DNA of 64,000 nt from Loxodes magnus (taxonomy: Eukaryota > Ciliophora > Karyorelictea > Loxodida > Loxodidae): the NCBI GenBank assembly GCA_946699065.1, contig CAMPDV010000282.1, positions 248,001 through 312,000 of the forward strand. The letters run 5' to 3'. The position numbers and the translations under genes were made by a program. The first letter of the stretch is position 1. Every line of letters starts with the position of its first letter. The notes beneath the pieces were generated by a model. It saw only the letters and a list, made by a program, of their open reading frames with translations, did no database searches and was not told the DNA's origin. This document shows positions 1 through 64,000 of the stretch, piece by piece.

Positions 1-594
1 ATTTAAAAAATATTGTAGCAGAAGAGTAATAGTAGTCTTAAATATTATAAAATAAGGGTTAATTAAAGCTGTTAATTAATAAATCCTAGTTGAAAATAAT
101 AAAATAATAAATGAATATGCAAATAATTAAATTAAAAGTTTAAAATATCTAAAATATTTTTTTAATTAAATATAAATTTTAATTTATTTAAGCCAGATAT
201 TTAGTTAAATACAGAGTCTCTTCATTTAATTTTATATTCTTTCATTTTCTACATTTCAAATCTATTACTAATTTTTCAAGACAATTTTTATTTATTTTTA
301 TAATAAGTAGAGTCTTTAAAATATTTATTCATATCTATTTTTACCTGTAATACTGACAACGCCTATACTCTTTATCTTATATGTTTACAACTTAATTATT
401 CTTTCATTTTTCAATTTTACTTTAAAAATCAATGCAAATTTTTGATCTGCTTATATAGTCAATAATTTACTAATTTTATTTATAAATTTTATTTGCTTTA
501 AAACTATTATTATTCTCTGTATAAACATATTTTTAATAAGTTATTTTTTATATATTATGCTTTTTATCAAAAGTTTCATTTAATCTTACTTCTT

Positions 595-1395
595 TCATTT
601 CATTGGAAATTCGTAAGTCATTTCTTTTAAATTGAAGAATTTATTATTTTTATAAACTAAATGTAAAAAACGAATTTAGCTTTCTCTGGATTTATACAAA
701 GTACCAACTGCTATTTTTTTAACGAGGATATCACGACCTTCTTGATTAAGTGTAAGGTCACATTTCTGGCTCTCAGTTGATCCAGCCTGTATTTTTCTCT
801 TATAGACTCCTGTTGATGTAATCCATAGCTTGTTAATCTAGGCTCATATTCATTTTTGCTCTTTTTCATTCAGTTTGCTTTAGGTAATGCATTTTATTAG
901 AAAATAAAATCTTGATTTACAAAACCATAACCGCTTGATTTTTATCTTTATTAATTTTTTGTAAATATCTAGTTTTCATTATTTTCTCTTCTTTTAATTA
1001 AATTCTAATCTTAAATTTTTAATTCTGAGAGCTCTTCTTTTAATCTAAGCTGAAATTTTTCTAATTCCATTGATTTTTGATTGGTTAAGTTTAAATATAA
1101 TTATCTTTCATAATCATTCTTAAGTTACTAATTGATTTTATATTATTTATTTTCTTAAAATCGTTAGTTAATTATTCTGAAAATCAATTCTGTTCCTTAA
1201 TTATCTTATTAAAAAACTCTGCTATAAATAATTTTTTTGGGTAATTATAGTCTTCATTTGTTCAATTTAGTTTTAAAATCTTTATTGATGATCATTCTTA
1301 TACTAGATTGCTTGTACTGTTCCAACCATCACTTTACCTTGGGAAGAGGAGCCAGATGATGATGTAATAGTCTACTTTTAACTCTCCTTAGCCAT
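595..1395 (-). CDS. possible unknown protein-coding gene, open frame of 266 codons
   Basis: I do not recognise the product. From an ATG at 1395 one frame stays in register to a TGA at 595-597 (801 nt). It begins MAKESQ, followed by a Ser/Gly-rich stretch and a Gln-rich, possibly coiled-coil segment. It ends with a sequence containing GSTESQKCDLTLNQEG and KKIAVGT that reads like folded protein. In the middle (about 850-1120) this frame becomes unusually rich in TGA (Trp), while a second frame looks more natural (MELEKFQLRLKEELSEL). Two short introns or two compensating indels are therefore possible. Open frames are common by chance under this code, so the call is weak; a transcript or a homologue would decide. 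Confidence 0.25.
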
Positions 1396-3275
1396 CTTCC
1401 TCTTAACTGTTGTTTTTTAGTTTCTAGAGGAATCGACTATTGCGTGTTTATAAGGCAATTTGATATTTTTGATAATAAATGATGATTATAAGTTTAGTAT
1501 TTTATGGTATACATTTTGTATTGACAATTGATAATGTTGAATTTATTATTGGTAGGTAGTTTCTTTTTTATTAAGATTATGGATTTAATTTTGGTTTAAA
1601 TGGAATTTCTATATAAACTGGCTGTTATTTCTTACTATTTAAATTGGTTCTAAAATAATTTTAATTCTTTAATATAAAAAAATGTAAAAAATAGATCTAA
1701 AAATAAATAAAAATAGCATCCTAATATTATAGTCTAAATCAATGCTAACTATTTATTTTATTCTACCTTATATTATCTTAAAAGAACAAATCTAATCTTA
1801 ATTTAATGCTCTTATATTCATATCTTAAATAGCAAGGAACAATCCTAAAACTAAGATTAGCTTAATTATGCTACAGCAAGTACCCATGGATGAAGAATCG
1901 GACAAGAATCTTGGTAGGAGTCAAGAGAAGACAAGATTGAAGAGACATAAGTAACGCTAATGATGAAAGATGACAGATACTAAAGTCTCTTAGGGTAGCA
2001 TTCCGATGATGGCTTATAAAAGACAAGAGTAAAAAAATAATGGTAGCACTATGAAAGACTTGAGGAAATAATGAGTTGAATTAAAAATAGACTAAAGAGC
2101 TGCGAGCCATTGAGCGATCTATAATCTCATTAATTAATAATTGATAATAAAGTAGGATAAAATGTTTAAATATTAAATATAAAGCATAAAGAATAAATAG
2201 ATAATAATATTTTTAACATTACTACAATAAAAAATAAGCACATCCATTTAAAAATAGTTTCTTATTTACTATTAAGAAGTTAAATTATAATATAGTTAAA
2301 AGTATCTAAGCTTCACTAATATATTAAAGAATCGATTAAATAAAGTTAAACTAATTTAAATTATATAAAAAAGGCCTTATTGAAAACCAATAGGGCTATA
2401 TTGAATTTAAAGATTTTGAAAAGCTATTTTCATTATATTATTTGAATATTATTATTTAAGAAAATGATTTTAAAGATATGTAAGCACAATAAAAATTGGA
2501 TAATTACTATAAGTTAATTACAGTAGAATATAAATAAAATGATTCTAATTTAAACTTAATATATTTTAAATAAGATTACTTTATTAATTATATTATAATA
2601 TATAGCTTTAGATATTTTACTTCTAATTATAATTATTCATTGTGCTTATGCTTAGTTTTTTATTATTGTATTTATTAGAAATTCAGTATTTAAATTATTA
2701 TTTCTCTAAGTATATTTATAAATCATATCATCTACTTTAAGCTAAACTATCTACTATTTTGACTCTTATTTTTAGTCCAAATTTAACAAGTGACATTATT
2801 TGCTTTGTTTAATTAAAAATGTCTATCATGTAATCTAGACTCTTTAATGTAATTTTTTAAATATTAATATATTACAAGTTAGAAAGATTAAAAATGGTGG
2901 GAGCAACATTTTTATTTTTTGATTGTATCTCTACTATAGAGAAGTCCCTAGTTTAATCCAAAATTTTTAAGTAAGCGCATCTCAAAGTTTAGGAAAGGAA
3001 GTTTATAATTATAAAATATGCTCTCATTACACATGATGATCCTTGCTTTCAAAAAATTATCAGTAGAATGTCCCAGTTATTTCCAAAAAGAATAGTTTAT
3101 GTAAAGCAACACTACTAGAGTTTAGTTGCTCTCAAACATCCAAAGTTAATCATTATCATTAGCATATTAGGAGACAAATTTATCCCTTTTATCTATTTTA
3201 TTTGCTTATTATCTTTTTGGTACTGTTTTAAGATTTTTTTATAGCTTGCTTCATTATTATTATATATTATATAAA
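1396..3275. other. no supported gene; contains a LINE 3' end
   Basis: AT-rich DNA with no recognisable domain on either strand. A slightly GC-richer patch at about 1860-2130 ends in the AGAGC...GATCT type of 3' motif also seen at 38489, 43500 and 21783, so it is probably a truncated 3' piece of a LINE-like element on the plus strand. I see nothing else I can support here. Confidence 0.4.
2095..2124 (+). repeat. LINE 3'-terminal motif, family A (diverged)
   Basis: The sequence AGAGCTGCGAGCCATTGAGC, followed by a GATCTATAATC block, matches the terminal motif at 38489, 43500 and (reverse) 21783. It is followed by an AT-rich tail. In the better copies AGAGC pairs with GCTCT and GCAC pairs with GTGC. 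Confidence 0.4.
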
Positions 3276-3399
3276 ATGGAACTTTTTCCCATCAAATCTC
3301 TTATTTAAAGTGTTCATCTCAGCCAAACTACAATCAGTAAACAATACTTTAAGACCTCAAAATTATGCAATAACAAAATTCTAAACTTTTAACTTTAAG

Positions 3400-3900
3400 A
3401 GCACGAAGGAATAATTGAATGCCTTATGATTAGTACAAATGCACAAAATACAGAAAATAAGTAGGCAGCAAATATCAGAATCGATTAACTAGAAACTAAA
3501 TTCAATTCGCAGAACTGATGGAAAGCATATTTCTCTAAAATATATCGATGAATTATCTGATTAATTAGAACAACAACCTACGATAAATTATATTCCCTAT
3601 CGGAAAATAATTAGACGCTGATATTGCAAGAGTCCAGGACATAAAGTGCGAAATTGTATCAAGATTGACTAAAAGAAAAGAGAATCATAGAGAATGAATG
3701 GAAAAATATATTCAGATTTTATTACAATTATAAAGGAAAAATTTACAGGAAAAAAATATTCCAACTTAACAAAGAAGCTCCATACATCTAATATGCAGCT
3801 AATTAATTCAATAAGAAATAAATGGGAATCGACCTATCGAAACTATTAGGTAGAGCAAGCTGAAAGTCATCAATACTTATAATAGACATTATCCAAGCAA
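3400..3900 (+). pseudogene. LINE ORF1 relic with CCHC zinc knuckle
   Basis: At 3616-3657 the translation reads RWYCKSPGHKVRNC. This is a C-x2-C-x4-H-x4-C knuckle in which the first Cys codon (TGC) has become Arg (CGC). About 60 nt downstream, in a shifted frame, WKNIFRFYYNYKGKIYRKKY matches the block that follows the knuckle in the better copies near 41200 and 52440 (FRI-P-G-YRKKF). The relation is seen by comparing copies within this window. A possible start is the ATG in the context TATATAAAATGGAA at about 3276. The copy is frame-broken. By family analogy the product would be an RNA-binding, gag-like ORF1 protein. Confidence 0.5.
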
Positions 3901-4120
3901 ATTGTAAGTTAATGCTTGATTTAACATTAAATTTTTAATTAATGATGAGCCAAATATAGATGGAATTATGTTAATTAATTATTATTATTATTTTTCAATT
4001 TAAGCTCATTTCTAGAAAAGTTTCACATAGTATCTTAAGCAATATTTATGTATTTATGACATTTTTATGAATATCTTCTGTTTCTGTTCAATTCCCAAAA
4101 TAAATAAAATGTAAGGCTGA

Positions 4121-4455
4121 ATTAATTAATTAATGATAACTGAACAGATGGTGAGAGCAGATTTTGGCCTTCTTGGCTAAGCTTTCTGATTTTATGGCTA
4201 GGAACGAATTCCTTTCCTTTCGCTGAAAAAGTCCCCGGTCAGAGTCATTTTCTGAAGGAGCGCTGTCTACGAGATTATCTTCTACTGATAGGGGGTTGAA
4301 GCCTAGCTGCTCATAGCGATGGAGCTCCATAGTAGCTGTGCCTGGAGCTCAACAGGATAACCCGTTATTCCTTAAAAAAGAGAGTGTTGGGTCGTCTAAT
4401 CGGAAAGTAGTTTCCAGTCCCAAAAACTCTTTTAGTTAAAATTAATTAATTAAAT
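4121..4455 (-). repeat. about 300-bp GC-richer dispersed repeat, copy 1
   Basis: Read on the minus strand this block runs from an AAAGAGTTTTTGGGACTGG start to a CTCACCATCTG end and is clearly the same element as 44150-44450 on the plus strand. Both copies are bordered by TTAATTAATTAA-type sequence, so target-site duplications are likely but their limits are ambiguous. A frame is conserved between the copies (for example DRGLFQRKERN against DQGLSQRQERN, then FLAIK-ES and SHHLF). This suggests a fragment of a coding element rather than a tRNA-derived SINE. No longer relative is seen in the window. Confidence 0.55.
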
Positions 4456-4891
4456 GTAAGCATTTTTATGCTTAATAGCAGAACAGTAAGGACTTTCCAC
4501 CCCATAATTTACGATATATAATAATCAAAGTCAGCTTTGTTGTTGGATTGATCTCATGCTTTCATGGCTTCGTGGCCTTACTTCAAGAACTGATAAGCCC
4601 AGTGATACTTTGTAATTGAATACAGGCTGAGCAGGGATTAAGCGCCGATTGTCTTTATCGAAGCCTCCTCCAACCGAAATAACTAAATACTTCACCCCAT
4701 TAAGGTATTCAAACCATTAATAAATTGAACCCGGATTTTGAAGAGTGCGTGATTTCCATCAGCTCCATAATTAATTATTTAGATATAGGAAATTAATTAA
4801 ATTAAAATGTATGAGATTAGAAGATTTTATATTTAGATAATTAGTATAAAAGTAAAAGAGTCATAAATATTTAATTTTTTCTTTTTGAGAT

Positions 4892-7188
4892 TCAAAAAAT
4901 CGCACAGTTACATCCTGATTTTCTCACTATCATCACTTAGTTAGTCTTACCTTATCTTTGTGAAAATTTTTATAAATCATTTTTCAAATCCTATTAAGTC
5001 ATATTTGAACTTTATCTTAAAATAGATTCAACTAAATTTTCCTTCTTTATCTACTAAAATCTATCTTTCTAAGAATATATCAAATACCAGGCAATGTCTC
5101 TTCTCTTTTTTAGCTATTTAAACTATTTTAAACTTTCTTCATCTAAATTTTTTACTAGGTCTCAGTAACTTTGTCTTAACTACTAATCTTATTCAGTTAA
5201 AGGATTATAAACAGCGTATTAATAAGCCAGAATCTCTCCAAAGCGGTTTCCTTCTACTTCTAGTTGTAATTTATGTTCGTAAGTTCCTGAATCTTTCTCT
5301 GTGATAATTTCTATTTCTACTATTTTACTTTACTCTGGATTTAAATTTCCTACAAAGCATTTTTAAGTAAAATTATCTAGACTTTCTATATAAATATTTT
5401 ATGGTCATTACTCTTTTCCAATATTTTATACTTCTAACTATATTTTAGCCACTTCTTCATTTAAATAATAATTAGATTCTTATTTTAACTTAATAGAGCC
5501 TTAAGGTAATTACATCACTTCAAAGTGGACTTAGCATTCATTTTAAATATTTTACTTATCGCTTTTCTTAAGTACAAATGTCTGTACTAGTGAATTTTCC
5601 TCATAACTAATAAAACTAATTTATACCTTTTTCTTGATAACTTCGGAGGAATTTAATGTTCTATCAAGTTTAAAAGACTATTACTTATCTATTTCAAAAA
5701 TACTAACAGGCTTGCTACATTTATCTTTACCAATATTCTAAATTTAGCTAATTTATAAAACTTACAATTCTAGTTCAGCTTTCTATCCACTATATACTCT
5801 TAAATTATTCTTAGCACATTCTAATTATCCCTGCATAAAAACTTACTTCATATATTGAACTTTATTCACTCTTTTATTCCTCCTTTTATGGTTTCTAATA
5901 TTTTTCGTTTTCTTTTAGATTGATGAATTGCTGTTATCTCTTTCTTAACTCTTCATCTTTCTCTTACAACCTTTTAGTAAGTTCAAAAATTTGATTTTCA
6001 TAGCTTAGCTACATATTTTCTAACTAATTTTGGTATTAGTTAGCAATATCAGCTTTTATTTATTAGATTTAATCTTATTAATAATTATTATTTTGAGGAG
6101 CATACTGTTCTTATATAGGGAATCCTTAGTATTGCTATTATTGATTAGCTTCGTAATTACCTTTCATTTACTGTTTATTTTGAAGTTATTAATTTTATAC
6201 ATTAGATGGTGTTAAGTTTTGCATGTAATTCCCCTTCTAAATTATTGTGGCTTCTAATTCATAATCATGTTTTATTTCCTCAGTTTATTATACTGATATA
6301 ATATAAAAAACTTACAGTAAGCTTACTACTAGTTATAAAGCTCCTAAGTTTATTATTAATTTTATGTTTACTAGACTGGAAAGACTTCGCTTGGTAAGTC
6401 TTATTCTTGTATTTGATTTTCTTTTTAAAAAACAAGTTAAAAGTTGTTTCTTTATTCTGTGTCATTAATTATTTCTTCTTGGTTACTATCAATTTTCATT
6501 TTCATTCCCTCAGTTTTTTATGCTAAAATAATAGGTAAAACTTACGAACAATCTCTTACCAGTTTTAAAATGTTTAATCTTATAAATAATTCTTTTCTAA
6601 TTGTACTTGCTAGATTTAGTTTGGAAAATCTTGCTCTTTTAATTTTACTTCTTGCTAAAAAATAAGTTAAAAGTTGTTTCTTTATTCTGTGTCATTAATT
6701 ATTTCTTCTTAGTATTTTTATCTTAACTAGTACATTATTCCTGGCTTTCTTTACAAATAATGCTACTCTACTTTTTCAGGATTATGCTTATATATCCAAG
6801 CTATTTTATGCACAACTTATTCTTCTTGACTGCTTATTTTATTTTCCTTCGAAAAAGAAGCCTAACCTTTATTAAAATATGCAAGCAACTGTAAACACTT
6901 AGATTATAGCTCGTCCATTTGTTTCATTCGCTAGCACATTTATTCCATTTCATCTTGGCTTTATCTGTACTTTTAATCTTTTGTATCCATTTTTAAGTTT
7001 CTATCTAATACATCTAGATCTCATTGAATCTACTTTAATAAGTCGTAATCCTCTCTAGGTTCTAATATTCTAGCTATCTTTTCTCTTTCTCTAAACTCCT
7101 AAATTATTTGAGTCATTTTTTAAGTTTTTTCATTCAAATCAGCAAGATCTGACCTAGTTATTTTACTAAGTTCATTTAAGTTTTACAT
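4892..7188 (-). CDS. coiled-coil protein with tandem NBR1-type Ig-like domains, copy 1
   Basis: Code-27 translation gives 744 residues from the first in-frame ATG (7188) to TGA at 4892-4894, after removing three introns: 6523-6545 and 6293-6315 (23 nt each, GTAAG...AG) and 5831-5846 (16 nt, GTAAG...GCAG). With these removed the frame closes exactly. The N-terminal half is helical and coiled-coil (NELSKITRSDLADLNEK, FREREKIARILEPRED). A Gln-rich linker follows, then two beta-rich repeats with the N-x-G-x5-W and G-x-Y-x-H pattern of the NBR1 central Ig-like domain. The reading frame is conserved with copies 2 and 3 for about 70 codons upstream of 7188, so the true start is probably further upstream behind another intron. 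An internal tandem duplication of about 227 bp (6437-6710) adds the extra intron. By family analogy this could be a scaffold or autophagy-receptor-like protein; the function is not shown. Confidence 0.7.
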
Positions 7189-7433
7189 AATCCAACTGAT
7201 GATATTCTCGCATCGCTATGATACTAGGTCATAGAGAGAATACTAGATATCTGGCTGTTAGCATAGCTATATAGTTTTGGCTAGCTATTATATCCCTTAA
7301 TAAAATTGATTAGTCTCACTAGGTTTTTATGGATTAGACTAATAATTAGGCTAAATTTTTAAATAATAATTAATTTAAAATAAATAAAACTAGGGATTAG
7401 GCTACTTTAACTAAGTTCTTTAATAGCTGCCAT

Positions 7434-8940
7434 TCAATAAATAAAAGGTTTTAATTTACTTTTTTCAGAAAGGAAAATAGAAAAGGCTTATATAAGATTT
7501 TTATTATAAGATGACATCTTCAGTTATATTTTTAGTTATTGCGTAATAATAAATTCAATTTCGTAGTGATAGTCAATTTAAGGTAAATATGGATGCTAAC
7601 GTTAAAAGATGTAAAAGGAAAACTTAGAGTTGCTTACCATAAAAATTAAAAAATTAGCTGAATATCATTATGTCTAAAAAATAAATTGATAACTTACAAC
7701 TTACTTAAGCTTTCATCAAAGATTAAGAATAGAATACTCATAACCAGCAGAAAAGGTTAGGAGTAATATATTATAAAATATCTAGTTTAAAAGAGTTTTT
7801 CGAAATCAATTAAGAAATAAATTTATAATATAATATTTTTTAATATCAATCGAAGATTATAACAATCACTTAGATATAAAACAATTTTATAAATCACATA
7901 TTAAAGTATCAAGTCAGAGAGAATAGATTAATATATAACACTTATAGAAAAGGAAATTTATTTAATTGAGGAACTTTGTTGGTTTAGGATGATGATGAGA
8001 TTTAATGCATGCGATTTAAAATCTATCTGATTTAACTATAAACATTTTAGGGCTTTAGTATTTTTAGGTTTAGTATGCTTCTCTTCTAAAATTAAAATAA
8101 TAATTTAGTCATTAAGCTATAGTAAAATATACTTATAAACTTGAATATATAAGAAAAGTTTAAATATCATTAAAACTATTTTGTTCGGTACCTTCACGTA
8201 AAAAAGATATTTGATTATTTAAGAAACTTCGAAAAATAATATAATTAGGTAGAAGTTGAAAAGCAATAGCATTTTCCTCTTATGTCTCTTCATGTTCTCC
8301 TAGAGTGTAAAAGATGTTATGTAATTTAGTTTTGAATGATAGTAAATTTAGCAAATAATAACTAGTTTCATATCTTGACTTATCCCTTACCTAATTTAGT
8401 TATCTTATACTAAATATTAGTTTTTAGATTTTAGCTTAAACATAATTAATCTCCTTCATTCTTATGTTTCTTCTACCTATATTAATTTAGCTAATAAAAT
8501 ATACTCTAATAAATATATGAAGATTATTATTTAATTTAAATTTTTAATAGCTTTTATGCTTAAAATTAGAGTAAAAGAGTATATAATAGTAAAACTTTTA
8601 GCTTATTAGTTTCAATCATAGCTTTCATTTTTAGCTTGAGAATCAATTTATGAACATTTTATATTTTTGATTTATCTTTGCAGCATTTTCATAAAATGAC
8701 TTAATTTATATTTAATTAGACGGTATGAATTTCTTATTTTGTACAAAGAAGATTATTTAAAGATTTATTCTTTTATCTCCATTGAGATAAATATCTTTCT
8801 ATAGTGTAATAGTGAATTCTATTCTTTTAGGTATAAGCAAATTTTAAATAATTAGTATATCAGCTAATGCTTCTCAGAAAAATCATCAATATTCTTAGTA
8901 TTCTATTTTCTCTAATATTTTGCTAAGTTAGTAATAAGAG
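7434..8940. repeat. old segmental duplicate of 27060-27760, no supported gene
   Basis: The DNA upstream of NBR1-like copy 1 resembles the DNA upstream of copy 2 in the same relative orientation: both have an AGAAAGG motif, an AGATGA(C/T)A block, a GATAGTCA(A/T)TT block and a CATAAC(C/T)(A/G)GCAG block in the same order. Divergence is high. Frames on the plus strand can be read for hundreds of codons, but they differ between the duplicates, so I do not call a gene. Confidence 0.4.
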
Positions 8941-10100
8941 TAATTAACAAATGGAAATAGTCATAACTTTAGTTACTGATAATAACCTTAATATTTCTGG
9001 AGTTTAATTGAGATTGTGTATGTAGAATGTTAAATAGTATTTTCTATTAAGTTTCAGAAAAATATAATATTATATGTTGGTGATTTCGAGAGAAAATTTA
9101 CTATTTCTAGCCTTGGTGGTAAAGCTTAGATGTAGCATTTAGTTAGTTTAGAAAATAGAATTTGTTTGCAAAGATAAAATAATTTGAAATACTTAGCTCG
9201 TACTACTTAATGAATATAGTACCATAAATATTTTTCTACTGTTTAATTTATAAAAATTGGAGTATTCAATAGAAGATATTTCAACAACTCTTAACTAATT
9301 GAATAAAGAGTTTTCATATTTACTTTAAGTTGATTAAGCAGTTGAATGAAATTTCATATATCAAATAGGTAAAAATATTTAGCAGATTTAGAGTTCAAAG
9401 CATTTACAATTATTCATTTAAGAATACAACATATTTCATTTATAAAGACTAGAATCAAACTGCTAGAAAATAAACAACATTAGAACGATAATCATGTAAT
9501 CCTTTCACTTCTTTTGTAGCATTCCAATCTAGTACTTAAAATAAGAATGAATGGAGATTAAAAAGCATGAAAATAGTATCTATTAAGAACCAAAAAATGA
9601 TAGATTGATACTTATGAAAGTAACTAGCGCTATATGCTCACATCTTATTTAAAGCTTTTATGCAAAATAATAATTTACAGCAGAATATGATATTCAGAAA
9701 AATTTTAATGCATACTAGTGATTTTACTAAGAGATTATTGCTATACAATCTATCTAAATCATAATATTATTATGTTTTATAGAAGAAAAAAATAATTTAA
9801 TCAAATATCTTAGGATTAGAGAGTCAAACAGATTTTTGTCATGAGAACTTTGTTAGGTGAGAAGAAAACTAAGAAAGAATTATATTATTTATGATTATAC
9901 TAAGTTATTTACAATTTAGAAATTGTAGTAGAGAAAGATTCAGGAAAGTATTAGCATAGATTGTAACTTGAAAAAGACGTAGGTCAAGTTGAACTTCTTT
10001 TGAGTATTCGCAATTTTTTATAAAGATAGCAGTAGATACAGAAATTAAACTTTTCGAGTAGTAGAAGTTTATATTTCAATATTTGCATATGCTTGGAAGG
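8940..10100 (+). repeat. decayed segment duplicated at 33550-34620; includes an NBR1-domain relic
   Basis: 9240-9440 aligns with 33960-34180: shared TATAAAAA(C/T)TGGAGTAT, ATATCAAATA and AGCAGATTTAGAGTT(C/A)AAAGCATTTACAA. A block at about 9925-9970 encodes EKDSGKYQHRLQLE, nearly the same at DNA level as the second NBR1-like domain of the genes at 24.8-27.0 and 34.9-37.1 kb (EKDSGKYQHKFQLE). Frames shift between the readable stretches, so this looks like a dead paralogue rather than a live gene. The arrangement could also include unrecognised introns. Confidence 0.4.
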
Positions 10101-11850
10101 GTTTTATTCGTAATTTTAAAAATTTTAATTCTTTAATGGAAATAATATTTTAAGAAGAGCTATTAAATCTGCTAGAAAAGAGTGTCTGTAAACTGCTCAT
10201 ACTAAATCTTCTTTAATATAAGAAAACTACAATATATAATAGATTCTTCTTATAATATTTGATGATAGTACTATCAAACTATTTTAAAATAATTAAGGCA
10301 TCAATCTTCTAGGTTTACTACTATCCCTTTACTAAAATTTAAAAATTTAGCATTTGCTTAAATTTAAATCCCAGACCTATTTATTTGTAGTTGAACCATT
10401 TTTTCTTTTTATTTACTTTTCAGTTTTTTTCAATGGTTTAACGTAAGAAATTATGAAGAAACATATTTGCTTACTTATTAAATTTTGCTTTAGCGAGGAA
10501 ATATAAAAAGATCTTTGATTTTAACTCTAAAGCAAGGTTAGTTTTAGGAAGAAGAGATTTATGATATTTTCATGACCTTAAAAATGCACTTTTACTATCA
10601 AATAACTCTGTCTATCTTTTACTTATATTAGTATTTGTTTTCATCTAATTTTATATAAGAATCTTTCCCTTGCTGGCTAAAGAAGCAAAATATCTATAAT
10701 ATTGATAAATAGTTAATTTATGCTTCATTAAGAACTATCTTTTAATAGATATCAATATTCTCTCTTCTTAACACTTTGTGAACTGAAATAAAAGATTACA
10801 TTACATATGTTTTTTTTAAACGAGTATAAAGAATGATGGATGTAAGTATCTTTTCATTTATTCCTTACATTTTAGTAATTAACTTGATGCTATTAGATCA
10901 CTAGCAACCTATATAACTAAAGTTAAGGCTATAATTACATTTCCTATTTGAATAATTAATAAAAGTAGTTTCTAGTTTCCTTATCTTCTATTTTTTCCTT
11001 TATTATTCTTTGACTGATTTAACTTAACTTTCTATTTTTTTACCCTATAACTAAGAAATGCTTAAACAGAGGGAAAATAAAATTAAACCGGTTTTTATCT
11101 CTTTTTTACCAAAACTCACTGCAAGCTCGCTCAGGTAAATTTCTCTTCTTGTGTTAATAAGTAAGATTTACAGAGTTATATTAGAAAATAGAGGAAAATA
11201 AGGAAGAGATAATAGAGTCATCTTTAAAAACTGATAGTCAATTTCTTTAAAAGAGATACTTCAATTTCTGAAATTTGTTGTATCTTTAAGTTTGAAATAG
11301 TTATTTTTCTTAAATTTGAAGAAGTTTAAATCTATATTTTAGACTATATTCTTTCTTTTATGTGTAGCTCATATTTCGATAGTATGAAAAGTAGTATATT
11401 TAGTTTCTCTATTTTTTAGAAATTTAGTCAACTATATTAATTAACTTCTGCTGAAATCATTTTTTGCTATCTATCTAAACAGACTAAAAATAACTCTATA
11501 AATTACATTTAAAGTTCTTTTAACTTCTTATTTCTACGCATTCTAAAGTATATAAGTATATAAGCTTCTGAAATAGACTAATGTTTAAGTTAAGAAAAAT
11601 AATTAATATAATGATAGCAAATAGCATACCTAACGTTTTCTAAATGAAGTGTATAACTTATTTTAGTTCTGTCAGTTATATACTTAGGCTATTAAATTAA
11701 GTTATTTTATAAGAAGAAAAAATTAGGAAATTCAAAATATTTTTATATATAATACCTTAGATAAACTTTAAAATACATATATTAATACATTTATTATTGT
11801 AAGATATAGCTATTTAATACTGTCTGCCTTTTATATATCTCTATTTTTTT
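10100..11850. other. AT-rich stretch, nothing supported
   Basis: No domain, RNA gene or clear repeat was recognised on either strand. Open frames without TGA exist on both strands but none agrees with a paralogue in the window. Confidence 0.3.
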
Positions 11851-13200
11851 CATGTTCCATTAAGTTGGTCAAAATGTAACAGTTTATTAAATTAACTGAA
11901 TTAGTATATATAATTTTTGATTATGATTGGTTGAGTTAAGCATTAGCTTTATTAAGGAAATTTTTTACTAGATAGTCAAATTGATTTCAAATCGAATTCT
12001 GAGTATCTATTTAGTAAAATCCGTTTTGCATATGAGAGGAATTAATTTTATATTTGAAAATAGCTGAAGTAGTATCTATTCATATCTTACTTGAGAATTA
12101 TATATTTAATTATTTTTTAAGTTATCATATTCCTGTATTTTATTCTAAAACTACCCTGCATAATTAAAATCTCCAACTACACCTTTGTGAATGCTTAATC
12201 ATATTCAAATAATTTAACAGGGATTCAAATAGATTTTTTATGGTTAAGCTTCTAAGAACTCAACCTAAATAATTCGCATTCTTTTAAATTGGCAAATGCA
12301 TTTAAACTATCGATTCCTTATATTATGTATATCCTATTTAGCCTGTTAGTATTAGTTATAGGAGCATATCTCTGAAACTTCATTTAATACTATTATTTTT
12401 TATTTTATTAGAGATAATTAAGAATCTTGTCTATTAAAAATAAGCTTCTTCTGATAAGAATAACGATCCTTCAAAGATCTATTCAACTTAGCTAAAGTAC
12501 TAATCAGATTTTTCTATTCTAAATTACTCTTCTGATATAGCATTCTTGGCTATTCTAAATTAAACTTTAACATTAGAATCATTTAGTCTACACCCTTGAA
12601 ATATAATTCTTAATGCTACTTAATCTTAATAAGCAGAGCTAGTATTAAGCTTATTTTTCTAGCTCATACTCTTTCTTTTTAATTCCATAAAGTTTACCTA
12701 TTTAGTTAACTAGCTGTACTATAACACTTAAATGTAGTTATAACTATTAAAAGCTATTCTTATATTCAGATATACTAGTAATTAATGACTAACTATTATA
12801 TATTCAAACTTACTGATTAAGAAAATATTCAAATTGATAAGGAGAGTAAAATACTATTTTAAAGGAAGTTCTAGTGTTAGTTTTAAGAGTTCTATTCACC
12901 TTCAACTAAGAATATTATATTTTTTGATATTAATACAGTTTAAAATCTATAATGCTTTTGATTGTAATGCTACTACATACTTATAAACAATCTTCACTGT
13001 AGTTAATGAAAAAAGTTAGATTGTTTATAACTAACTTTGGAATTACTAAGTTGATTCTTAGATTCCTATTCAATATAGATTGGTATTTCAAGTTAAAGTA
13101 TTCTACTCTATTTATTCCTTTTCTTTTATATGATTTTTATTTAAGCAGCTATGTCCAGAATAGCTCTTTTATATCGCACTAAAATACTAAATTATTTCCT
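11850..13200 (-). pseudogene. LINE ORF2 endonuclease-like relic, copy 1
   Basis: On the minus strand the segment reads ...VLNEVSEICS... then, about 70 codons on, GVVGDFNYAG (GDFN near 12158-12175). N-E as the metal-binding Glu motif followed by GDFN is the signature of the endonuclease/exonuclease/phosphatase (EEP, AP-endonuclease) domain that precedes the reverse transcriptase in many LINEs. The same segment occurs at 38820-40170 with matching blocks (LIFNRQDS, VLNEASEICS, GDFNY). Several frame changes relative to copy 2 indicate decay. I could not find a YADD-type RT motif downstream (lower coordinates). Assignment to EEP rests on the two short motifs and their order. Confidence 0.45.
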
Positions 13201-13615
13201 TAATTAAGCTTCAGTTGTGAATTCCATTTTTATCTGTCTATTTTATATAACAGAGTACTTAAGATTATGACTAATAGCCAATTACCCTGCTTAGGCTTTA
13301 AACATCTAATTTATATACTCTTTTAGTATTTTCAATTCCATCTAAATTAATATAAGACATTTCTACCAAAACGATAAAGTACATATGTAGAATACAATAG
13401 ATTGCAATACTTTAAGTTATAGGAAACAAATCATTTTAAGGATATATTAGATGAGGAGTAGGAAGAATGGTATAAAAAGACGAAAGGCAATATGAAATAA
13501 CTAAATTAAGATGTGGGTGAGAAAGAATCTTAATAATGGTATCCATATTAAGCAATAAGCTTAGATTTCCATTTTTTGTATTTCATTTTCAAATATTAAT
13601 CATTATAAGTTCTAA

Positions 13616-15160
13616 ATGCAAGACTTACTCAAATGCAGATCATGCTCAAAAGAGTTTGACTTATAAACTCGCATTCCATTTCTCCTTCCGTGTAATCATA
13701 ACATTTGCTCATTATGCCTATAATCAGAATAAAATAGAACAGGTTAAACTAGATGTCCTGAGTGTAAAGTGAACTTAAATGCTCAAACTTATAGAGTTAA
13801 TGCTTAGATAGCAAGTGAAATAGAATAAAGAACTAAGAATAAATCTGAGATTACTAATATAGTAAATAGGCTTAAGGAAAAAAAGAAGGAGTTTAAATAA
13901 GCTATCTAAATGGTTATTCAGTACTAGGCTTACATCACTCAAAAAATACGAAGTCTTATGAAATAGTTTATATTTCCAATGAGTATTTAAATATCCAAAG
14001 AACTAAAAGTAGGATTAGAAGATATTAATAATAGGATCAATAGTTTGGAGAGCTTTTTGAAAATTAAAAATTTAACTTAAATGAACATAGGAAATTCTCT
14101 TAAGAACCTAGATATGAAAGCTATTGATATTAAGCTAAATAGAAATCTTAAAGAAATAGAAATAATGGATTAGTTAAAGTAAAGATAAGTATATATTATA
14201 GGAAAAACACTTGAACTAGCTTCTCAGAATCTACCTGAAAGATATGAAGAAATTTTTGAAGTCCTCTAAGCTTAGATTAGTAAGAAGCAATATCAGAGAA
14301 CTAACGATCCGAAAGAGATTTAGTAAGAAAAGAACGGAAAGTAAAAACAAAAATCAAAAATGATTCATATATTTGGTAACGGAACTAAAAATCTTCATAT
14401 CTTTAATGTTGAAGCAGAGGAATATAAATTAGTAAAGGTAGAAAAGGAAGTTCCATATGGACATAGTAGTGTGGAATGCGATGGAAAAATATATATAATA
14501 GGAGGTGAAATATATGGAAGACCATTAAAAACAACGTGAGAAGTAGAATTTGAAGGGAGTTGTAAATAAGCAGCTGGAATGAAATAAGCTAGATATGGCT
14601 TTGGCATTACTTCTACTAAAGGAAATATCTATTCAGCAGGAGGAAGAATAAGTTAAACTCTTTCATTAAAATCAGTAGAGAGATATGTAAAAAAAAGTGA
14701 CGAATGGTAGTTTTGCACGGATACTCCTTATGAAATATTCTACTAAACACTTTTAACTGATGAACAAGAAGAAAATATTTACTCTTTTGGAGGAGTTAAT
14801 TCCTAATAGTAAACATTAGATGCAATTCTAAAATACAACTTAAAAGAGGATTAATGAAGAGAATTAGATTTTAAAATACCAGAAGCGTTTCTTGGTACTA
14901 TGGTGATACTTGAACCTCTAATAGTATTCGGTGGGTTTGTGATTGAAACAGGATAATAGTCAAATAAAATATACAAGTGATAAACTTTAACTTGGGAAGA
15001 GGGAAATCTTCCAGAAAACTGTTCGAGTTGACCAGCTACTATTACATTAGGTGATTATATCTATTCATGGATGTGACAAAAAGATGAGAGAAAGTTTTTT
15101 GTAGTAAAAATAAGCATGAAAGATATGAAGTCTTAGTAGTTAGTAGAGGTGGATTTCTGA
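13616..15160 (+). CDS. RING finger - coiled coil - kelch repeat protein
   Basis: An uninterrupted 514-codon frame runs from ATG 13616 to TGA 15158-15160 with no intron. Residues about 7-60 form a C3HC4 RING finger: CRSC, then CNHNICSLC, then CPEC. About 170 residues of predicted coiled coil follow (SEIEQRTKNKSEI, RLKEKKKEF). The C-terminal part is a kelch-type beta-propeller with repeated hydrophobic-GG motifs: IYIIGGE, IYSAGGR, IYSFGGV, LIVFGGF. Family knowledge: RING proteins of this layout are E3 ubiquitin ligases, with the propeller as substrate-binding part; the substrate is unknown. Internal TGA codons read as Trp sit in propeller positions, the last one 28 codons before the TGA stop. 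A paralogue lies at 60201. Confidence 0.88.
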
Positions 15161-15899
15161 TAGATTTAATAAACTCTTATTTAACTTTTTACTTATATTA
15201 AAACCTTAAAGAATAAGGATAATCTTTTAATCTTACTAATATTATTTAAATTCTACTACAGAGAAGTCAATTGTTCAATTCTTAATGACATCTTTAATAT
15301 AAAGTGTTAGTTCTATAAATTTTTAAGAATTATAAGTTTTAATTTTTAAAAATCTGAGCAAAAAATAAAATTTAAGATTTTCTTCTTATAAATTACTTTT
15401 AAATTCCTTAATTTCATAAAAGCTCAATCTCATAAATTCTTTCTAATTAGTTAATTCTATATTTGATTTTCATACGCAATATTTTTACCTCCATATAGAA
15501 ATCCACATTCTTAAACTATTGTTTTTAGACTTTCTCCTATAATATAAAAATCTAAGCAATAAAAAAGAATACATTTCTAATCTTCTTTTTCATTTTTTTT
15601 TTGTTTTTTATATAATATTCATATAATTTTCCCTCCTATCTTTAGCTCTTTTAATAGCGGAAATTGTTGCTATTTACACTTTTTGTCCACTTTTGTTTTT
15701 CCTCATCTTTCATACTCACCCTCTCACTGACCTTTTTAAATTATTTTTAAATTTTCTTTTCGCTTTTTAAAAATTTGAATCAGTCTTAATTTTCTTCTAT
15801 AAAAATTGAAAGTTAAAAGAAGTTAATAGTTTCAAAATTTGACATTTGCATCTAGTGAACTTAAAAATATCTTCTCTTGAACGTAAGGGTGGCTTAGTA

Positions 15900-16600
15900 A
15901 TTCAAATCTCCATCATCCTTATTTATAATTTTCACTTTATAGTTAATGCTTTTGTATCTAAAATCTATTTTTAAAATTGCTAATCTCACTATTATAAAAT
16001 ATTTTCCAATATATTTAATCCGTTTAAGTTGGTCATATTTAAAATAGGTCTTATATTATTTTTCATCTATTTCTTTCATAGATTCGGTTTCGTCACCAGC
16101 ATCTTTTATAACAATGCTACTTTTATCAAACATAGCAGCGTATTTTTATTCTAAGACATAGTTATTAATCATTGTTTCGATATCCATATGAATATTCCCT
16201 GTTATTAATTAAGTCTTTATACAATTTCTTATTTAATTTTTTTTAATTTCTTTCGTTTTATATAGAGATTAAGAAAAGTAAAATAATAAGTTTGAAAGAT
16301 TTTATTAAATTATTTCTCAATCTCATCCAATTTGCATCTCATTTACGATTATATACTATTTATTGCATCTTCAATAAAAAGAATTAAAGTTTTACTCTAG
16401 CCTATTTTCCATGTATTTATTCTAATATTCTAATATTTTAATCTTTAATCTTTTTTGTTTTATTCATATTGTATATTTGATATCCTTTACTGAACTGATT
16501 ATGCAAAGAATTCCAAGATTATTGTTCTTTATCTTATTATATGATATTCGATTAAATTAGATTGTTAATTTTATATTTTCTTCTTTATATTCGATTTATA
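15900..16600 (-). pseudogene. LINE ORF1 relic with CCHC zinc knuckle
   Basis: The minus strand at 16099-16140 reads RCYVWQKQHCYKRC, then DLFQIWPTQTDQIYWKIFYN. This matches the ORF1 copy at 51913 (RCYLCQKNHCWKK and LFRIWPTRTGQVYRKKFYN). The DNA at 16440-16490 (reverse complement) also matches 52025-52070 (CAGTTCAG(T/C)AAAGGATATC). The second Cys of the knuckle is now Trp and an adjacent frame is open instead, so the copy is dead. It shows that a long open minus frame over the same DNA is accidental. Confidence 0.6.
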
Positions 16601-17196
16601 TATTTTCTTTCTATTGTTACCTCTTTTGCAAATAAAAGTTATTACTTTCTTAATTTTTTGCTTTCCTTTCCTTTTTCAAACTTTCCAAACTATCTCTTTT
16701 ATTTTATCTTCAATTTATTTCCTGCTTTACAAAATTTTTAACAGTCTCCTTTTTCTTCTATTTTATTAATCGCTGAACAAAAAAATTTTTTTCTAAATTT
16801 TTACAATTTCTCATTAAAATTTTACTTTTATTTTAAAATTTTTTATTTATACTCTTTTTTTCTTCCTTCTCCTAATTCTCTCTTTTTTCGCGCTATTCGC
16901 TTTTCTTATATTTCACTTCATCAGTTTACTTAATTTTCAACATTTTTCAGTTTTTATATCTTGAACATTAAACATTTAAAAATATATATAGTATCTTACA
17001 TCACTTTTTTTATTTCGTGTTGCTACTCCCCTTATCCTAATTTAAATATTCTCTAAAAATAACAATAAATATTCCCTCATTGAACTAAATTTTTATAATA
17101 TAGTCTTTACTCTTTATTTATTTAAAATCTTCATACTCTATTTAAGTCTTATTATCCTATTTTACTTTGAAGACATTTACTTTAATAAACCCATAG
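16600..17196. other. T-rich stretch, nothing supported
   Basis: Very T-rich on the plus strand. It may contain the 5' part of the decayed ORF1 element at 15900-16600. No other feature was recognised. Confidence 0.25.
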
Positions 17197-17210
17197 GAAA
17201 TTAATTTAAT
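17197..17210. repeat. target-site duplication, left copy
   Basis: GAAATTAATTTAAT at 17197-17210 recurs at 18165-18178, flanking the minus-strand retroelement between them. Length of 14 bp is typical of target-primed LINE insertion. Confidence 0.7.
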
Positions 17211-18164
17211 AATAATATTAATTTTAGTTTTCCGTTTTAGGGATTTCCAACCCCGTCAGGAATACAGTAGTTCATACTCCCTGCTGTTAAATATAAAAGT
17301 TCGGGTCGTCCAATTTTAGCGAGATTGGGAACTCGGATTTTTCCAGGTTTTCCCTCCTTTAACTTGCCTTGGTTCCATCTTAATCTTGTATATTGAACCA
17401 TCCTGGTTGCGATACATTCTTTTCATCCTTGCTTCTTCTTTTGTTGTTCTTCTATCCAATACTTTCTTTATTTCTATTAGAATTTCTAACACTTCCGATA
17501 AAAATGTCATACGCTTCCACAGCAGAAGCATTTTTTTTTATTTTGAATTATTTTCCTTGATTTGTTTGCTCTTTCTACGCTTCGATTTCCATTTGTATAG
17601 CTCCAGTTTCGCTTTACTCTTTCTTAAAATTTTACAATTTCTCTTCTATTTTTTCGAGTCTGTTATCCAGTTCAGTCTGTTTCTAAAGCTAATTTTAGGA
17701 TTCGTTAGTCTGACTTTGTGAGATATCCCAAAAGGCGTTAAGATCTCTCTTCTAGGACATAAGTCTTGACTCAATTCCTTCTGCCAGATCTAGCTTTGCC
17801 ATCAGCATATCATTATCCTTCTTCAATCTCTTGACCTCTTCCTGGAGGTTCAGTACCACTTTGATGAGCTACTCCATGCTCATCTGACCAGAAGGGTTGA
17901 ACTCTGATACCTCCTGGTGTAGAACAGACTTCATCTGTTTCCTCGGTTTCTCGCTTGAGGTTGGAGTTTCCGTGTGTATATTCTTCAAGGTTGGCTTTCG
18001 TTCGTTTTGTTAGAGTCCAAGTTGTTAGTTCAGTGTTGGTTAAGGTTGTGATAGAGAAGATTGTTAAGATTATTAAGACTTGGCTTCTTGCTTCCTCCCT
18101 TCCTTTTGGTTTAGGAAGAGGTGGTATAGAAGCCTGACTTGAAACCTTCAACCATTTTTTTAAT
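17211..18164 (-). mobile_element. ORF1-only LINE-like element with target-site duplication
   Basis: A 954-bp element, clearly GC-richer than its surroundings, sits between two 14-bp direct repeats. It encodes one gag-like ORF1 from ATG 17934 (minus). The first part is coiled coil (MEQLIKVVLNLQEEVKRL). A CCHC knuckle CFCCGSVWHFYRKC at 17489-17530 follows, then a basic tail. The knuckle lies one frame off, after a run of nine A (17531-17539), so the protein is broken there unless the ribosome slips. No endonuclease or reverse transcriptase is present. The complete-looking ends make it either a non-autonomous ORF1 element or an internally deleted LINE. It inserted just downstream of the kinase-MORN gene at 18234-20420. 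A related copy starts with MKQLIKQVLNLQKEVKKL at about 39171. Confidence 0.75.
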
Positions 18165-18178
18165 GAAATTAATTTAAT
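18165..18178. repeat. target-site duplication, right copy
   Basis: Second copy of GAAATTAATTTAAT, on the 5' side of the minus-strand element. Confidence 0.7.
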
Positions 18179-18233
18179 TAATGATAGATTAAAATATATA
18201 CCAAGCTAATATCTTTAGAGATTATTTTTAATT

Positions 18234-20420
18234 TCATTAATGTAAAAGAAAGCATTATTAATTATTTATTTCTTGCTATTGTAAACAAATATTTATTTTC
18301 TTTAATATTCTATATAAAATTTAATTTTTAGATCTAAAACAATCTTTTTATTAACTTTTACTCCTTTCATTCCAATTATTATATGCTTCTTATTCTATTT
18401 TTTTGTTGCATTACCAATCGCCTTTTTATATATTCCCGTTATTGCAATAATAAGTTCCTTTGCCTGATTTTTAATTGTTTAATCATTATCCTTCGTATCT
18501 ATCTTCATTTGCATATTTTAAAACTCCATATCCTATTCTTTTGTCTTCTTAAAAATATCCTTCGAATATATCACCATTAATATAATATAATGCTCCTTTG
18601 CCTTCTTTTTTACCATTTAATCATTATCCTTCATATCTATCACCATTTTAATATTTAAGAATTCCATATCCTTTCATTTTGTTTTGCCATTATTATTCTT
18701 CATAACTATCTCCATTATTGCATAAATAAATTCCTATACCTTATCTTTTATTATTCAAGAATTACCCTTCGTATCTATCTCCATTTGCATATTTAAAAAC
18801 TCCTTATCCTGATTTGTTATCTTCTTATCAATCTCCTTCGTATATATTGCCATTTTTGTAATAGTAAGTTCCTTTACCTTATCTTTTATCGTTTAATCAA
18901 TATCCTTCATATCTATCACCATTTTAATATTTAAGAATTCCATATCCTTTCATTTTGTTTTGCCATTATTATTCTTCATAACTATCTCCATTATTGCATA
19001 AATAAATTCCTATACCTTATCTTTTATTATTCAAGAATTACCCTTCGTATCTATCTCCATTTGCATATTTAAAAACTCCTTATCCTGATTTGTTATCTTC
19101 TTATCAATCTCCTTCGTATATATTGCCATTTTTGTAATAGTAAGTTCCTTTACCTTATCTTTTATCGTTTAATCAATATCCTTCATATCTAGCTCCATTT
19201 GCATATTTAAAAACTCCTTATCCTGTTCTTTTGTCTATTTATCAATCTCCTTCGTATATATTACCGTTTTTGTAATATTAAATTCCTTTTCCTTATTTTT
19301 TATTCTTTAGTCATTATCCATCGTATTTAGCTCCATTTGCATATTTTAAAACTCCTTATCCTGTTCTTTTGTCTACTTATCAGTCTCCTTCGTATATATT
19401 ACCGTTTTTGTAATAGTAAGTTCCTTTGCCTTATCTTTTTCCATTTACAATTTATCCTATATATCTATTACCATTCTCGAACTTCATTTCTTTTTCTACT
19501 TTTTATATAGATGCAGTCGAATTTTATGATTTATCTTCTTCCTTTATTTATATCTGAGATATATTCTATACTTTCATTGATTGTTCTTTGCTATTTAAAT
19601 TTCTCTTTCCTTCTAACAACATTTTTTATAGATTTTCCAAACTTATCCTCTATTAAGCTTCGCTTCTTCAGCACTACTATATACACTCTTTAAACTCTTA
19701 AGGACAGTCTTAAGTTATTTACTCCCTTTCTCCTTTTTTCACTCCTTCTATAAGAATGTTTTCTATCACATTCATATACGGTAATTTTCTCTCCGCTATC
19801 TCCCACATAGTCATTCCTAACGCATATATATCAGATTAAAAACTATATTTAGGCCTAAATCCTATTAGCTCAGGTGCCATTCAACATAATGTTTCTTATT
19901 TTTAGCTACTTCTCTACTAGGATATTTTTTATCTTGACAATAATTTTTATTTTGACAAGCCAAAGTCCCATATTTTAGCTTTTCAATTTCTATCCAATAA
20001 AACATTATTACTTTTCAGGTCTCTATGTATTATCCCTTTTAAATGAATGTATTTCAAGCCTTCAACTATATCTAAAGTTATCTAATACCTTTTATTTCAA
20101 TCTATCTCTTCATTACTTTGTAATAAATTGAATAAAGATTAATACATTAGCTCTATTACCAAACTCACAGGAGAAATACAATATCCATATAGTTTAACCA
20201 GATTTGGATGTTTCAACTATGACATTATTTCTAGTTCAGTCTCCAGTTCTATCTAAGCATTGTAACTTAAATTCTCTTCGTAAAATTCTTTTATCGCAAC
20301 TTCATTTACTTCATTCCATTTTCCACCATATACCACTCCAAAGCTTCCTTATCCTAATATTTTTACTTTTTATAATCTTTCATAAGGAATTATAAGTCCC
20401 TACTAATTACTAGCTCCCAT
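18234..20420 (-). CDS. protein kinase (TKL-like) fused to C-terminal MORN repeats, copy 1
   Basis: An intact 728-codon frame runs from ATG 20420 to TGA 18234-18236, with no intron. Residues about 15-280 are a kinase domain: glycine loop GQGSFGVVYGGKW, VAIKEF lysine, catalytic HRDLKSNNVLLD, DFGLSK, then WMAPEL (Trp encoded by TGA, 19881-19883) and SDIYALGMTMWEI. All catalytic residues are present, so it should be active. The short style of loops and the SLG/ALGM-W-E motif suggest the TKL group. After a Gln/Lys linker come about 16 MORN repeats of 23 residues (NGNIYEGDWQ-KRTGQGVLKYA), which in other proteins bind membranes or act as scaffolds. A 276-bp stretch is duplicated almost perfectly (see separate entry). 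The paralogue is at 47737. Confidence 0.9.
18626..19191 (-). repeat. 276-bp in-frame tandem duplication inside the MORN array
   Basis: The stretch beginning ATCCTTCATATCTATCACC is repeated almost perfectly at an offset of 276 bp (AAGA of the same landmark at 18660 and 18936). 276 bp is four 69-bp MORN units (92 residues), so the frame is kept. Near-identity points to a very recent duplication. Confidence 0.8.
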
Positions 20421-20439
20421 ATTGAATTGTCTCGAAGAG

Positions 20440-21085
20440 AGTTTAAGTAAACTTAAAAATACCAGAATTTAACAAAAGTAGTTAGTAGTTTGGTATTTAA
20501 ATAGCTAAAGATTTAAGCTATAAAAATAGCTATAACTTATTTTTTAAATAGATTATTTATCTAAAAAATGGCAAAAGATATTTGAAAACGATTCCTGGTA
20601 AATTTTAGGAAATAGGCAAAAATGAAATCCTGGAAATTATGGGATTAAGAAAGAGAATCAAATAATGATAGAGTGCCCATCAAGTTGCAACTTTGATGTT
20701 AGAGGAAAAGTCTAGGAATCAATTTCAGAATATTTTGGTTTAAGAGGAAGTAGATAAGCTTCAAGAAACTAGTTATAATTTATAAAAAATTGGAAAATAT
20801 CTTGCAAAAAGTCTCCTCAAAACAGGATCTATCCCATTCAAATTACGATTAGCAAAAAATACACTAAGAACTGAAAACTATGTAATGGGAGAATTTAAAC
20901 TTTTATGAAACGTATAAAAGCTTGAAGGATAAATCGCATACCTATTATCTAATACTTAGATACTAAAAAATGAAAATTTCCAACCAGTCAATCAATTAGC
21001 GGAAATAACTGAAAGTTTATTTCTAAAAAATACAACAACAAGAGACCCCGAGGATGTGGAGCCGATTCCTTATCATTAATCACTT
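20440..21085 (+). CDS. possible unknown coding segment divergent from the kinase gene
   Basis: One plus-strand frame reads as protein for about 200 codons (for example IPEFNKSSQQFGIQIAKDL, TGSIPFKLRLAKNTLRTEN) and ends after RDPEDVEPIPYH near 21085. I see no ATG in frame at its beginning and no recognised domain or paralogue. Could be an exon, an LINE fragment or chance. Confidence 0.2.
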
Positions 21086-22600
21086 TATCACAATTAATAT
21101 TAATTCCTTTTTATTATTTTCAGTATCTATTAATTATTTTATTTTATCCTTTTTTCTTTTAGCTAATTTATTTAGATTTATAGAACTTTTTGTCGATTTT
21201 ATATAGATGTTTGGTCAATTCTCAATAAAAGCATTATTATTAAGTTTTTCAGTCTTTTATTTTTTCTATTTACATTATTTCAACTTTTTAAGTTTAATAG
21301 ATTGCTAATGGTTGGAGCTTTTAATAAATTTACAATTCCAATTTATTATTTTTATTCTTTAACTATTTAATTTAATTTATTATTCAATTATTTTGTTTCA
21401 CGATTCAAAAGTTTTCACTTTTCGATCTTATGACATAAATTTTGAATCTATTGCTACCATTTATCAAAGTTTTACACTGAGGCTTCATTTATCAATCTTC
21501 TTTTTTTAGTTGAAAATAATTTTGAAACTTCTTATTGCATAATTTACATTTCTTACTTAAAAGGGCTTTCTTAAGAATTAAGAATTTCCTATTTAAAGCG
21601 ATTTTTTTCTTTATTGGTTTAGGCGATAAGATTTTTGGGACCATTTACTAAAAAATTTTTTAGAGAAATTCTTTTTACAATCCTTCTGACATCTTTTTTT
21701 ATTTAAGATAATAATTAAAATAAAAACTAAGAGTAAAATACTATCATAATTAGATAATTTAATTAATAAATAAATTTGATTATAGAGCGCGTAGCAACTC
21801 GTTGGTATGCTGCTCTTTCTATATTTCAGTATATATCCGTTTCTTCAAGTAAGCCTTCAAGTAATAGAAGTTCTTCTCTTATTAACTATATAGCTTCATC
21901 ATTTTCCTCTACATTATCTCTTATTCTTCTGTCTTTTATTTATCTACGTTTTATTAGATTTTTATTACAAGCTTAATTTATTTTTTCTTACCTATCTTGC
22001 TAATTTTCTAATCAATATTTTCCTCTTATACTTTATTTCCCATTTTCAGCCAAAAAATTGGTTATAAACTACAAGCAAACCAACCTTCCTTTGATTAATT
22101 GCTATATACACCAATAAGCCTTTGTATAAGCTTAATTTTACGAATTATCTACCATTTAAGATCTAAATTATCCTTTTTAGTCTCAAATTAAATTTAATAT
22201 ACTTTGCATATCTTCTAATAGCAAAATAATCTAAATAACTGATTTAATAAATTAAAGTTATTAAATGTGCTTATAAGGATTTTTTCCTTTTAAGCGTATA
22301 TATCTTAATGCTTAGTGGGATATTAAGAAAGCTATAGGGAATTTTAAAACTGAAATAATTAAAAAAAAGTGGATTAGTTTTGAAAAATTAAGGCGATAAA
22401 AATAGTGAGATTTGAATGTTTAATTACTCTTACTAAAAAGGGATTTTAGTTAAATTATCTTAAGAAATAAAAAATTGTATTAATGAAGCATTTTTTAAAT
22501 TACATTTGCTGTATGAATAAAGATTATCTTTAATTTAGCTTTATAAACTTAATGGTAAGATATATAGAAATGAATAAAGATTAAAAATATATAAGTGGAA
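21086..22600. other. AT-rich stretch with a minus-strand LINE 3' end
   Basis: Apart from the family A terminal motif at 21783, and a minus-strand frame running into it (EENDEAIQLIREELLLLEG), nothing is supported. This may be the 3' end of an ORF2 whose upstream part (higher coordinates) has decayed. Confidence 0.3.
21783..21817 (-). repeat. LINE 3'-terminal stem-loop, family A
   Basis: The reverse complement reads AAAGAGCAGC, then CCAACGAG, then GCTACGCGCTCT, followed by ATAATCAAATTTATTTATT. It matches the plus-strand ends at 38489 and 43500. AGAGC can pair with GCTCT. Confidence 0.6.
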
Positions 22601-22899
22601 ATATATTAAAGTAGATTAAAACGTAAAGCTAAAATGAAAATAGAGGGAAAGAAACTTCATATTTTAGTGTTATAAATTTAAGTCTGGTTAGCATTATAAT
22701 ATGCATACTATTTAGTTGAATGGCTATATCAAAATATCTTTATTAATATTAATAAGAATCAACTTTAAAATAAATCAATTAGTAAGCTAAAAAATAATTT
22801 GATTCGTAAATTAAGTAACTCTCAAAAAAAGATTTGATCATAGTTTAGATCTAGAATGCTTTTTTCCATTAATTGTTCTTATTTTTTATGATGTAATTA

Positions 22900-24170
22900 A
22901 GTTGCTCATTTGTATAATTTTATTAGTATAGTTCAGGTCTTAGTTTTGACTATCCAAACTTCTTAATTAATATTAAAAGAGAGAAATTTACAAAAGAAAA
23001 TTAACTAGTGACTCTTCCAAGATGGATAGGTGAGTACTAACATATCTCGACAATATAAAACAAAATACCTTAAAAAAAGCTAAACAACTGAATGAAGGGA
23101 ATAGTGTAAGAAAATTAAATAAGAATGATGATTTGAGTAATTTAACCATAGAAAAAACCCTTTGAATGGATTAAGCAGACTTAAGAAATAATATTCCATT
23201 TAATAAGAATTGTCATGATACTTTAAAGAGAGTTTTTAAATAAATCAAACATGATACCAATTTTCACACTACTGAAGGAAATATCAGATCCTGATTTAAT
23301 TTAAAATAGAAGTACGAAACTAAGATGGAAGAACTAGACCAAGACCCGTGAGTAATTTAGCACCAAAGTGATAAATTTTAATAAATAAAAAAAGAAGTAA
23401 AAATAATTGAGTCCACTTCGAAGCAACCGACTTAGAAACAACCTAATAACTCTATTAAGTTACTCCAAAAAAATAGAAAGATGAAATTAAAATTATTCAA
23501 GAACAAATAATAAAGTTGTAGTAGCAAATTTTATAAAATAATCACTTAAAGACTAAAAAGGATACCCACTGCAAAGTTATTTATAGAACAATTCTAATAA
23601 TAATAATAATTCCCGTAAATTACCTATCTGAAATTAAATAAATAATATCAAAGAGAAATAATTAGTATATACAAACTCAGAACATAAATCTACAACTTTC
23701 GAAAAGACCTTCAAGACAGATATTATTCTATCGAGAATCCCCACTGCGTATGTGGAGAATTTGATAAGTTTGAGCATATTCTGGATTGCGATTGCTATAT
23801 AGAAATGCGGGAATGGATATCAGCAAAGATTGGATAATGTGATATTAGAAGACTAATAACATATGACCAAAACTATATCAATTAATTTCCAAAAAACAAA
23901 TTAGAATACATTGATCTACAAATAAAAAATTTTCATAGGATGTTAATTAAAAGAAAATTAGAATTATTTGAACTGGAAAAAGATGATTGATTAGAAAATT
24001 CTACAACTAAGGGAGAAGAATTTAAAGATCAAGAAAAAGATGAGGAGAATGAGGAAGATAAAGAGAAGGAAGAAGAACATGAAGAGTAAAAAGAATAAAA
24101 GAAGGAATAAACTGATGATGAAGATGATCAAGTTGAAAAAGAAGATGAAGATGAAAGTGTGAAGAAATGA
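22900..24170 (+). pseudogene. C-terminal part of a LINE ORF2
   Basis: In one plus frame ending at TGA 24168-24170 the translation contains YKLRTQIYNFRKDLQDRYY, then CVCGEFDKFEHILDC with the first Cys codon at 23745. A K/R-LRTG-like segment followed by C-x-C-x8-H-x3-C is the usual C-terminal zinc-binding motif of non-LTR retrotransposon ORF2 proteins. After it comes a helical stretch, then a strongly acidic Glu/Asp/Lys tail. Upstream of about 23550 the frame becomes uncertain and no reverse-transcriptase domain can be read, so this is a 5'-truncated or decayed copy. It is the only ORF2 C-terminus I can identify in the window. Confidence 0.55.
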
Positions 24171-24750
24171 AAAATTTTTAAATAAAATTATAACATCTTG
24201 AATTGAAGGAAGCAATTCCAACAATGAAATATTACAAGACTATTTTAGTAAAATTTAAATTTAAAGTTGAAGTAGCACAAAAATCTTTTGAAGAAATTGC
24301 AGATAAAATAAGATAATCTACAAGAAATTAAAAAAAAATTTTACTACTTCTTGGCCAAGTTGAAATGAAAATAAGGAGAAGTAGCGTAATTCCTGTAGTG
24401 AAATTGTTTTAAACTATGGAATCTTGAAAATTGCTCACTATTTCAGGGTTTAATAATTTTAAAAAGAAATATTCATTTTCCTAAAATTTTTTAATCTGAA
24501 TTTCTTACCTAATTATTATGTTTTTACAGTTTATTCATTATTCATAGAAATATTTGATTTTGTATCTAAAAAATACTTTTGTATTTATGACATCTTTTAG
24601 GAATATCTTATATTCCCTTCACATTCACAAATTTTCTAAATTTAAGTTTTATTAATTAATTTTAAAATAAGAATTTAGAAAGGCTTATATTTAATTAGTT
24701 GGCTTTAAAATGAAAATGTTAATTATATTTAATTTATTCAATTCTTCTAG

Positions 24751-26994
24751 TCAAAAAATCAGGCAGCGACATCTTGATTTTTTCACGATCTAAACTTAGT
24801 TCATGCTAGCTTCTCTTTGTAAAAGTTATTCTAAATCTTTTTTCAAATCCTATTAAGTCATATTTGAATTTTATCTTAGGATAGTATCAACAAAACTTTT
24901 TAAGCTTATTAGTCTATATTATTCTTTCTTTGAATAATGGAAATATCATGAAATGTCTCTCCTCCTTTTTAGCATTTTAAACTGTTTCTTATTTTCTTCA
25001 TCTTAAGTTTATATAAAATCTTAGTATTTTTATCTTAACTATTAATCTTATTCCGTTAAAGGGTTATAAACGCCGTATAAAAAGATAAAAATTTCTCCAA
25101 AACGGTTTCCGTTTACTTCAAGTTAGAATTTATGCTAATATTTTCCTGAATCTTTCTCCGTTTTAATTTCTATTTCCACTATTTCGCTTTAATTTGGATT
25201 TAAGTCTCCTATTTTGTAATTTTATACCAAATTATCTATATTTTCTATCGAAACGTTTTATGGCCATTGCTCTTTTCCAATATTTTATACTTCTAACTAT
25301 ATTTTAATCACTTCTTCATTTAAATAATTATTAAGCCCTTATTTTAACTTAATAGAACCTTAAGGTAATTACGTCACTTCAAAGTGGACTTAGCATTCAT
25401 TTGAAATATTTTACTTATCACTTTTCTTAAGTACAAACGTCTGAACTACAGAGTTTTCCTCATAACTAATCAAATTAGTCTTTATCTTTTTCTTAATAAC
25501 TTCTGAGGAATTTAATACTCTATCAACTTAAAAATACTATTAATTTTCTACTAAGAATAAACTCACAGATTTGTCCCAGTTTTCTTTTCCAGTATTTTTT
25601 ATTTTGCTAATTTATAAAACTTACAATTCTAGTTCAACTTGCTAACCGCTATATACTCTTTAATATTAATTAACGCATTCTATTTTTCCCTGTATAAAGA
25701 TTTACTTCATATATTGAACTATATTCACTGTTTCATTCCTCCTAATATGTTTTTTATTATTTTTCGTTTATATTCTGAATGCTGGATTGCACTTGATTCA
25801 TTTTTAACTTTTCATCTTTTTCTTTTAGTATTTTATTAAGTTCTTAAACGCAACTTTCATGTTTTAATTACATATCATGTAGTTAGTCTTGATATTATTT
25901 AGCATAGGCAGCTTTTATCTATTAGATCTAATCTTATTAATAATTATTATAAGGGTCATATTATTCTTAGCTTTAAATAGGGAAAGCTAAATATTACTAT
26001 TATTGATTATCTTCGTAATAACCTTAATTTAACTGTTAAATTTAATTTTATTAATGATATGCATTAGATAGTGTTACTTGTTACTTTTAAGTTCCCATCT
26101 ATATTATTTAATCTTCTTGGTTACTATCAATTTTCATTTTCATTCCCTCAGTTTTTTATGCTAAAATAATAGGTAAAACTTACGAACAATCTATTACCAG
26201 TTTTAAAATTTTTAATCTTATAAATAATTCTTTTCTAATTGTACTTGCTAGATTTAGTTTGGAAAATCTTGCTCTTTTAATTTTACTTCTTCCTAAAAAA
26301 TAAGTTAAAAGTTGTTTCTTTATTCTGTGTCATTAATTATTTCTTCTTAGTATTTTTATCTTAACTAGTACATTATTCCTGGCTTTCTTTACAAATAATG
26401 CTACTCTACTTTTTCAGGATTATGCTTATATATCCAAGCTATTTTATGCGCAACTTATTCTTCTTGACTGCTTATTTTATTTTCCTTCGAAAAAGAAGCC
26501 TAACCTTTATTAAAATATGCAAGCAACTGTAAACACTTAGATTATAGCTCGTCCATTTGTTTCATTCGCTAGCACATTTATTCCATTTCATTTAGACTTT
26601 ATCTGTACTTTTCTTCTTTTGTATTCATTTTTAAGTTTCTATCTAATACATCTAGATCTCATTGAATCTACTTTAATAAGTCGTAATCCTCTCTAGGTTC
26701 TAATATTCTAGCTATCTTTTCTCTTTCTCTAAACTTCTAAATTATTTGAGTAGTTTTTTAAGTTTTTTCATCGAAATCAGCAAGATCTGACCTGGTTATT
26801 TTACTAAGTTCATTTAAGTTTTACATAATCCAATTGATGATATTCTCGCATCGCTATGATACTAGGCCATAGAGAGAATACTAGATATCTGCCTGTTAGC
26901 ATAGCTATATAGTTTTGGTTAGCTATTATATCCCATAGTCAAATTTATTAGCTTTGTTAAGCATTTAGACATTAGACTAAAAGATAGGTTACAT
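24751..26994 (-). CDS. coiled-coil protein with tandem NBR1-type Ig-like domains, copy 2
   Basis: The best-preserved member. From ATG 26994 to TGA 24751-24753, removal of a 23-nt intron (26161-26183) and a 16-nt intron (25690-25705, gtaaatctttatacag) gives exactly 735 codons including stop. ATG 26964 is an alternative start in the same frame. Residues about 1-250 are helical (NIINWIMQNLNELSKIT, REREKIARILEPREDYD). A Gln-rich linker follows, then a short coiled coil (VQELNKILKEKDEKLKM). Two Ig-like repeats come next (KIKNTGKENWDKSVSL; VQNIGKEQW, SGKYQHKFQLEVNGNRFGEI). The second closely follows the NBR1 FW-domain pattern N-x-G, W-P, G-x-Y and FG. The tail is Lys/Arg-rich and ends CRCLIF. NBR1 domains elsewhere serve in selective autophagy and cargo binding; no ZZ, PB1 or UBA domain is visible, so the role is open. 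Confidence 0.78.
25690..25705 (-). other. 16-nt intron of NBR1-like copy 2
   Basis: gtaaatctttatacag on the minus strand, with GT and AG ends. It lies at the same codon junction (YE/GK) as introns 5831-5846 and 36161-36176 in the paralogues, and its removal restores the frame. Confidence 0.8.
26161..26183 (-). other. 23-nt intron of NBR1-like copy 2
   Basis: GTAAGTTTTA...TTTTAG on the minus strand. The same position and length are seen at 6523-6545, 6293-6315 and 35689-35711. Removal restores the frame into the Gln-rich linker. Confidence 0.8.
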
Positions 26995-27059
26995 TTTTAT
27001 TAATGTTAAAATAGAAAATCAAAGAAGCTAAGTATTAGAATGCTTAGTCACTAATTTAT

Positions 27060-30000
27060 TTAATGGTAGTTTTATAAAAAGTAGCTTAGATGCAAAATAT
27101 ATTTAACTAGAAAGGGAATTAAAAATAAAGCTCTAAGTAGAGTTTTTACTAGAAGATGATAACTTAAGCTTTATTTATAGTTATTATACCATATAATTTC
27201 AACATTACATAGATAGTCATTTCAAGTTAATTATTTAGTTTATTTTAAATTAGCCTTCGAAGAAAGCTACGAGTTACTTACATTTGCTCAATCATTTTGA
27301 AACTAAAAAAAGTTAACTAGATAAAAATTAACCTCAAAAGGTTGATTTAGAACTTTCTACTTACTCTAATTATTAGAGAAAATAATAGAAAAAGTATATT
27401 CATAACTGGCAGTAAAGCAAAGGAGTAGTATAATATAAAAATTACTAGCTATAAGGGAATTTTCTAAGTCCATAAGGAATAAATTACAAGATAATATTTT
27501 ATTAAAGACAATCTAAGTTTATCCATTAATTAAGTTATAGACTCCTTTATAAATCATGTAATTAAAGTATTATAACCAAACTATAAAGTGAGCATGTATG
27601 TCATTAGTTAAAGAAGAGATAAAAGCTATTCTAATGAGAAATTTAGCTGATTTTGGTATATAGTGAGATTTATAGCATGTGGTGTGAAATCTAAAGGATT
27701 AAAATTCGATATTTTAAGAATATTAATAATTAATAATTGTAGTATGCCTCAGTTAGTTTAGAACATCAATTTAGCATTTCTTTTAAAAAATTACAATTAA
27801 GTTTCCTACATCTTACTTATATTTATCTCCTATGAAAATCTCAATCTCGCAGGATGTAAATGTTAAATTTAAATTCCTGCAGCTTAGGTTATTAATTCTC
27901 ATACCTACATCAGCCTTCACTTATATCTTCTTACTAATTCTATTTTTATGATACAACATAGAACTAATTGCACTTATACATCATAGCCAATATTACATCT
28001 ATATACCCATTACTGCATATTTATTTTAAGTTTAGTCTTATTAGAAGTTTATTACATAGCTACCTTTAAACTTAAGCTATATTCTATTATATCTAATTCA
28101 GAGTTTTCATTAATAGAAACTAAGATTTAGAGATTTGAATTAAAATTAGCTTTACTTAAGCAGATATAGGGTATAGAGATATTTAATGATATTGCTTTAA
28201 ATTAAAAGCTACATCCCATAGATTTTAACTCTGGTCTTAGGGAAACTTTCTATTATGTGTAAGAGTAAGGTAATAAGGATTAAATTATCTATTCACAATA
28301 TAATTATTTCTGCTCAATTCTTTATACTCAGATCAAAACTTCTAGTTGCTTTTTTTCCATAACCTTGTATATATATGTTTGAACCCTTGGAAGAAAAAAT
28401 AAAAATTAATTGAGGAACATATTAGGACAAAATATTTGATAAGGCAAGCAAAAAATAAAGGATTAAAGAAAAGAAATTGAATATGCTGGTATCTGAACCA
28501 TAGTAGAGTAGATCACTAAAAATATAATCCTTCTATATAAATATCAGTTTAATCATCGATAGCTAGACATTCTATTAGCTTACAGTAATTTCTTATTATA
28601 CTCTACATTAATGGAACTGGATGTCAGTGTAATAAACTTATACATAAAATGCAGATTCTATAGTAAGAAGCTTTTAAGTATTGTAACTGAACAATGGTGA
28701 CTAATTTAGACTCTCTGAGGAGCCGCATAAAGTTTGCAAAGTTTGAAATCTCAACCTAAGATTTTTAACGTTCAAAGATTTTAAAGATTCAAACAACTGG
28801 AGAGTAAAAAAATGAAATTAAACATCTTCATTAGTTTCTTTGATTCAGTTATCTTAATTTTCCGCCAAATGAAATATAAGGACTTTAATATCAGAATTAA
28901 TGAAAAATAGTATCCTTTTTATAAAAATTAAAAGCATGTAGAGAAAATCTTAACAAATACTGTCTGTTGATTGTTATTGTGGTCTTAAAAGCAAAATCTT
29001 AAAAAATGTTTTTTACATTTCATATGAAACCAAAATAAAATATTACTATGTGAAATAATATGAGTTAAACATTCTGAATTATATCGGAACTGCTGAATAT
29101 TAGTTCTTTAAGAAAAAGGGGCTCATAGTAATACCATGAGACAAATTTCCGATATTGTCTTATATCTAAATTAATATATAAAATTAAAAAAACACTAAAT
29201 TAATAAAATGCATTCCAATAGATTGAACTAAAGAAAGAAAAACCTTGAATAAATATATTAAGGAAGAATGTAAGTGTAGCATCTTTAAAAAGCGAAAAGC
29301 TTTGAACCAAAGTTATATATTACAATGCAATCATTTTTTCATATTTAAATTATAAGCGAAACGTTGAAGTTTGGTAGTCGTATCAGTGCGAATGGCTTAA
29401 TATGAGTTACTACTTTTCAGTCATTTGATTGCTTTTCTCATTTTAGAGTATTTATCTCCAGTCCGTTTCATCTTAGAATCATATTAGAAATATTAAGTTT
29501 GGTAGGCTTATTAGACTGTATGCAATGTAAATTCCTTGTCATTGATTTAATTCTTTTATCATACTTGTAGAAAATATTCCAAATATGTCTGCTAAGCATT
29601 TATCTGTAGAGAGAAATAAAAATTTTATCCGTAATATGTCCAAACATTTTATAGTTACAGTCGGCATCATAACAAAATGTACTCCTTAGCAAGCCATTGA
29701 TTATTTGACCCATATTATGTACACCAGCTCGTGCTTTACTATATATAATAAAGTAGGAAAAGTGACTTGTTGAAGCAAGATCAATGAGTATATTTTTAAA
29801 ACCCTTAATTATCTATGAATAATCTTCAGAATTCTTGATTATTCATTAGTTAACCCAGGCGCTTGCTTAAATTATTAATTTACCAGCATCTATTGTTTTA
29901 AGTGAAGGTGGTAGTAAAAATTCATAGCTAGCGCTAAAAAAGCTCATTATGATTATATATCAAAACTAATAATACATAAGAAATTAATATACCGTAAGAT

Positions 30001-30100
30001 ATTTAGGCAAGTCAAAACCTAAATACTATTCAGATGACTCTCTCATCTCAATTTTTATCCCTTAATTTTCGTTTTTCTTTTTTTTTATTCAAAGGAAACT
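27060..30100. other. decayed or unrecognised sequence upstream of copy 2 and downstream of the NACHT relic
   Basis: 27060-27760 is the duplicate of 7434-8000, with a readable plus frame (LAFEESYELLTFAQSF) of unknown meaning. From about 29350 to 30050 the minus strand gives some folded-looking segments (TDKCLADIFGIFSTSM, FQDETDWR) that might be a degraded repeat domain following the NACHT module, for example WD-like. This is not firm. Otherwise nothing is supported. Confidence 0.25.
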
Positions 30101-32566
30101 TAAAATTCACTCAGCGCAATATAGCATTACTGAAGCCTGTATCATCATAGATCCTCATTACCTACACTTTCAGGAAAGATACGATTCTCATCCTTTAGAT
30201 TTTAAGGATTAGGGTAATTTTTTAGTAAATTTCCTCAATTAATAGCCTGAATCATTATTCATCGCTTTCCTTGCACCTAATTGGAATGCTCTTTTGGTTA
30301 AGTAGTTTATCTACAGTCATTGTGGATATTTAGTAAAGATATTTTCCAACTCTTCTATCATTTCCATTTTTTACCCTTATAGTATAAGTTTTTCTTTCTT
30401 CTCCTTATATCATTTTTTAATAAAAAATGCATAAAAATTAGACTTAAATATCTTCCGCTTGTTGCTTCCTTTTATTTCTTTAGTATCTCTACATCTGTTA
30501 CAAAGATCTCTAATAAGAAAGAGTCTTTTAGTATTTCCAGTAGTCCTAAGTTTGATCTTATAAACATCATCACTTCTTTGTTTGAATGCCATTTTGCCTA
30601 TAAATTATTTTTTCCCTTATCTCCACTAGGATTGATCTCTTATTCTTCTGTCTATTTCAAAGAATTAACTTTGAATAGTCTTGGATCTAGCTTATCGTAA
30701 AAGGCTTTTTATAAAGCTCATACAGCTAGTTCATTTGCTTTTTCTCATAATAAAGAAAAAAAGAACTGCTTATAGCTATTAGTTTTCAAGACATAGTTAC
30801 TTCTACATGCTATTATATACTTCGCCTGTGGTAATTTCGTTGTACGCTTATTTGTGTTCATTATAGACACATAATTTCCAATCTCATCGTAAGCATCTAG
30901 AAGGAATACTATCTTCCTAAGCTTCAGTTGCTCTGAGCTTTAATGCTGTATATGCTTAATGCCTGTTAAGCTAAGCTATTTCTAAACTCTTTTATGATAG
31001 GTAAGTATGTATAAACTGGCAGGCATTCATGTTTTTCTTTAGTAAACTTAAGGCTAGTTAATTTATAAGCAACGCCATTTCCTGCTCCTGAATAATCAAA
31101 TGGTGGTATTTCTGTTTTCTTGTCTTCGTTCAAAAATTATTCATCTATTTCATGTTAAAATTCTTAAGAGTTTTCAAAGCTAGGATTATATGTCCAAAAT
31201 AAATTGTCATATAAACTTTTTTAATCCTATAGTTCTTATTCTAGCTCTTCAATGATTAAGCTATAGACTTTCTCAGATATTCCTGTAAGAGCTAGTCAGT
31301 TTTCTTCTAATGAGGCTAGGTTCTATATTATAGTTTCAGATTGTGTAAGTAATGTAATTATTTGATTTTTTTGTAGTTTATGAGAGAAATTTTTTCTTAG
31401 CTTAAAAAATTGTGCTTTTATACTGCTGTAACTTCTAATCTATTACACCTTCAATAGAAAAATAACTCTGAATCTTTCTTTTTGCTTGCAACTAACTATT
31501 TACTTTAATTACTAAAATGTTTCTAAAGAAGGATTACTAGTAAACTATATAATGAAGATATAACCATCTTAGCTTTCTTAGCTTGATATGTAGTTATAGA
31601 TATATTTTGTTCTCTATTTAGTTTGCTTATCATTCGAAAAATTGCTTGATAAACTAGACGGCCTCAGCATTTATTACTCCTAATCCCACTTTCTTTCTTG
31701 CAATGCCTTTGACTACTTTAATTATTTTTAGTGCAATTCCAAAATAATCAGATTTCCCATTATCTGGGATATTTTATAGTATTAATTAGCTTTATTTTAA
31801 AGTAAATTCAAGCTTAGGTCCTCCTATTCTTTCGCTTTTACTAACTCAAGACCTTTATTTATTTTTTAAATCACCTAGTTCTTAGTACAAATTGAAATAG
31901 CTTGCTAAGCGTCTTCGCATTATTGGTAAATATTCAGTAGTTCTGTAAAAATATCTAATTGAACTTTCTTTAAGCAGTCAAGTCCATTCTTCTGCCTTTT
32001 TGTTCTTAAGTGTTCCCACCAGCTTATTGACCAATAGTAAAGAATCTTTTACATTACTGAATTTAACCTTCTTAATAAGCTTAATTCCTTATATTACTAA
32101 CGCTCTATCCAATTTCCTAAGTTCTTCTTCCATCGTCTTAACATCTTGCTAATAATCTATCTACTCTTTTGATTCAATAATACTTCGATTTTCTTCTGAT
32201 TTTTAATATTTTCACCAAAAGGTTTATTTTGATTGTTTTCTTTGTTTTATTCAAACTTTTTTACTCTATTGTCAGCTGTATTTTTAGACTTTTCGCATCC
32301 TCCTTTGGTTTTTATATAATTAAATATAGAAAGCTTTTCCTTATAATTACTCATACAATTAAATCTCTCTATTTTTATCCCTTTCCCTTACTTTTAGTAT
32401 CTTAGGAGTTTTTTCTGCTTATAATCTTCATTCTTATCAAAATTAGCATCTTATCGCCTAACTCTATTCCTTCATCTTAGTCTCCTTTTCTTCTACTATA
32501 ATCTTCATATAATTAAGATGCTATTTAACTATCTATTTCTTCTAGTTTAACTAATTCTATTGACAT
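30100..32566 (-). pseudogene. NACHT-domain STAND NTPase relic
   Basis: A minus-strand coding region begins near ATG 32566 (MSIELVKLEEIDSQIASQLY) with a long helical N-terminal part. At 31071-31092 FDYSGAGNGVAYKL takes the place of a P-loop (GxxGxGK[ST]), with Asn where Lys is expected. CLPVYTYLPIIKEFRNSL follows, as in NACHT domains after Walker A. At 30875-30916, one frame off, KIVFLLDAYDEIGN is a clear Walker B of the NACHT type (LLDxxDE), and at 30795-30827 KYIIACRSNYV is the sensor-1 strand with its Arg. Further readable segments are in a third frame. The missing Walker A lysine and at least two frame changes argue for a pseudogene. By family knowledge NACHT proteins are signal-induced oligomerising switches, often in innate immunity or cell death. 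Confidence 0.6.
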
Positions 32567-33549
32567 GCTTAATAATCTTAATTAAATCTCTAACTTGCGA
32601 TAACTTATAAAGTCAGAATATCGGGTTATTGAATACTAAGAAGAGACCAATAATCTAAAAGTACTAAAGCTGAATGACTTGATTAATCACTCTCTGAGCG
32701 TTACTAAATAGTGCAAAATATATCTAAATAGCTTAGTTAGTGATCATGCTAAATTAGAAAAGAGTCTAATAGTAAAAAGTAGCAAGTGATATCATTTGGT
32801 CCAATGACTTGTAGAAGATTAGAAATGATTTAAAGGAGTTTAAATGGTATTGCTATAGTAAATCTAAGAGAGTGAAGCTTATGAATATAACAAACGCATT
32901 TAGTTCTTGATTTAGTATATTAAGAGGAGATAAGGAATAATTTGATGAACTCAATTGGTTTATAAAATTGCCATATAGAATTCCTATCAATTTTTAGTTC
33001 TTCAGAAGTTGTAGAAAAAGATTAGTAACGAATTTCTAAACTTCTATAAGATAACGAGATCTTTGAATTATATATCAACTAACTTTTGTTAATAGAAGGA
33101 TGAAGAACCTTAGTATCCTTGGAAGAGATAGTTACAAATTATTTAGACTAGTAATGGTGATTTGTGAAAGACCAGATAAAAATGACATCCTTTAATTAAT
33201 GTTTAAATATCCTATTAACTTTAAATAATATAATCAAAAAGCTAAAGTCATTATTTTATATACTGATCTCATAAATAAAGGATCTGCCAATTAGAAATAT
33301 TATAGCTGAAGCTTATCATCTAAATTAGATAGGTCTTAATTAGTCTGTCAAATGCAATATGCCTTTTATATTATATTTGAAGTCCTTAACTTACAGATTT
33401 ACCTAAAGGCATATTTATTAGTTAATAAAACTATAGGCTTTATGATAGCTTTTTATAAAGTAATAATGATCTAAGCTTTATAATCTAATAGCTGTTTCTT
33501 TTAATAATAAGGAAGCTGAGTAAATCAGCAACTTATCAAATTAATGCTT

Positions 33550-34620
33550 CTCAGAAAATAATTAGCCTTTCCTTGTCTTATATGTAAATAGCAATAATTC
33601 CAAAGCTACTGATAATAGTTTACATATTTCAGCTATAGAATAGAGAATAAACTTGGAGAACATTGAATAACCCTTTCTGTTCATAATTAAGAAGCGGATA
33701 GATTATCTGCTTAGAGTAGTAAGCTTATGCTAAAAAGACAGTCGTATAGCGTTGTTTTCAGAGGAAATCCACGGTTTCAAATTTGAAGGAAAAGTTTAAA
33801 GAAAGCATTCATTTAGAAAATGAAGCTATTTTCATAGAAAGAATCATTTAAAATGCTTAACTCCTAATACTTGATACGATAGTTTTACTTGTGATTTCAA
33901 GAGCTTAGTATCAGTTAATTTGCTCCACTTGAGTAAGAGAGTTCCATATATTTTTCTTCAGTTTGATATATAAAAACTGGAGTATTTAATTAGAGGAGAT
34001 TTTAGCTTCTCTTTGCTAGTTTATTTAAGGAGTGCCTTTAGATTACACAAGATTAAATAAGCTACTTATAAGAAATTTCTTATATCAAATAAGGATAAAA
34101 AACATATAGCAGATTTAGAGTTAAAAGCATTTACAACTTCCCATTTTAGAATGCAACATACTTCATTTGTCTATTAGCTTAATATTTCCTTCTTGCTCTT
34201 AAATTAGAATAAATGAAGAAGAAAAAGCATGCAAAATAGTATCTCTTGAGTATAAAGAAACTATAGAAAGATGCTTAAAAAAGTAACTAGTGCTATATAC
34301 TAGTATCTTGCTAATTCTATAATGAAAATCAATAAATTTATATAGGAATATTATACTCCGAAAAAGTGCAGTGTTTAATAGGGATTTTACTAGATATAAT
34401 TTACTAAAAAGTCTAGCTGGATCGAAAGATAGTATTGTACATTATGAAGACAAAAATTGCTTAGTCAAGGTATCTAAGGAATATAGAGCCAAACAGAGTT
34501 TTGATTTGATAATTTGCGTCGTGAATATTTAAACCTGGGGTAATCACGTGGTTTAGGTATTATTATACAAAACTATTTACAAAACAAAAGTTTTAAAATG
34601 AGTAGATTTTATTAAATGCT
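33550..34620 (+). repeat. duplicate of the 8940-10100 segment
   Basis: Shares ordered blocks with 9240-9720, including AGCAGATTTAGAGTT, AAAGCATTTACAA and GTAACTAG(C/T)GCTATAT. In this copy one plus frame is readable for over 200 codons (RGDFSFSLLVYLRSAF, DKKHIADLELKAF), which is more continuous than at 9 kb, but no domain is recognised. It lies directly upstream of NBR1-like copy 3 on the same strand. Confidence 0.45.
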
Positions 34621-34879
34621 ATTGCAAAGTCTTTATAGTGTATCTTCTATTACTAGCTAACACAATCTCTGCTCTTGAACCAGGCCCTTAAGAGCATAAC
34701 CTTGTTCTTAAATTAAAAAATCCGTATCTTGATTTTAATTTAATTTTTACCTTTAAATTATTTATTTACTATTAAAGTGGAAACTAAAAGAAAAGATTCA
34801 TATAAAAAGAGCTATAAATAACTTGTGGATAGTTAGTTACATTTAAAGCTTCATTTCAAATATATTATTATTTAAAAAT

Positions 34880-37115
34880 TTAGCCTAATTATTAGTCTAA
34901 TCCATAAAAACCTAGTGAGACTAATCAATTTTATCATGTGATATAATAGCTAACCAAAACTATTGAGCTATGCTAACAGCCAGATATAAAGTATTCTCTC
35001 TATGACCTGGTATCATAGCGGTGTTAGAATATCATTAATTGGATTACGGAAAACTTAAATGAACTTAGTAAAATAACCAGGTCAGATCTTGCTGATTTCA
35101 ATGAAAAAACTTAAAAAACTACTCAAATAATTTAGAAGTTTAGAGAAAGAGAAAAGATAGCTAGAATATTAGAACCTAGAGAGGATTACGACTTATTAAA
35201 GTAGATTCAATGAGATCTAGATGTATTAGATAGAAACTTAAAAATGAATATAAAGGATTAAAAATACAGATAAAGTCAAGATGAAATGGAATAAATGTGC
35301 TAGCGAATGAAACAAATGGACGAGTTATAATCTAAGTGTTTGCAGTTGCTTGCATATTTTAATAAAGGTTAGGACTCTTTTTCGAAGGAAAATAAAATAA
35401 GCAGTCAAGAAGAATAAGTTGTGCATAAAATAGCTTGGATATATAAGCATAATCCTGAAAAAGTAGAGTAGCATTATTTGTAAAAAAAGCCAGGAATAAT
35501 TTTCTAGTTAAGCCAAAAATACTAAGAAGAAATAATTAATGACACAGAATAAAGAAACAACTTTTAACTTATTTTTTAGCAAGACAATAAGCTACTATAA
35601 TAATAGTTACCGTAAAAATTCTTGCTAGTCTAATAAACATGAGATTAAAATAAATCTTATGAGTTTGAAAACTTATAATTGAACTAAAGTAAGTATTTTA
35701 TATTATTTTAGATAAATAGAGTGAGGAATTAAAAAATGATTCCGACTCATAAGCTACAATACTTTAGAAGGGATATTAGAAGGAAAATTTAGCACCATCT
35801 GAAGTATATCATTAATAAAATCAAATTTAACAGTTAAATTAAGGTTATTAAGAAGATAATCAATAATAGTAATATTTAGCTTTCCCTATTTAAAACTAAG
35901 AATAATATGCCCCTTAAAATAATAATTATTAAGAAGATTAGATCTAATAGATAAAAGATGCCTATGCTAAATAATATCAAGACTAACTACATGATATGTA
36001 ATTAAAACATGAAAGTCGCGTTTAAGAACTTAATAAAATACTAAAAGAAAAAGATGAAAAGTTAAAAATGAATCAAGTGCAATCCAGCATTCAGAATATA
36101 AACGAAAAATAAAAAACATATTGGGAGGAACGAAACAGTGAATATAGTTCAATATATGAAGTAAGTCTTTATACAGGGAAAAATAGAATGCGTTAATTAA
36201 TATTAAAGAGTATATAGCGGTTAGCAAGTTGAACTAGAATTGTAAGTTTTATAAATTAGCAAAATAAAAAATACTGGAATTGAAAAGTGAAATTTGCCTG
36301 TTTATTTAATCTTGAATGAAGCACAATAACTTTGAAAAATAGACCAAAATCTATAACCATAAGAATCTACTATAAAGAAGATATAAATTAGTTTTATTGA
36401 TTTTAAAGAAACAAAATTCTTTTAAAAGTTTGCACTTAAGAAAAGCAATAAGTAAAATATTTCAAATGAGTTAAAAGTCTAATTTGAAGTAATGTAATTA
36501 CTTTAAGGTTCTATTAAGTTAAAATAAGGGCTTAATAATTATTTAAATGAAGAAGTGGTTAAAATATAGTTAGAAGTATAAAACATTGGAAAAGAGAAAT
36601 GGTCATAAAATGTGTCTATAGAAAATATAGATAATTTGGTATAAAATTACAAAATAGGAGACTTAAATCCAAATTAAAGCGAAATAGTGGAAATAGAAAT
36701 TAAAACGGAGAAAGATTCAGGAAAATATTAGCATAAATTCTAACTTGAAGTAAATGGAAACCCTTTTGGAGAAATTTTTATCTTTTTATACGGTGTTTAT
36801 AACCCTTTAACGGAATAAGATTAATAGCTAAGATAAAAATACTAAGATTTTATATAAACTTAAGATGAAGAAAATAAGAAACAGTTTAAAATGCTAAAAA
36901 GGAGGAGAGATATTGACTGATATTTCCATTATTCAAAGAAAGAATAATATAGACTAATAAGCTTAAAAAGTTTTGTTGATACTATTTTAAGATAAAATTC
37001 AAATATGATTTAATAGGATTTGAAAAAAGATTTAGAATAACTTTTACAAAGAGAAGTTACCATAAACTAAGTCTAGATCGTGAAAAAATCAAGATGTCGG
37101 TGCCTGATTTTTTGA
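34880..37115 (+). CDS. coiled-coil protein with tandem NBR1-type Ig-like domains, copy 3 (5' end uncertain)
   Basis: The plus-strand paralogue of the genes at 4892 and 24751. The frame is conserved from at least 34881 to TGA 37113-37115 once introns 35689-35711 (23 nt) and 36161-36176 (16 nt, gtaagtctttatacag) are removed. The domain order is the same: helical N-terminus (SQRCQNIINWITENLNELSK), Gln-rich linker, short coiled coil, Ig-like repeat 1 (KIKNTGIEKWNLPVYL) and repeat 2 (VQNIGKEKW, SGKYQHKFQLEVNGNPFG). It ends CRCLIF like copy 2. No in-frame ATG is seen where copy 2 has one; the aligned bases read AAA. The start must therefore lie upstream behind another intron, or has been lost. Repeat 1 and the preceding linker have diverged most. 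Confidence 0.65.
35689..35711 (+). other. 23-nt intron of NBR1-like copy 3
   Basis: GTAAGTATTT...TTTTAG, at the same site as the 23-nt introns in the other two copies. Splicing gives NQNKQSEELKND in frame. Confidence 0.75.
36161..36176 (+). other. 16-nt intron of NBR1-like copy 3
   Basis: gtaagtctttatacag with GTAAGT donor and CAG acceptor. Splicing joins SIYE to GKIECVNQ in frame, as in copies 1 and 2. Confidence 0.8.
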
Positions 37116-37339
37116 CTAGAAGAATTGAATAAATTAAAATAAAAAAACATTTTTCTTATACAAAAGCAATTAAAGTATTAAGTTTATCATCTCTCTTAAA
37201 CTGGAGCTACTTATTCTCCCTTTTTTTAAGTTATTTATTGAATGGAAGAAAAACGAGGATTTATATAAGAGTTGACATCAATATTAAAATTATTGTTTAT
37301 AAATAAAAAATTAAGATTTATAAAAGTTTCCTAATAAAA

Positions 37340-38530
37340 AATGGAATCTAAAATTGGAAAACGCCATACAAAAGGAGAAATTAAGAAGGCTAGAAGAAAA
37401 AATCTTAAGATCTAAAAATAAGAATTATAGGCTATTGATTAATCAAGTTATTCATCTCCTTTTAAAGACAAGCACATGACAAATCCCGAGCTGCTAATCT
37501 AAAAAGGAAAAAATTTAAAACTTTAAATATTCATAGTTAAACAAGAGGAAACAATCTTCATTCTTTCCAATTAGATAACAGAAATTTTAACAAATAAAGA
37601 TACCAAACTAAAAATTAAAATTGATTTACTTAAATATTTACTAGTAAAAATGATTTTATAACGCGAGAATAAATCTTATCTCAGACTTAACTTCTACCAT
37701 CTTAATATGTAAAAATAGAAAAGAAACTAAATAAAATTAGTTATCATACATACTCGCTCCTCAATATAAATATTAATAAGAGATTAATAAAGATTAAGGT
37801 ACCTTAATTAAAAGAATAGAAGATATTAAAAAACATTATGAAAAAAACGCAAAGAACAATTAGTAGGAAGAAAGACTGCTATTGATAATCAATCTGTCAT
37901 TTAATTTAAAACTGTTAAAAATCTAAAAAACAAAAAAAATAGGAGGAAGAAACACTAAAAGAGATAGCGAGAATCTACCTAAAAAATCAGAAATATATAA
38001 AAGAAAAGCTTTTCAAGGAATTTCATACGAAAAACAAGTTCCTGATAGTCTTTCTTACCTAAAAGAACCCTAAAAGTCAACCATACCAAAAAATATGAGC
38101 CGCTTCAAACAGGGTTGAAAATCCTGGAGAAAGCAAAATCCTTTTTAAATCTTTAAGTAAAATATTGATAGATATTTTAAATAGGGTGGAAAGCCCTTTC
38201 CTTCGGATGCTACTTGGAGGCACAGCAAGGCAACTAAAAAATGAGAGTGGACGGAGGATAAATCGGAGAAAGAGAAACCAATAACGAGAGAAGGAAGATT
38301 CGACAAGCTGGAGAACTCTGAATGCCAGGAGAAAACCTTCCTCATCATAGGTCGGAAAAAGATGTACCCGTAATCGCATATTGCATCCTATGCTTGGAAG
38401 GAAAAATTACAGGAACGTACTGCAGGAAAATAAAAAAAGGAAAGAGAGACCAATAAAAAAATTTTCGACATTAAATAAAATTAATTAAAGAGTTGCGCAC
38501 CAACGAGAGTGCTACACGCTCTATAATCTA
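37340..38530 (+). pseudogene. LINE ORF1-like relic ending in a family A stem-loop
   Basis: It begins near an ATG (MESKIGKRH) and ends with the AGAG...CTCT terminal motif at 38489-38523 and a TTTA/TTA tail, so it is a plus-strand retroelement. Basic, helical frames alternate. Near 38373 one frame reads CILCLEGKITGTYC, a degraded relative of the CCHC knuckle that lacks the His. It immediately follows NBR1-like copy 3 and precedes the endonuclease-like relic. Confidence 0.45.
38489..38523 (+). repeat. LINE 3'-terminal stem-loop, family A
   Basis: AGAGTTGCGCACC, AACGAGA, GTGCTACACGCTCT: GCAC pairs with GTGC and AGAG with CTCT. It is followed by ATAATCTAATTTATTTAT. The arrangement is shared with 43500 and, reversed, 21783. 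Confidence 0.65.
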
Positions 38531-38819
38531 ATTTATTTATATTATTATTATTAAATGGAAAATTAAAAGTTTCTAAGAATGCGCATTAGCTAAGAGTATC
38601 TAATTAATGAAATATATGAAAACTAGTACACTTTAAATATTAATTGAAGAGTTAAAAAAAGTTAATAGAAAATTAATTAACAGAACTCTTAGTAAATTTA
38701 AAAAAAAATTCCAAAAAGATTAGCCTTATGTGAAGATAATTTATCATAAAACAAATAAAAATGATTTGGTTTTCTTTTGTCTATTTATAAAATAGAGTGA
38801 GATAAATTTATTATCATAA

Positions 38820-40170
38820 GATATAGCAGTTAAATACTGTCTGATGTTATTATATCATCCTATTTTCCCATGTTCCATTAAGTTAGCCATAACTAAGTGA
38901 ATCATTAAATTAGCTGAATTAATATGCATAATTTTTGTTTATAATTGTCTGAGTAAAATAATAAAAAAGATGTCGGATTTCAGAAAGGGATTTTTCGTGG
39001 TTTCAAAGAAGTAAAACTCAGGAACCTAACAGTAGTATGAGGAGGTCAAAAAGTAATAGAAAATAACTCATTTTGCTATAATACCAACCTCTAGTGAGAA
39101 ACTGAAGAAATAGGAAAAATCCTTCCTATATTTAGAAATCTCAAATCTTTATCCTTTTGGACAAATAAGCATGAAGCAGCTCATCAAATAAGTATTAAAC
39201 CTCCAGAAAGAGGTTAAGAAGCTCAGCAGGGAAAATTCTAAGCTGGAGATTTAATAAATAATGGTCTCTAAGATATGGTGGATTAAAGAATGCCAATTAG
39301 GAAAAGGAATTATTCGCCTTACGAAAATACTAACGAGAGTAGTTTAATCAGACAATTTCTCACCTATAGAAAATTCAAGATTAAAGCTAACAGATCGAAA
39401 ACCAATTACAAAGCCAAAAACAGGAAAAAATTAAAATCAAGGAAATTTCAGGAATAAAAAAGTGGAAATAGAATAAACTGGAATAAACTAATCTCAAATG
39501 GAAAGACAAAACAAGGCTTAAAAAAACAAAAATTAAAAATAAGATTTAGGAAAGCATTCTAGTTTTGCAAAAGTAAATAGCATCTATGCAAGAGTTGCAA
39601 AAAATTTTGGAGCTTTAAAAAATAATATTGATTTTAGAAGAAAAAAAAAGATAGAAAAGTTCTATTGTAATCCTGAATGAACTTATACAAGAGAAAAAAA
39701 TTAGTTTTATAGTTGAAAATAGCTGGAGTAGTATTTGTTCTAGTCAATAACTGAGAATTATATATATTACCTCATTTTCCAGTTTTTATATGCCTGTAAT
39801 TTACTCCAAAAAACTCTCTTATATAATTAAAATCACCAATTACTAGCATCTTTGTATCTGATTAATCTCATCAGATACGAAGCACGGATTTTAATTTTTT
39901 TGGCCCAGCTAAATTTCAAAGAGTTCAAATTAAATACTTCACATTTTTTTAATTGGTAAAGGCATATAAGCTATCTATTCCAGATTTATGCTTATCCTAT
40001 TTAGTTTGCTAAAACTAGTCCTATGAGCATATCTCTGAAGCTTCATTTAATACTCTTATTTTTTATTTTTATTGAGATAATTTAGAATCTTGCCTATTAA
40101 AAATCAGCTCCATGATAAGAGTAATAATTCTTCAAAGATTTATTCAACTTAGCTATAGTATTTAAATTTG
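38820..40170 (-). pseudogene. LINE ORF2 endonuclease-like relic, copy 2, split by an insertion
   Basis: This is homologous to 11850-12600. On the minus strand it reads LIFNRQDSKLSQQK, KIRVLNEASEICS, a stretch of about 70 codons in one frame, then MLVIGDFNYIREFF (GDFN at about 39821-39838). The frame is better kept than in copy 1. Between 39705 and 38945 the homology is interrupted by a plus-strand ORF1 element; it resumes at 38835-38940 with a CATGTTCCATTAAGTT block also found at 11850. The EEP assignment rests on the Glu motif and GDFN. Confidence 0.5.
38960..39690 (+). mobile_element. ORF1 element inserted into the endonuclease relic
   Basis: It interrupts sequence that is continuous at 11940-12050. 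It encodes MKQLIKQVLNLQKEVKKL from about 39171, homologous to the ORF1 start of the 17211-18164 element (MEQLIKVVLNLQEEVKRL), including the upstream FGQIS/SGQMS context. Near 39553 FCKSKQHLCKSC is the remainder of its zinc knuckle with the first Cys lost. Confidence 0.55.
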
Positions 40171-40249
40171 CTTTTCAGTGTACCTATCCAAGTTAAGATA
40201 TAATAATATTTTAAAATATTATGATTAAGGTTCTCAAACTTTAGCTTAC

Positions 40250-40560
40250 TTAGCGGGCTGAACCTCCGTTGAAATTTAAGCCATAAATCGAGGGATGAAG
40301 AAAAGAATAGCTTCAACAGAGGTTTGGAAAATTAAAATACCTATTATCAATTATGTCTTTCTCTGCTTTGGCTGATTCTCGGGACCTGGAATGAAATGAT
40401 CTTTGGTTGTTGAGATTATTTGTCTTGAAATCTGACTTGGGGTGATATATGTGTATTCCTTGGAGGTCCTAAGAGATGATTTAATTTATCAAGATATATT
40501 TATTTAACAGCATTGAACAGATAAAATCGTGATTAAGCTAATAATGAAGAAGCCACGCTA
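40250..40560 (+). mobile_element. SINE-like element ending in a family B stem-loop
   Basis: A GC-richer block of about 310 bp shares patches with 43209-43330 (CTTCA-CAGAGGT, AATTAAAATACC/AAGTACC, CTCTGCTTTGG). It ends in CGTGATTAAGC...CCACGCTAATTTATTATG at 40527-40558. No coding signal was seen. Whether its 5' part is tRNA-derived could not be established by eye. Confidence 0.45.
40527..40558 (+). repeat. LINE/SINE 3'-terminal stem-loop, family B
   Basis: CGTG pairs with CACG around a CTAATAATG loop region, then CTAATTTATT. The same design is seen at 42705 and 62641. Confidence 0.55.
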
Positions 40561-40697
40561 ATTTATTATGTATGTTATGTTCTCTTTTTTTCGTTATTTT
40601 GCTTAAAGATTTTATTTCTTCTTTAGCCAAATTAAATGAAAGCATTTATTCTTAAATCACTTTACTAAAACTGTCTTATATTATATAATTATATAAA

Positions 40698-42732
40698 ATG
40701 GCTTCTAAGAAATAACAGAACTTTGAACAAAACATTTAAACAGGAAAATTCTCTAAAAAATAAAAAAGCGAAATAATTACAATGAGTGAAAGTGAGAAAT
40801 ATGATTGATATGACGAACATTAACCACTTGGAAATCCAGAATTAAAAAAACTTCCGACAAAAACTCAAATAGAAATATTATCTAAGTCATTAAAAGAGCT
40901 TATGTTTAAAAATAGATACCTCACTGATAAAGTAGAAAAATTAGAAAAACTAACAACGTCTTTACTTGAGAAACAATATTAATCATCATAAGAAATAGAA
41001 AACAAACTGGAACAAAGAATTCTTTAAATTTAATAATAAATTCAGGTAACGCCATTTTCGTTTTAACAGAATTAATCAGATCCTATGGAAATAGAAAATG
41101 AAGCCTCAAATTAAAATAAACAGTAAACGTTTATTTAAAATAAGTAGTAAATTTAAATTAAATAATTGTTACAGGAATAATAATTTAAAAGAAGAATAAA
41201 ATGCTACATGTGCAATAAATAACACCAATGAAAATACTGCTACTAACTAAGCGAAATTTAAAGAAAGAATAAATAAGATATTTTTAGAAAACTATTTAGG
41301 ATATATCCAACATAAAGCGGAAAAATTTATAGAAAAAAATTCTTTAATTCAAATCTTAATCCTTGGATAAATAATTAGGAGCGCTACATGCAAGACCAAA
41401 ACTATTCCGAATATTAAAGGATGGTGCACTAATGAAGTGCTACACCGCCTAACTAAGCCTAGTAGGAATTCAAGACAAACTAATGGAGACAAACTGATAG
41501 AATAGGTCAGATGGCTGACTACTAAGGCTTTAACAAAGCTTTTTAACTTTAACTTTTTTTTATAAAAAATGACAGAAATAGCTTAAATTATGTATTAAAG
41601 TTTGGATAAGTCAAAAGAACTGAAATTTAAAATTAATTTTCAAATCTTGTAGGTTTCTCAAATAAAGATAAGCTTAGAAATCGTAAGACTAAGATTGAGC
41701 TTACCTCCTCAATATCCTGAAATTTTCAGTTAATTCTTAGAAATAATTTTATATTTTGTACATGCATGAAGATATCTACTAAAGATACTCTTATTAACTT
41801 AACTTATAAGAGTTTAAATAAATTCTTAGTGGTGGAGAAATATATTTCATCTAGGAAGAACTAAATAGGAAGTTAAAAGTACCACTAATGGATGATTGCT
41901 TTAGAATCATTATTATAATAAAAAATAGCTCTTAAGAAATAGTCCGGAAGGAATAGCAGGATATCGAACAATTAAACTTGCTCATTGAAATTTACTTCCT
42001 TGAAACAGCAAACAAAGAACTTTAGCAATAATTCTAAGACTTAAATTAACGAATCAATTCTCTAGTCTATACTATATAACAACTATAAAATGAAAATCAA
42101 TTATTAAAAACGAAAATTAACAATAAGACTTCAATGCTGCAAGTTAATTAAGAACTGGAAAAAATGGAATAAAAAATAGAAGAAATTAATAAACCGAATA
42201 ATTATGTATAACTCATTTTCCATCACAATCCTAAGAACGATATTTTATAATTGAAGAACAGAATAAAAAAAAATCTTTCGAATCGGAAAAAAAATTCAAA
42301 AATAGGTAATGGCTCAAAGAATTGTAAAACAAAATGCTTCTACTATTAGAAGATTGAGTATTTTCGAAGAAGCTGGTATTTTTAGAAGGAACAAGAATTA
42401 AATATCTAAAAGATATGAAATAGTATGATTAAAATTTATACTGCTCTCCAAAAGGAAAGATCTACAAGAAAAAGATATATAGTGGAGATTAATTACTATT
42501 AGATATAGTAAATACTCAAAAAAGAAAAATAAAATAAATTTTTGGTCCAAAAAGAGACTGAACAAAAATCCTGTGGTCAAGAAAGGAAAAATTTGCGCAA
42601 GTCTTTACGCAAAAGAAGAAGTGAGCTCTAAAAAAAACTGCAATGATCCTATGAGCGTATGAAATAATCCTATCATCTCATAAAGCAGCTTATAAACTTA
42701 TCAATGATAAACCTAATAATGGAAATATCACG
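40698..42732 (+). mobile_element. LINE ORF1 element with family B 3' end
   Basis: From ATG 40698 an open frame encodes MASKKQQNFEQ, a coiled coil (KYLTDKVEKLEKL type), PMEIEN and the knuckle CYMCNKQHQWKYC at 41202-41240 (C-x2-C-x3-H-x4-C). A conserved block LFRIYPTQSGKIYRKKF follows. All are in one frame from the ATG, so this is the best ORF1 of its family here. Beyond about 41420 the frame is uncertain. The element probably ends at the stem-loop 42705-42732. A paralogous ORF1 is at 51913 with the same start context (ATATAAAATGGC). No endonuclease or RT motif was recognised in 41500-42700. Confidence 0.6.
42705..42732 (+). repeat. LINE 3'-terminal stem-loop, family B
   Basis: TGATAAACC, TAATAAT, GGAAATATCACG: TGATA pairs with TATCA, and CC with GG. 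CTAATTATCTTATC follows. Confidence 0.55.
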
Positions 42733-43380
42733 CTAATTATCTTATCTTATAGTAAAATATGATCCTACTAATAATAAAAAAATAGAAGATGTCTGAAACA
42801 ACTAATTTGAAAAATATCATATGATTTTATGAAAGGATTAAAAAATATGCTAAAATAACAAAAATAGAGTTTAAGTAAATTCTAAATTTATAATCTAAAT
42901 GAAGCACAAAAAATTAAAAATAAGAAACATTGAGAAAATAATGAAAATTATAAATTATTAATGCTTTGCTAAATAAATCTGGTAAGGACTAAATAAAATT
43001 AAAAACTAACTTAATTTAACTGCCTAAAATATATAAATATTATCTTTTTATAGATTGAAATTTCTTACCTTTTAAATATTATATTATAATATCAAATAAT
43101 TAAAATATTTAATCTAAACAAATTTTTTTATTGTAGTGCTTCTTTTTAATAGAAAAAAGAGTATTCATTTCAATTACTTTAAAATTAGAAATATATTATA
43201 TTATATATATTAAATAGTTGTTCGAAGGTGAACAACAAGGGACATCTTCATCAGAGGTGGGGAATTTAAGTACCCATAATTGACATATGTTGTTCTCTGC
43301 TTTGGTGATGCAATGAGACGCAACCATGCCATGTCCTTGAACCTCCAGCAAGTATTAAAGATTACGAGTATTCTAAAATT

Positions 43381-43492
43381 ATATCAGTATTGAACATTTT
43401 TATCAGTACTGAATAATTATACCAGTATTGAACAAGGTTTATCAGTATCTGATAATTTTATCAGTAACAAACATTCTTGTCAGTATGAAACA
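43381..43492 (+). repeat. minisatellite, about six 19-20 bp units
   Basis: Imperfect units of ATCAGTATTGAACATTTTT: ATCAGTACTGAATAATTAT, ACCAGTATTGAACAAGGTTT, ATCAGTATCTGATAATTTT and so on. Confidence 0.7.
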
Positions 43493-43499
43493 ATTTTAA

Positions 43500-43533
43500 A
43501 GAGCTGCTCACCAACGAGAGTGCTACGTGTCTA
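43500..43533 (+). repeat. LINE/SINE 3'-terminal stem-loop, family A
   Basis: AGAGCTGCTCACC, AACGAGA, GTGCTACGTGTCT, then ATAATCAAATTTATTTATT. Confidence 0.6.
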
Positions 43534-43545
43534 TAATCAAATTTA

Positions 43546-44149
43546 TTTATTTTATTTATTCATTAATTATTATAATATTTGAGAAAAAGTTTCTACGACA
43601 ATAGTCCCAGTAAATCCTCTCTTGACAAAAAATTAAAAAAAAATGTAGTAAAAAGATATTGTTTATATAATAAATTGATTAATTATAATATTTACAACAT
43701 TTCTTAATTTAAAAAAAAATTTAAATTCTAACAAAATTTTTAATTTTATTCATATAAACCTCTAAAATATAATTAATCGAAAAATCGATGAGTTATTAAA
43801 AGTGAAAATTTTAAAATACAATTTTTTAATAATTTGAAACAAAAATACCAATAAAACATTTTGAGCTTTGGATTTGAAAAAATAATATTCTTAAAATAAT
43901 AATTAGTAGACTAAAAAAATCTTATTCTGATATAAGATTTCAGATCTTTAGATTTGGTAGTTTTTTAATTAACGATTTAAGAAATTTTTTAATTTCCATA
44001 CAAGAAAACTTTAATAATCTGATTTAAGGGTTAAATTATTTTTATAGGAGAAGATAAAAGAAATCCTTAAGTAAAATGACAAAAATTATGAAAAATTTAT
44101 AATTAAATTGAAGATTTGAAGGGAAAAAATTTAAAATAATTAATTAATT
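43546..44149. other. AT-rich stretch, nothing supported
   Basis: A-rich sequence between two repeats. No domain, RNA or repeat was recognised. Confidence 0.3.
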
Positions 44150-44450
44150 TTAAACTTAAAGAGTTTTGGACTGCAACTTCTTGCAGTTTAATGACCCCAA
44201 CACTCCCTTCATGGGATAACGGGGATATCCTGTTGCTTTCGAAAAGCAGCAGCCAGGGATCTTCATCGCTATGGGCAGCCAGGCTTCAAGCCCCTACCAA
44301 GAGTGGATAATCAAAAGGAAGGCGTTCCCTTGCAAAGGTTGACTTTGACCAGGGACTTTCTCAGCGACAGGAAAGGAACTTGTTCCTAGCCATAAAACCA
44401 GAAAGTATGATTCAGAAGGTCAATCTCAGCTCCCACCATCTTTTTAATTA
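44150..44450 (+). repeat. about 300-bp GC-richer dispersed repeat, copy 2
   Basis: The plus-strand copy of the element at 4121-4455. It shares TTAATTAATTTTAA(A)CTNAAAGAGTTTT at one end, CCCAACACTC, GGATAACGGG, CATCGCTATG, AGGCTTCAA and CTAGCCATAAAA in order, and ends CACCATCT. An AAATTTAAAATAA motif on both sides may be a target-site duplication. The conserved frame includes QERNLFLAIKPES. Confidence 0.55.
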
Positions 44451-47400
44451 TAAAATTTAAAATAAATTGAAGCAAAATGATTGAGCTATAAATTTCTAAA
44501 ATAATACTTATTCAAATATTTAAATATAGCAACATTTTTGTATCTTTTAGTTTAATAATATAAAAATTGAATATTTTATATTTTATATTGCATGATAATT
44601 AAAAAAAATATAACATTTATTGCTATTTTTTACTTAAAAAATAAGGAAACATTTTTTTTTCTATAACTTAGAAATAAATAAGCATGAATACATAAGTGAT
44701 TAGAGCAAAATGAAGAAACAAAAAATCTAATAGTATTAAATATACAAAATAATAAATATTAATAAAAAGTTATGAATACATATTAAATAAAATTAAAAAG
44801 TTTTCTAGGAAAATAAAATTTTTCTATAAAAACTCTCTCCTTCCAGAAGCATGAGGTTGTGAATTTCTAGTGTTCAAAAAATTAAATTCTATGCTTATAT
44901 TAAATACAATTATTAAATTCATTCTTCCATTGCTTTTCATCACTTATTGGGTAAACAGTAGTTGAACCTTTCTAAACCTTCTTAGAGATCATTTTAATTT
45001 TATTTACAATTTCTCCAGAATTTTAAGTGCTACTACAAATGCAGCATTTTTTCTCGAAATTCGTCGCTCTTATTATCATTCTTTCTATTTTATTGGAATT
45101 GCATAGTTGATCATTTCGGATTGCTATTATTCCATTTAATTTAAGACTACTTTTATATTCTTCGCTCTTGTTTCTTGGTCTTGGATTATCTTTTCTTGTT
45201 TCTTAAATTTTATTTTTTATGATCAATACATAAAAAATCATAAACTGATTATAAAAATATTTTAATCAATAACTTAATAAACTAATATAATTCTTTCTTT
45301 TATTTAATTTATATACAATTTATTTTTTAAAGCTTAAATACCAAAAATATTCTATTAAGTTAATTCAAGATTGAAAAATAGATTAAGGTCTTCCAGATAT
45401 TTATAAATATAATAAGTTAAAGTCTTGTCATCGATTTTCAGTATGTTGAATCAGCAAAAGGGATTTCTACTTTTCTAATCACCTTTATTACCTTCTTATA
45501 TTCAAACTTGATGAAGAACGAATTAGTTTTCTTTGGTTTCTTTAAATCCTTAGTACATTATTGATGAACAGTGAATCATTTAAAATATTTTTATCCTAAA
45601 TATTAATAAGTACATCAATTATTCTATCTTGACATGGTTTCTTACCAATTTGACATGTGATGAATAAGTTTAATATTTCTTTACATTAAATGTAAGAGAT
45701 TTTTTTCATGAGGAAATGAATAAATGATGTGTTTAGAGTCTTTATAAATAAGAATAATTTTTCGCCTTCTAAACTACAATTTTTTTAGGTAATATTTTTA
45801 CACCCTTTTGATACAAATGTTTCTCAATTACCAACAAATGAGCAACGAAGTTTGTAGTTAAAATTCATTTAATCTCTAGCTTTAGGTTAACCACCTTTTT
45901 CGCATAATAGATTATCGTTTGCTGATTTACGTATAATTTTTTAATTTAATCTAAATGATTTATTTGCATCTTATTTATTAGAATTATTTCTTCCAAATAA
46001 ATACATTTATTTTGCAATGTTCATCGTAGTATTCTCTCTTGCTCAAGCGTTCTTTCCAAAGCCTCCTTATTCAGCTTTTTTCAATATAAATAATATTTCC
46101 CTTTTTCAAGCAACATTTGTGGAATATTTTTATTTATGAATCTAAAATTTCTATTTTACTGATTTAGAATTGATTACTATAAATTTGAACTTATTGTATA
46201 AGCTTCCTTAAATCATAATCCTCAGTCTTTGCTTAAATAATTACCTTATATCTATATAGAAATCGCAAACCAAGGTTTTCTAAAACTATCAAACTTCCTC
46301 GAATACAAAAGGAATTCTCAACAAGGTAATGATTATTCTTGATATCCTTCGAAAACCATAGGATTGTATTTTTATATTATATAATAATAATTTCTCTTCT
46401 AACTTGCTTATTTAATGTCGTATATGTAATGCAAGGAAACCTTTTTGATATATTGAAATTACTGAATATATATTTTTGCCGTAGATATTCTATTATATCT
46501 CTAAGTTCCAGTTCTGTAAAATTTGATTAGATGCTTTTTAGCTTTTAGTAAGAATGCATATATAACTTTTTGATTTTTCTAACTTTAGAATTAATTCAAA
46601 CACAAATTTTTCATTCTTTTTTACGTAAATAGTAAATTAAATGGTCAATTTTAAAGATTAATTTTCTCAATTTTTTAGGTTTAAAGTAAAATAAATCTAA
46701 GAAGGGGAAAAGGTACTTTTGGTTAAGATAACTTTTGATTATACTTTCCTTGATTCTTAAAGCTAAGAATATCTTTAATACATTCCATTTCATTATTGAA
46801 AAAATCCTCTATAAATTTATATTCTCTTTCAATAATATCTTAATTGAATAATATTAATAAATTACAAAATAGAATTTAATTTTTTCTTCCTTATAATTTA
46901 TCTTTTCTTCCAGTTCCCAAAATTTTACTCTCAAAACTAGTTTTATAATCGTTTTTCTGTGATGCTATTCACATAAATCATTAATTTTCTTTCTTTCTTT
47001 TTATTAATTTAATTAGTATAATCTACATTTGATCTATTAATTCTAGCAATTAGCTAGTTTTAGCATGCACTTTTAGATATTTAACTTAAGATAGGATAAA
47101 GAAAACCTTTTTGAGATATCAAATGTCTTTATCTTTAGTCTTATATACTAAAAAAAGAATAATTATAGCCAAAGTTTTTGTCTTTTTATACTTACTTAAA
47201 TAATTTTAGTTACAGCATTTGTAATACAATTATTAGTTTTTAATCTATTCTTAAGCTAGTAGCATTCTACTTAGAATCAGTTATAAAGCAAAGCTTATAT
47301 TCTTTATATATTTGCCTGATATCTTTAGTTCTCTATTTTTATCTTTTTTCAAATCAAGTTTTTTGTTTCTTTTTATCCAAAAAATCTAAAAAGCAGTTTC

Positions 47401-47736
47401 TTATTTTAGTTATTTATATAACCAACTATCTTAATTTTACTTTTTTCTAATAAAGTGACTATAAATTTATACTATAGAGGGACAGATACTAAAATCATGG
47501 ATATTAATATAAGCATAACTACTTATTTTAAAACTACATTACTAGCATTTTCTAAATAAATAGCTTTTAGAATACTCATTTAGTTCTAATAATTTATCTA
47601 TATTATATATAGAATAATAACTATATACTCATTATATGAAACTAAGTAGCATAATCCTGGTAAGTAAAATTGATTTTAAATTTATGTTTGTTTCTGGTAC
47701 TTTTTAATGTCTTAATTTCTCGCTAAATATTATAAT
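44451..47736. other. long AT-rich region, possible minus-strand coding at 45300-46960
   Basis: On the minus strand between about 46960 and 45300, frames with protein-like composition can be read (MKWNVLKIFLALRIKESIIK; ILKIDDKTLTYYIYKYLEDL). They change frame at least once, show no known domain and have no paralogue here. I do not call a gene. The rest of the interval shows nothing I can support. Confidence 0.2.
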
Positions 47737-50282
47737 ATGTAGGCTAAGTAGTAGGGATTAATAATTCCTAGTGAAAGCTTATAAAAGATTTAAAAAATTG
47801 GATAAGGAGGTTTTGGAGTGGTCTATGCTGGAAAATGGAGCGAAGTGAATGATGTTGCGATAAAAGAATTTTATGAAGAGAATCTAACTTAGAATGCTTA
47901 AAAAGAAATAGAAACTGAGTTATAAATAATGTCTTAAATGAAACATCCTAATGTGGTTATGTTATATGGATACTGTGCTTCTCCTGTCAGTTTGGTAATG
48001 GAGCTTATGCATCAATCTTTATTTAATTTGCTACAAAGCGATTAAGAGATTGACTGAAGTAGAAGATATTAAATAGCTTTAGAAATAGTATAAGGATTAA
48101 ATTACATCCATGTAAAAGGGATAATTCATAGAGACTTAAAAAGTCTTAATGTTTTAATTGATGAAAAGTGAAGGCCTAAAATATGTGATTTTGGTTTATC
48201 AAAATCAAAATTAGCTTCCAGATAAAAAACATCATAGTAAGGAAGTTCTTAATAAAAAGGTACTTTAAGTTGAATGGCACCAGAGTTGTTTTAAATGAGG
48301 CCAGAATATAGCTTCCAATCAGATATATATGCATTGGGTATAACTATGTGGGAAATAGCGGAAAGAAGGACACCATGGGAACATGTGGTAGATAGTGTGC
48401 TAATAGAGGGAGTAAAAGGAGGCGAAAGGGAATAATTAAGTTCAGATTGTCCTTAGGAATATAGAGAGTGTATATAGGAGTGCTGAAAAGGGGATGCTAC
48501 GTAGAGAATTTGTTTGGAAGAATTATAATAAAAATTGTTAGAAGGAAAGAAAAAATAAACAAATATTGATTTGAAAACGAGTGCATAGAAAATATCTCAT
48601 TTAAAAGTAGGAAAGTAAAACAAAACAAAAAAATTGTTTTTATCTGAATAGAAAGAAGAAAAATAGTATGAGAATGGTGATCGATATAAAGGCTAAATAG
48701 TAAATGGAAAGAAATAAGGAAATGGTACCTTATATTACAATAATGGAGATATATACGAAGGAGATTGGTTAGAAGATAAGATAACTGGCAATGGAGTTTT
48801 AAAATTTGCAAACGGCGAAAGATATGAAGGATAATGATTAAATAATAAAAAATAAGGTAAAAGTACCTTATATTACAATAATGGAGATATATACGAAGGA
48901 GATTGGTTGGAAGACGAAAAAAAAGGATATGGAGTTTTAAAATGCGAAAATGGAGATAGATATGAAGGATAATGATAAAGAGGTATGGCATAAGGTAAAG
49001 GAACAATTTATTGAAATGATGGAGACATTTACGAAGGAGATTGATTAGAAGATAATATAATTGGATATGGAGTTTTAAAACATGTGAGTGGAGAAAAATA
49101 CGAAGGATAATGACTAAATGGCTAAAAATAAGGTAGAGGTACCTTATATTACAATAATGGAGATATATACGAAGGAGATTGGTTGGAAGACGAAAAAAAA
49201 GGATATGGAACTTTAAAATGCGAAAATGGAGATAGATATGAAGGATAATGATTAAATAATAAAAAATAAGGTAAAGGGATTTTTTATTACAATAATGGAG
49301 ACATTTACGAAGGAGATTGATTAGAAGATAAGATCTCTGGAAATGGAGTTTTAAAGTATGCAAACGGAGATAGATATGAAGGATAGATGGTAAATGGTTA
49401 AAAATAAGGAAAAGGTACCTTCAATTATATCAATTGCAATATATATGAAGGAGATTGATAAGAAGATAAGATAACAGGTTATGGAATTTTAAAATATGCA
49501 AATGGATACAGATACGAAGGATAATGACTAAATAACTAAAGATAAGGTAAAGGTATCTACTATTACAATAATGGAGACATTTATGAAGGATATTGATAAG
49601 AGAACAAGAGAACTGGATATGGAGCATTAAAACTTGCAAATGGATATAGATACGAAGGATAATGATTAAATAATAAAAAATAAGGTAAAGGTACCTTATA
49701 TTACAATAATGGAGATATATATGAAGGAGATTGGTTAGAAGATTAGATCTCTGGAAATGGAATTTTAAAATATGCAAATGGAGAAAGATATGAAGGATAG
49801 ATGATAAATGGCTAAAGATAAGGTAAGGGAACTTGCTATCATAATGATGGAAGCATTTATGTTGGAGATTGATTAGAAGATTAGATCTCTGGAAATGGAA
49901 TTTTAAAATATGCAAATGGAGAAAGATATGAAGGATAGATGATAAATGGCTAAAGATAAGGTAAGGGAACTTGCTATCATAATGATGGAAGCATTTATGT
50001 TGGAGATTGATTGGAAGGCAAGCCAACTGGATACGGAGTTAAAAATGAGCAAATGGAGAAAAATACGAAGGAAATTGACTAGGAGGTTAAAGATAAGGTT
50101 AAGGGATTTACTATTATAAAAATGGAGATATTTACGAAGGAGATTGGTAAGCAGGCAACAGAACAGGAAATGGAGTTTTTAAATATGTGAATGGATTAGT
50201 ATTAAGTGGAAAGTTTATAAGGGGAAAGTTTTAGGATTTGCATAAAATCTTTAGTTAGAATTTAAAAGAAAATAAAAGTTGA
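47737..50282 (+). CDS. protein kinase (TKL-like) fused to C-terminal MORN repeats, copy 2, with one frameshift
   Basis: The paralogue of 18234-20420. From ATG 47737: MQAKQQGLIIPSE, then glycine loop [43 protein letters not shown] (Trp = TGA at 48271-48273) and [14 protein letters not shown] linker and about 20 MORN repeats of 23 residues follow ([19 protein letters not shown]). Near 50037-50050 one repeat has lost 1 nt relative to its neighbours (GTTAAAAATGA where GTTTTAAAATAT is usual). The MORN frame is therefore broken: in frame the protein stops about 60 codons later, whereas the old frame continues to TGA 50280-50282. Sequencing error, a fresh mutation or frameshifting are all possible. 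The kinase domain itself looks intact. Two MORN units are duplicated at a 138-bp offset (49741 and 49879). Confidence 0.85.
49741..50016 (+). repeat. 138-bp tandem duplication of two MORN units
   Basis: GATTAGATCTCTGGAAATGG and the following sequence recur 138 bp later almost without change. 138 bp is two 69-bp units, so the frame is kept. Confidence 0.8.
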
Positions 50283-50619
50283 AATTACGGATAATACATA
50301 CAATTAATTAATAACATTTTCTTTCTTAAATAAGAAAATGCTAAATACTAATCTTTGCTATTTTTAAGTAAATTTATTAATTTTATTAAGAGTCGAAAAT
50401 TTCATATGGTATTATTTAAGTAATTATAATTTAAAAATAAAATAGAGTTTATAATATAAGGAATAAAATGAGTAAAGGGATATTAAAATATCACATTTAT
50501 TATTATTTATGTTTATATTATAAAAAGTGAGTAGTTAGTGTAAAATATATAGACAGCTAATAAGGAATATTTAACAAATTATTAAATAGCAAAATAATAA
50601 TAACACAGAAAAGAAAATA

Positions 50620-51560
50620 ATATGCTCAACCTTTAGCAGCAAAGTTAGGAATTAAAGGAAAGATTAGAAAAATTAATAGATTCTAAAGACTTATATCAAG
50701 ATTAGATTTTAAATTTTCTTAATTTACCTTTAAAAATGCAGAAAATTGAACCTTCCTTACAAGAAATATGTAAATAAAAGCATTAAAATACGATTTAGAT
50801 ATTTAAGAAATTATGATTTCAAAGAGTTTAATAAGAGCTAATAAAATAATTTATTCTAAAAATGCCTTTAAAGAAATGTAGTCATATCGAATGCAAAAAG
50901 ATTTCTTGACTAAATAGAAAGAAATTAAAATGGTTTACCTTTAATAGCCTTCACTAAATATAATAGGTATAGAATTCAAGAAACTATTTCAATCATAAAA
51001 CGAGGACTTATACTTATAATTTTTAATATGAGCTGGATCTGCGCGATAAATCGAAAATAAATTCAATAAATTGCTTGTGTAGATGGAAATTGGATACTTT
51101 TTAGTACATTTACAAATTTAATCTTTATACAGACATCCTTAAGAATTTTAATAAAAATAAAATAATTGCTAGAAATATTGTAAAAGACTAAAAGCATGTG
51201 ACTAGACTATGTTGGTCAATAATTTACAAAAAATAAGATGATTAAAGTAGATAAGTACATAGAATATTCAATCAACAATTATTAAGAAGACCATTTAAAA
51301 TTTTAAGGACTAGAGCAAAGAAAAAATAGCTCATATTAAAAGAAACCAATAATTAGATTTAATGAGCTAATAAAATCCTTATTCAAGAAGAAATGAAAGA
51401 GAGCCGTGATTGAAAATGCAGAAACTTTTAAATTTAACATAATTTGCATGGCTATTTACAAATAGTGCAATTATGTTTAAATATTTCAAAAATTTAAACT
51501 CTTATAGTTTTATTATTATTATATAGATATCAGAAAAAATTTAAACCTTAAGTTCAGAAA
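50620..51560 (+). CDS. possible unknown gene with a short intron
   Basis: From an ATG at about 50621 one frame gives MLNLQQQSQELKERLEKL and a short helical segment. From about 50790 a second frame is more protein-like (KYDLDIQEIMISKSLI, EFKKLFQSQNEDLYLQF) for roughly 230 codons. A GT...TTTAG intron of 29 nt starting GTAAATAAAAG near 50769 would join the two. No domain and no paralogue were recognised, so confidence is low. Confidence 0.28.
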
Positions 51561-51912
51561 GATAAATATAATATCATAGTTGTAGTTAAGTTCTTTAAAA
51601 CTATATCTTTATTTTAGCAAAGAAAAATAAAAATTTTAAAGTGGGTTTTTGAATATAAGGTTAATAGAAAAGTTTTAAAAGCATTGCTAACATTAAGAAT
51701 TTTAGACAAAAAGAATCATATATAGATAGCTCCTTAAGAGATAGTTTTAATCTTTAATCTTTAAGTACTATTAAATTTATTTACAAAAGAGATTCTTAAA
51801 TATTAGCTATGTATTTTAATGCGAATCTTCAGAAGCTTACTTTTTATAAGTTGATTTTAGAATATATTCCTAATCTTAAATAAGCCTTTTATTTTATTAT
51901 ATATTAAATAAA

Positions 51913-52745
51913 ATGGCACCAAAGAAATAATAGACCTCTATTAACGAATACTTGAAAAAATAAGAATAACCTAATTTAATTGAAGAATAGCCTTAATAAG
52001 ATAAATATTAATAATCTAAGGAATCCTTTGCATAATCAGTTCAGCAAAGGATATCAAATATCCAATATGACTTGAAAAAGCAAAGATAAAAAATAGAAAA
52101 TTTAGAAAACTTACTAGAAAAATTAATGGAATAATTAAAGCTATAATTCCCATCCATAGATGAATCATTAAATAAAATCTAATCGTAAATAGTAATTAAA
52201 TTGGAATAAATTGATAAATAATTTAACGAAGTCCCTCAAATGTTCCAATTTCATTTTTCTTAAATTGAATATAAAATAAAGCAACTTTAAGAAAAACAAG
52301 AATAATAACAATAATAATTTAAAAATTATAAGATTAATAAGATTAATAATCAAATATCCCAATGGAAATCGAATCGGAACTCTAATTATAAGAAATAAAT
52401 AAGATCAATTACTATCCCAAAAAGATTCGGTGCTATTTATGCTAGAAAAATCATTGCTGGAAGAAACAAGAAATTGAAAAAATTAACAAGTAATAAATAT
52501 TAGACTAACTTTTCAGAATATGACCAACAAGAACAGGATAAGTATACAGAAAGAAATTCTACAACTCAAGAAACAACGATTTTTATAAAAATGGAAGAAG
52601 AAACTATAACGATAATTAGTGGATGAGGGAGAGACAAGGATGGCGGACTAATGTAGTCCTACGCAATCCTTTAGTTCAGGAAAGAGCAGGAACAAAAACA
52701 AGTGAACCTTGGAGCTCTTTTCTAAGACTATAAACTTAATTTTAT
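51913..52745 (+). pseudogene. LINE ORF1 relic with CCHC zinc knuckle
   Basis: ATG 51913 gives MAPKKQQTSINEY and a coiled coil (ENLENLLEKLMEQLKL), then poly-Gln. The knuckle CYLCQKNHCWKK (first Cys codon 52431) and LFRIWPTRTGQVYRKKF lie in another frame (offset 518 nt), so there is one indel between them. Homologous to 40698-41420 and to the minus-strand relic at 16.1 kb. The knuckle's last Cys is replaced. Confidence 0.6.
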
Positions 52746-54910
52746 CCTTTTATCCTTTTTTATCTATTCTAGTCAATGAAGTTTTCTTTAAAGTAATTTG
52801 ATATCCTTTTTTGGTTTTAGTTTCGAGCTTTATCTGAAATAGTTAGATGGAAATTATATACTTAGGCTTATTTGAGATTATATCCTTAAACTAAATCCTA
52901 TTTTTAGATCAAATTAACTAGTGTAAACAATTAATTCAGATACAAATTATTCAGCAAAGGCATCTAGCTTTTAAATGTAACAAGTATAATACCTTTATAA
53001 ACTCCTAGAATCAACACTATTTCAACCATACTTTTCAAACATTTCCTTTAACTTCCACTAACAAACTTAATGCTAGATACTAAATCAAACCTACTCAGAT
53101 CCTCTTTATAACTGCAAGTCAGATCATTCTAAGCGAGGAGAATAGCTGTCATAGAGTAAATTACTATACAAAAGATTTACCAACTAAACTCTAAAGTCTC
53201 TTCCTCAATAATAACAAATAACTCAAAGAAGCTACTATCTAATCAGTTCTTAAACGACCAGGATTAATTTCAATCTTAAAGAATTGTAGATAAATAAGAA
53301 CACAATAGTCTTAAAAAGAAGTTAAATCCTTATCTAACTAACTAAATTGCTTTATAAAGGATAATATATTTAAACAACAATAAACACCTTAAACCACTCT
53401 AGTTCAAAGCAAGACAACTTTATGGTCAAAAGCAGCAACACAAATTTGCACCAAGGAAAATCAACAATAGCCAAGCCAATTAAAGTAAAAACTTTTCGAA
53501 ACAAAGTAACGTTTCATAGATCTGAAGCTTGACTAATTAAAATCATTTACCAATCATTTTAAGGCAGAGGATACGGTATTATTTTACGGTGCTAGGAAGG
53601 TGAAGATAGAGCAAATAATTAAGTAGAAGAAAACTTAATTAAAAGCTAGAAATTTAAATTTGAGAATGCTAAGATTAAAAGAAAACTTTCTAGTTCATTA
53701 GCATGATAAGAGAAGATAAATGCATTCAATATGAAAACTTTCTATCTCCATATGTATTTGAGGAGATAAAAAGTGGTGAGTATATAATTTAAAAGTTACA
53801 AAGTTAGTATTCTGAGAGTGGTGTAATATAAAGTTAAGTTTAAGCAGTTCAGTCTTAGAAAGGTTGTAGTTAGCATATAAGGAAAATATTTAATTTAGAA
53901 TATCAATTAGGAAAATAGAAACTTAAAAGAGAGCAAATTAACGCTAGCAGAAGGGTTATAATACTTAGAGCAAGCTGAAGAGAAAAAAATCCAGAATATG
54001 ATAAAAGCAAAGAAGCTTATGAAAAAAATGAGGAAAAAGAGAAATCTGAAGATTTTGAAAATATCGAAGGGAAAAAACCGAAATTATTGAAATTAATGAA
54101 AGTAGAAATAAACTAAAGATACTAAAATACTGAAAATATCTAAGGTAAGCAAAGAATTGAAGAACTGGAAAATAATAAAGGCAGAGAAAAAAGCAAAGAT
54201 ATTTAAAATAATTAAGGCAGGAAAAGAACGAAGAAATAGAAAATAATGAAGATCGGGAAAAATCTGAAGAAAATGAAAATAATGTAAGTATTTAAGCTCA
54301 AGACAATAATTAATTGTAATTCATCGAAGAAAAAAAAAGTTAAGATTAAGTTTTGAAAAAGATGAGTTATAAGCTTCAATCAGTGAAAAACCTTGTACGA
54401 TCAAAATTAATACCCAAGGCTTATTTAACACAAATGGATTTCTAATTTATATGAAGATAAAGAAACAGACATAAGATATTCAATCTTCTTTAAGAACTCA
54501 AAGGAAAAAAATCGTTATAGATAGAAGTGAGCTAATCAACAAATTCCTCTGCAACATATCATTTTCAGATTAACAGATAGATTTTATGAAATAGATCAGT
54601 CACATTATTTATAAGAATTCTCACAAGATAAACGACAAAAGCCTGAAGTTCCTTGTCTATTATCAGAAGCATTTGTTTAGGATCATTCAGTAAAAAATTT
54701 GGATAGTAACACCGTATGAATAAGATCTTATGCTGTATTTACAAAGAGCTTACGAGGGTAGTGGACAAAGCTAGAAGAACATTTACGGCTACGCAGTAAG
54801 AATGCTAGAGTACACAAAAATATTCGTATAAAGGAATGCCTCTACTACGGTCCATGTGCTGATATTTTTAACAAGTTATGTTAATTTATTATTTACACAT
54901 CTTGAATGAA
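52746..54910 (+). other. unrecognised sequence, possibly the rest of the LINE or a decayed gene
   Basis: Several plus-strand stretches read like protein (RKIFNLEYQLGKQKLKREQ near 53890; KSLKFLVYYQKHLFRII near 54640) with a Glu/Lys-rich segment between them. They are in different frames and contain no recognised motif. No RT YADD box was seen. It could be ORF2 remains following the ORF1 at 51913, or an unrelated gene. Confidence 0.25.
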
Positions 54911-56379
54911 AATAAGATACAGCATTTTTAAAATTGGTGCTAGCATATTAAAGTCTACTAATTAGTCTCTTTAATTCTAAGCATAATTAAGTAGTCAAAT
55001 ATAGCTTAAATTAATAAATTGAAGTTTCAAGTCTATTTTAAATAAGAAGATAGTAGGTCTACAAATTAATTATTAAGATACACAGTTTAAGTAATTAAGT
55101 ACTTACTCTGATAATCTATATTTAATTTAAGTTCTCTATAATATTTAATATTAAGATGCTAAGGATAGGTTTAAATAGACCATATCGTTTAACTATAGAA
55201 TCAATTAAAATTAGTATAAATCTAAATGCTTGAATAATCCAAGTCTCTTCTAGTGATGCTGCTTAAGAGAGTAGCTTTTAGAATTACTTTCTCAGTCATA
55301 TGCCTTAGTAGGGTTAAAGGACGGCTTTTAGATGTTTTCCCTTCTGATTAATGATTCCAATTTTTTTAATTTCCAAGACCTTTCAGCATAGCTTTGTACT
55401 TTTTTAAATTCTAATGCTCTAATATAAACTAGAGAATGTCTTCATTTTCTACTTGGAGTATTATCAAGGTTTAAGACCAGTCAAAAGTGGTTTTCCGTGC
55501 TTACGCTTCACAGAAAATTTACAACTATTCTTAGCTTTATATTTTTCTACTGCTGAAAATTAACTTGTTTTCCGTCTTCTTTAGAACTTGACTGAATAAT
55601 AATTATCACTTCTAACATTGGATTTTAATACAACAGTCTTCAATCCCTATATTATAATTGCATTCCTCCTCTTAATTAACAGCTGACTGATCTCTCAAAG
55701 CTTTCCTTCATTTAGATTGCCTTTTCAATACCAATACTCTTTTCTTTACCTAGAAATGCTTTAGCTTTTTAGCCGAAAATTGAGTCTCTTACTCTTTAAT
55801 GTATTTTAAAACTAAATTTTCTTTCTAAGTCCCAACCCTTCAATCTAAGGAATATTTGAAAGCAAAAGAGAGTTGTAAAACTGGTTTTAACTTACTTAAT
55901 AAATTGTTAATCTTCTGTGCTCTTAATAGCAACCTAAAATATATATTTAAATCCTTATACTTATATATTAGCCTTTTTATTTCAGTTTGTATATCTAAAT
56001 TTACTAATAAAGCATTTATTTACTGTTATAATTAAGAAAGAGTTAAGATGCTAGATTAAGACTTATTATTTTTATTATGTATCAAGTAGAGCTTTTATAT
56101 CAATATTTCTTGTTGTGTATTATCAGATCTCTTTTCTAACCTAAGTGTGTTCCACAAGAGAGGGAGTTAATTAGCTTGCCCTGGTTGGAAGTCCTTGCCA
56201 AAAGGTTTGAATACTCCAACCAGGCTTTTCCAGGTGGATTTTTCACGAGTATTTCAACTTAATCTAAAGAACTATTTCTCAACGTATTTAACCTGATGCT
56301 AAACAAGAAAATTGCTATTAAAAAAGAAATAAGACAACAAAACTAGCTTCTAAGACTATATTTATGAATCCAAATAAAA
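54911..56379. other. AT-rich stretch, nothing supported
   Basis: No domain, RNA gene or repeat was recognised on either strand. Confidence 0.3.
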
Positions 56380-59300
56380 AGGAAAGATAATTAAAGCTCT
56401 CTAGAAATACTTTAGAAAAGAGCAGAAACTAGAACTTCTAATTAAAACTACGTTCAGCGTGAGATCTATGAACTAGCTCTCAAAATAAGTCTAAGAATTA
56501 ATAAAGCTGAAAATCTGAAAAGTCTGAAATAGAAGTTGAGTTATGACTACGAAATACTTGAGAGCTCTGATCTAGTTCTCAAACGAAGTCTAAGTATCAA
56601 AAAGCTGAAGAAATAAAAAGACTGAAATAAGAACTTATAGTTAAGACTTAGTTATAATCGAGTGCTCTGATCTAGTTTTCAAAATAAGTCTGAGTTGAGT
56701 TAAAACTGAAGAATTTAAAAAACTGAAAGATGAACTTATAGTTAAGACTCCGTTCATCTTAAGAGCTCTAATCTAGTTCTCAAAATAGGTTTAAAATCTA
56801 AAAAAGTTTGAAAATCTGAAAAGTTTGAAAGTAGAAGTTTATATAAGATTCCATTCTACTTAATAGCATGCTCAAATAATTAAAATAATCTAAGTATTCA
56901 AAGCTGAAGAAGTTAAAAGACTGAAATTACAAATTTGAGTTTAGTATCTACTCATCTTAAGAACTCTGATCTAGTTCTCTAAATAAGTCTCAGTATCGAA
57001 AAACTGATGAAGTTAAAATACCGATATAACAACTTTGAGCGAAGACTCGGATTCTCTTTAGAACCTTTCACAGTATTAAAATAAGTATGATTAACATATT
57101 GCTGACTAACTATTAAAACTGCAGAATTTAAGTAAAGACTCAGATATACTTTAGAGCTCTTATCGAGTTCCTAAAATTAGTCTGAATATCGAAAAGATGA
57201 TGAAGTTAAACTACAGAAATAGAAAATCTGAGGGAAGACTCCGATATTTTTTGAGTTCTGAAATAGTTTATAAAGCAATTCAGTGTTGCGTTAAAGCTGA
57301 AAATCTTAAAAAACTGAAATAAGATTTTGTGAATAGAAACAGAAATACTTAATAGCTCTGATCTAATTATAAAAAGATTATGATAGAGGTAAAACTTAAG
57401 AAATTAAAAACTAAAAAACGGACTTTAAGCGAAGAATCCGACATATTTTAGAAATCTGAACTAGTTTCAAAAATTAAAAGTATCGAAAAAGCTAATTAAG
57501 TTAAAGTACTGAAATAAATCTTTGAGTTAAGACTCAGATAATCGTGCGTTCGACACTAGTTCTAAAAAAAATTGACAAACATATTGCAGATAAACTTAAA
57601 AAACTGTTAACAGACTTTAAGTAAAGAATCCGTCATACATAGGAGTTATGATCTTTTATTCAAATTTAATCTGAATATCGAAAGTGCTTAAATACTAAAA
57701 GACTGTAAGAAAAAATATAAGATTCGAATCCGTTTCCATTGAGAACTCTGATAAAAATAATAATTAATCTGAATATCGAAAATGATGAAAAAATAAAAGA
57801 TTAAAGAAGAATTTTAAGTTTGGAATCCGTTAATCCTTATGAACTCTGATACTGCTCTCAAAAAAGTCTGGGTAGAGATTAAGCTATAGAACTGTAAGAC
57901 TGTAAGAAAATCTTTAAGTTTGGAGGCCATTATCCTTGAAAGCTCTTATCCAGTTCTCCAAAAAGAGACAAGTAAGATGTAAAGCTTAATAACTAAAAGA
58001 CTTTAAGAAGAACTTTAAGATTGCAATCCGTTATCATTGCGTGCTCGGATCTATTTCTATAGTTATATCTGAATATCGAAAGCGCGGAAAATACAAATTG
58101 ACTGTAAGATGAACTTTAAGTTAGGAATCCGCTTTCCTTTAGATTTGTTCAAATCCTGCCATTAACTGAGAATCGAGATTACTTAAATTTTAAGAATCTG
58201 TAAGAGAAACTTAAAGTTTAAAATCAGTTAATCGTTAAATGCTCTGATCAAGTTATCCGAAAAAGTTTGCTGATCTCTAGCTTAAGAACTATAAGTCTGT
58301 AAGAAAAACTTTAAACTTGGAATTCGTAAATCCTTAAAAGCTCTAATCAAGTTCTCCAAATTTGAACTGAGAATCGAAGGTGCTAAATCTTAAAGACCGT
58401 AAGAGAAACTTTAAGTTATGAATCTGTTAATAGTTAAAAGCTCTTTTAAATTTCACCAAAAAAGTTTGCTGATAAAAAGCTTAACTACTAAAAAATTGTA
58501 AGAAGAACTTTAAGTGGCAATCCGTTATCATTGCGTGCTCGGATCTATTTCTATAGTTATATCTGAATATCGAAAGCGCGGAAAATACAAATTGACTGTA
58601 AGATGAACTTAAAGTTTGAAATCCGTTATCCTTTAGATTTGTTTAAATCATGCAATTGAACTGAGAATCGAGAGTGCTTAAATATTATAAATCTGTAAGA
58701 GAAACTTTAAGTTTAAAATCAGTTAATCGTTAAATGATCTGATCAATTTATCCGAAAAAGTTTGCTGATCTCTAGCTTAAGAACTATAAGTCTGTAAGAA
58801 GAACTTTAAGATTGCAAACCGTTAACATTGCGAGTTCGGATCTTTTCCTTAAATTTAATCTCAATATGCAAAGTGCTGAAATACTAAAAATCTATAAGAT
58901 GAACTTTAAGTTCGGAATCCGTTATCCTTGAGAGCTTTAATCAAAATCTCAAAAAATGTCTGTGTAGGGTTAATTTTTATGAACTGTAAGACTTTAAGAA
59001 GAACTTCAAGTTTGGAATCCGTATCCTTTAGAGCTCGATTGTTTTCTAAAGCATAGTCAAATTATCGAAAGTGCTGAAATCTAAAATACTGTAAGATGAA
59101 CTTTAAGTTTTGAATCCGTTATCCTTGCGAGCTCTGATCAAATTTTCAAAAAATGTCTGGATAGATGATAAGCTTAAGAGCTTCAATACGTTATGAAGAA
59201 TTTAAGTTTGGATTCCATTTTCTAGATTGCTCTGTTCTTTTTCTCAAAATATGTCTGAGTTACGAATAAGCAGAAGTACTTAAAGAATGAAAGTTCAACT

Positions 59301-59640
59301 TATTTTATAGACTCCGTTTCATTTGAGATCTTTAGTTTAGTTCTAAAAATTTTTGTCGGGATAAAGTTGAAAAACCTAAAATTTGAAAGAAGAGCTTTTA
59401 CTAAAAACTCCATTCTGTTTCATATTTATATCCAGTTCTTAAATTATTAGTAATAAATTTTAAAAGCGGAAGATTTTAAGGTTGAACATTTAGTTAAAGA
59501 AATTTCTGCTTGAGAGCTTGGATCTAGTTCTCAAAAGGAGTCTCAGTAGTGATAAAGCTGAAGTTCCTAGAAGATTTTGAGTAGAACTTTGAATAAAAAC
59601 TCTATTCTGCCCTTTCTAAGAATTTTCTCACTCTCCTTCT
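56380..59640 (+). repeat. diverged satellite, about 33 units of roughly 98 bp
   Basis: A recurrent unit contains GCTCTGATCTAGTTCTCAAA, A(A)TAAGTCTGAGTATCGAAA, AGCTGAA, ACTGAAA/ACTGTAAGA and GAACTTTAAGTT, followed by GAATCCGTT. Landmarks recur about every 98-100 bp (for example CTAGTTCTCAAA near 56580, 56670 and 56770). Divergence between neighbours is high at the left end and lower at the right. Unit length is not a multiple of three and TGA falls in all frames, so it is non-coding. See the higher-order repeat at 58023. Confidence 0.85.
58023..58800 (+). repeat. higher-order repeat inside the satellite, 494-bp period
   Basis: GCAATCCGTTATCATTGCGT and the next 100-plus bases recur almost identically 494 bp later (58023 and 58517). 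494 bp is five monomers, which shows recent unequal exchange of a multi-unit block. Confidence 0.75.
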
Positions 59641-60200
59641 TTTTACCATATTCTTACTTAAGATTTCTTAGAAATGCAAAATAATTTCATTTGTTTGCAT
59701 TTCTGCTGGAATGAGTCTTTGGTTGAGTTCTTTTCTTCTAAAATTTTTTAAATTGTTAAATTTTTCTCTTTTAGCAGTTCCGAGCTTCGTATTCTCGTCT
59801 ATTTTTTTCTCATTCTTTTCTTCCTACATTCTAAAGATTTTCAAAGAGCTCCTGTCTTAGTAAATGTTCTAACTTAGCTACTTTTTTTGATATTAAGATT
59901 AGTTAAAGATTCTATCCCTTTTTTAGTGCATTCCTCCTAGTAGTTTTTAAAGATTTTAGGATAGAGATGTTTTTGTTAATTAGATAATAAAAAATGTGAT
60001 TAAGTTGTAAAGCTGGTTGGTTTTTTAAATTTAGCAAAATGTATTGGTGCGGATTGTAGATAGATACTTGATATAAGAGGTGAATATTGTAGTATGTATG
60101 TAATGATAGATATTTGAATTTATAATGGTTAATTATAATTTTTGATGGTAACTGTTATAAATTACCTTTATAAGCTTTTTTAATCTAAATAATAATAAAA
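59641..60200. other. intergenic, nothing supported
   Basis: AT-rich sequence between the satellite and the RING-kelch gene. It presumably holds that gene's promoter, but no motif can be named. Confidence 0.3.
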
Positions 60201-61640
60201 ATGTAAGCGTTACCAAAATGCTTAATCTGCTAAGAAGATTACAACTTAACTAATGCTCTTCCAACTGTCTTACCTTGTGGACATATTTACTGTGGTTTGT
60301 GTTTGAATACTCAGTTCTGATTATAAGGCATAATGTAATGTCCTATTTGTTAAAAAGGATTCCATTTTAGATTTGAAGACTTACCTTAAGAAAGTGATTT
60401 AATAAGAATGATATTTTAAAACTAATAATACATATAAAAGATTTAAGATGCTAGATAGAAATTAAAAGAGATAAGGAAGTAAATTATGCAAAAATCTAAA
60501 ACCATTACAACCAAATTATCTAACATTACTAATACTCTCATTATACCATATACTAATATCATCAATACCATTAACTACAACTAATAACACTAAAATATTA
60601 TACAATCATCCTAATTCCCTATTTACTCATTTCTAAAACCAACTCAAATCCAAACTATAACAGTCTAACTATATTCCACTATATAACCACCTTTACTACT
60701 AAACCCTAAATTAACTTCAAATTATATCACACAAATAAGAAAAAAACTATAATACAATACAAAGTAAGAACAGTTAAACACTAAACAGGCTAATTAACAT
60801 AAACTAACCTAGTAGCAACATTTTATTCAATCTAACTATATTCACCTTTTTAATTGGACGATTTAAAAATTAAGTTTATTTAACATTTAAACTGAGAAAT
60901 TACGATAAGTCTAAGTTTAAATTATAATTCCAGACTATAGTAAAAGTATAGAATATTAAAATAAGTTATATTTAATTGGAGGAAAAAACTAAAATTAAAA
61001 GAAAGGAATAAAAGAAACTTGATAGTTCGATTTCGAAGGTAATAATACAAAACTTAGTGATCTAAATGAGGAAAGATATTAATTTGGATTAGCAGCAGCT
61101 TAAAATTATCTTTATGTGGTTGGAGGAATTACTAATATAAATAAAATGTTATAATCAGTAGAAAAGTTAAAGATAGGAAACTAAAGTAAATGATAAAAAT
61201 GCTCTTAATTTCCATTCTTAATAGCAGGTTAAACTTTAGTAGTAGATAAAGATGAATAAAACATTTATTCAAATGGAGGTGCAAATTAGAAATTATAAAC
61301 TTTAAAAGATATATGAAAGTATAACATATAGAATGATAGATGGAGTAAGTAAAATTTGAATCTTCCTGAAGCTGTTGCTTATCCTATAGTTTCTTTAGAG
61401 CCTTTTGTCATATTTGGAGGTTGAAAAAATTTTTCTACGGAAGAATATTTAAGAAGAATATATAAAAGAAACAAATAATAATGGCAATAAAGTTAAATTT
61501 TTAAAGATGTTGAATATTTAACAGAGATGAAAATAAGAGGTGTCTATGGATATGTTTTTGCTTATGAATAGGAAAGAGTTTCAATAATGAGGATTGATTT
61601 AGAAAAGTTGAGTTATAGAAGTGTTAAAGGGGATAACTGA
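60201..61640 (+). CDS. RING finger - low-complexity linker - kelch repeat protein
   Basis: An uninterrupted 479-codon frame runs from ATG 60201 to TGA 61638-61640. The N-terminus is a C3HC4 RING finger: CLIC, then CGHIYCGLC, then CPIC. A short helix (RQKLKEIRK) and a Thr/Asn/Gln/Ile-rich linker of about 120 residues with almost no G on the coding strand follow (60487-60850). The C-terminal half is a kelch-type propeller: LYLIGGK, LYVVGGI, IYSNGGA, FVIFGGW. It is a paralogue of 13616-15160 with the same domain order but a disordered linker in place of the coiled coil. Likely an E3 ubiquitin ligase. Internal TGA (Trp) codons occur in the propeller; the last is about 70 codons before the stop. 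Confidence 0.87.
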
Positions 61641-62265
61641 GATAATAATAATATTGATATGATTAATATTATTGATAATAAATATAGTTTTATATGTAAG
61701 TAGTTTAAATATCTATAGTAAATATGTTACTACTTATTAATATGGTTAATCTATACTTATTAATGTTGTATTTTTATAAGTTTTTTTGTATGTTTAAGTG
61801 TATATATGATGTTGATATGGTAATGTAGTTATAGCTATATAGTTGACAATAAAGATTATTTTCCTTACTAGCTCTTTTTAAAGGTGAAATAAATAAAGAA
61901 TCAAATTTTATCTAAACATCTTTAAAAATCTATTATTCAAATATTATCATTATTCAGATACTAACATACAGCTTATAACATACCAAAACATATTCAACAA
62001 TGTCAAAAAACTATCTTTAATATATCCTTATATTTAAATTATACAAGTACAGATTACTATTTATCTAATCAAAACTATAATCAAATTATCATTAACCTAT
62101 ATCTAAATACAAGTCATTATTACTATCATACACTCTAAAATACATACTTTAATACCAACTACTAAACTTTCCTATACACATATATCAAATCAGGCCATTA
62201 TAACCCCTATACTTTTGATAAAAGTTCAATCATAATAAATAATAATAAATAACAACGTACACTTG
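61641..62265. other. intergenic, with a G-poor right half
   Basis: No gene was recognised. From about 61890 to 62230 the plus strand has very little G and relatively much C, like the linker-encoding segment 60487-60850. Confidence 0.4.
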
Positions 62266-62685
62266 TGTGATAAGCCTTACTTATTTGAGGGTTCTCTCGA
62301 TCGGTACCAGAATCTAACTAGGGTGCTGAAGTCCAAGTCTCAGAGTAATCCTGCCTCTATGTCGTTAATCTGGTTAGGAATTAGAAAAACCTGAAGACAT
62401 GACTGAGACAAATTATATCTTTAAGTAGAAAGATAAATTCGATTGTGAAATCTGGCACAAGAATTGGATTTTATTCTGATCCCTTTTAACTTTAGCCTTC
62501 GGAAAGAAATAAAAGAATTTTGAGAGTAAAGGTAATACATTTTTATTTAAAAAACTGAGAAAAAAGTGACCAAAGAGATCAGACGAAGCAAGAAATATTT
62601 CTAGACTATTTTAACAACAAAATTTGGTTTTTTTATTAATCGTGGTGAACCTAATAAAGGTAGAATCACGTTAATTTATTTATCT
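62266..62685 (+). mobile_element. SINE-like element ending in a family B stem-loop
   Basis: A GC-richer block begins near TGTGTGATAAGCC and ends with CGTGGTGAACCTAATAAAGG, TAGAATCACG and TTAATTTATTTATC (62641-62672). CGTG pairs with CACG and ACC with GGT. No coding signal was seen. The 5' boundary is approximate. Confidence 0.45.
62641..62672 (+). repeat. 3'-terminal stem-loop, family B
   Basis: The best-conserved example of the motif shared with 40527 and 42705: AACCTAATAA(A/T)GG in the loop arm, closed by CGTG/CACG, followed by a TTTATTTAT tail. Confidence 0.6.
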
Positions 62686-62824
62686 TTAGAAACTTTCTCA
62701 TCAGATTATTAAATCCTAGCTTCCTTATACTTAGCAGATAAAACTTCCCTTTTAAATTTAGTCTTCTAGGTAGCATTAAAATTAATACTTACTTCTGTGA
62801 TATTCGATTTTAGCTTAGAAAAAG

Positions 62825-63900
62825 ATGCAAGAGAGTAGAATTTACATAATTAAAACTTTAAGTTGTCTAAAAGTAGTGTAATATATTACTTAGTAGCACA
62901 TGAAGGTTAATTGAACCAGCTAAATATTATGAATAATCCTTGAATTAAATTAAAAGTTCTGAAGAGCCCTACTAGAGAGTAAAAATCTCCTAATGGCAGT
63001 GTATCAGGAAAAATATTGAGACCTTTAGTATTACGAAAAGGCTCTGATTGTAGTAAAATGTATTCCTGATATTGATATTTTTGTAAGAAGAGGAGTGGTC
63101 ACTGGAGATAATCCTTTTGAATTCATAAATTATGGAGTAAAAAGCGTTATAGATTTGTCCTTTTTGTTTAAAATTAGACTTTTCAACAGTGCTCTATGAT
63201 CTTAAAACAAATCTGAAACAGCTGATTTATCAACTTATTAAAAACATAAAAAAACTCGAATAGGAATTAAACTCCCAGGAGAAAGAGATACTTGTATTAA
63301 GTCAGGATTTGATAAGATGATGATGAAATCCATATGGTAGACCGAAGAGCTAAAGTCGGAGTTTATGAGCAAATGACAAGTTTAGGGAATAATATTTGAA
63401 TAATGCAAGAGTAAGACAGAAAAACTGAGCAAAATTAGATTCTATGCTTAAATTAATAGAAGAAAACCTGTAGAAGCCTTCATAAGGAACTCCAATCGAA
63501 ATAAAGAAACGGGGAAGGCCATTTCCTAGAGCAAGAAAAAGATTGCTACATTTTGCAACAGCACTTGACATTTATGACGGAAATGTCCTCAATAGAAAGA
63601 AATAAGAATGAATATCTGGAAAAATGTTAACTAATAGCAACTGAAGTAGCAAGCGATGGAATTCTTCCCATCGGGAAATGGGAAAAATCCGGAAAAAATT
63701 CTCAACTCAGATTATATAAAAGAGATCAGCAATTTTATCTCATATCTAGCTTAATAAACGAGTCCTGAAAACAAGCTCAATTGAGGATTAAAAGATAACT
63801 TTTTGTTTCAAAGTGAGAGAACTTCAATACCTTGAAGAAACTTAGTATTATATAAGAAATGTTGCAACTCTTTTAGGATAGTTCTGTAATGCTAATAGAT
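62825..63900 (+). pseudogene. LINE ORF1 relic with CCHC zinc knuckle
   Basis: A plus-strand, helical, basic coding relic. At 63544-63586 the knuckle CYI-CNSTWHLWRKC can be read if one extra T is ignored, so a single-base insertion breaks it. The readable parts (LPGERDTCIKSGF, PVEAFIRNSNRNKETGK) do not match the other ORF1 copies closely, which suggests another subfamily. The window ends inside or shortly after the element. Confidence 0.5.
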
Positions 63901-64000
63901 AAGGAATATCTATAGAGATAAGATACATATGTCTTTAGTTAAAAGCTCTTAATTGTTAATACTGTAAGGAATTGGATGATATTTTAAAGGCTACAATAAA

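Follow-up and report, generated by a model that had tools for sequence, protein, structure and literature searches.

A 64-kb window of probable karyorelict ciliate DNA in which UGA encodes tryptophan and also ends genes

A genetic code in which UAA and UAG are sense codons, and in which UGA is both a tryptophan codon and the stop, has already been published for karyorelict ciliates, Loxodes among them, and is therefore a known system (NCBI table 27). The parts consulted of the reports on Loxodes magnus (PMC11441545) and Parduczia sp. (PMC4967479) also describe very AT-rich sequence after the stop and tiny introns. In the heterotrich Condylostoma magnum (NCBI table 28), all 64 codons are likewise sense with the same residues, according to the relevant part of PMC4967479. 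The same sense meanings, together with contextual stops, have been proposed for a relative of the dinoflagellates, Amoebophrya sp. ex Karlodinium veneficum (passages of PMC12005148 and PMC6394959), and all three stop codons are also sense, with UGA as Trp, in Blastocrithidia (PMC12153298, in part). Here, we describe seven genes in one stretch of DNA, a 64-kb window, and compare their code with these systems. What the window adds is evidence at the level of genes, drawn from paralogs, and a large proportion of UGA in sense use.

Seven genes and their in-frame stop codons

The seven gene models (Table 1) were curated by hand: two RING-kelch genes (kelch1 and kelch2), two kinase-MORN genes (kin1 and kin2, the latter with a TKL-type kinase and a MORN array), and three NBR1-like paralogs with 68-82% protein identity across 710-712 codons. 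Models from a self-trained gene finder were dropped because they misread the frame of both MORN arrays and contained long doubtful introns. The sequence-only reading had placed the genes within 13616..61640, an interval that leaves out NBR1-like gene A. The Pfam matches were Kelch_1 (75.0 bits) and zf-RING_5 (27.9 bits) in kelch1, Kelch_KLHDC2 (72.0 bits) and zf-RING_UBOX (37.1 bits) in kelch2, MORN (253 bits) and PK_Tyr_Ser-Thr (196 bits) in kin1, the same two families in kin2 when read with code 27 (320 and 197 bits), and N_BRCA1_IG (44.6 bits) in NBR1-like gene B. Two NBR1-like pieces had no Pfam match, and no family scored above the cut-off in three further 5-kb stretches searched in six frames or in ten smaller pieces. 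Degenerate repeats occur elsewhere in the window. No relatives turned up in three scans of viral contigs, whose search patterns may not suit this code, and no tRNA and no Rfam match were found within the 64-kb window.

Table 1. Curated genes, introns and WMAPE TGA codons in the window
Feature	Position	Strand	Details
NBR1-like gene A	4892..7296	-	stop TGA 4894-4892; putative start
NBR1-like gene A introns	6545-6523, 6315-6293, 5846-5831	-	23, 23 and 16 nt
RING-kelch gene 1 (kelch1)	13616..15160	+	514 codons, 5 sense TGA; stop TGA 15158-15160
Kinase-MORN gene 1 (kin1)	18399..20420	-	674 codons in frame, 13 sense TGA
Sense TGA at WMAPE Trp, kin1	19881..19883	-	codon 180
NBR1-like gene B	24751..26934	-	stop TGA 24753-24751; putative start
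NBR1-like gene B introns	26183-26161, 25705-25690	-	23 and 16 nt
NBR1-like gene C	34938..37115	+	stop TGA 37113-37115; putative start
NBR1-like gene C introns	35689-35711, 36161-36176	+	23 and 16 nt
Kinase-MORN gene 2 (kin2)	47737..50282	+	19 sense TGA; stop TGA 50280-50282
Sense TGA at WMAPE Trp, kin2	48271..48273	+	codon 179
RING-kelch gene 2 (kelch2)	60201..61640	+	479 codons, 5 sense TGA; stop TGA 61638-61640

All seven genes (4720 codons) are open only if UAA, UAG, and UGA are all sense codons; that all three are sense had been claimed from the letters alone. With standard decoding, the longest uninterrupted stretch in each coding sequence is 28 to 64 codons, compared with lengths of 479 to 847, so the pattern of in-frame stops is not due to chance; the whole 64 kb holds a single standard-code open reading frame of at least 200 aa, which is antisense to a MORN array. 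A sceptic might regard the genes as decayed pseudogenes of an ordinary-code organism, their in-frame stops being meaningless, and could point to one frameshift each in kin1 and kin2 (in kin2 at an A-run near 50040) and to the degenerate repeats elsewhere. However, decay would place stops at random sites. In the five genes examined for this, UGA is found chiefly at conserved Trp positions and UAA at Gln-like ones, and the NBR1-like paralogs still retain the protein identity given above. The chance that decay accounts for the window is negligible.

Meaning of UGA, UAA, and UAG within the genes

The evidence that UGA is read as Trp is decisive. Among 31 MORN repeats matching a fixed 23-residue pattern (four fixed Gly columns were skipped), 20 of the 21 UGA codons stand in the Trp column, beside UGG, and the profile at these sites scores 80.4 for Trp and 41.2 for Phe; as a control, the MORN test assigned 13 of 25 sense codons their standard residue and is therefore weak except for Trp. 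The kinase test used the 105 of 120 listed homologues with a span of 180-330 aa, which had been retrieved with the code-27 protein; in the alignment, positions with any of the three codons were masked in the kinases of the window. This test recovered the standard residue for 31 of 35 sense codons, and at eight UGA sites it gave Trp 21.6 nats against 5.9 for Tyr. Between paralogs (columns with at least six of ten similar neighbours, the kelch pair being left out), UGA and UGG exchange six times where 0.2 exchanges are expected. In kin2, MORN and PK_Tyr_Ser-Thr together score 517 bits with UGA as Trp, 466 as Tyr, 390 as Cys, 376 as Arg, and 353 as Gly. On the other side, the Pkinase model gives 185.4 with Tyr and 184.5 with Trp, some UGA codons of the NBR1-like genes face the non-aromatic K, R, C or UAA in their paralogs, and some of the kelch genes face N, L, L, and R. 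A homologue search with the RING-kelch protein returned one match among 6094 candidates, which is not enough for a codon test.

The earlier claims on individual motifs fared well. The MORN units do give YEGQW and KKQGKG with TAA as Gln and TGA as Trp, and TGA does occupy the W of WMAPE in both kinases; this Trp, described as invariant, is in fact a conserved aromatic position (profile W 0.43, Y 0.28, F 0.13). In the seven genes, 53 of 86 Trp codons are UGA. Sense UGA makes up 1.12% of codons (53/4720; 29/3799 outside the MORN arrays), and this heavy use is the unusual point of the window.

The frequency of UGA also bears on a non-ciliate host in which all three codons have been reassigned, for example an organism like Amoebophrya sp. 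ex Karlodinium veneficum. The sense meanings proposed for that organism are identical, its AT content is high for the genus, and most of its introns are of the GT/AG type (PMC12005148, in the part consulted). However, the same source gives an AT content of 65.2%, compared with 74% here, and in-frame stops in about half of the gene models, compared with many in all seven genes here; in 14 dynein alignments, UGG was strongly preferred over UGA (PMC6394959, in part), the reverse of the share in the window. Such a host is extremely improbable.

UAA is well supported as Gln, the best reading by both paralog exchange and domain bits. Its partners between paralogs are Gln codons at 1.76 times expectation, against 0.59 for Lys and 0.38 for Glu, and the first partner of CAA is UAR; for pooled UAR, the values are 1.43 (Gln), 0.53 (Lys), and 0.46 (Glu). 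For UAG taken alone, Gln is favoured rather than settled. The claim that TAA and TAG are both Gln stands for UAA and is only favoured for UAG. When UAG alone is varied, the summed scores (MORN and PK_Tyr_Ser-Thr of kin1 and kin2, Kelch_1 of kelch1, and the domain of NBR1-like gene B) are 1086 bits for Gln, 1079 for Glu, and 1072 for Lys, so that over these four genes Gln leads Glu by about 8 bits and Lys by 14. In the kinase profile, UAG scores 0.8 nats higher as Gln than as Lys. Paralog exchange of UAG (Met 1.43, Trp 1.06, Glu 0.63, Gln 0.62) does not separate Gln from Glu.

In the code of ciliate PL0344, UAA is Lys and UAG is Glu. A code of this type, or one of the Blastocrithidia type with Glu, in which UAA and/or UAG is Glu or Lys while UGA is Trp, draws on several observations. 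Profile tests alone leave the meaning of UAR ambiguous: TAA scores 16.1 as Lys and 15.4 as Gln in the kinase profile, where the two are about level, and Asn, His, and Glu score above Gln in the MORN columns. Among single Pfam models, Pkinase is level for Gln and Lys, and Kelch_2 scores 51.2 with Lys against 44.6 with Gln. Moreover, Kelch_1 of kelch1 rises from 75.0 with UAG as Gln to 76.2 with Glu, and UAG pairs with GAG six times where 2.5 are expected. Across the two main domains of kin2, the UAR readings give 517 bits for Gln, 511 for Glu, 473 for UAA as Lys with UAG as Glu, and 466 for Lys; Glu is thus within 6 bits of Gln, while the last two readings lose 44 and 52 bits. These losses, the paralog partners of UAA and CAA, and the cost of UAG as Glu or Lys make a Glu or Lys code very unlikely as a whole; its least excluded form is UAG as Glu with UAA as Gln.

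Gene ends and introns

All six corroborated gene ends, from three gene families, are UGA, and none is UAA or UAG. The alignment of the two RING-kelch proteins (26% identity) runs to both UGAs, although the W:W match of these codons itself helps the alignment end, and one aligned UGA is common to all three NBR1-like genes. In the windows before this UGA, 20-29 of 30 bases are identical, falling to 15-16 of 30 in the next window past it for gene A against B or C. The earlier reading had both kinase-MORN genes ending at TGA as well. This holds for kin2, whereas kin1 lacks a TGA where the kin2 stop aligns; its tail is frameshifted relative to kin2, and the first TGA that follows the array in frame (18236-18234) is without homology support.

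Just past each of the six UGAs, GC drops from 23-37% to 12-18%. The lower values, taken over the 60 nt 3' of the stops, compare with a mean of 26.6% after the 53 internal UGAs, and in 100,000 random draws from coding sequences none reached the mean of the six stop windows (kin1 was left out of this comparison). In the last 20 codons of the six genes, TGA is found 0 times against 1.15 expected, TAA 4 against 9.6, and TAG 6 against 3.4. The direction is the one expected from L. magnus, for which PMC11441545 reports, in the part on codons near the stop, that UGA and UAA but not UAG are depleted; the counts are small, and with 1.15 expected the depletion of sense UGA is too slight to serve as evidence on its own. 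The NBR1-like paralogs, moreover, are not independent of one another.

These ends separate code 27 from code 28. A heterotrich code like that of C. magnum has identical sense meanings, and a minority of UAA or UAG stops would be compatible with six ends. In C. magnum, however, UAA, UAG, and UGA all turn rare before stops (PMC4967479, in part), and TAG is not scarce here. Introns of 16, 23, and 23 nt, required by the frame at three sites, also argue against a heterotrich host: about 95% of heterotrich introns are 15 nt and the rest 16, whereas Loxodes introns have a mode of 17 and a mean of 19.3 nt, with those under 16 negligible (intron data of PMC11441545, as far as consulted). All three lengths lie inside the Loxodes range, at three sites only. 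Taken together, these observations leave code 28 with little probability.

UGA as the only terminator, the strongest form of the earlier claim, agrees with all six ends, but six ends from three families cannot prove "only". The abstract of Seah et al. (2022) reportedly allows a small minority of UAA stops.

A probable case of a known code, with heavy sense use of UGA

The best explanation, which we hold with considerable confidence, is that the window comes from the nuclear genome of a karyorelict ciliate whose gene anatomy resembles that of Loxodes and which uses NCBI code 27, with UAA and UAG as Gln and with UGA as Trp within genes and as the stop where they end. The genes themselves show that UGA is Trp and UAA is Gln, and they place six UGA stops, while Gln is favoured for UAG; the assignment to karyorelicts would follow from the code, the lengths of the introns, the base composition 3' of the stops, and the depletion of codons ahead of them rather than from a marker gene. 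The ambiguous karyorelict-type code noticed earlier is confirmed as real, with the corrections given above, including the dual role of UGA as Trp inside genes and stop at six ends, and its interpretation as code 27 is supported by the sense meanings and the gene ends.

As to mechanism, published work on C. magnum and karyorelicts suggests that the amino-acid reading would be the default and that termination would win at a UGA close to the 3' end of the mRNA. There, poly(A)-bound protein and a short 3' UTR rich in A and U may favour eRF1 over the Trp tRNA; what decides would then be the distance to the 3' end and not a motif around the codon. A codon with two opposite meanings shows that translation can draw on where a codon lies in the message as well as on which codon it is, and such a window would be a good place for asking at what distance from the 3' end a UGA is read through.

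Among known systems, the karyorelict code is the closest, sharing with the window sense UAA and UAG, UGA as both Trp and stop, very AT-rich sequence after the stop, and tiny introns; the small codon counts just before the stops point in the direction reported for Loxodes (PMC11441545, in part). Coding GC, however, is 25-30% here and 33.5% in L. magnus (same source), and UGA makes up 0.120% of codons in Parduczia (PMC4967479, in part), against 1.12% here. It is conceivable, though rather unlikely, that the window represents a code-27 organism in which UGA is the major Trp codon and still the sole stop, the ambiguity being heavily used, possibly in an undescribed lineage outside the sampled karyorelicts. 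Condylostoma magnum differs in that UAA and UAG also terminate (PMC4967479, in part), and Amoebophrya in its preference for UGG and its less AT-rich genome (PMC12005148 and PMC6394959, in part). In Blastocrithidia, UAR is Glu and UAA also stops (PMC12153298, in part), whereas here UAA is Gln and the stop is UGA.

Reading Frames of the Window

The 64,000-base window has a GC content of 26%, and neither a tRNA nor an Rfam match was found across the 64 kb. Under the standard code, it holds a single ORF of at least 200 amino acids, antisense to a MORN array. If UAA, UAG, and UGA are all read as sense codons, seven genes of three families open: two RING-kelch (kelch1, kelch2), two kinase-MORN (kin1, kin2), and three NBR1-like genes (NBR1-A, B, and C), within which the longest standard-code open stretch is 64 codons. 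The sequence-only reading, which took all three stop codons as sense, is upheld on this point. The seven genes total 4720 codons, including 372 TAA, 128 TAG, 77 CAA, 24 CAG, 53 TGA, and 33 TGG.

Features of the window (window positions)
Feature	Position	Strand	Remark
kelch1	13616-15160	+	aligned 13613-15160
kelch2	60201-61640	+	aligned 60198-61640
kin1	18399-20420	-	first in-frame UGA 18236-18234
kin2	47737-50282	+	stop 50280-50282; A-run frameshift 50035-50045
NBR1-A	4892-7296	-	copy 4892-7384; 18-nt stretch 5765-5748
NBR1-B	24751-26934	-	copy 24706-26999; 18-nt stretch 25624-25607
NBR1-C	34938-37115	+	copy 34849-37160; 18-nt stretch 36242-36259
Open frame	23754-24170	+	CxC...H...C motif, acidic tail, end at TGA
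Related piece	46101-46430	-	related to the open frame
Degenerate piece 1	15799-18111	-	
Degenerate piece 2	39080-41528	+	
Degenerate piece 3	51907-52745	+	
Broken frame	30151-32566	-	VFLLDAYDE stretch
Direct repeats	57805-58945		diverged; DNA otherwise unassigned

The NBR1-like copies are local duplicates on both strands; between arms of the inverted copies the similarity is 77-98%, and the likeness extends upstream, past the apparent start. All three keep an 18-nt GTAAGT...AG stretch that may be coding or an intron, because 18 is a multiple of three. The two TKL kinase-MORN genes are oppositely oriented, about 27 kb apart, and the 120 MORN homologues listed also include proteins that combine kinase and MORN domains, one of them from Tetrahymena malaccensis (P0184). 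The frameshift in the MORN array of kin2 is either real or a sequencing error. By eye, the open frame resembles the end of a LINE-type polymerase, and a stretch of the broken frame the Walker B part of STAND NTPases; neither frame has a Pfam match above the cut-off. The three degenerate pieces are mutually related, one carries what by eye is a zinc-knuckle-like motif, and they are perhaps remains of retroelement first ORFs; the parts tried gave nothing above the Pfam cut-off. The direct repeats comprise a 141-nt pair (94% alike) and a 167-nt repeat present three times, with two copies 62% and 91% like the reference.

Meaning of the Three Codons inside Genes

A profile was built from 105 kinase homologues, and the window kinases, masked at UAA, UAG, and UGA, were placed on it. 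Of 35 ordinary codons, the test gave 31 their standard residue, and it scored the eight UGA sites at 21.6 nats for Trp and 5.9 for Tyr. Among 31 MORN repeats, the Trp column holds 20 of 21 UGA codons and all five UGG codons. In comparisons of NBR1 and of kinase-MORN paralogs, UGA matches UGG at six places (0.2 expected); the conserved Trp of NIGKE.W is UGG in NBR1-B and C and UGA in NBR1-A, and some UGA codons in NBR1 and kelch paralogs stand opposite Phe, Cys, Lys, Arg, Asn, Leu, or UAA. The Pfam bits of kin2 (MORN plus PK_Tyr_Ser-Thr) are 517 with UGA as Trp, 466 as Tyr, 390 as Cys, 376 as Arg, and 353 as Gly; a separate Pkinase model is level (Trp 184.5 vs. Tyr 185.4). Profile, MORN column, paralog exchange, and kin2 Pfam bits are decisive for Trp, as had been proposed.

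For UAA and UAG, profiles alone are not decisive: the kinase profile gives Lys 16.1 and Gln 15.4 for TAA, and Gln 8.1 and Lys 7.3 for TAG, and in columns of the MORN repeats, which are not independent of one another, Asn, His, and Glu all score above Gln for TAA. In single kelch or RING models, Gln, Glu, and Lys differ by at most about 7 bits, in both directions (Kelch_2, Lys 51.2 and Gln 44.6; Kelch_6, Gln 52.3 and Lys 45.6). Whole-domain bits with both codons changed favour Gln, in kin2 (Gln 517.3, Glu 511.4, Lys/Glu 473.2, Lys 465.7, Leu 426.3, Tyr 336.7) and in Kelch_1 of kelch1 (Gln 75.0, Lys/Glu 73.0, Lys 72.0, Glu 70.8, Leu 63.7, Tyr 55.4). In the paralog test, whose three NBR1 pairs are not mutually independent, UAA is exchanged with Gln codons 1.76 times as often as expected (Lys 0.59, Glu 0.38), and the first partner of CAA is UAA or UAG. 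UAG alone is not separated there (Met 1.43, Trp 1.06, Glu 0.63, Gln 0.62; two UAG-CAG pairs for 0.8 expected, six UAG-GAG pairs for 2.5), and changing it alone costs 8 Pfam bits as Glu and 14 as Lys over four genes. Because paralogs and domain bits separate UAG so weakly, its favoured reading as Gln leans on kinship with UAA; for the same reason, slightly more weight is given to Glu or Lys at UAA and/or UAG, with UGA still Trp, which we regard as highly improbable, and the full code reading is marked down slightly. The earlier assignment of both codons to Gln stands for UAA, on paralog exchange and domain bits, and is favoured for UAG, by those 8 bits over Glu only.

UGA at the Gene Ends

All seven genes had been read as ending at TGA. 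This is corroborated for both RING-kelch genes, the three NBR1-like genes, and kin2, but not for kin1, which has no UGA aligned with the kin2 stop and a tail out of frame with that of kin2; its first in-frame UGA falls in AT-rich sequence that shows no homology. The three NBR1-like genes align at one UGA, placed after ...C.C.IF: NBR1-A matches B and C at 20-29 of 30 bases in five windows before it and at 15-16 of 30 in the next, and the likeness of B and C continues about 24 bases past it before diverging. The end-to-end alignment of the RING-kelch genes (26% identity) reaches both UGAs, helped by the W:W match between them. For kin2, the support is the frame and the GC fall only. GC over the 60 bases after the six terminal UGAs is 12-18%; after the 53 internal UGAs it averages 26.6% and is as low as 18% in three. 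None of 100,000 random sets of six coding windows reached the terminal mean. Five of these six genes carry TAA or TAG in frame among their last 20 codons; in the NBR1 genes such a codon is followed by conserved residues and therefore does not terminate there.

The six genes have their last sense UGA 28 to 90 codons ahead of the stop; their final 20 codons hold, in small counts, 0 TGA (1.15 expected), 4 TAA (9.6), and 6 TAG (3.4). By eye, no fixed motif surrounds the six stops, paralog likeness aside. In Loxodes magnus, about 20 codons before the stop are depleted in UGA and UAA, not in UAG (PMC11441545, accessible part). These stop-context data appear to fit a published model in which closeness to the mRNA 3' end determines termination (PMC4967479, accessible part), and termination at UGA would be decided in this manner here.

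Comparison with Known Codes and Lineages

The full reading, with UAA and UAG as Gln and UGA as Trp inside genes and as stop at their ends, is very probably code 27; the match proposed from the sequence is sustained by UGA as Trp, by UAA as Gln, and by UGA at all six corroborated ends, with Gln the favoured reading of UAG. The phenomenon is real and, because code 27 is known from karyorelicts, already explained. Seah et al. (2022) reportedly found it in all karyorelicts examined, UAA perhaps accounting for a minority of stops. Code 27 is on record for karyorelicts, and Loxodes introns average 19.3 nt, those under 16 nt being negligible (PMC11441545, accessible part). The three frame-required intron sites, of 16 nt (NBR1-A, B, and C), 23 nt (A and B), and 23 nt (A and C), fall within that range, three sites though they are; in contrast, about 95% of heterotrich introns are 15 nt and the remainder 16 (same source), whereas the window has 23-nt introns. 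Coding GC is 25-30%, lower than the 33.5% of L. magnus (PMC11441545). Amoebophrya ex K. veneficum differs in its AT of 65.2% (PMC12005148, accessible part) and in favouring UGG (PMC6394959, accessible part). The best assignment of the window, and a very probable one, is to a Loxodes-like karyorelict.

In these seven genes of three families, too few to speak for the whole genome, UGA makes up 62% of Trp codons (53/86; 29/54 outside MORN arrays). This heavy sense use is unusual. The accessible parts of the sources gave no sense-UGA frequency for Loxodes; UGA is 1.12% of all codons in the window genes, compared with 0.120% for Parduczia and 0.042% for C. magnum (PMC4967479).
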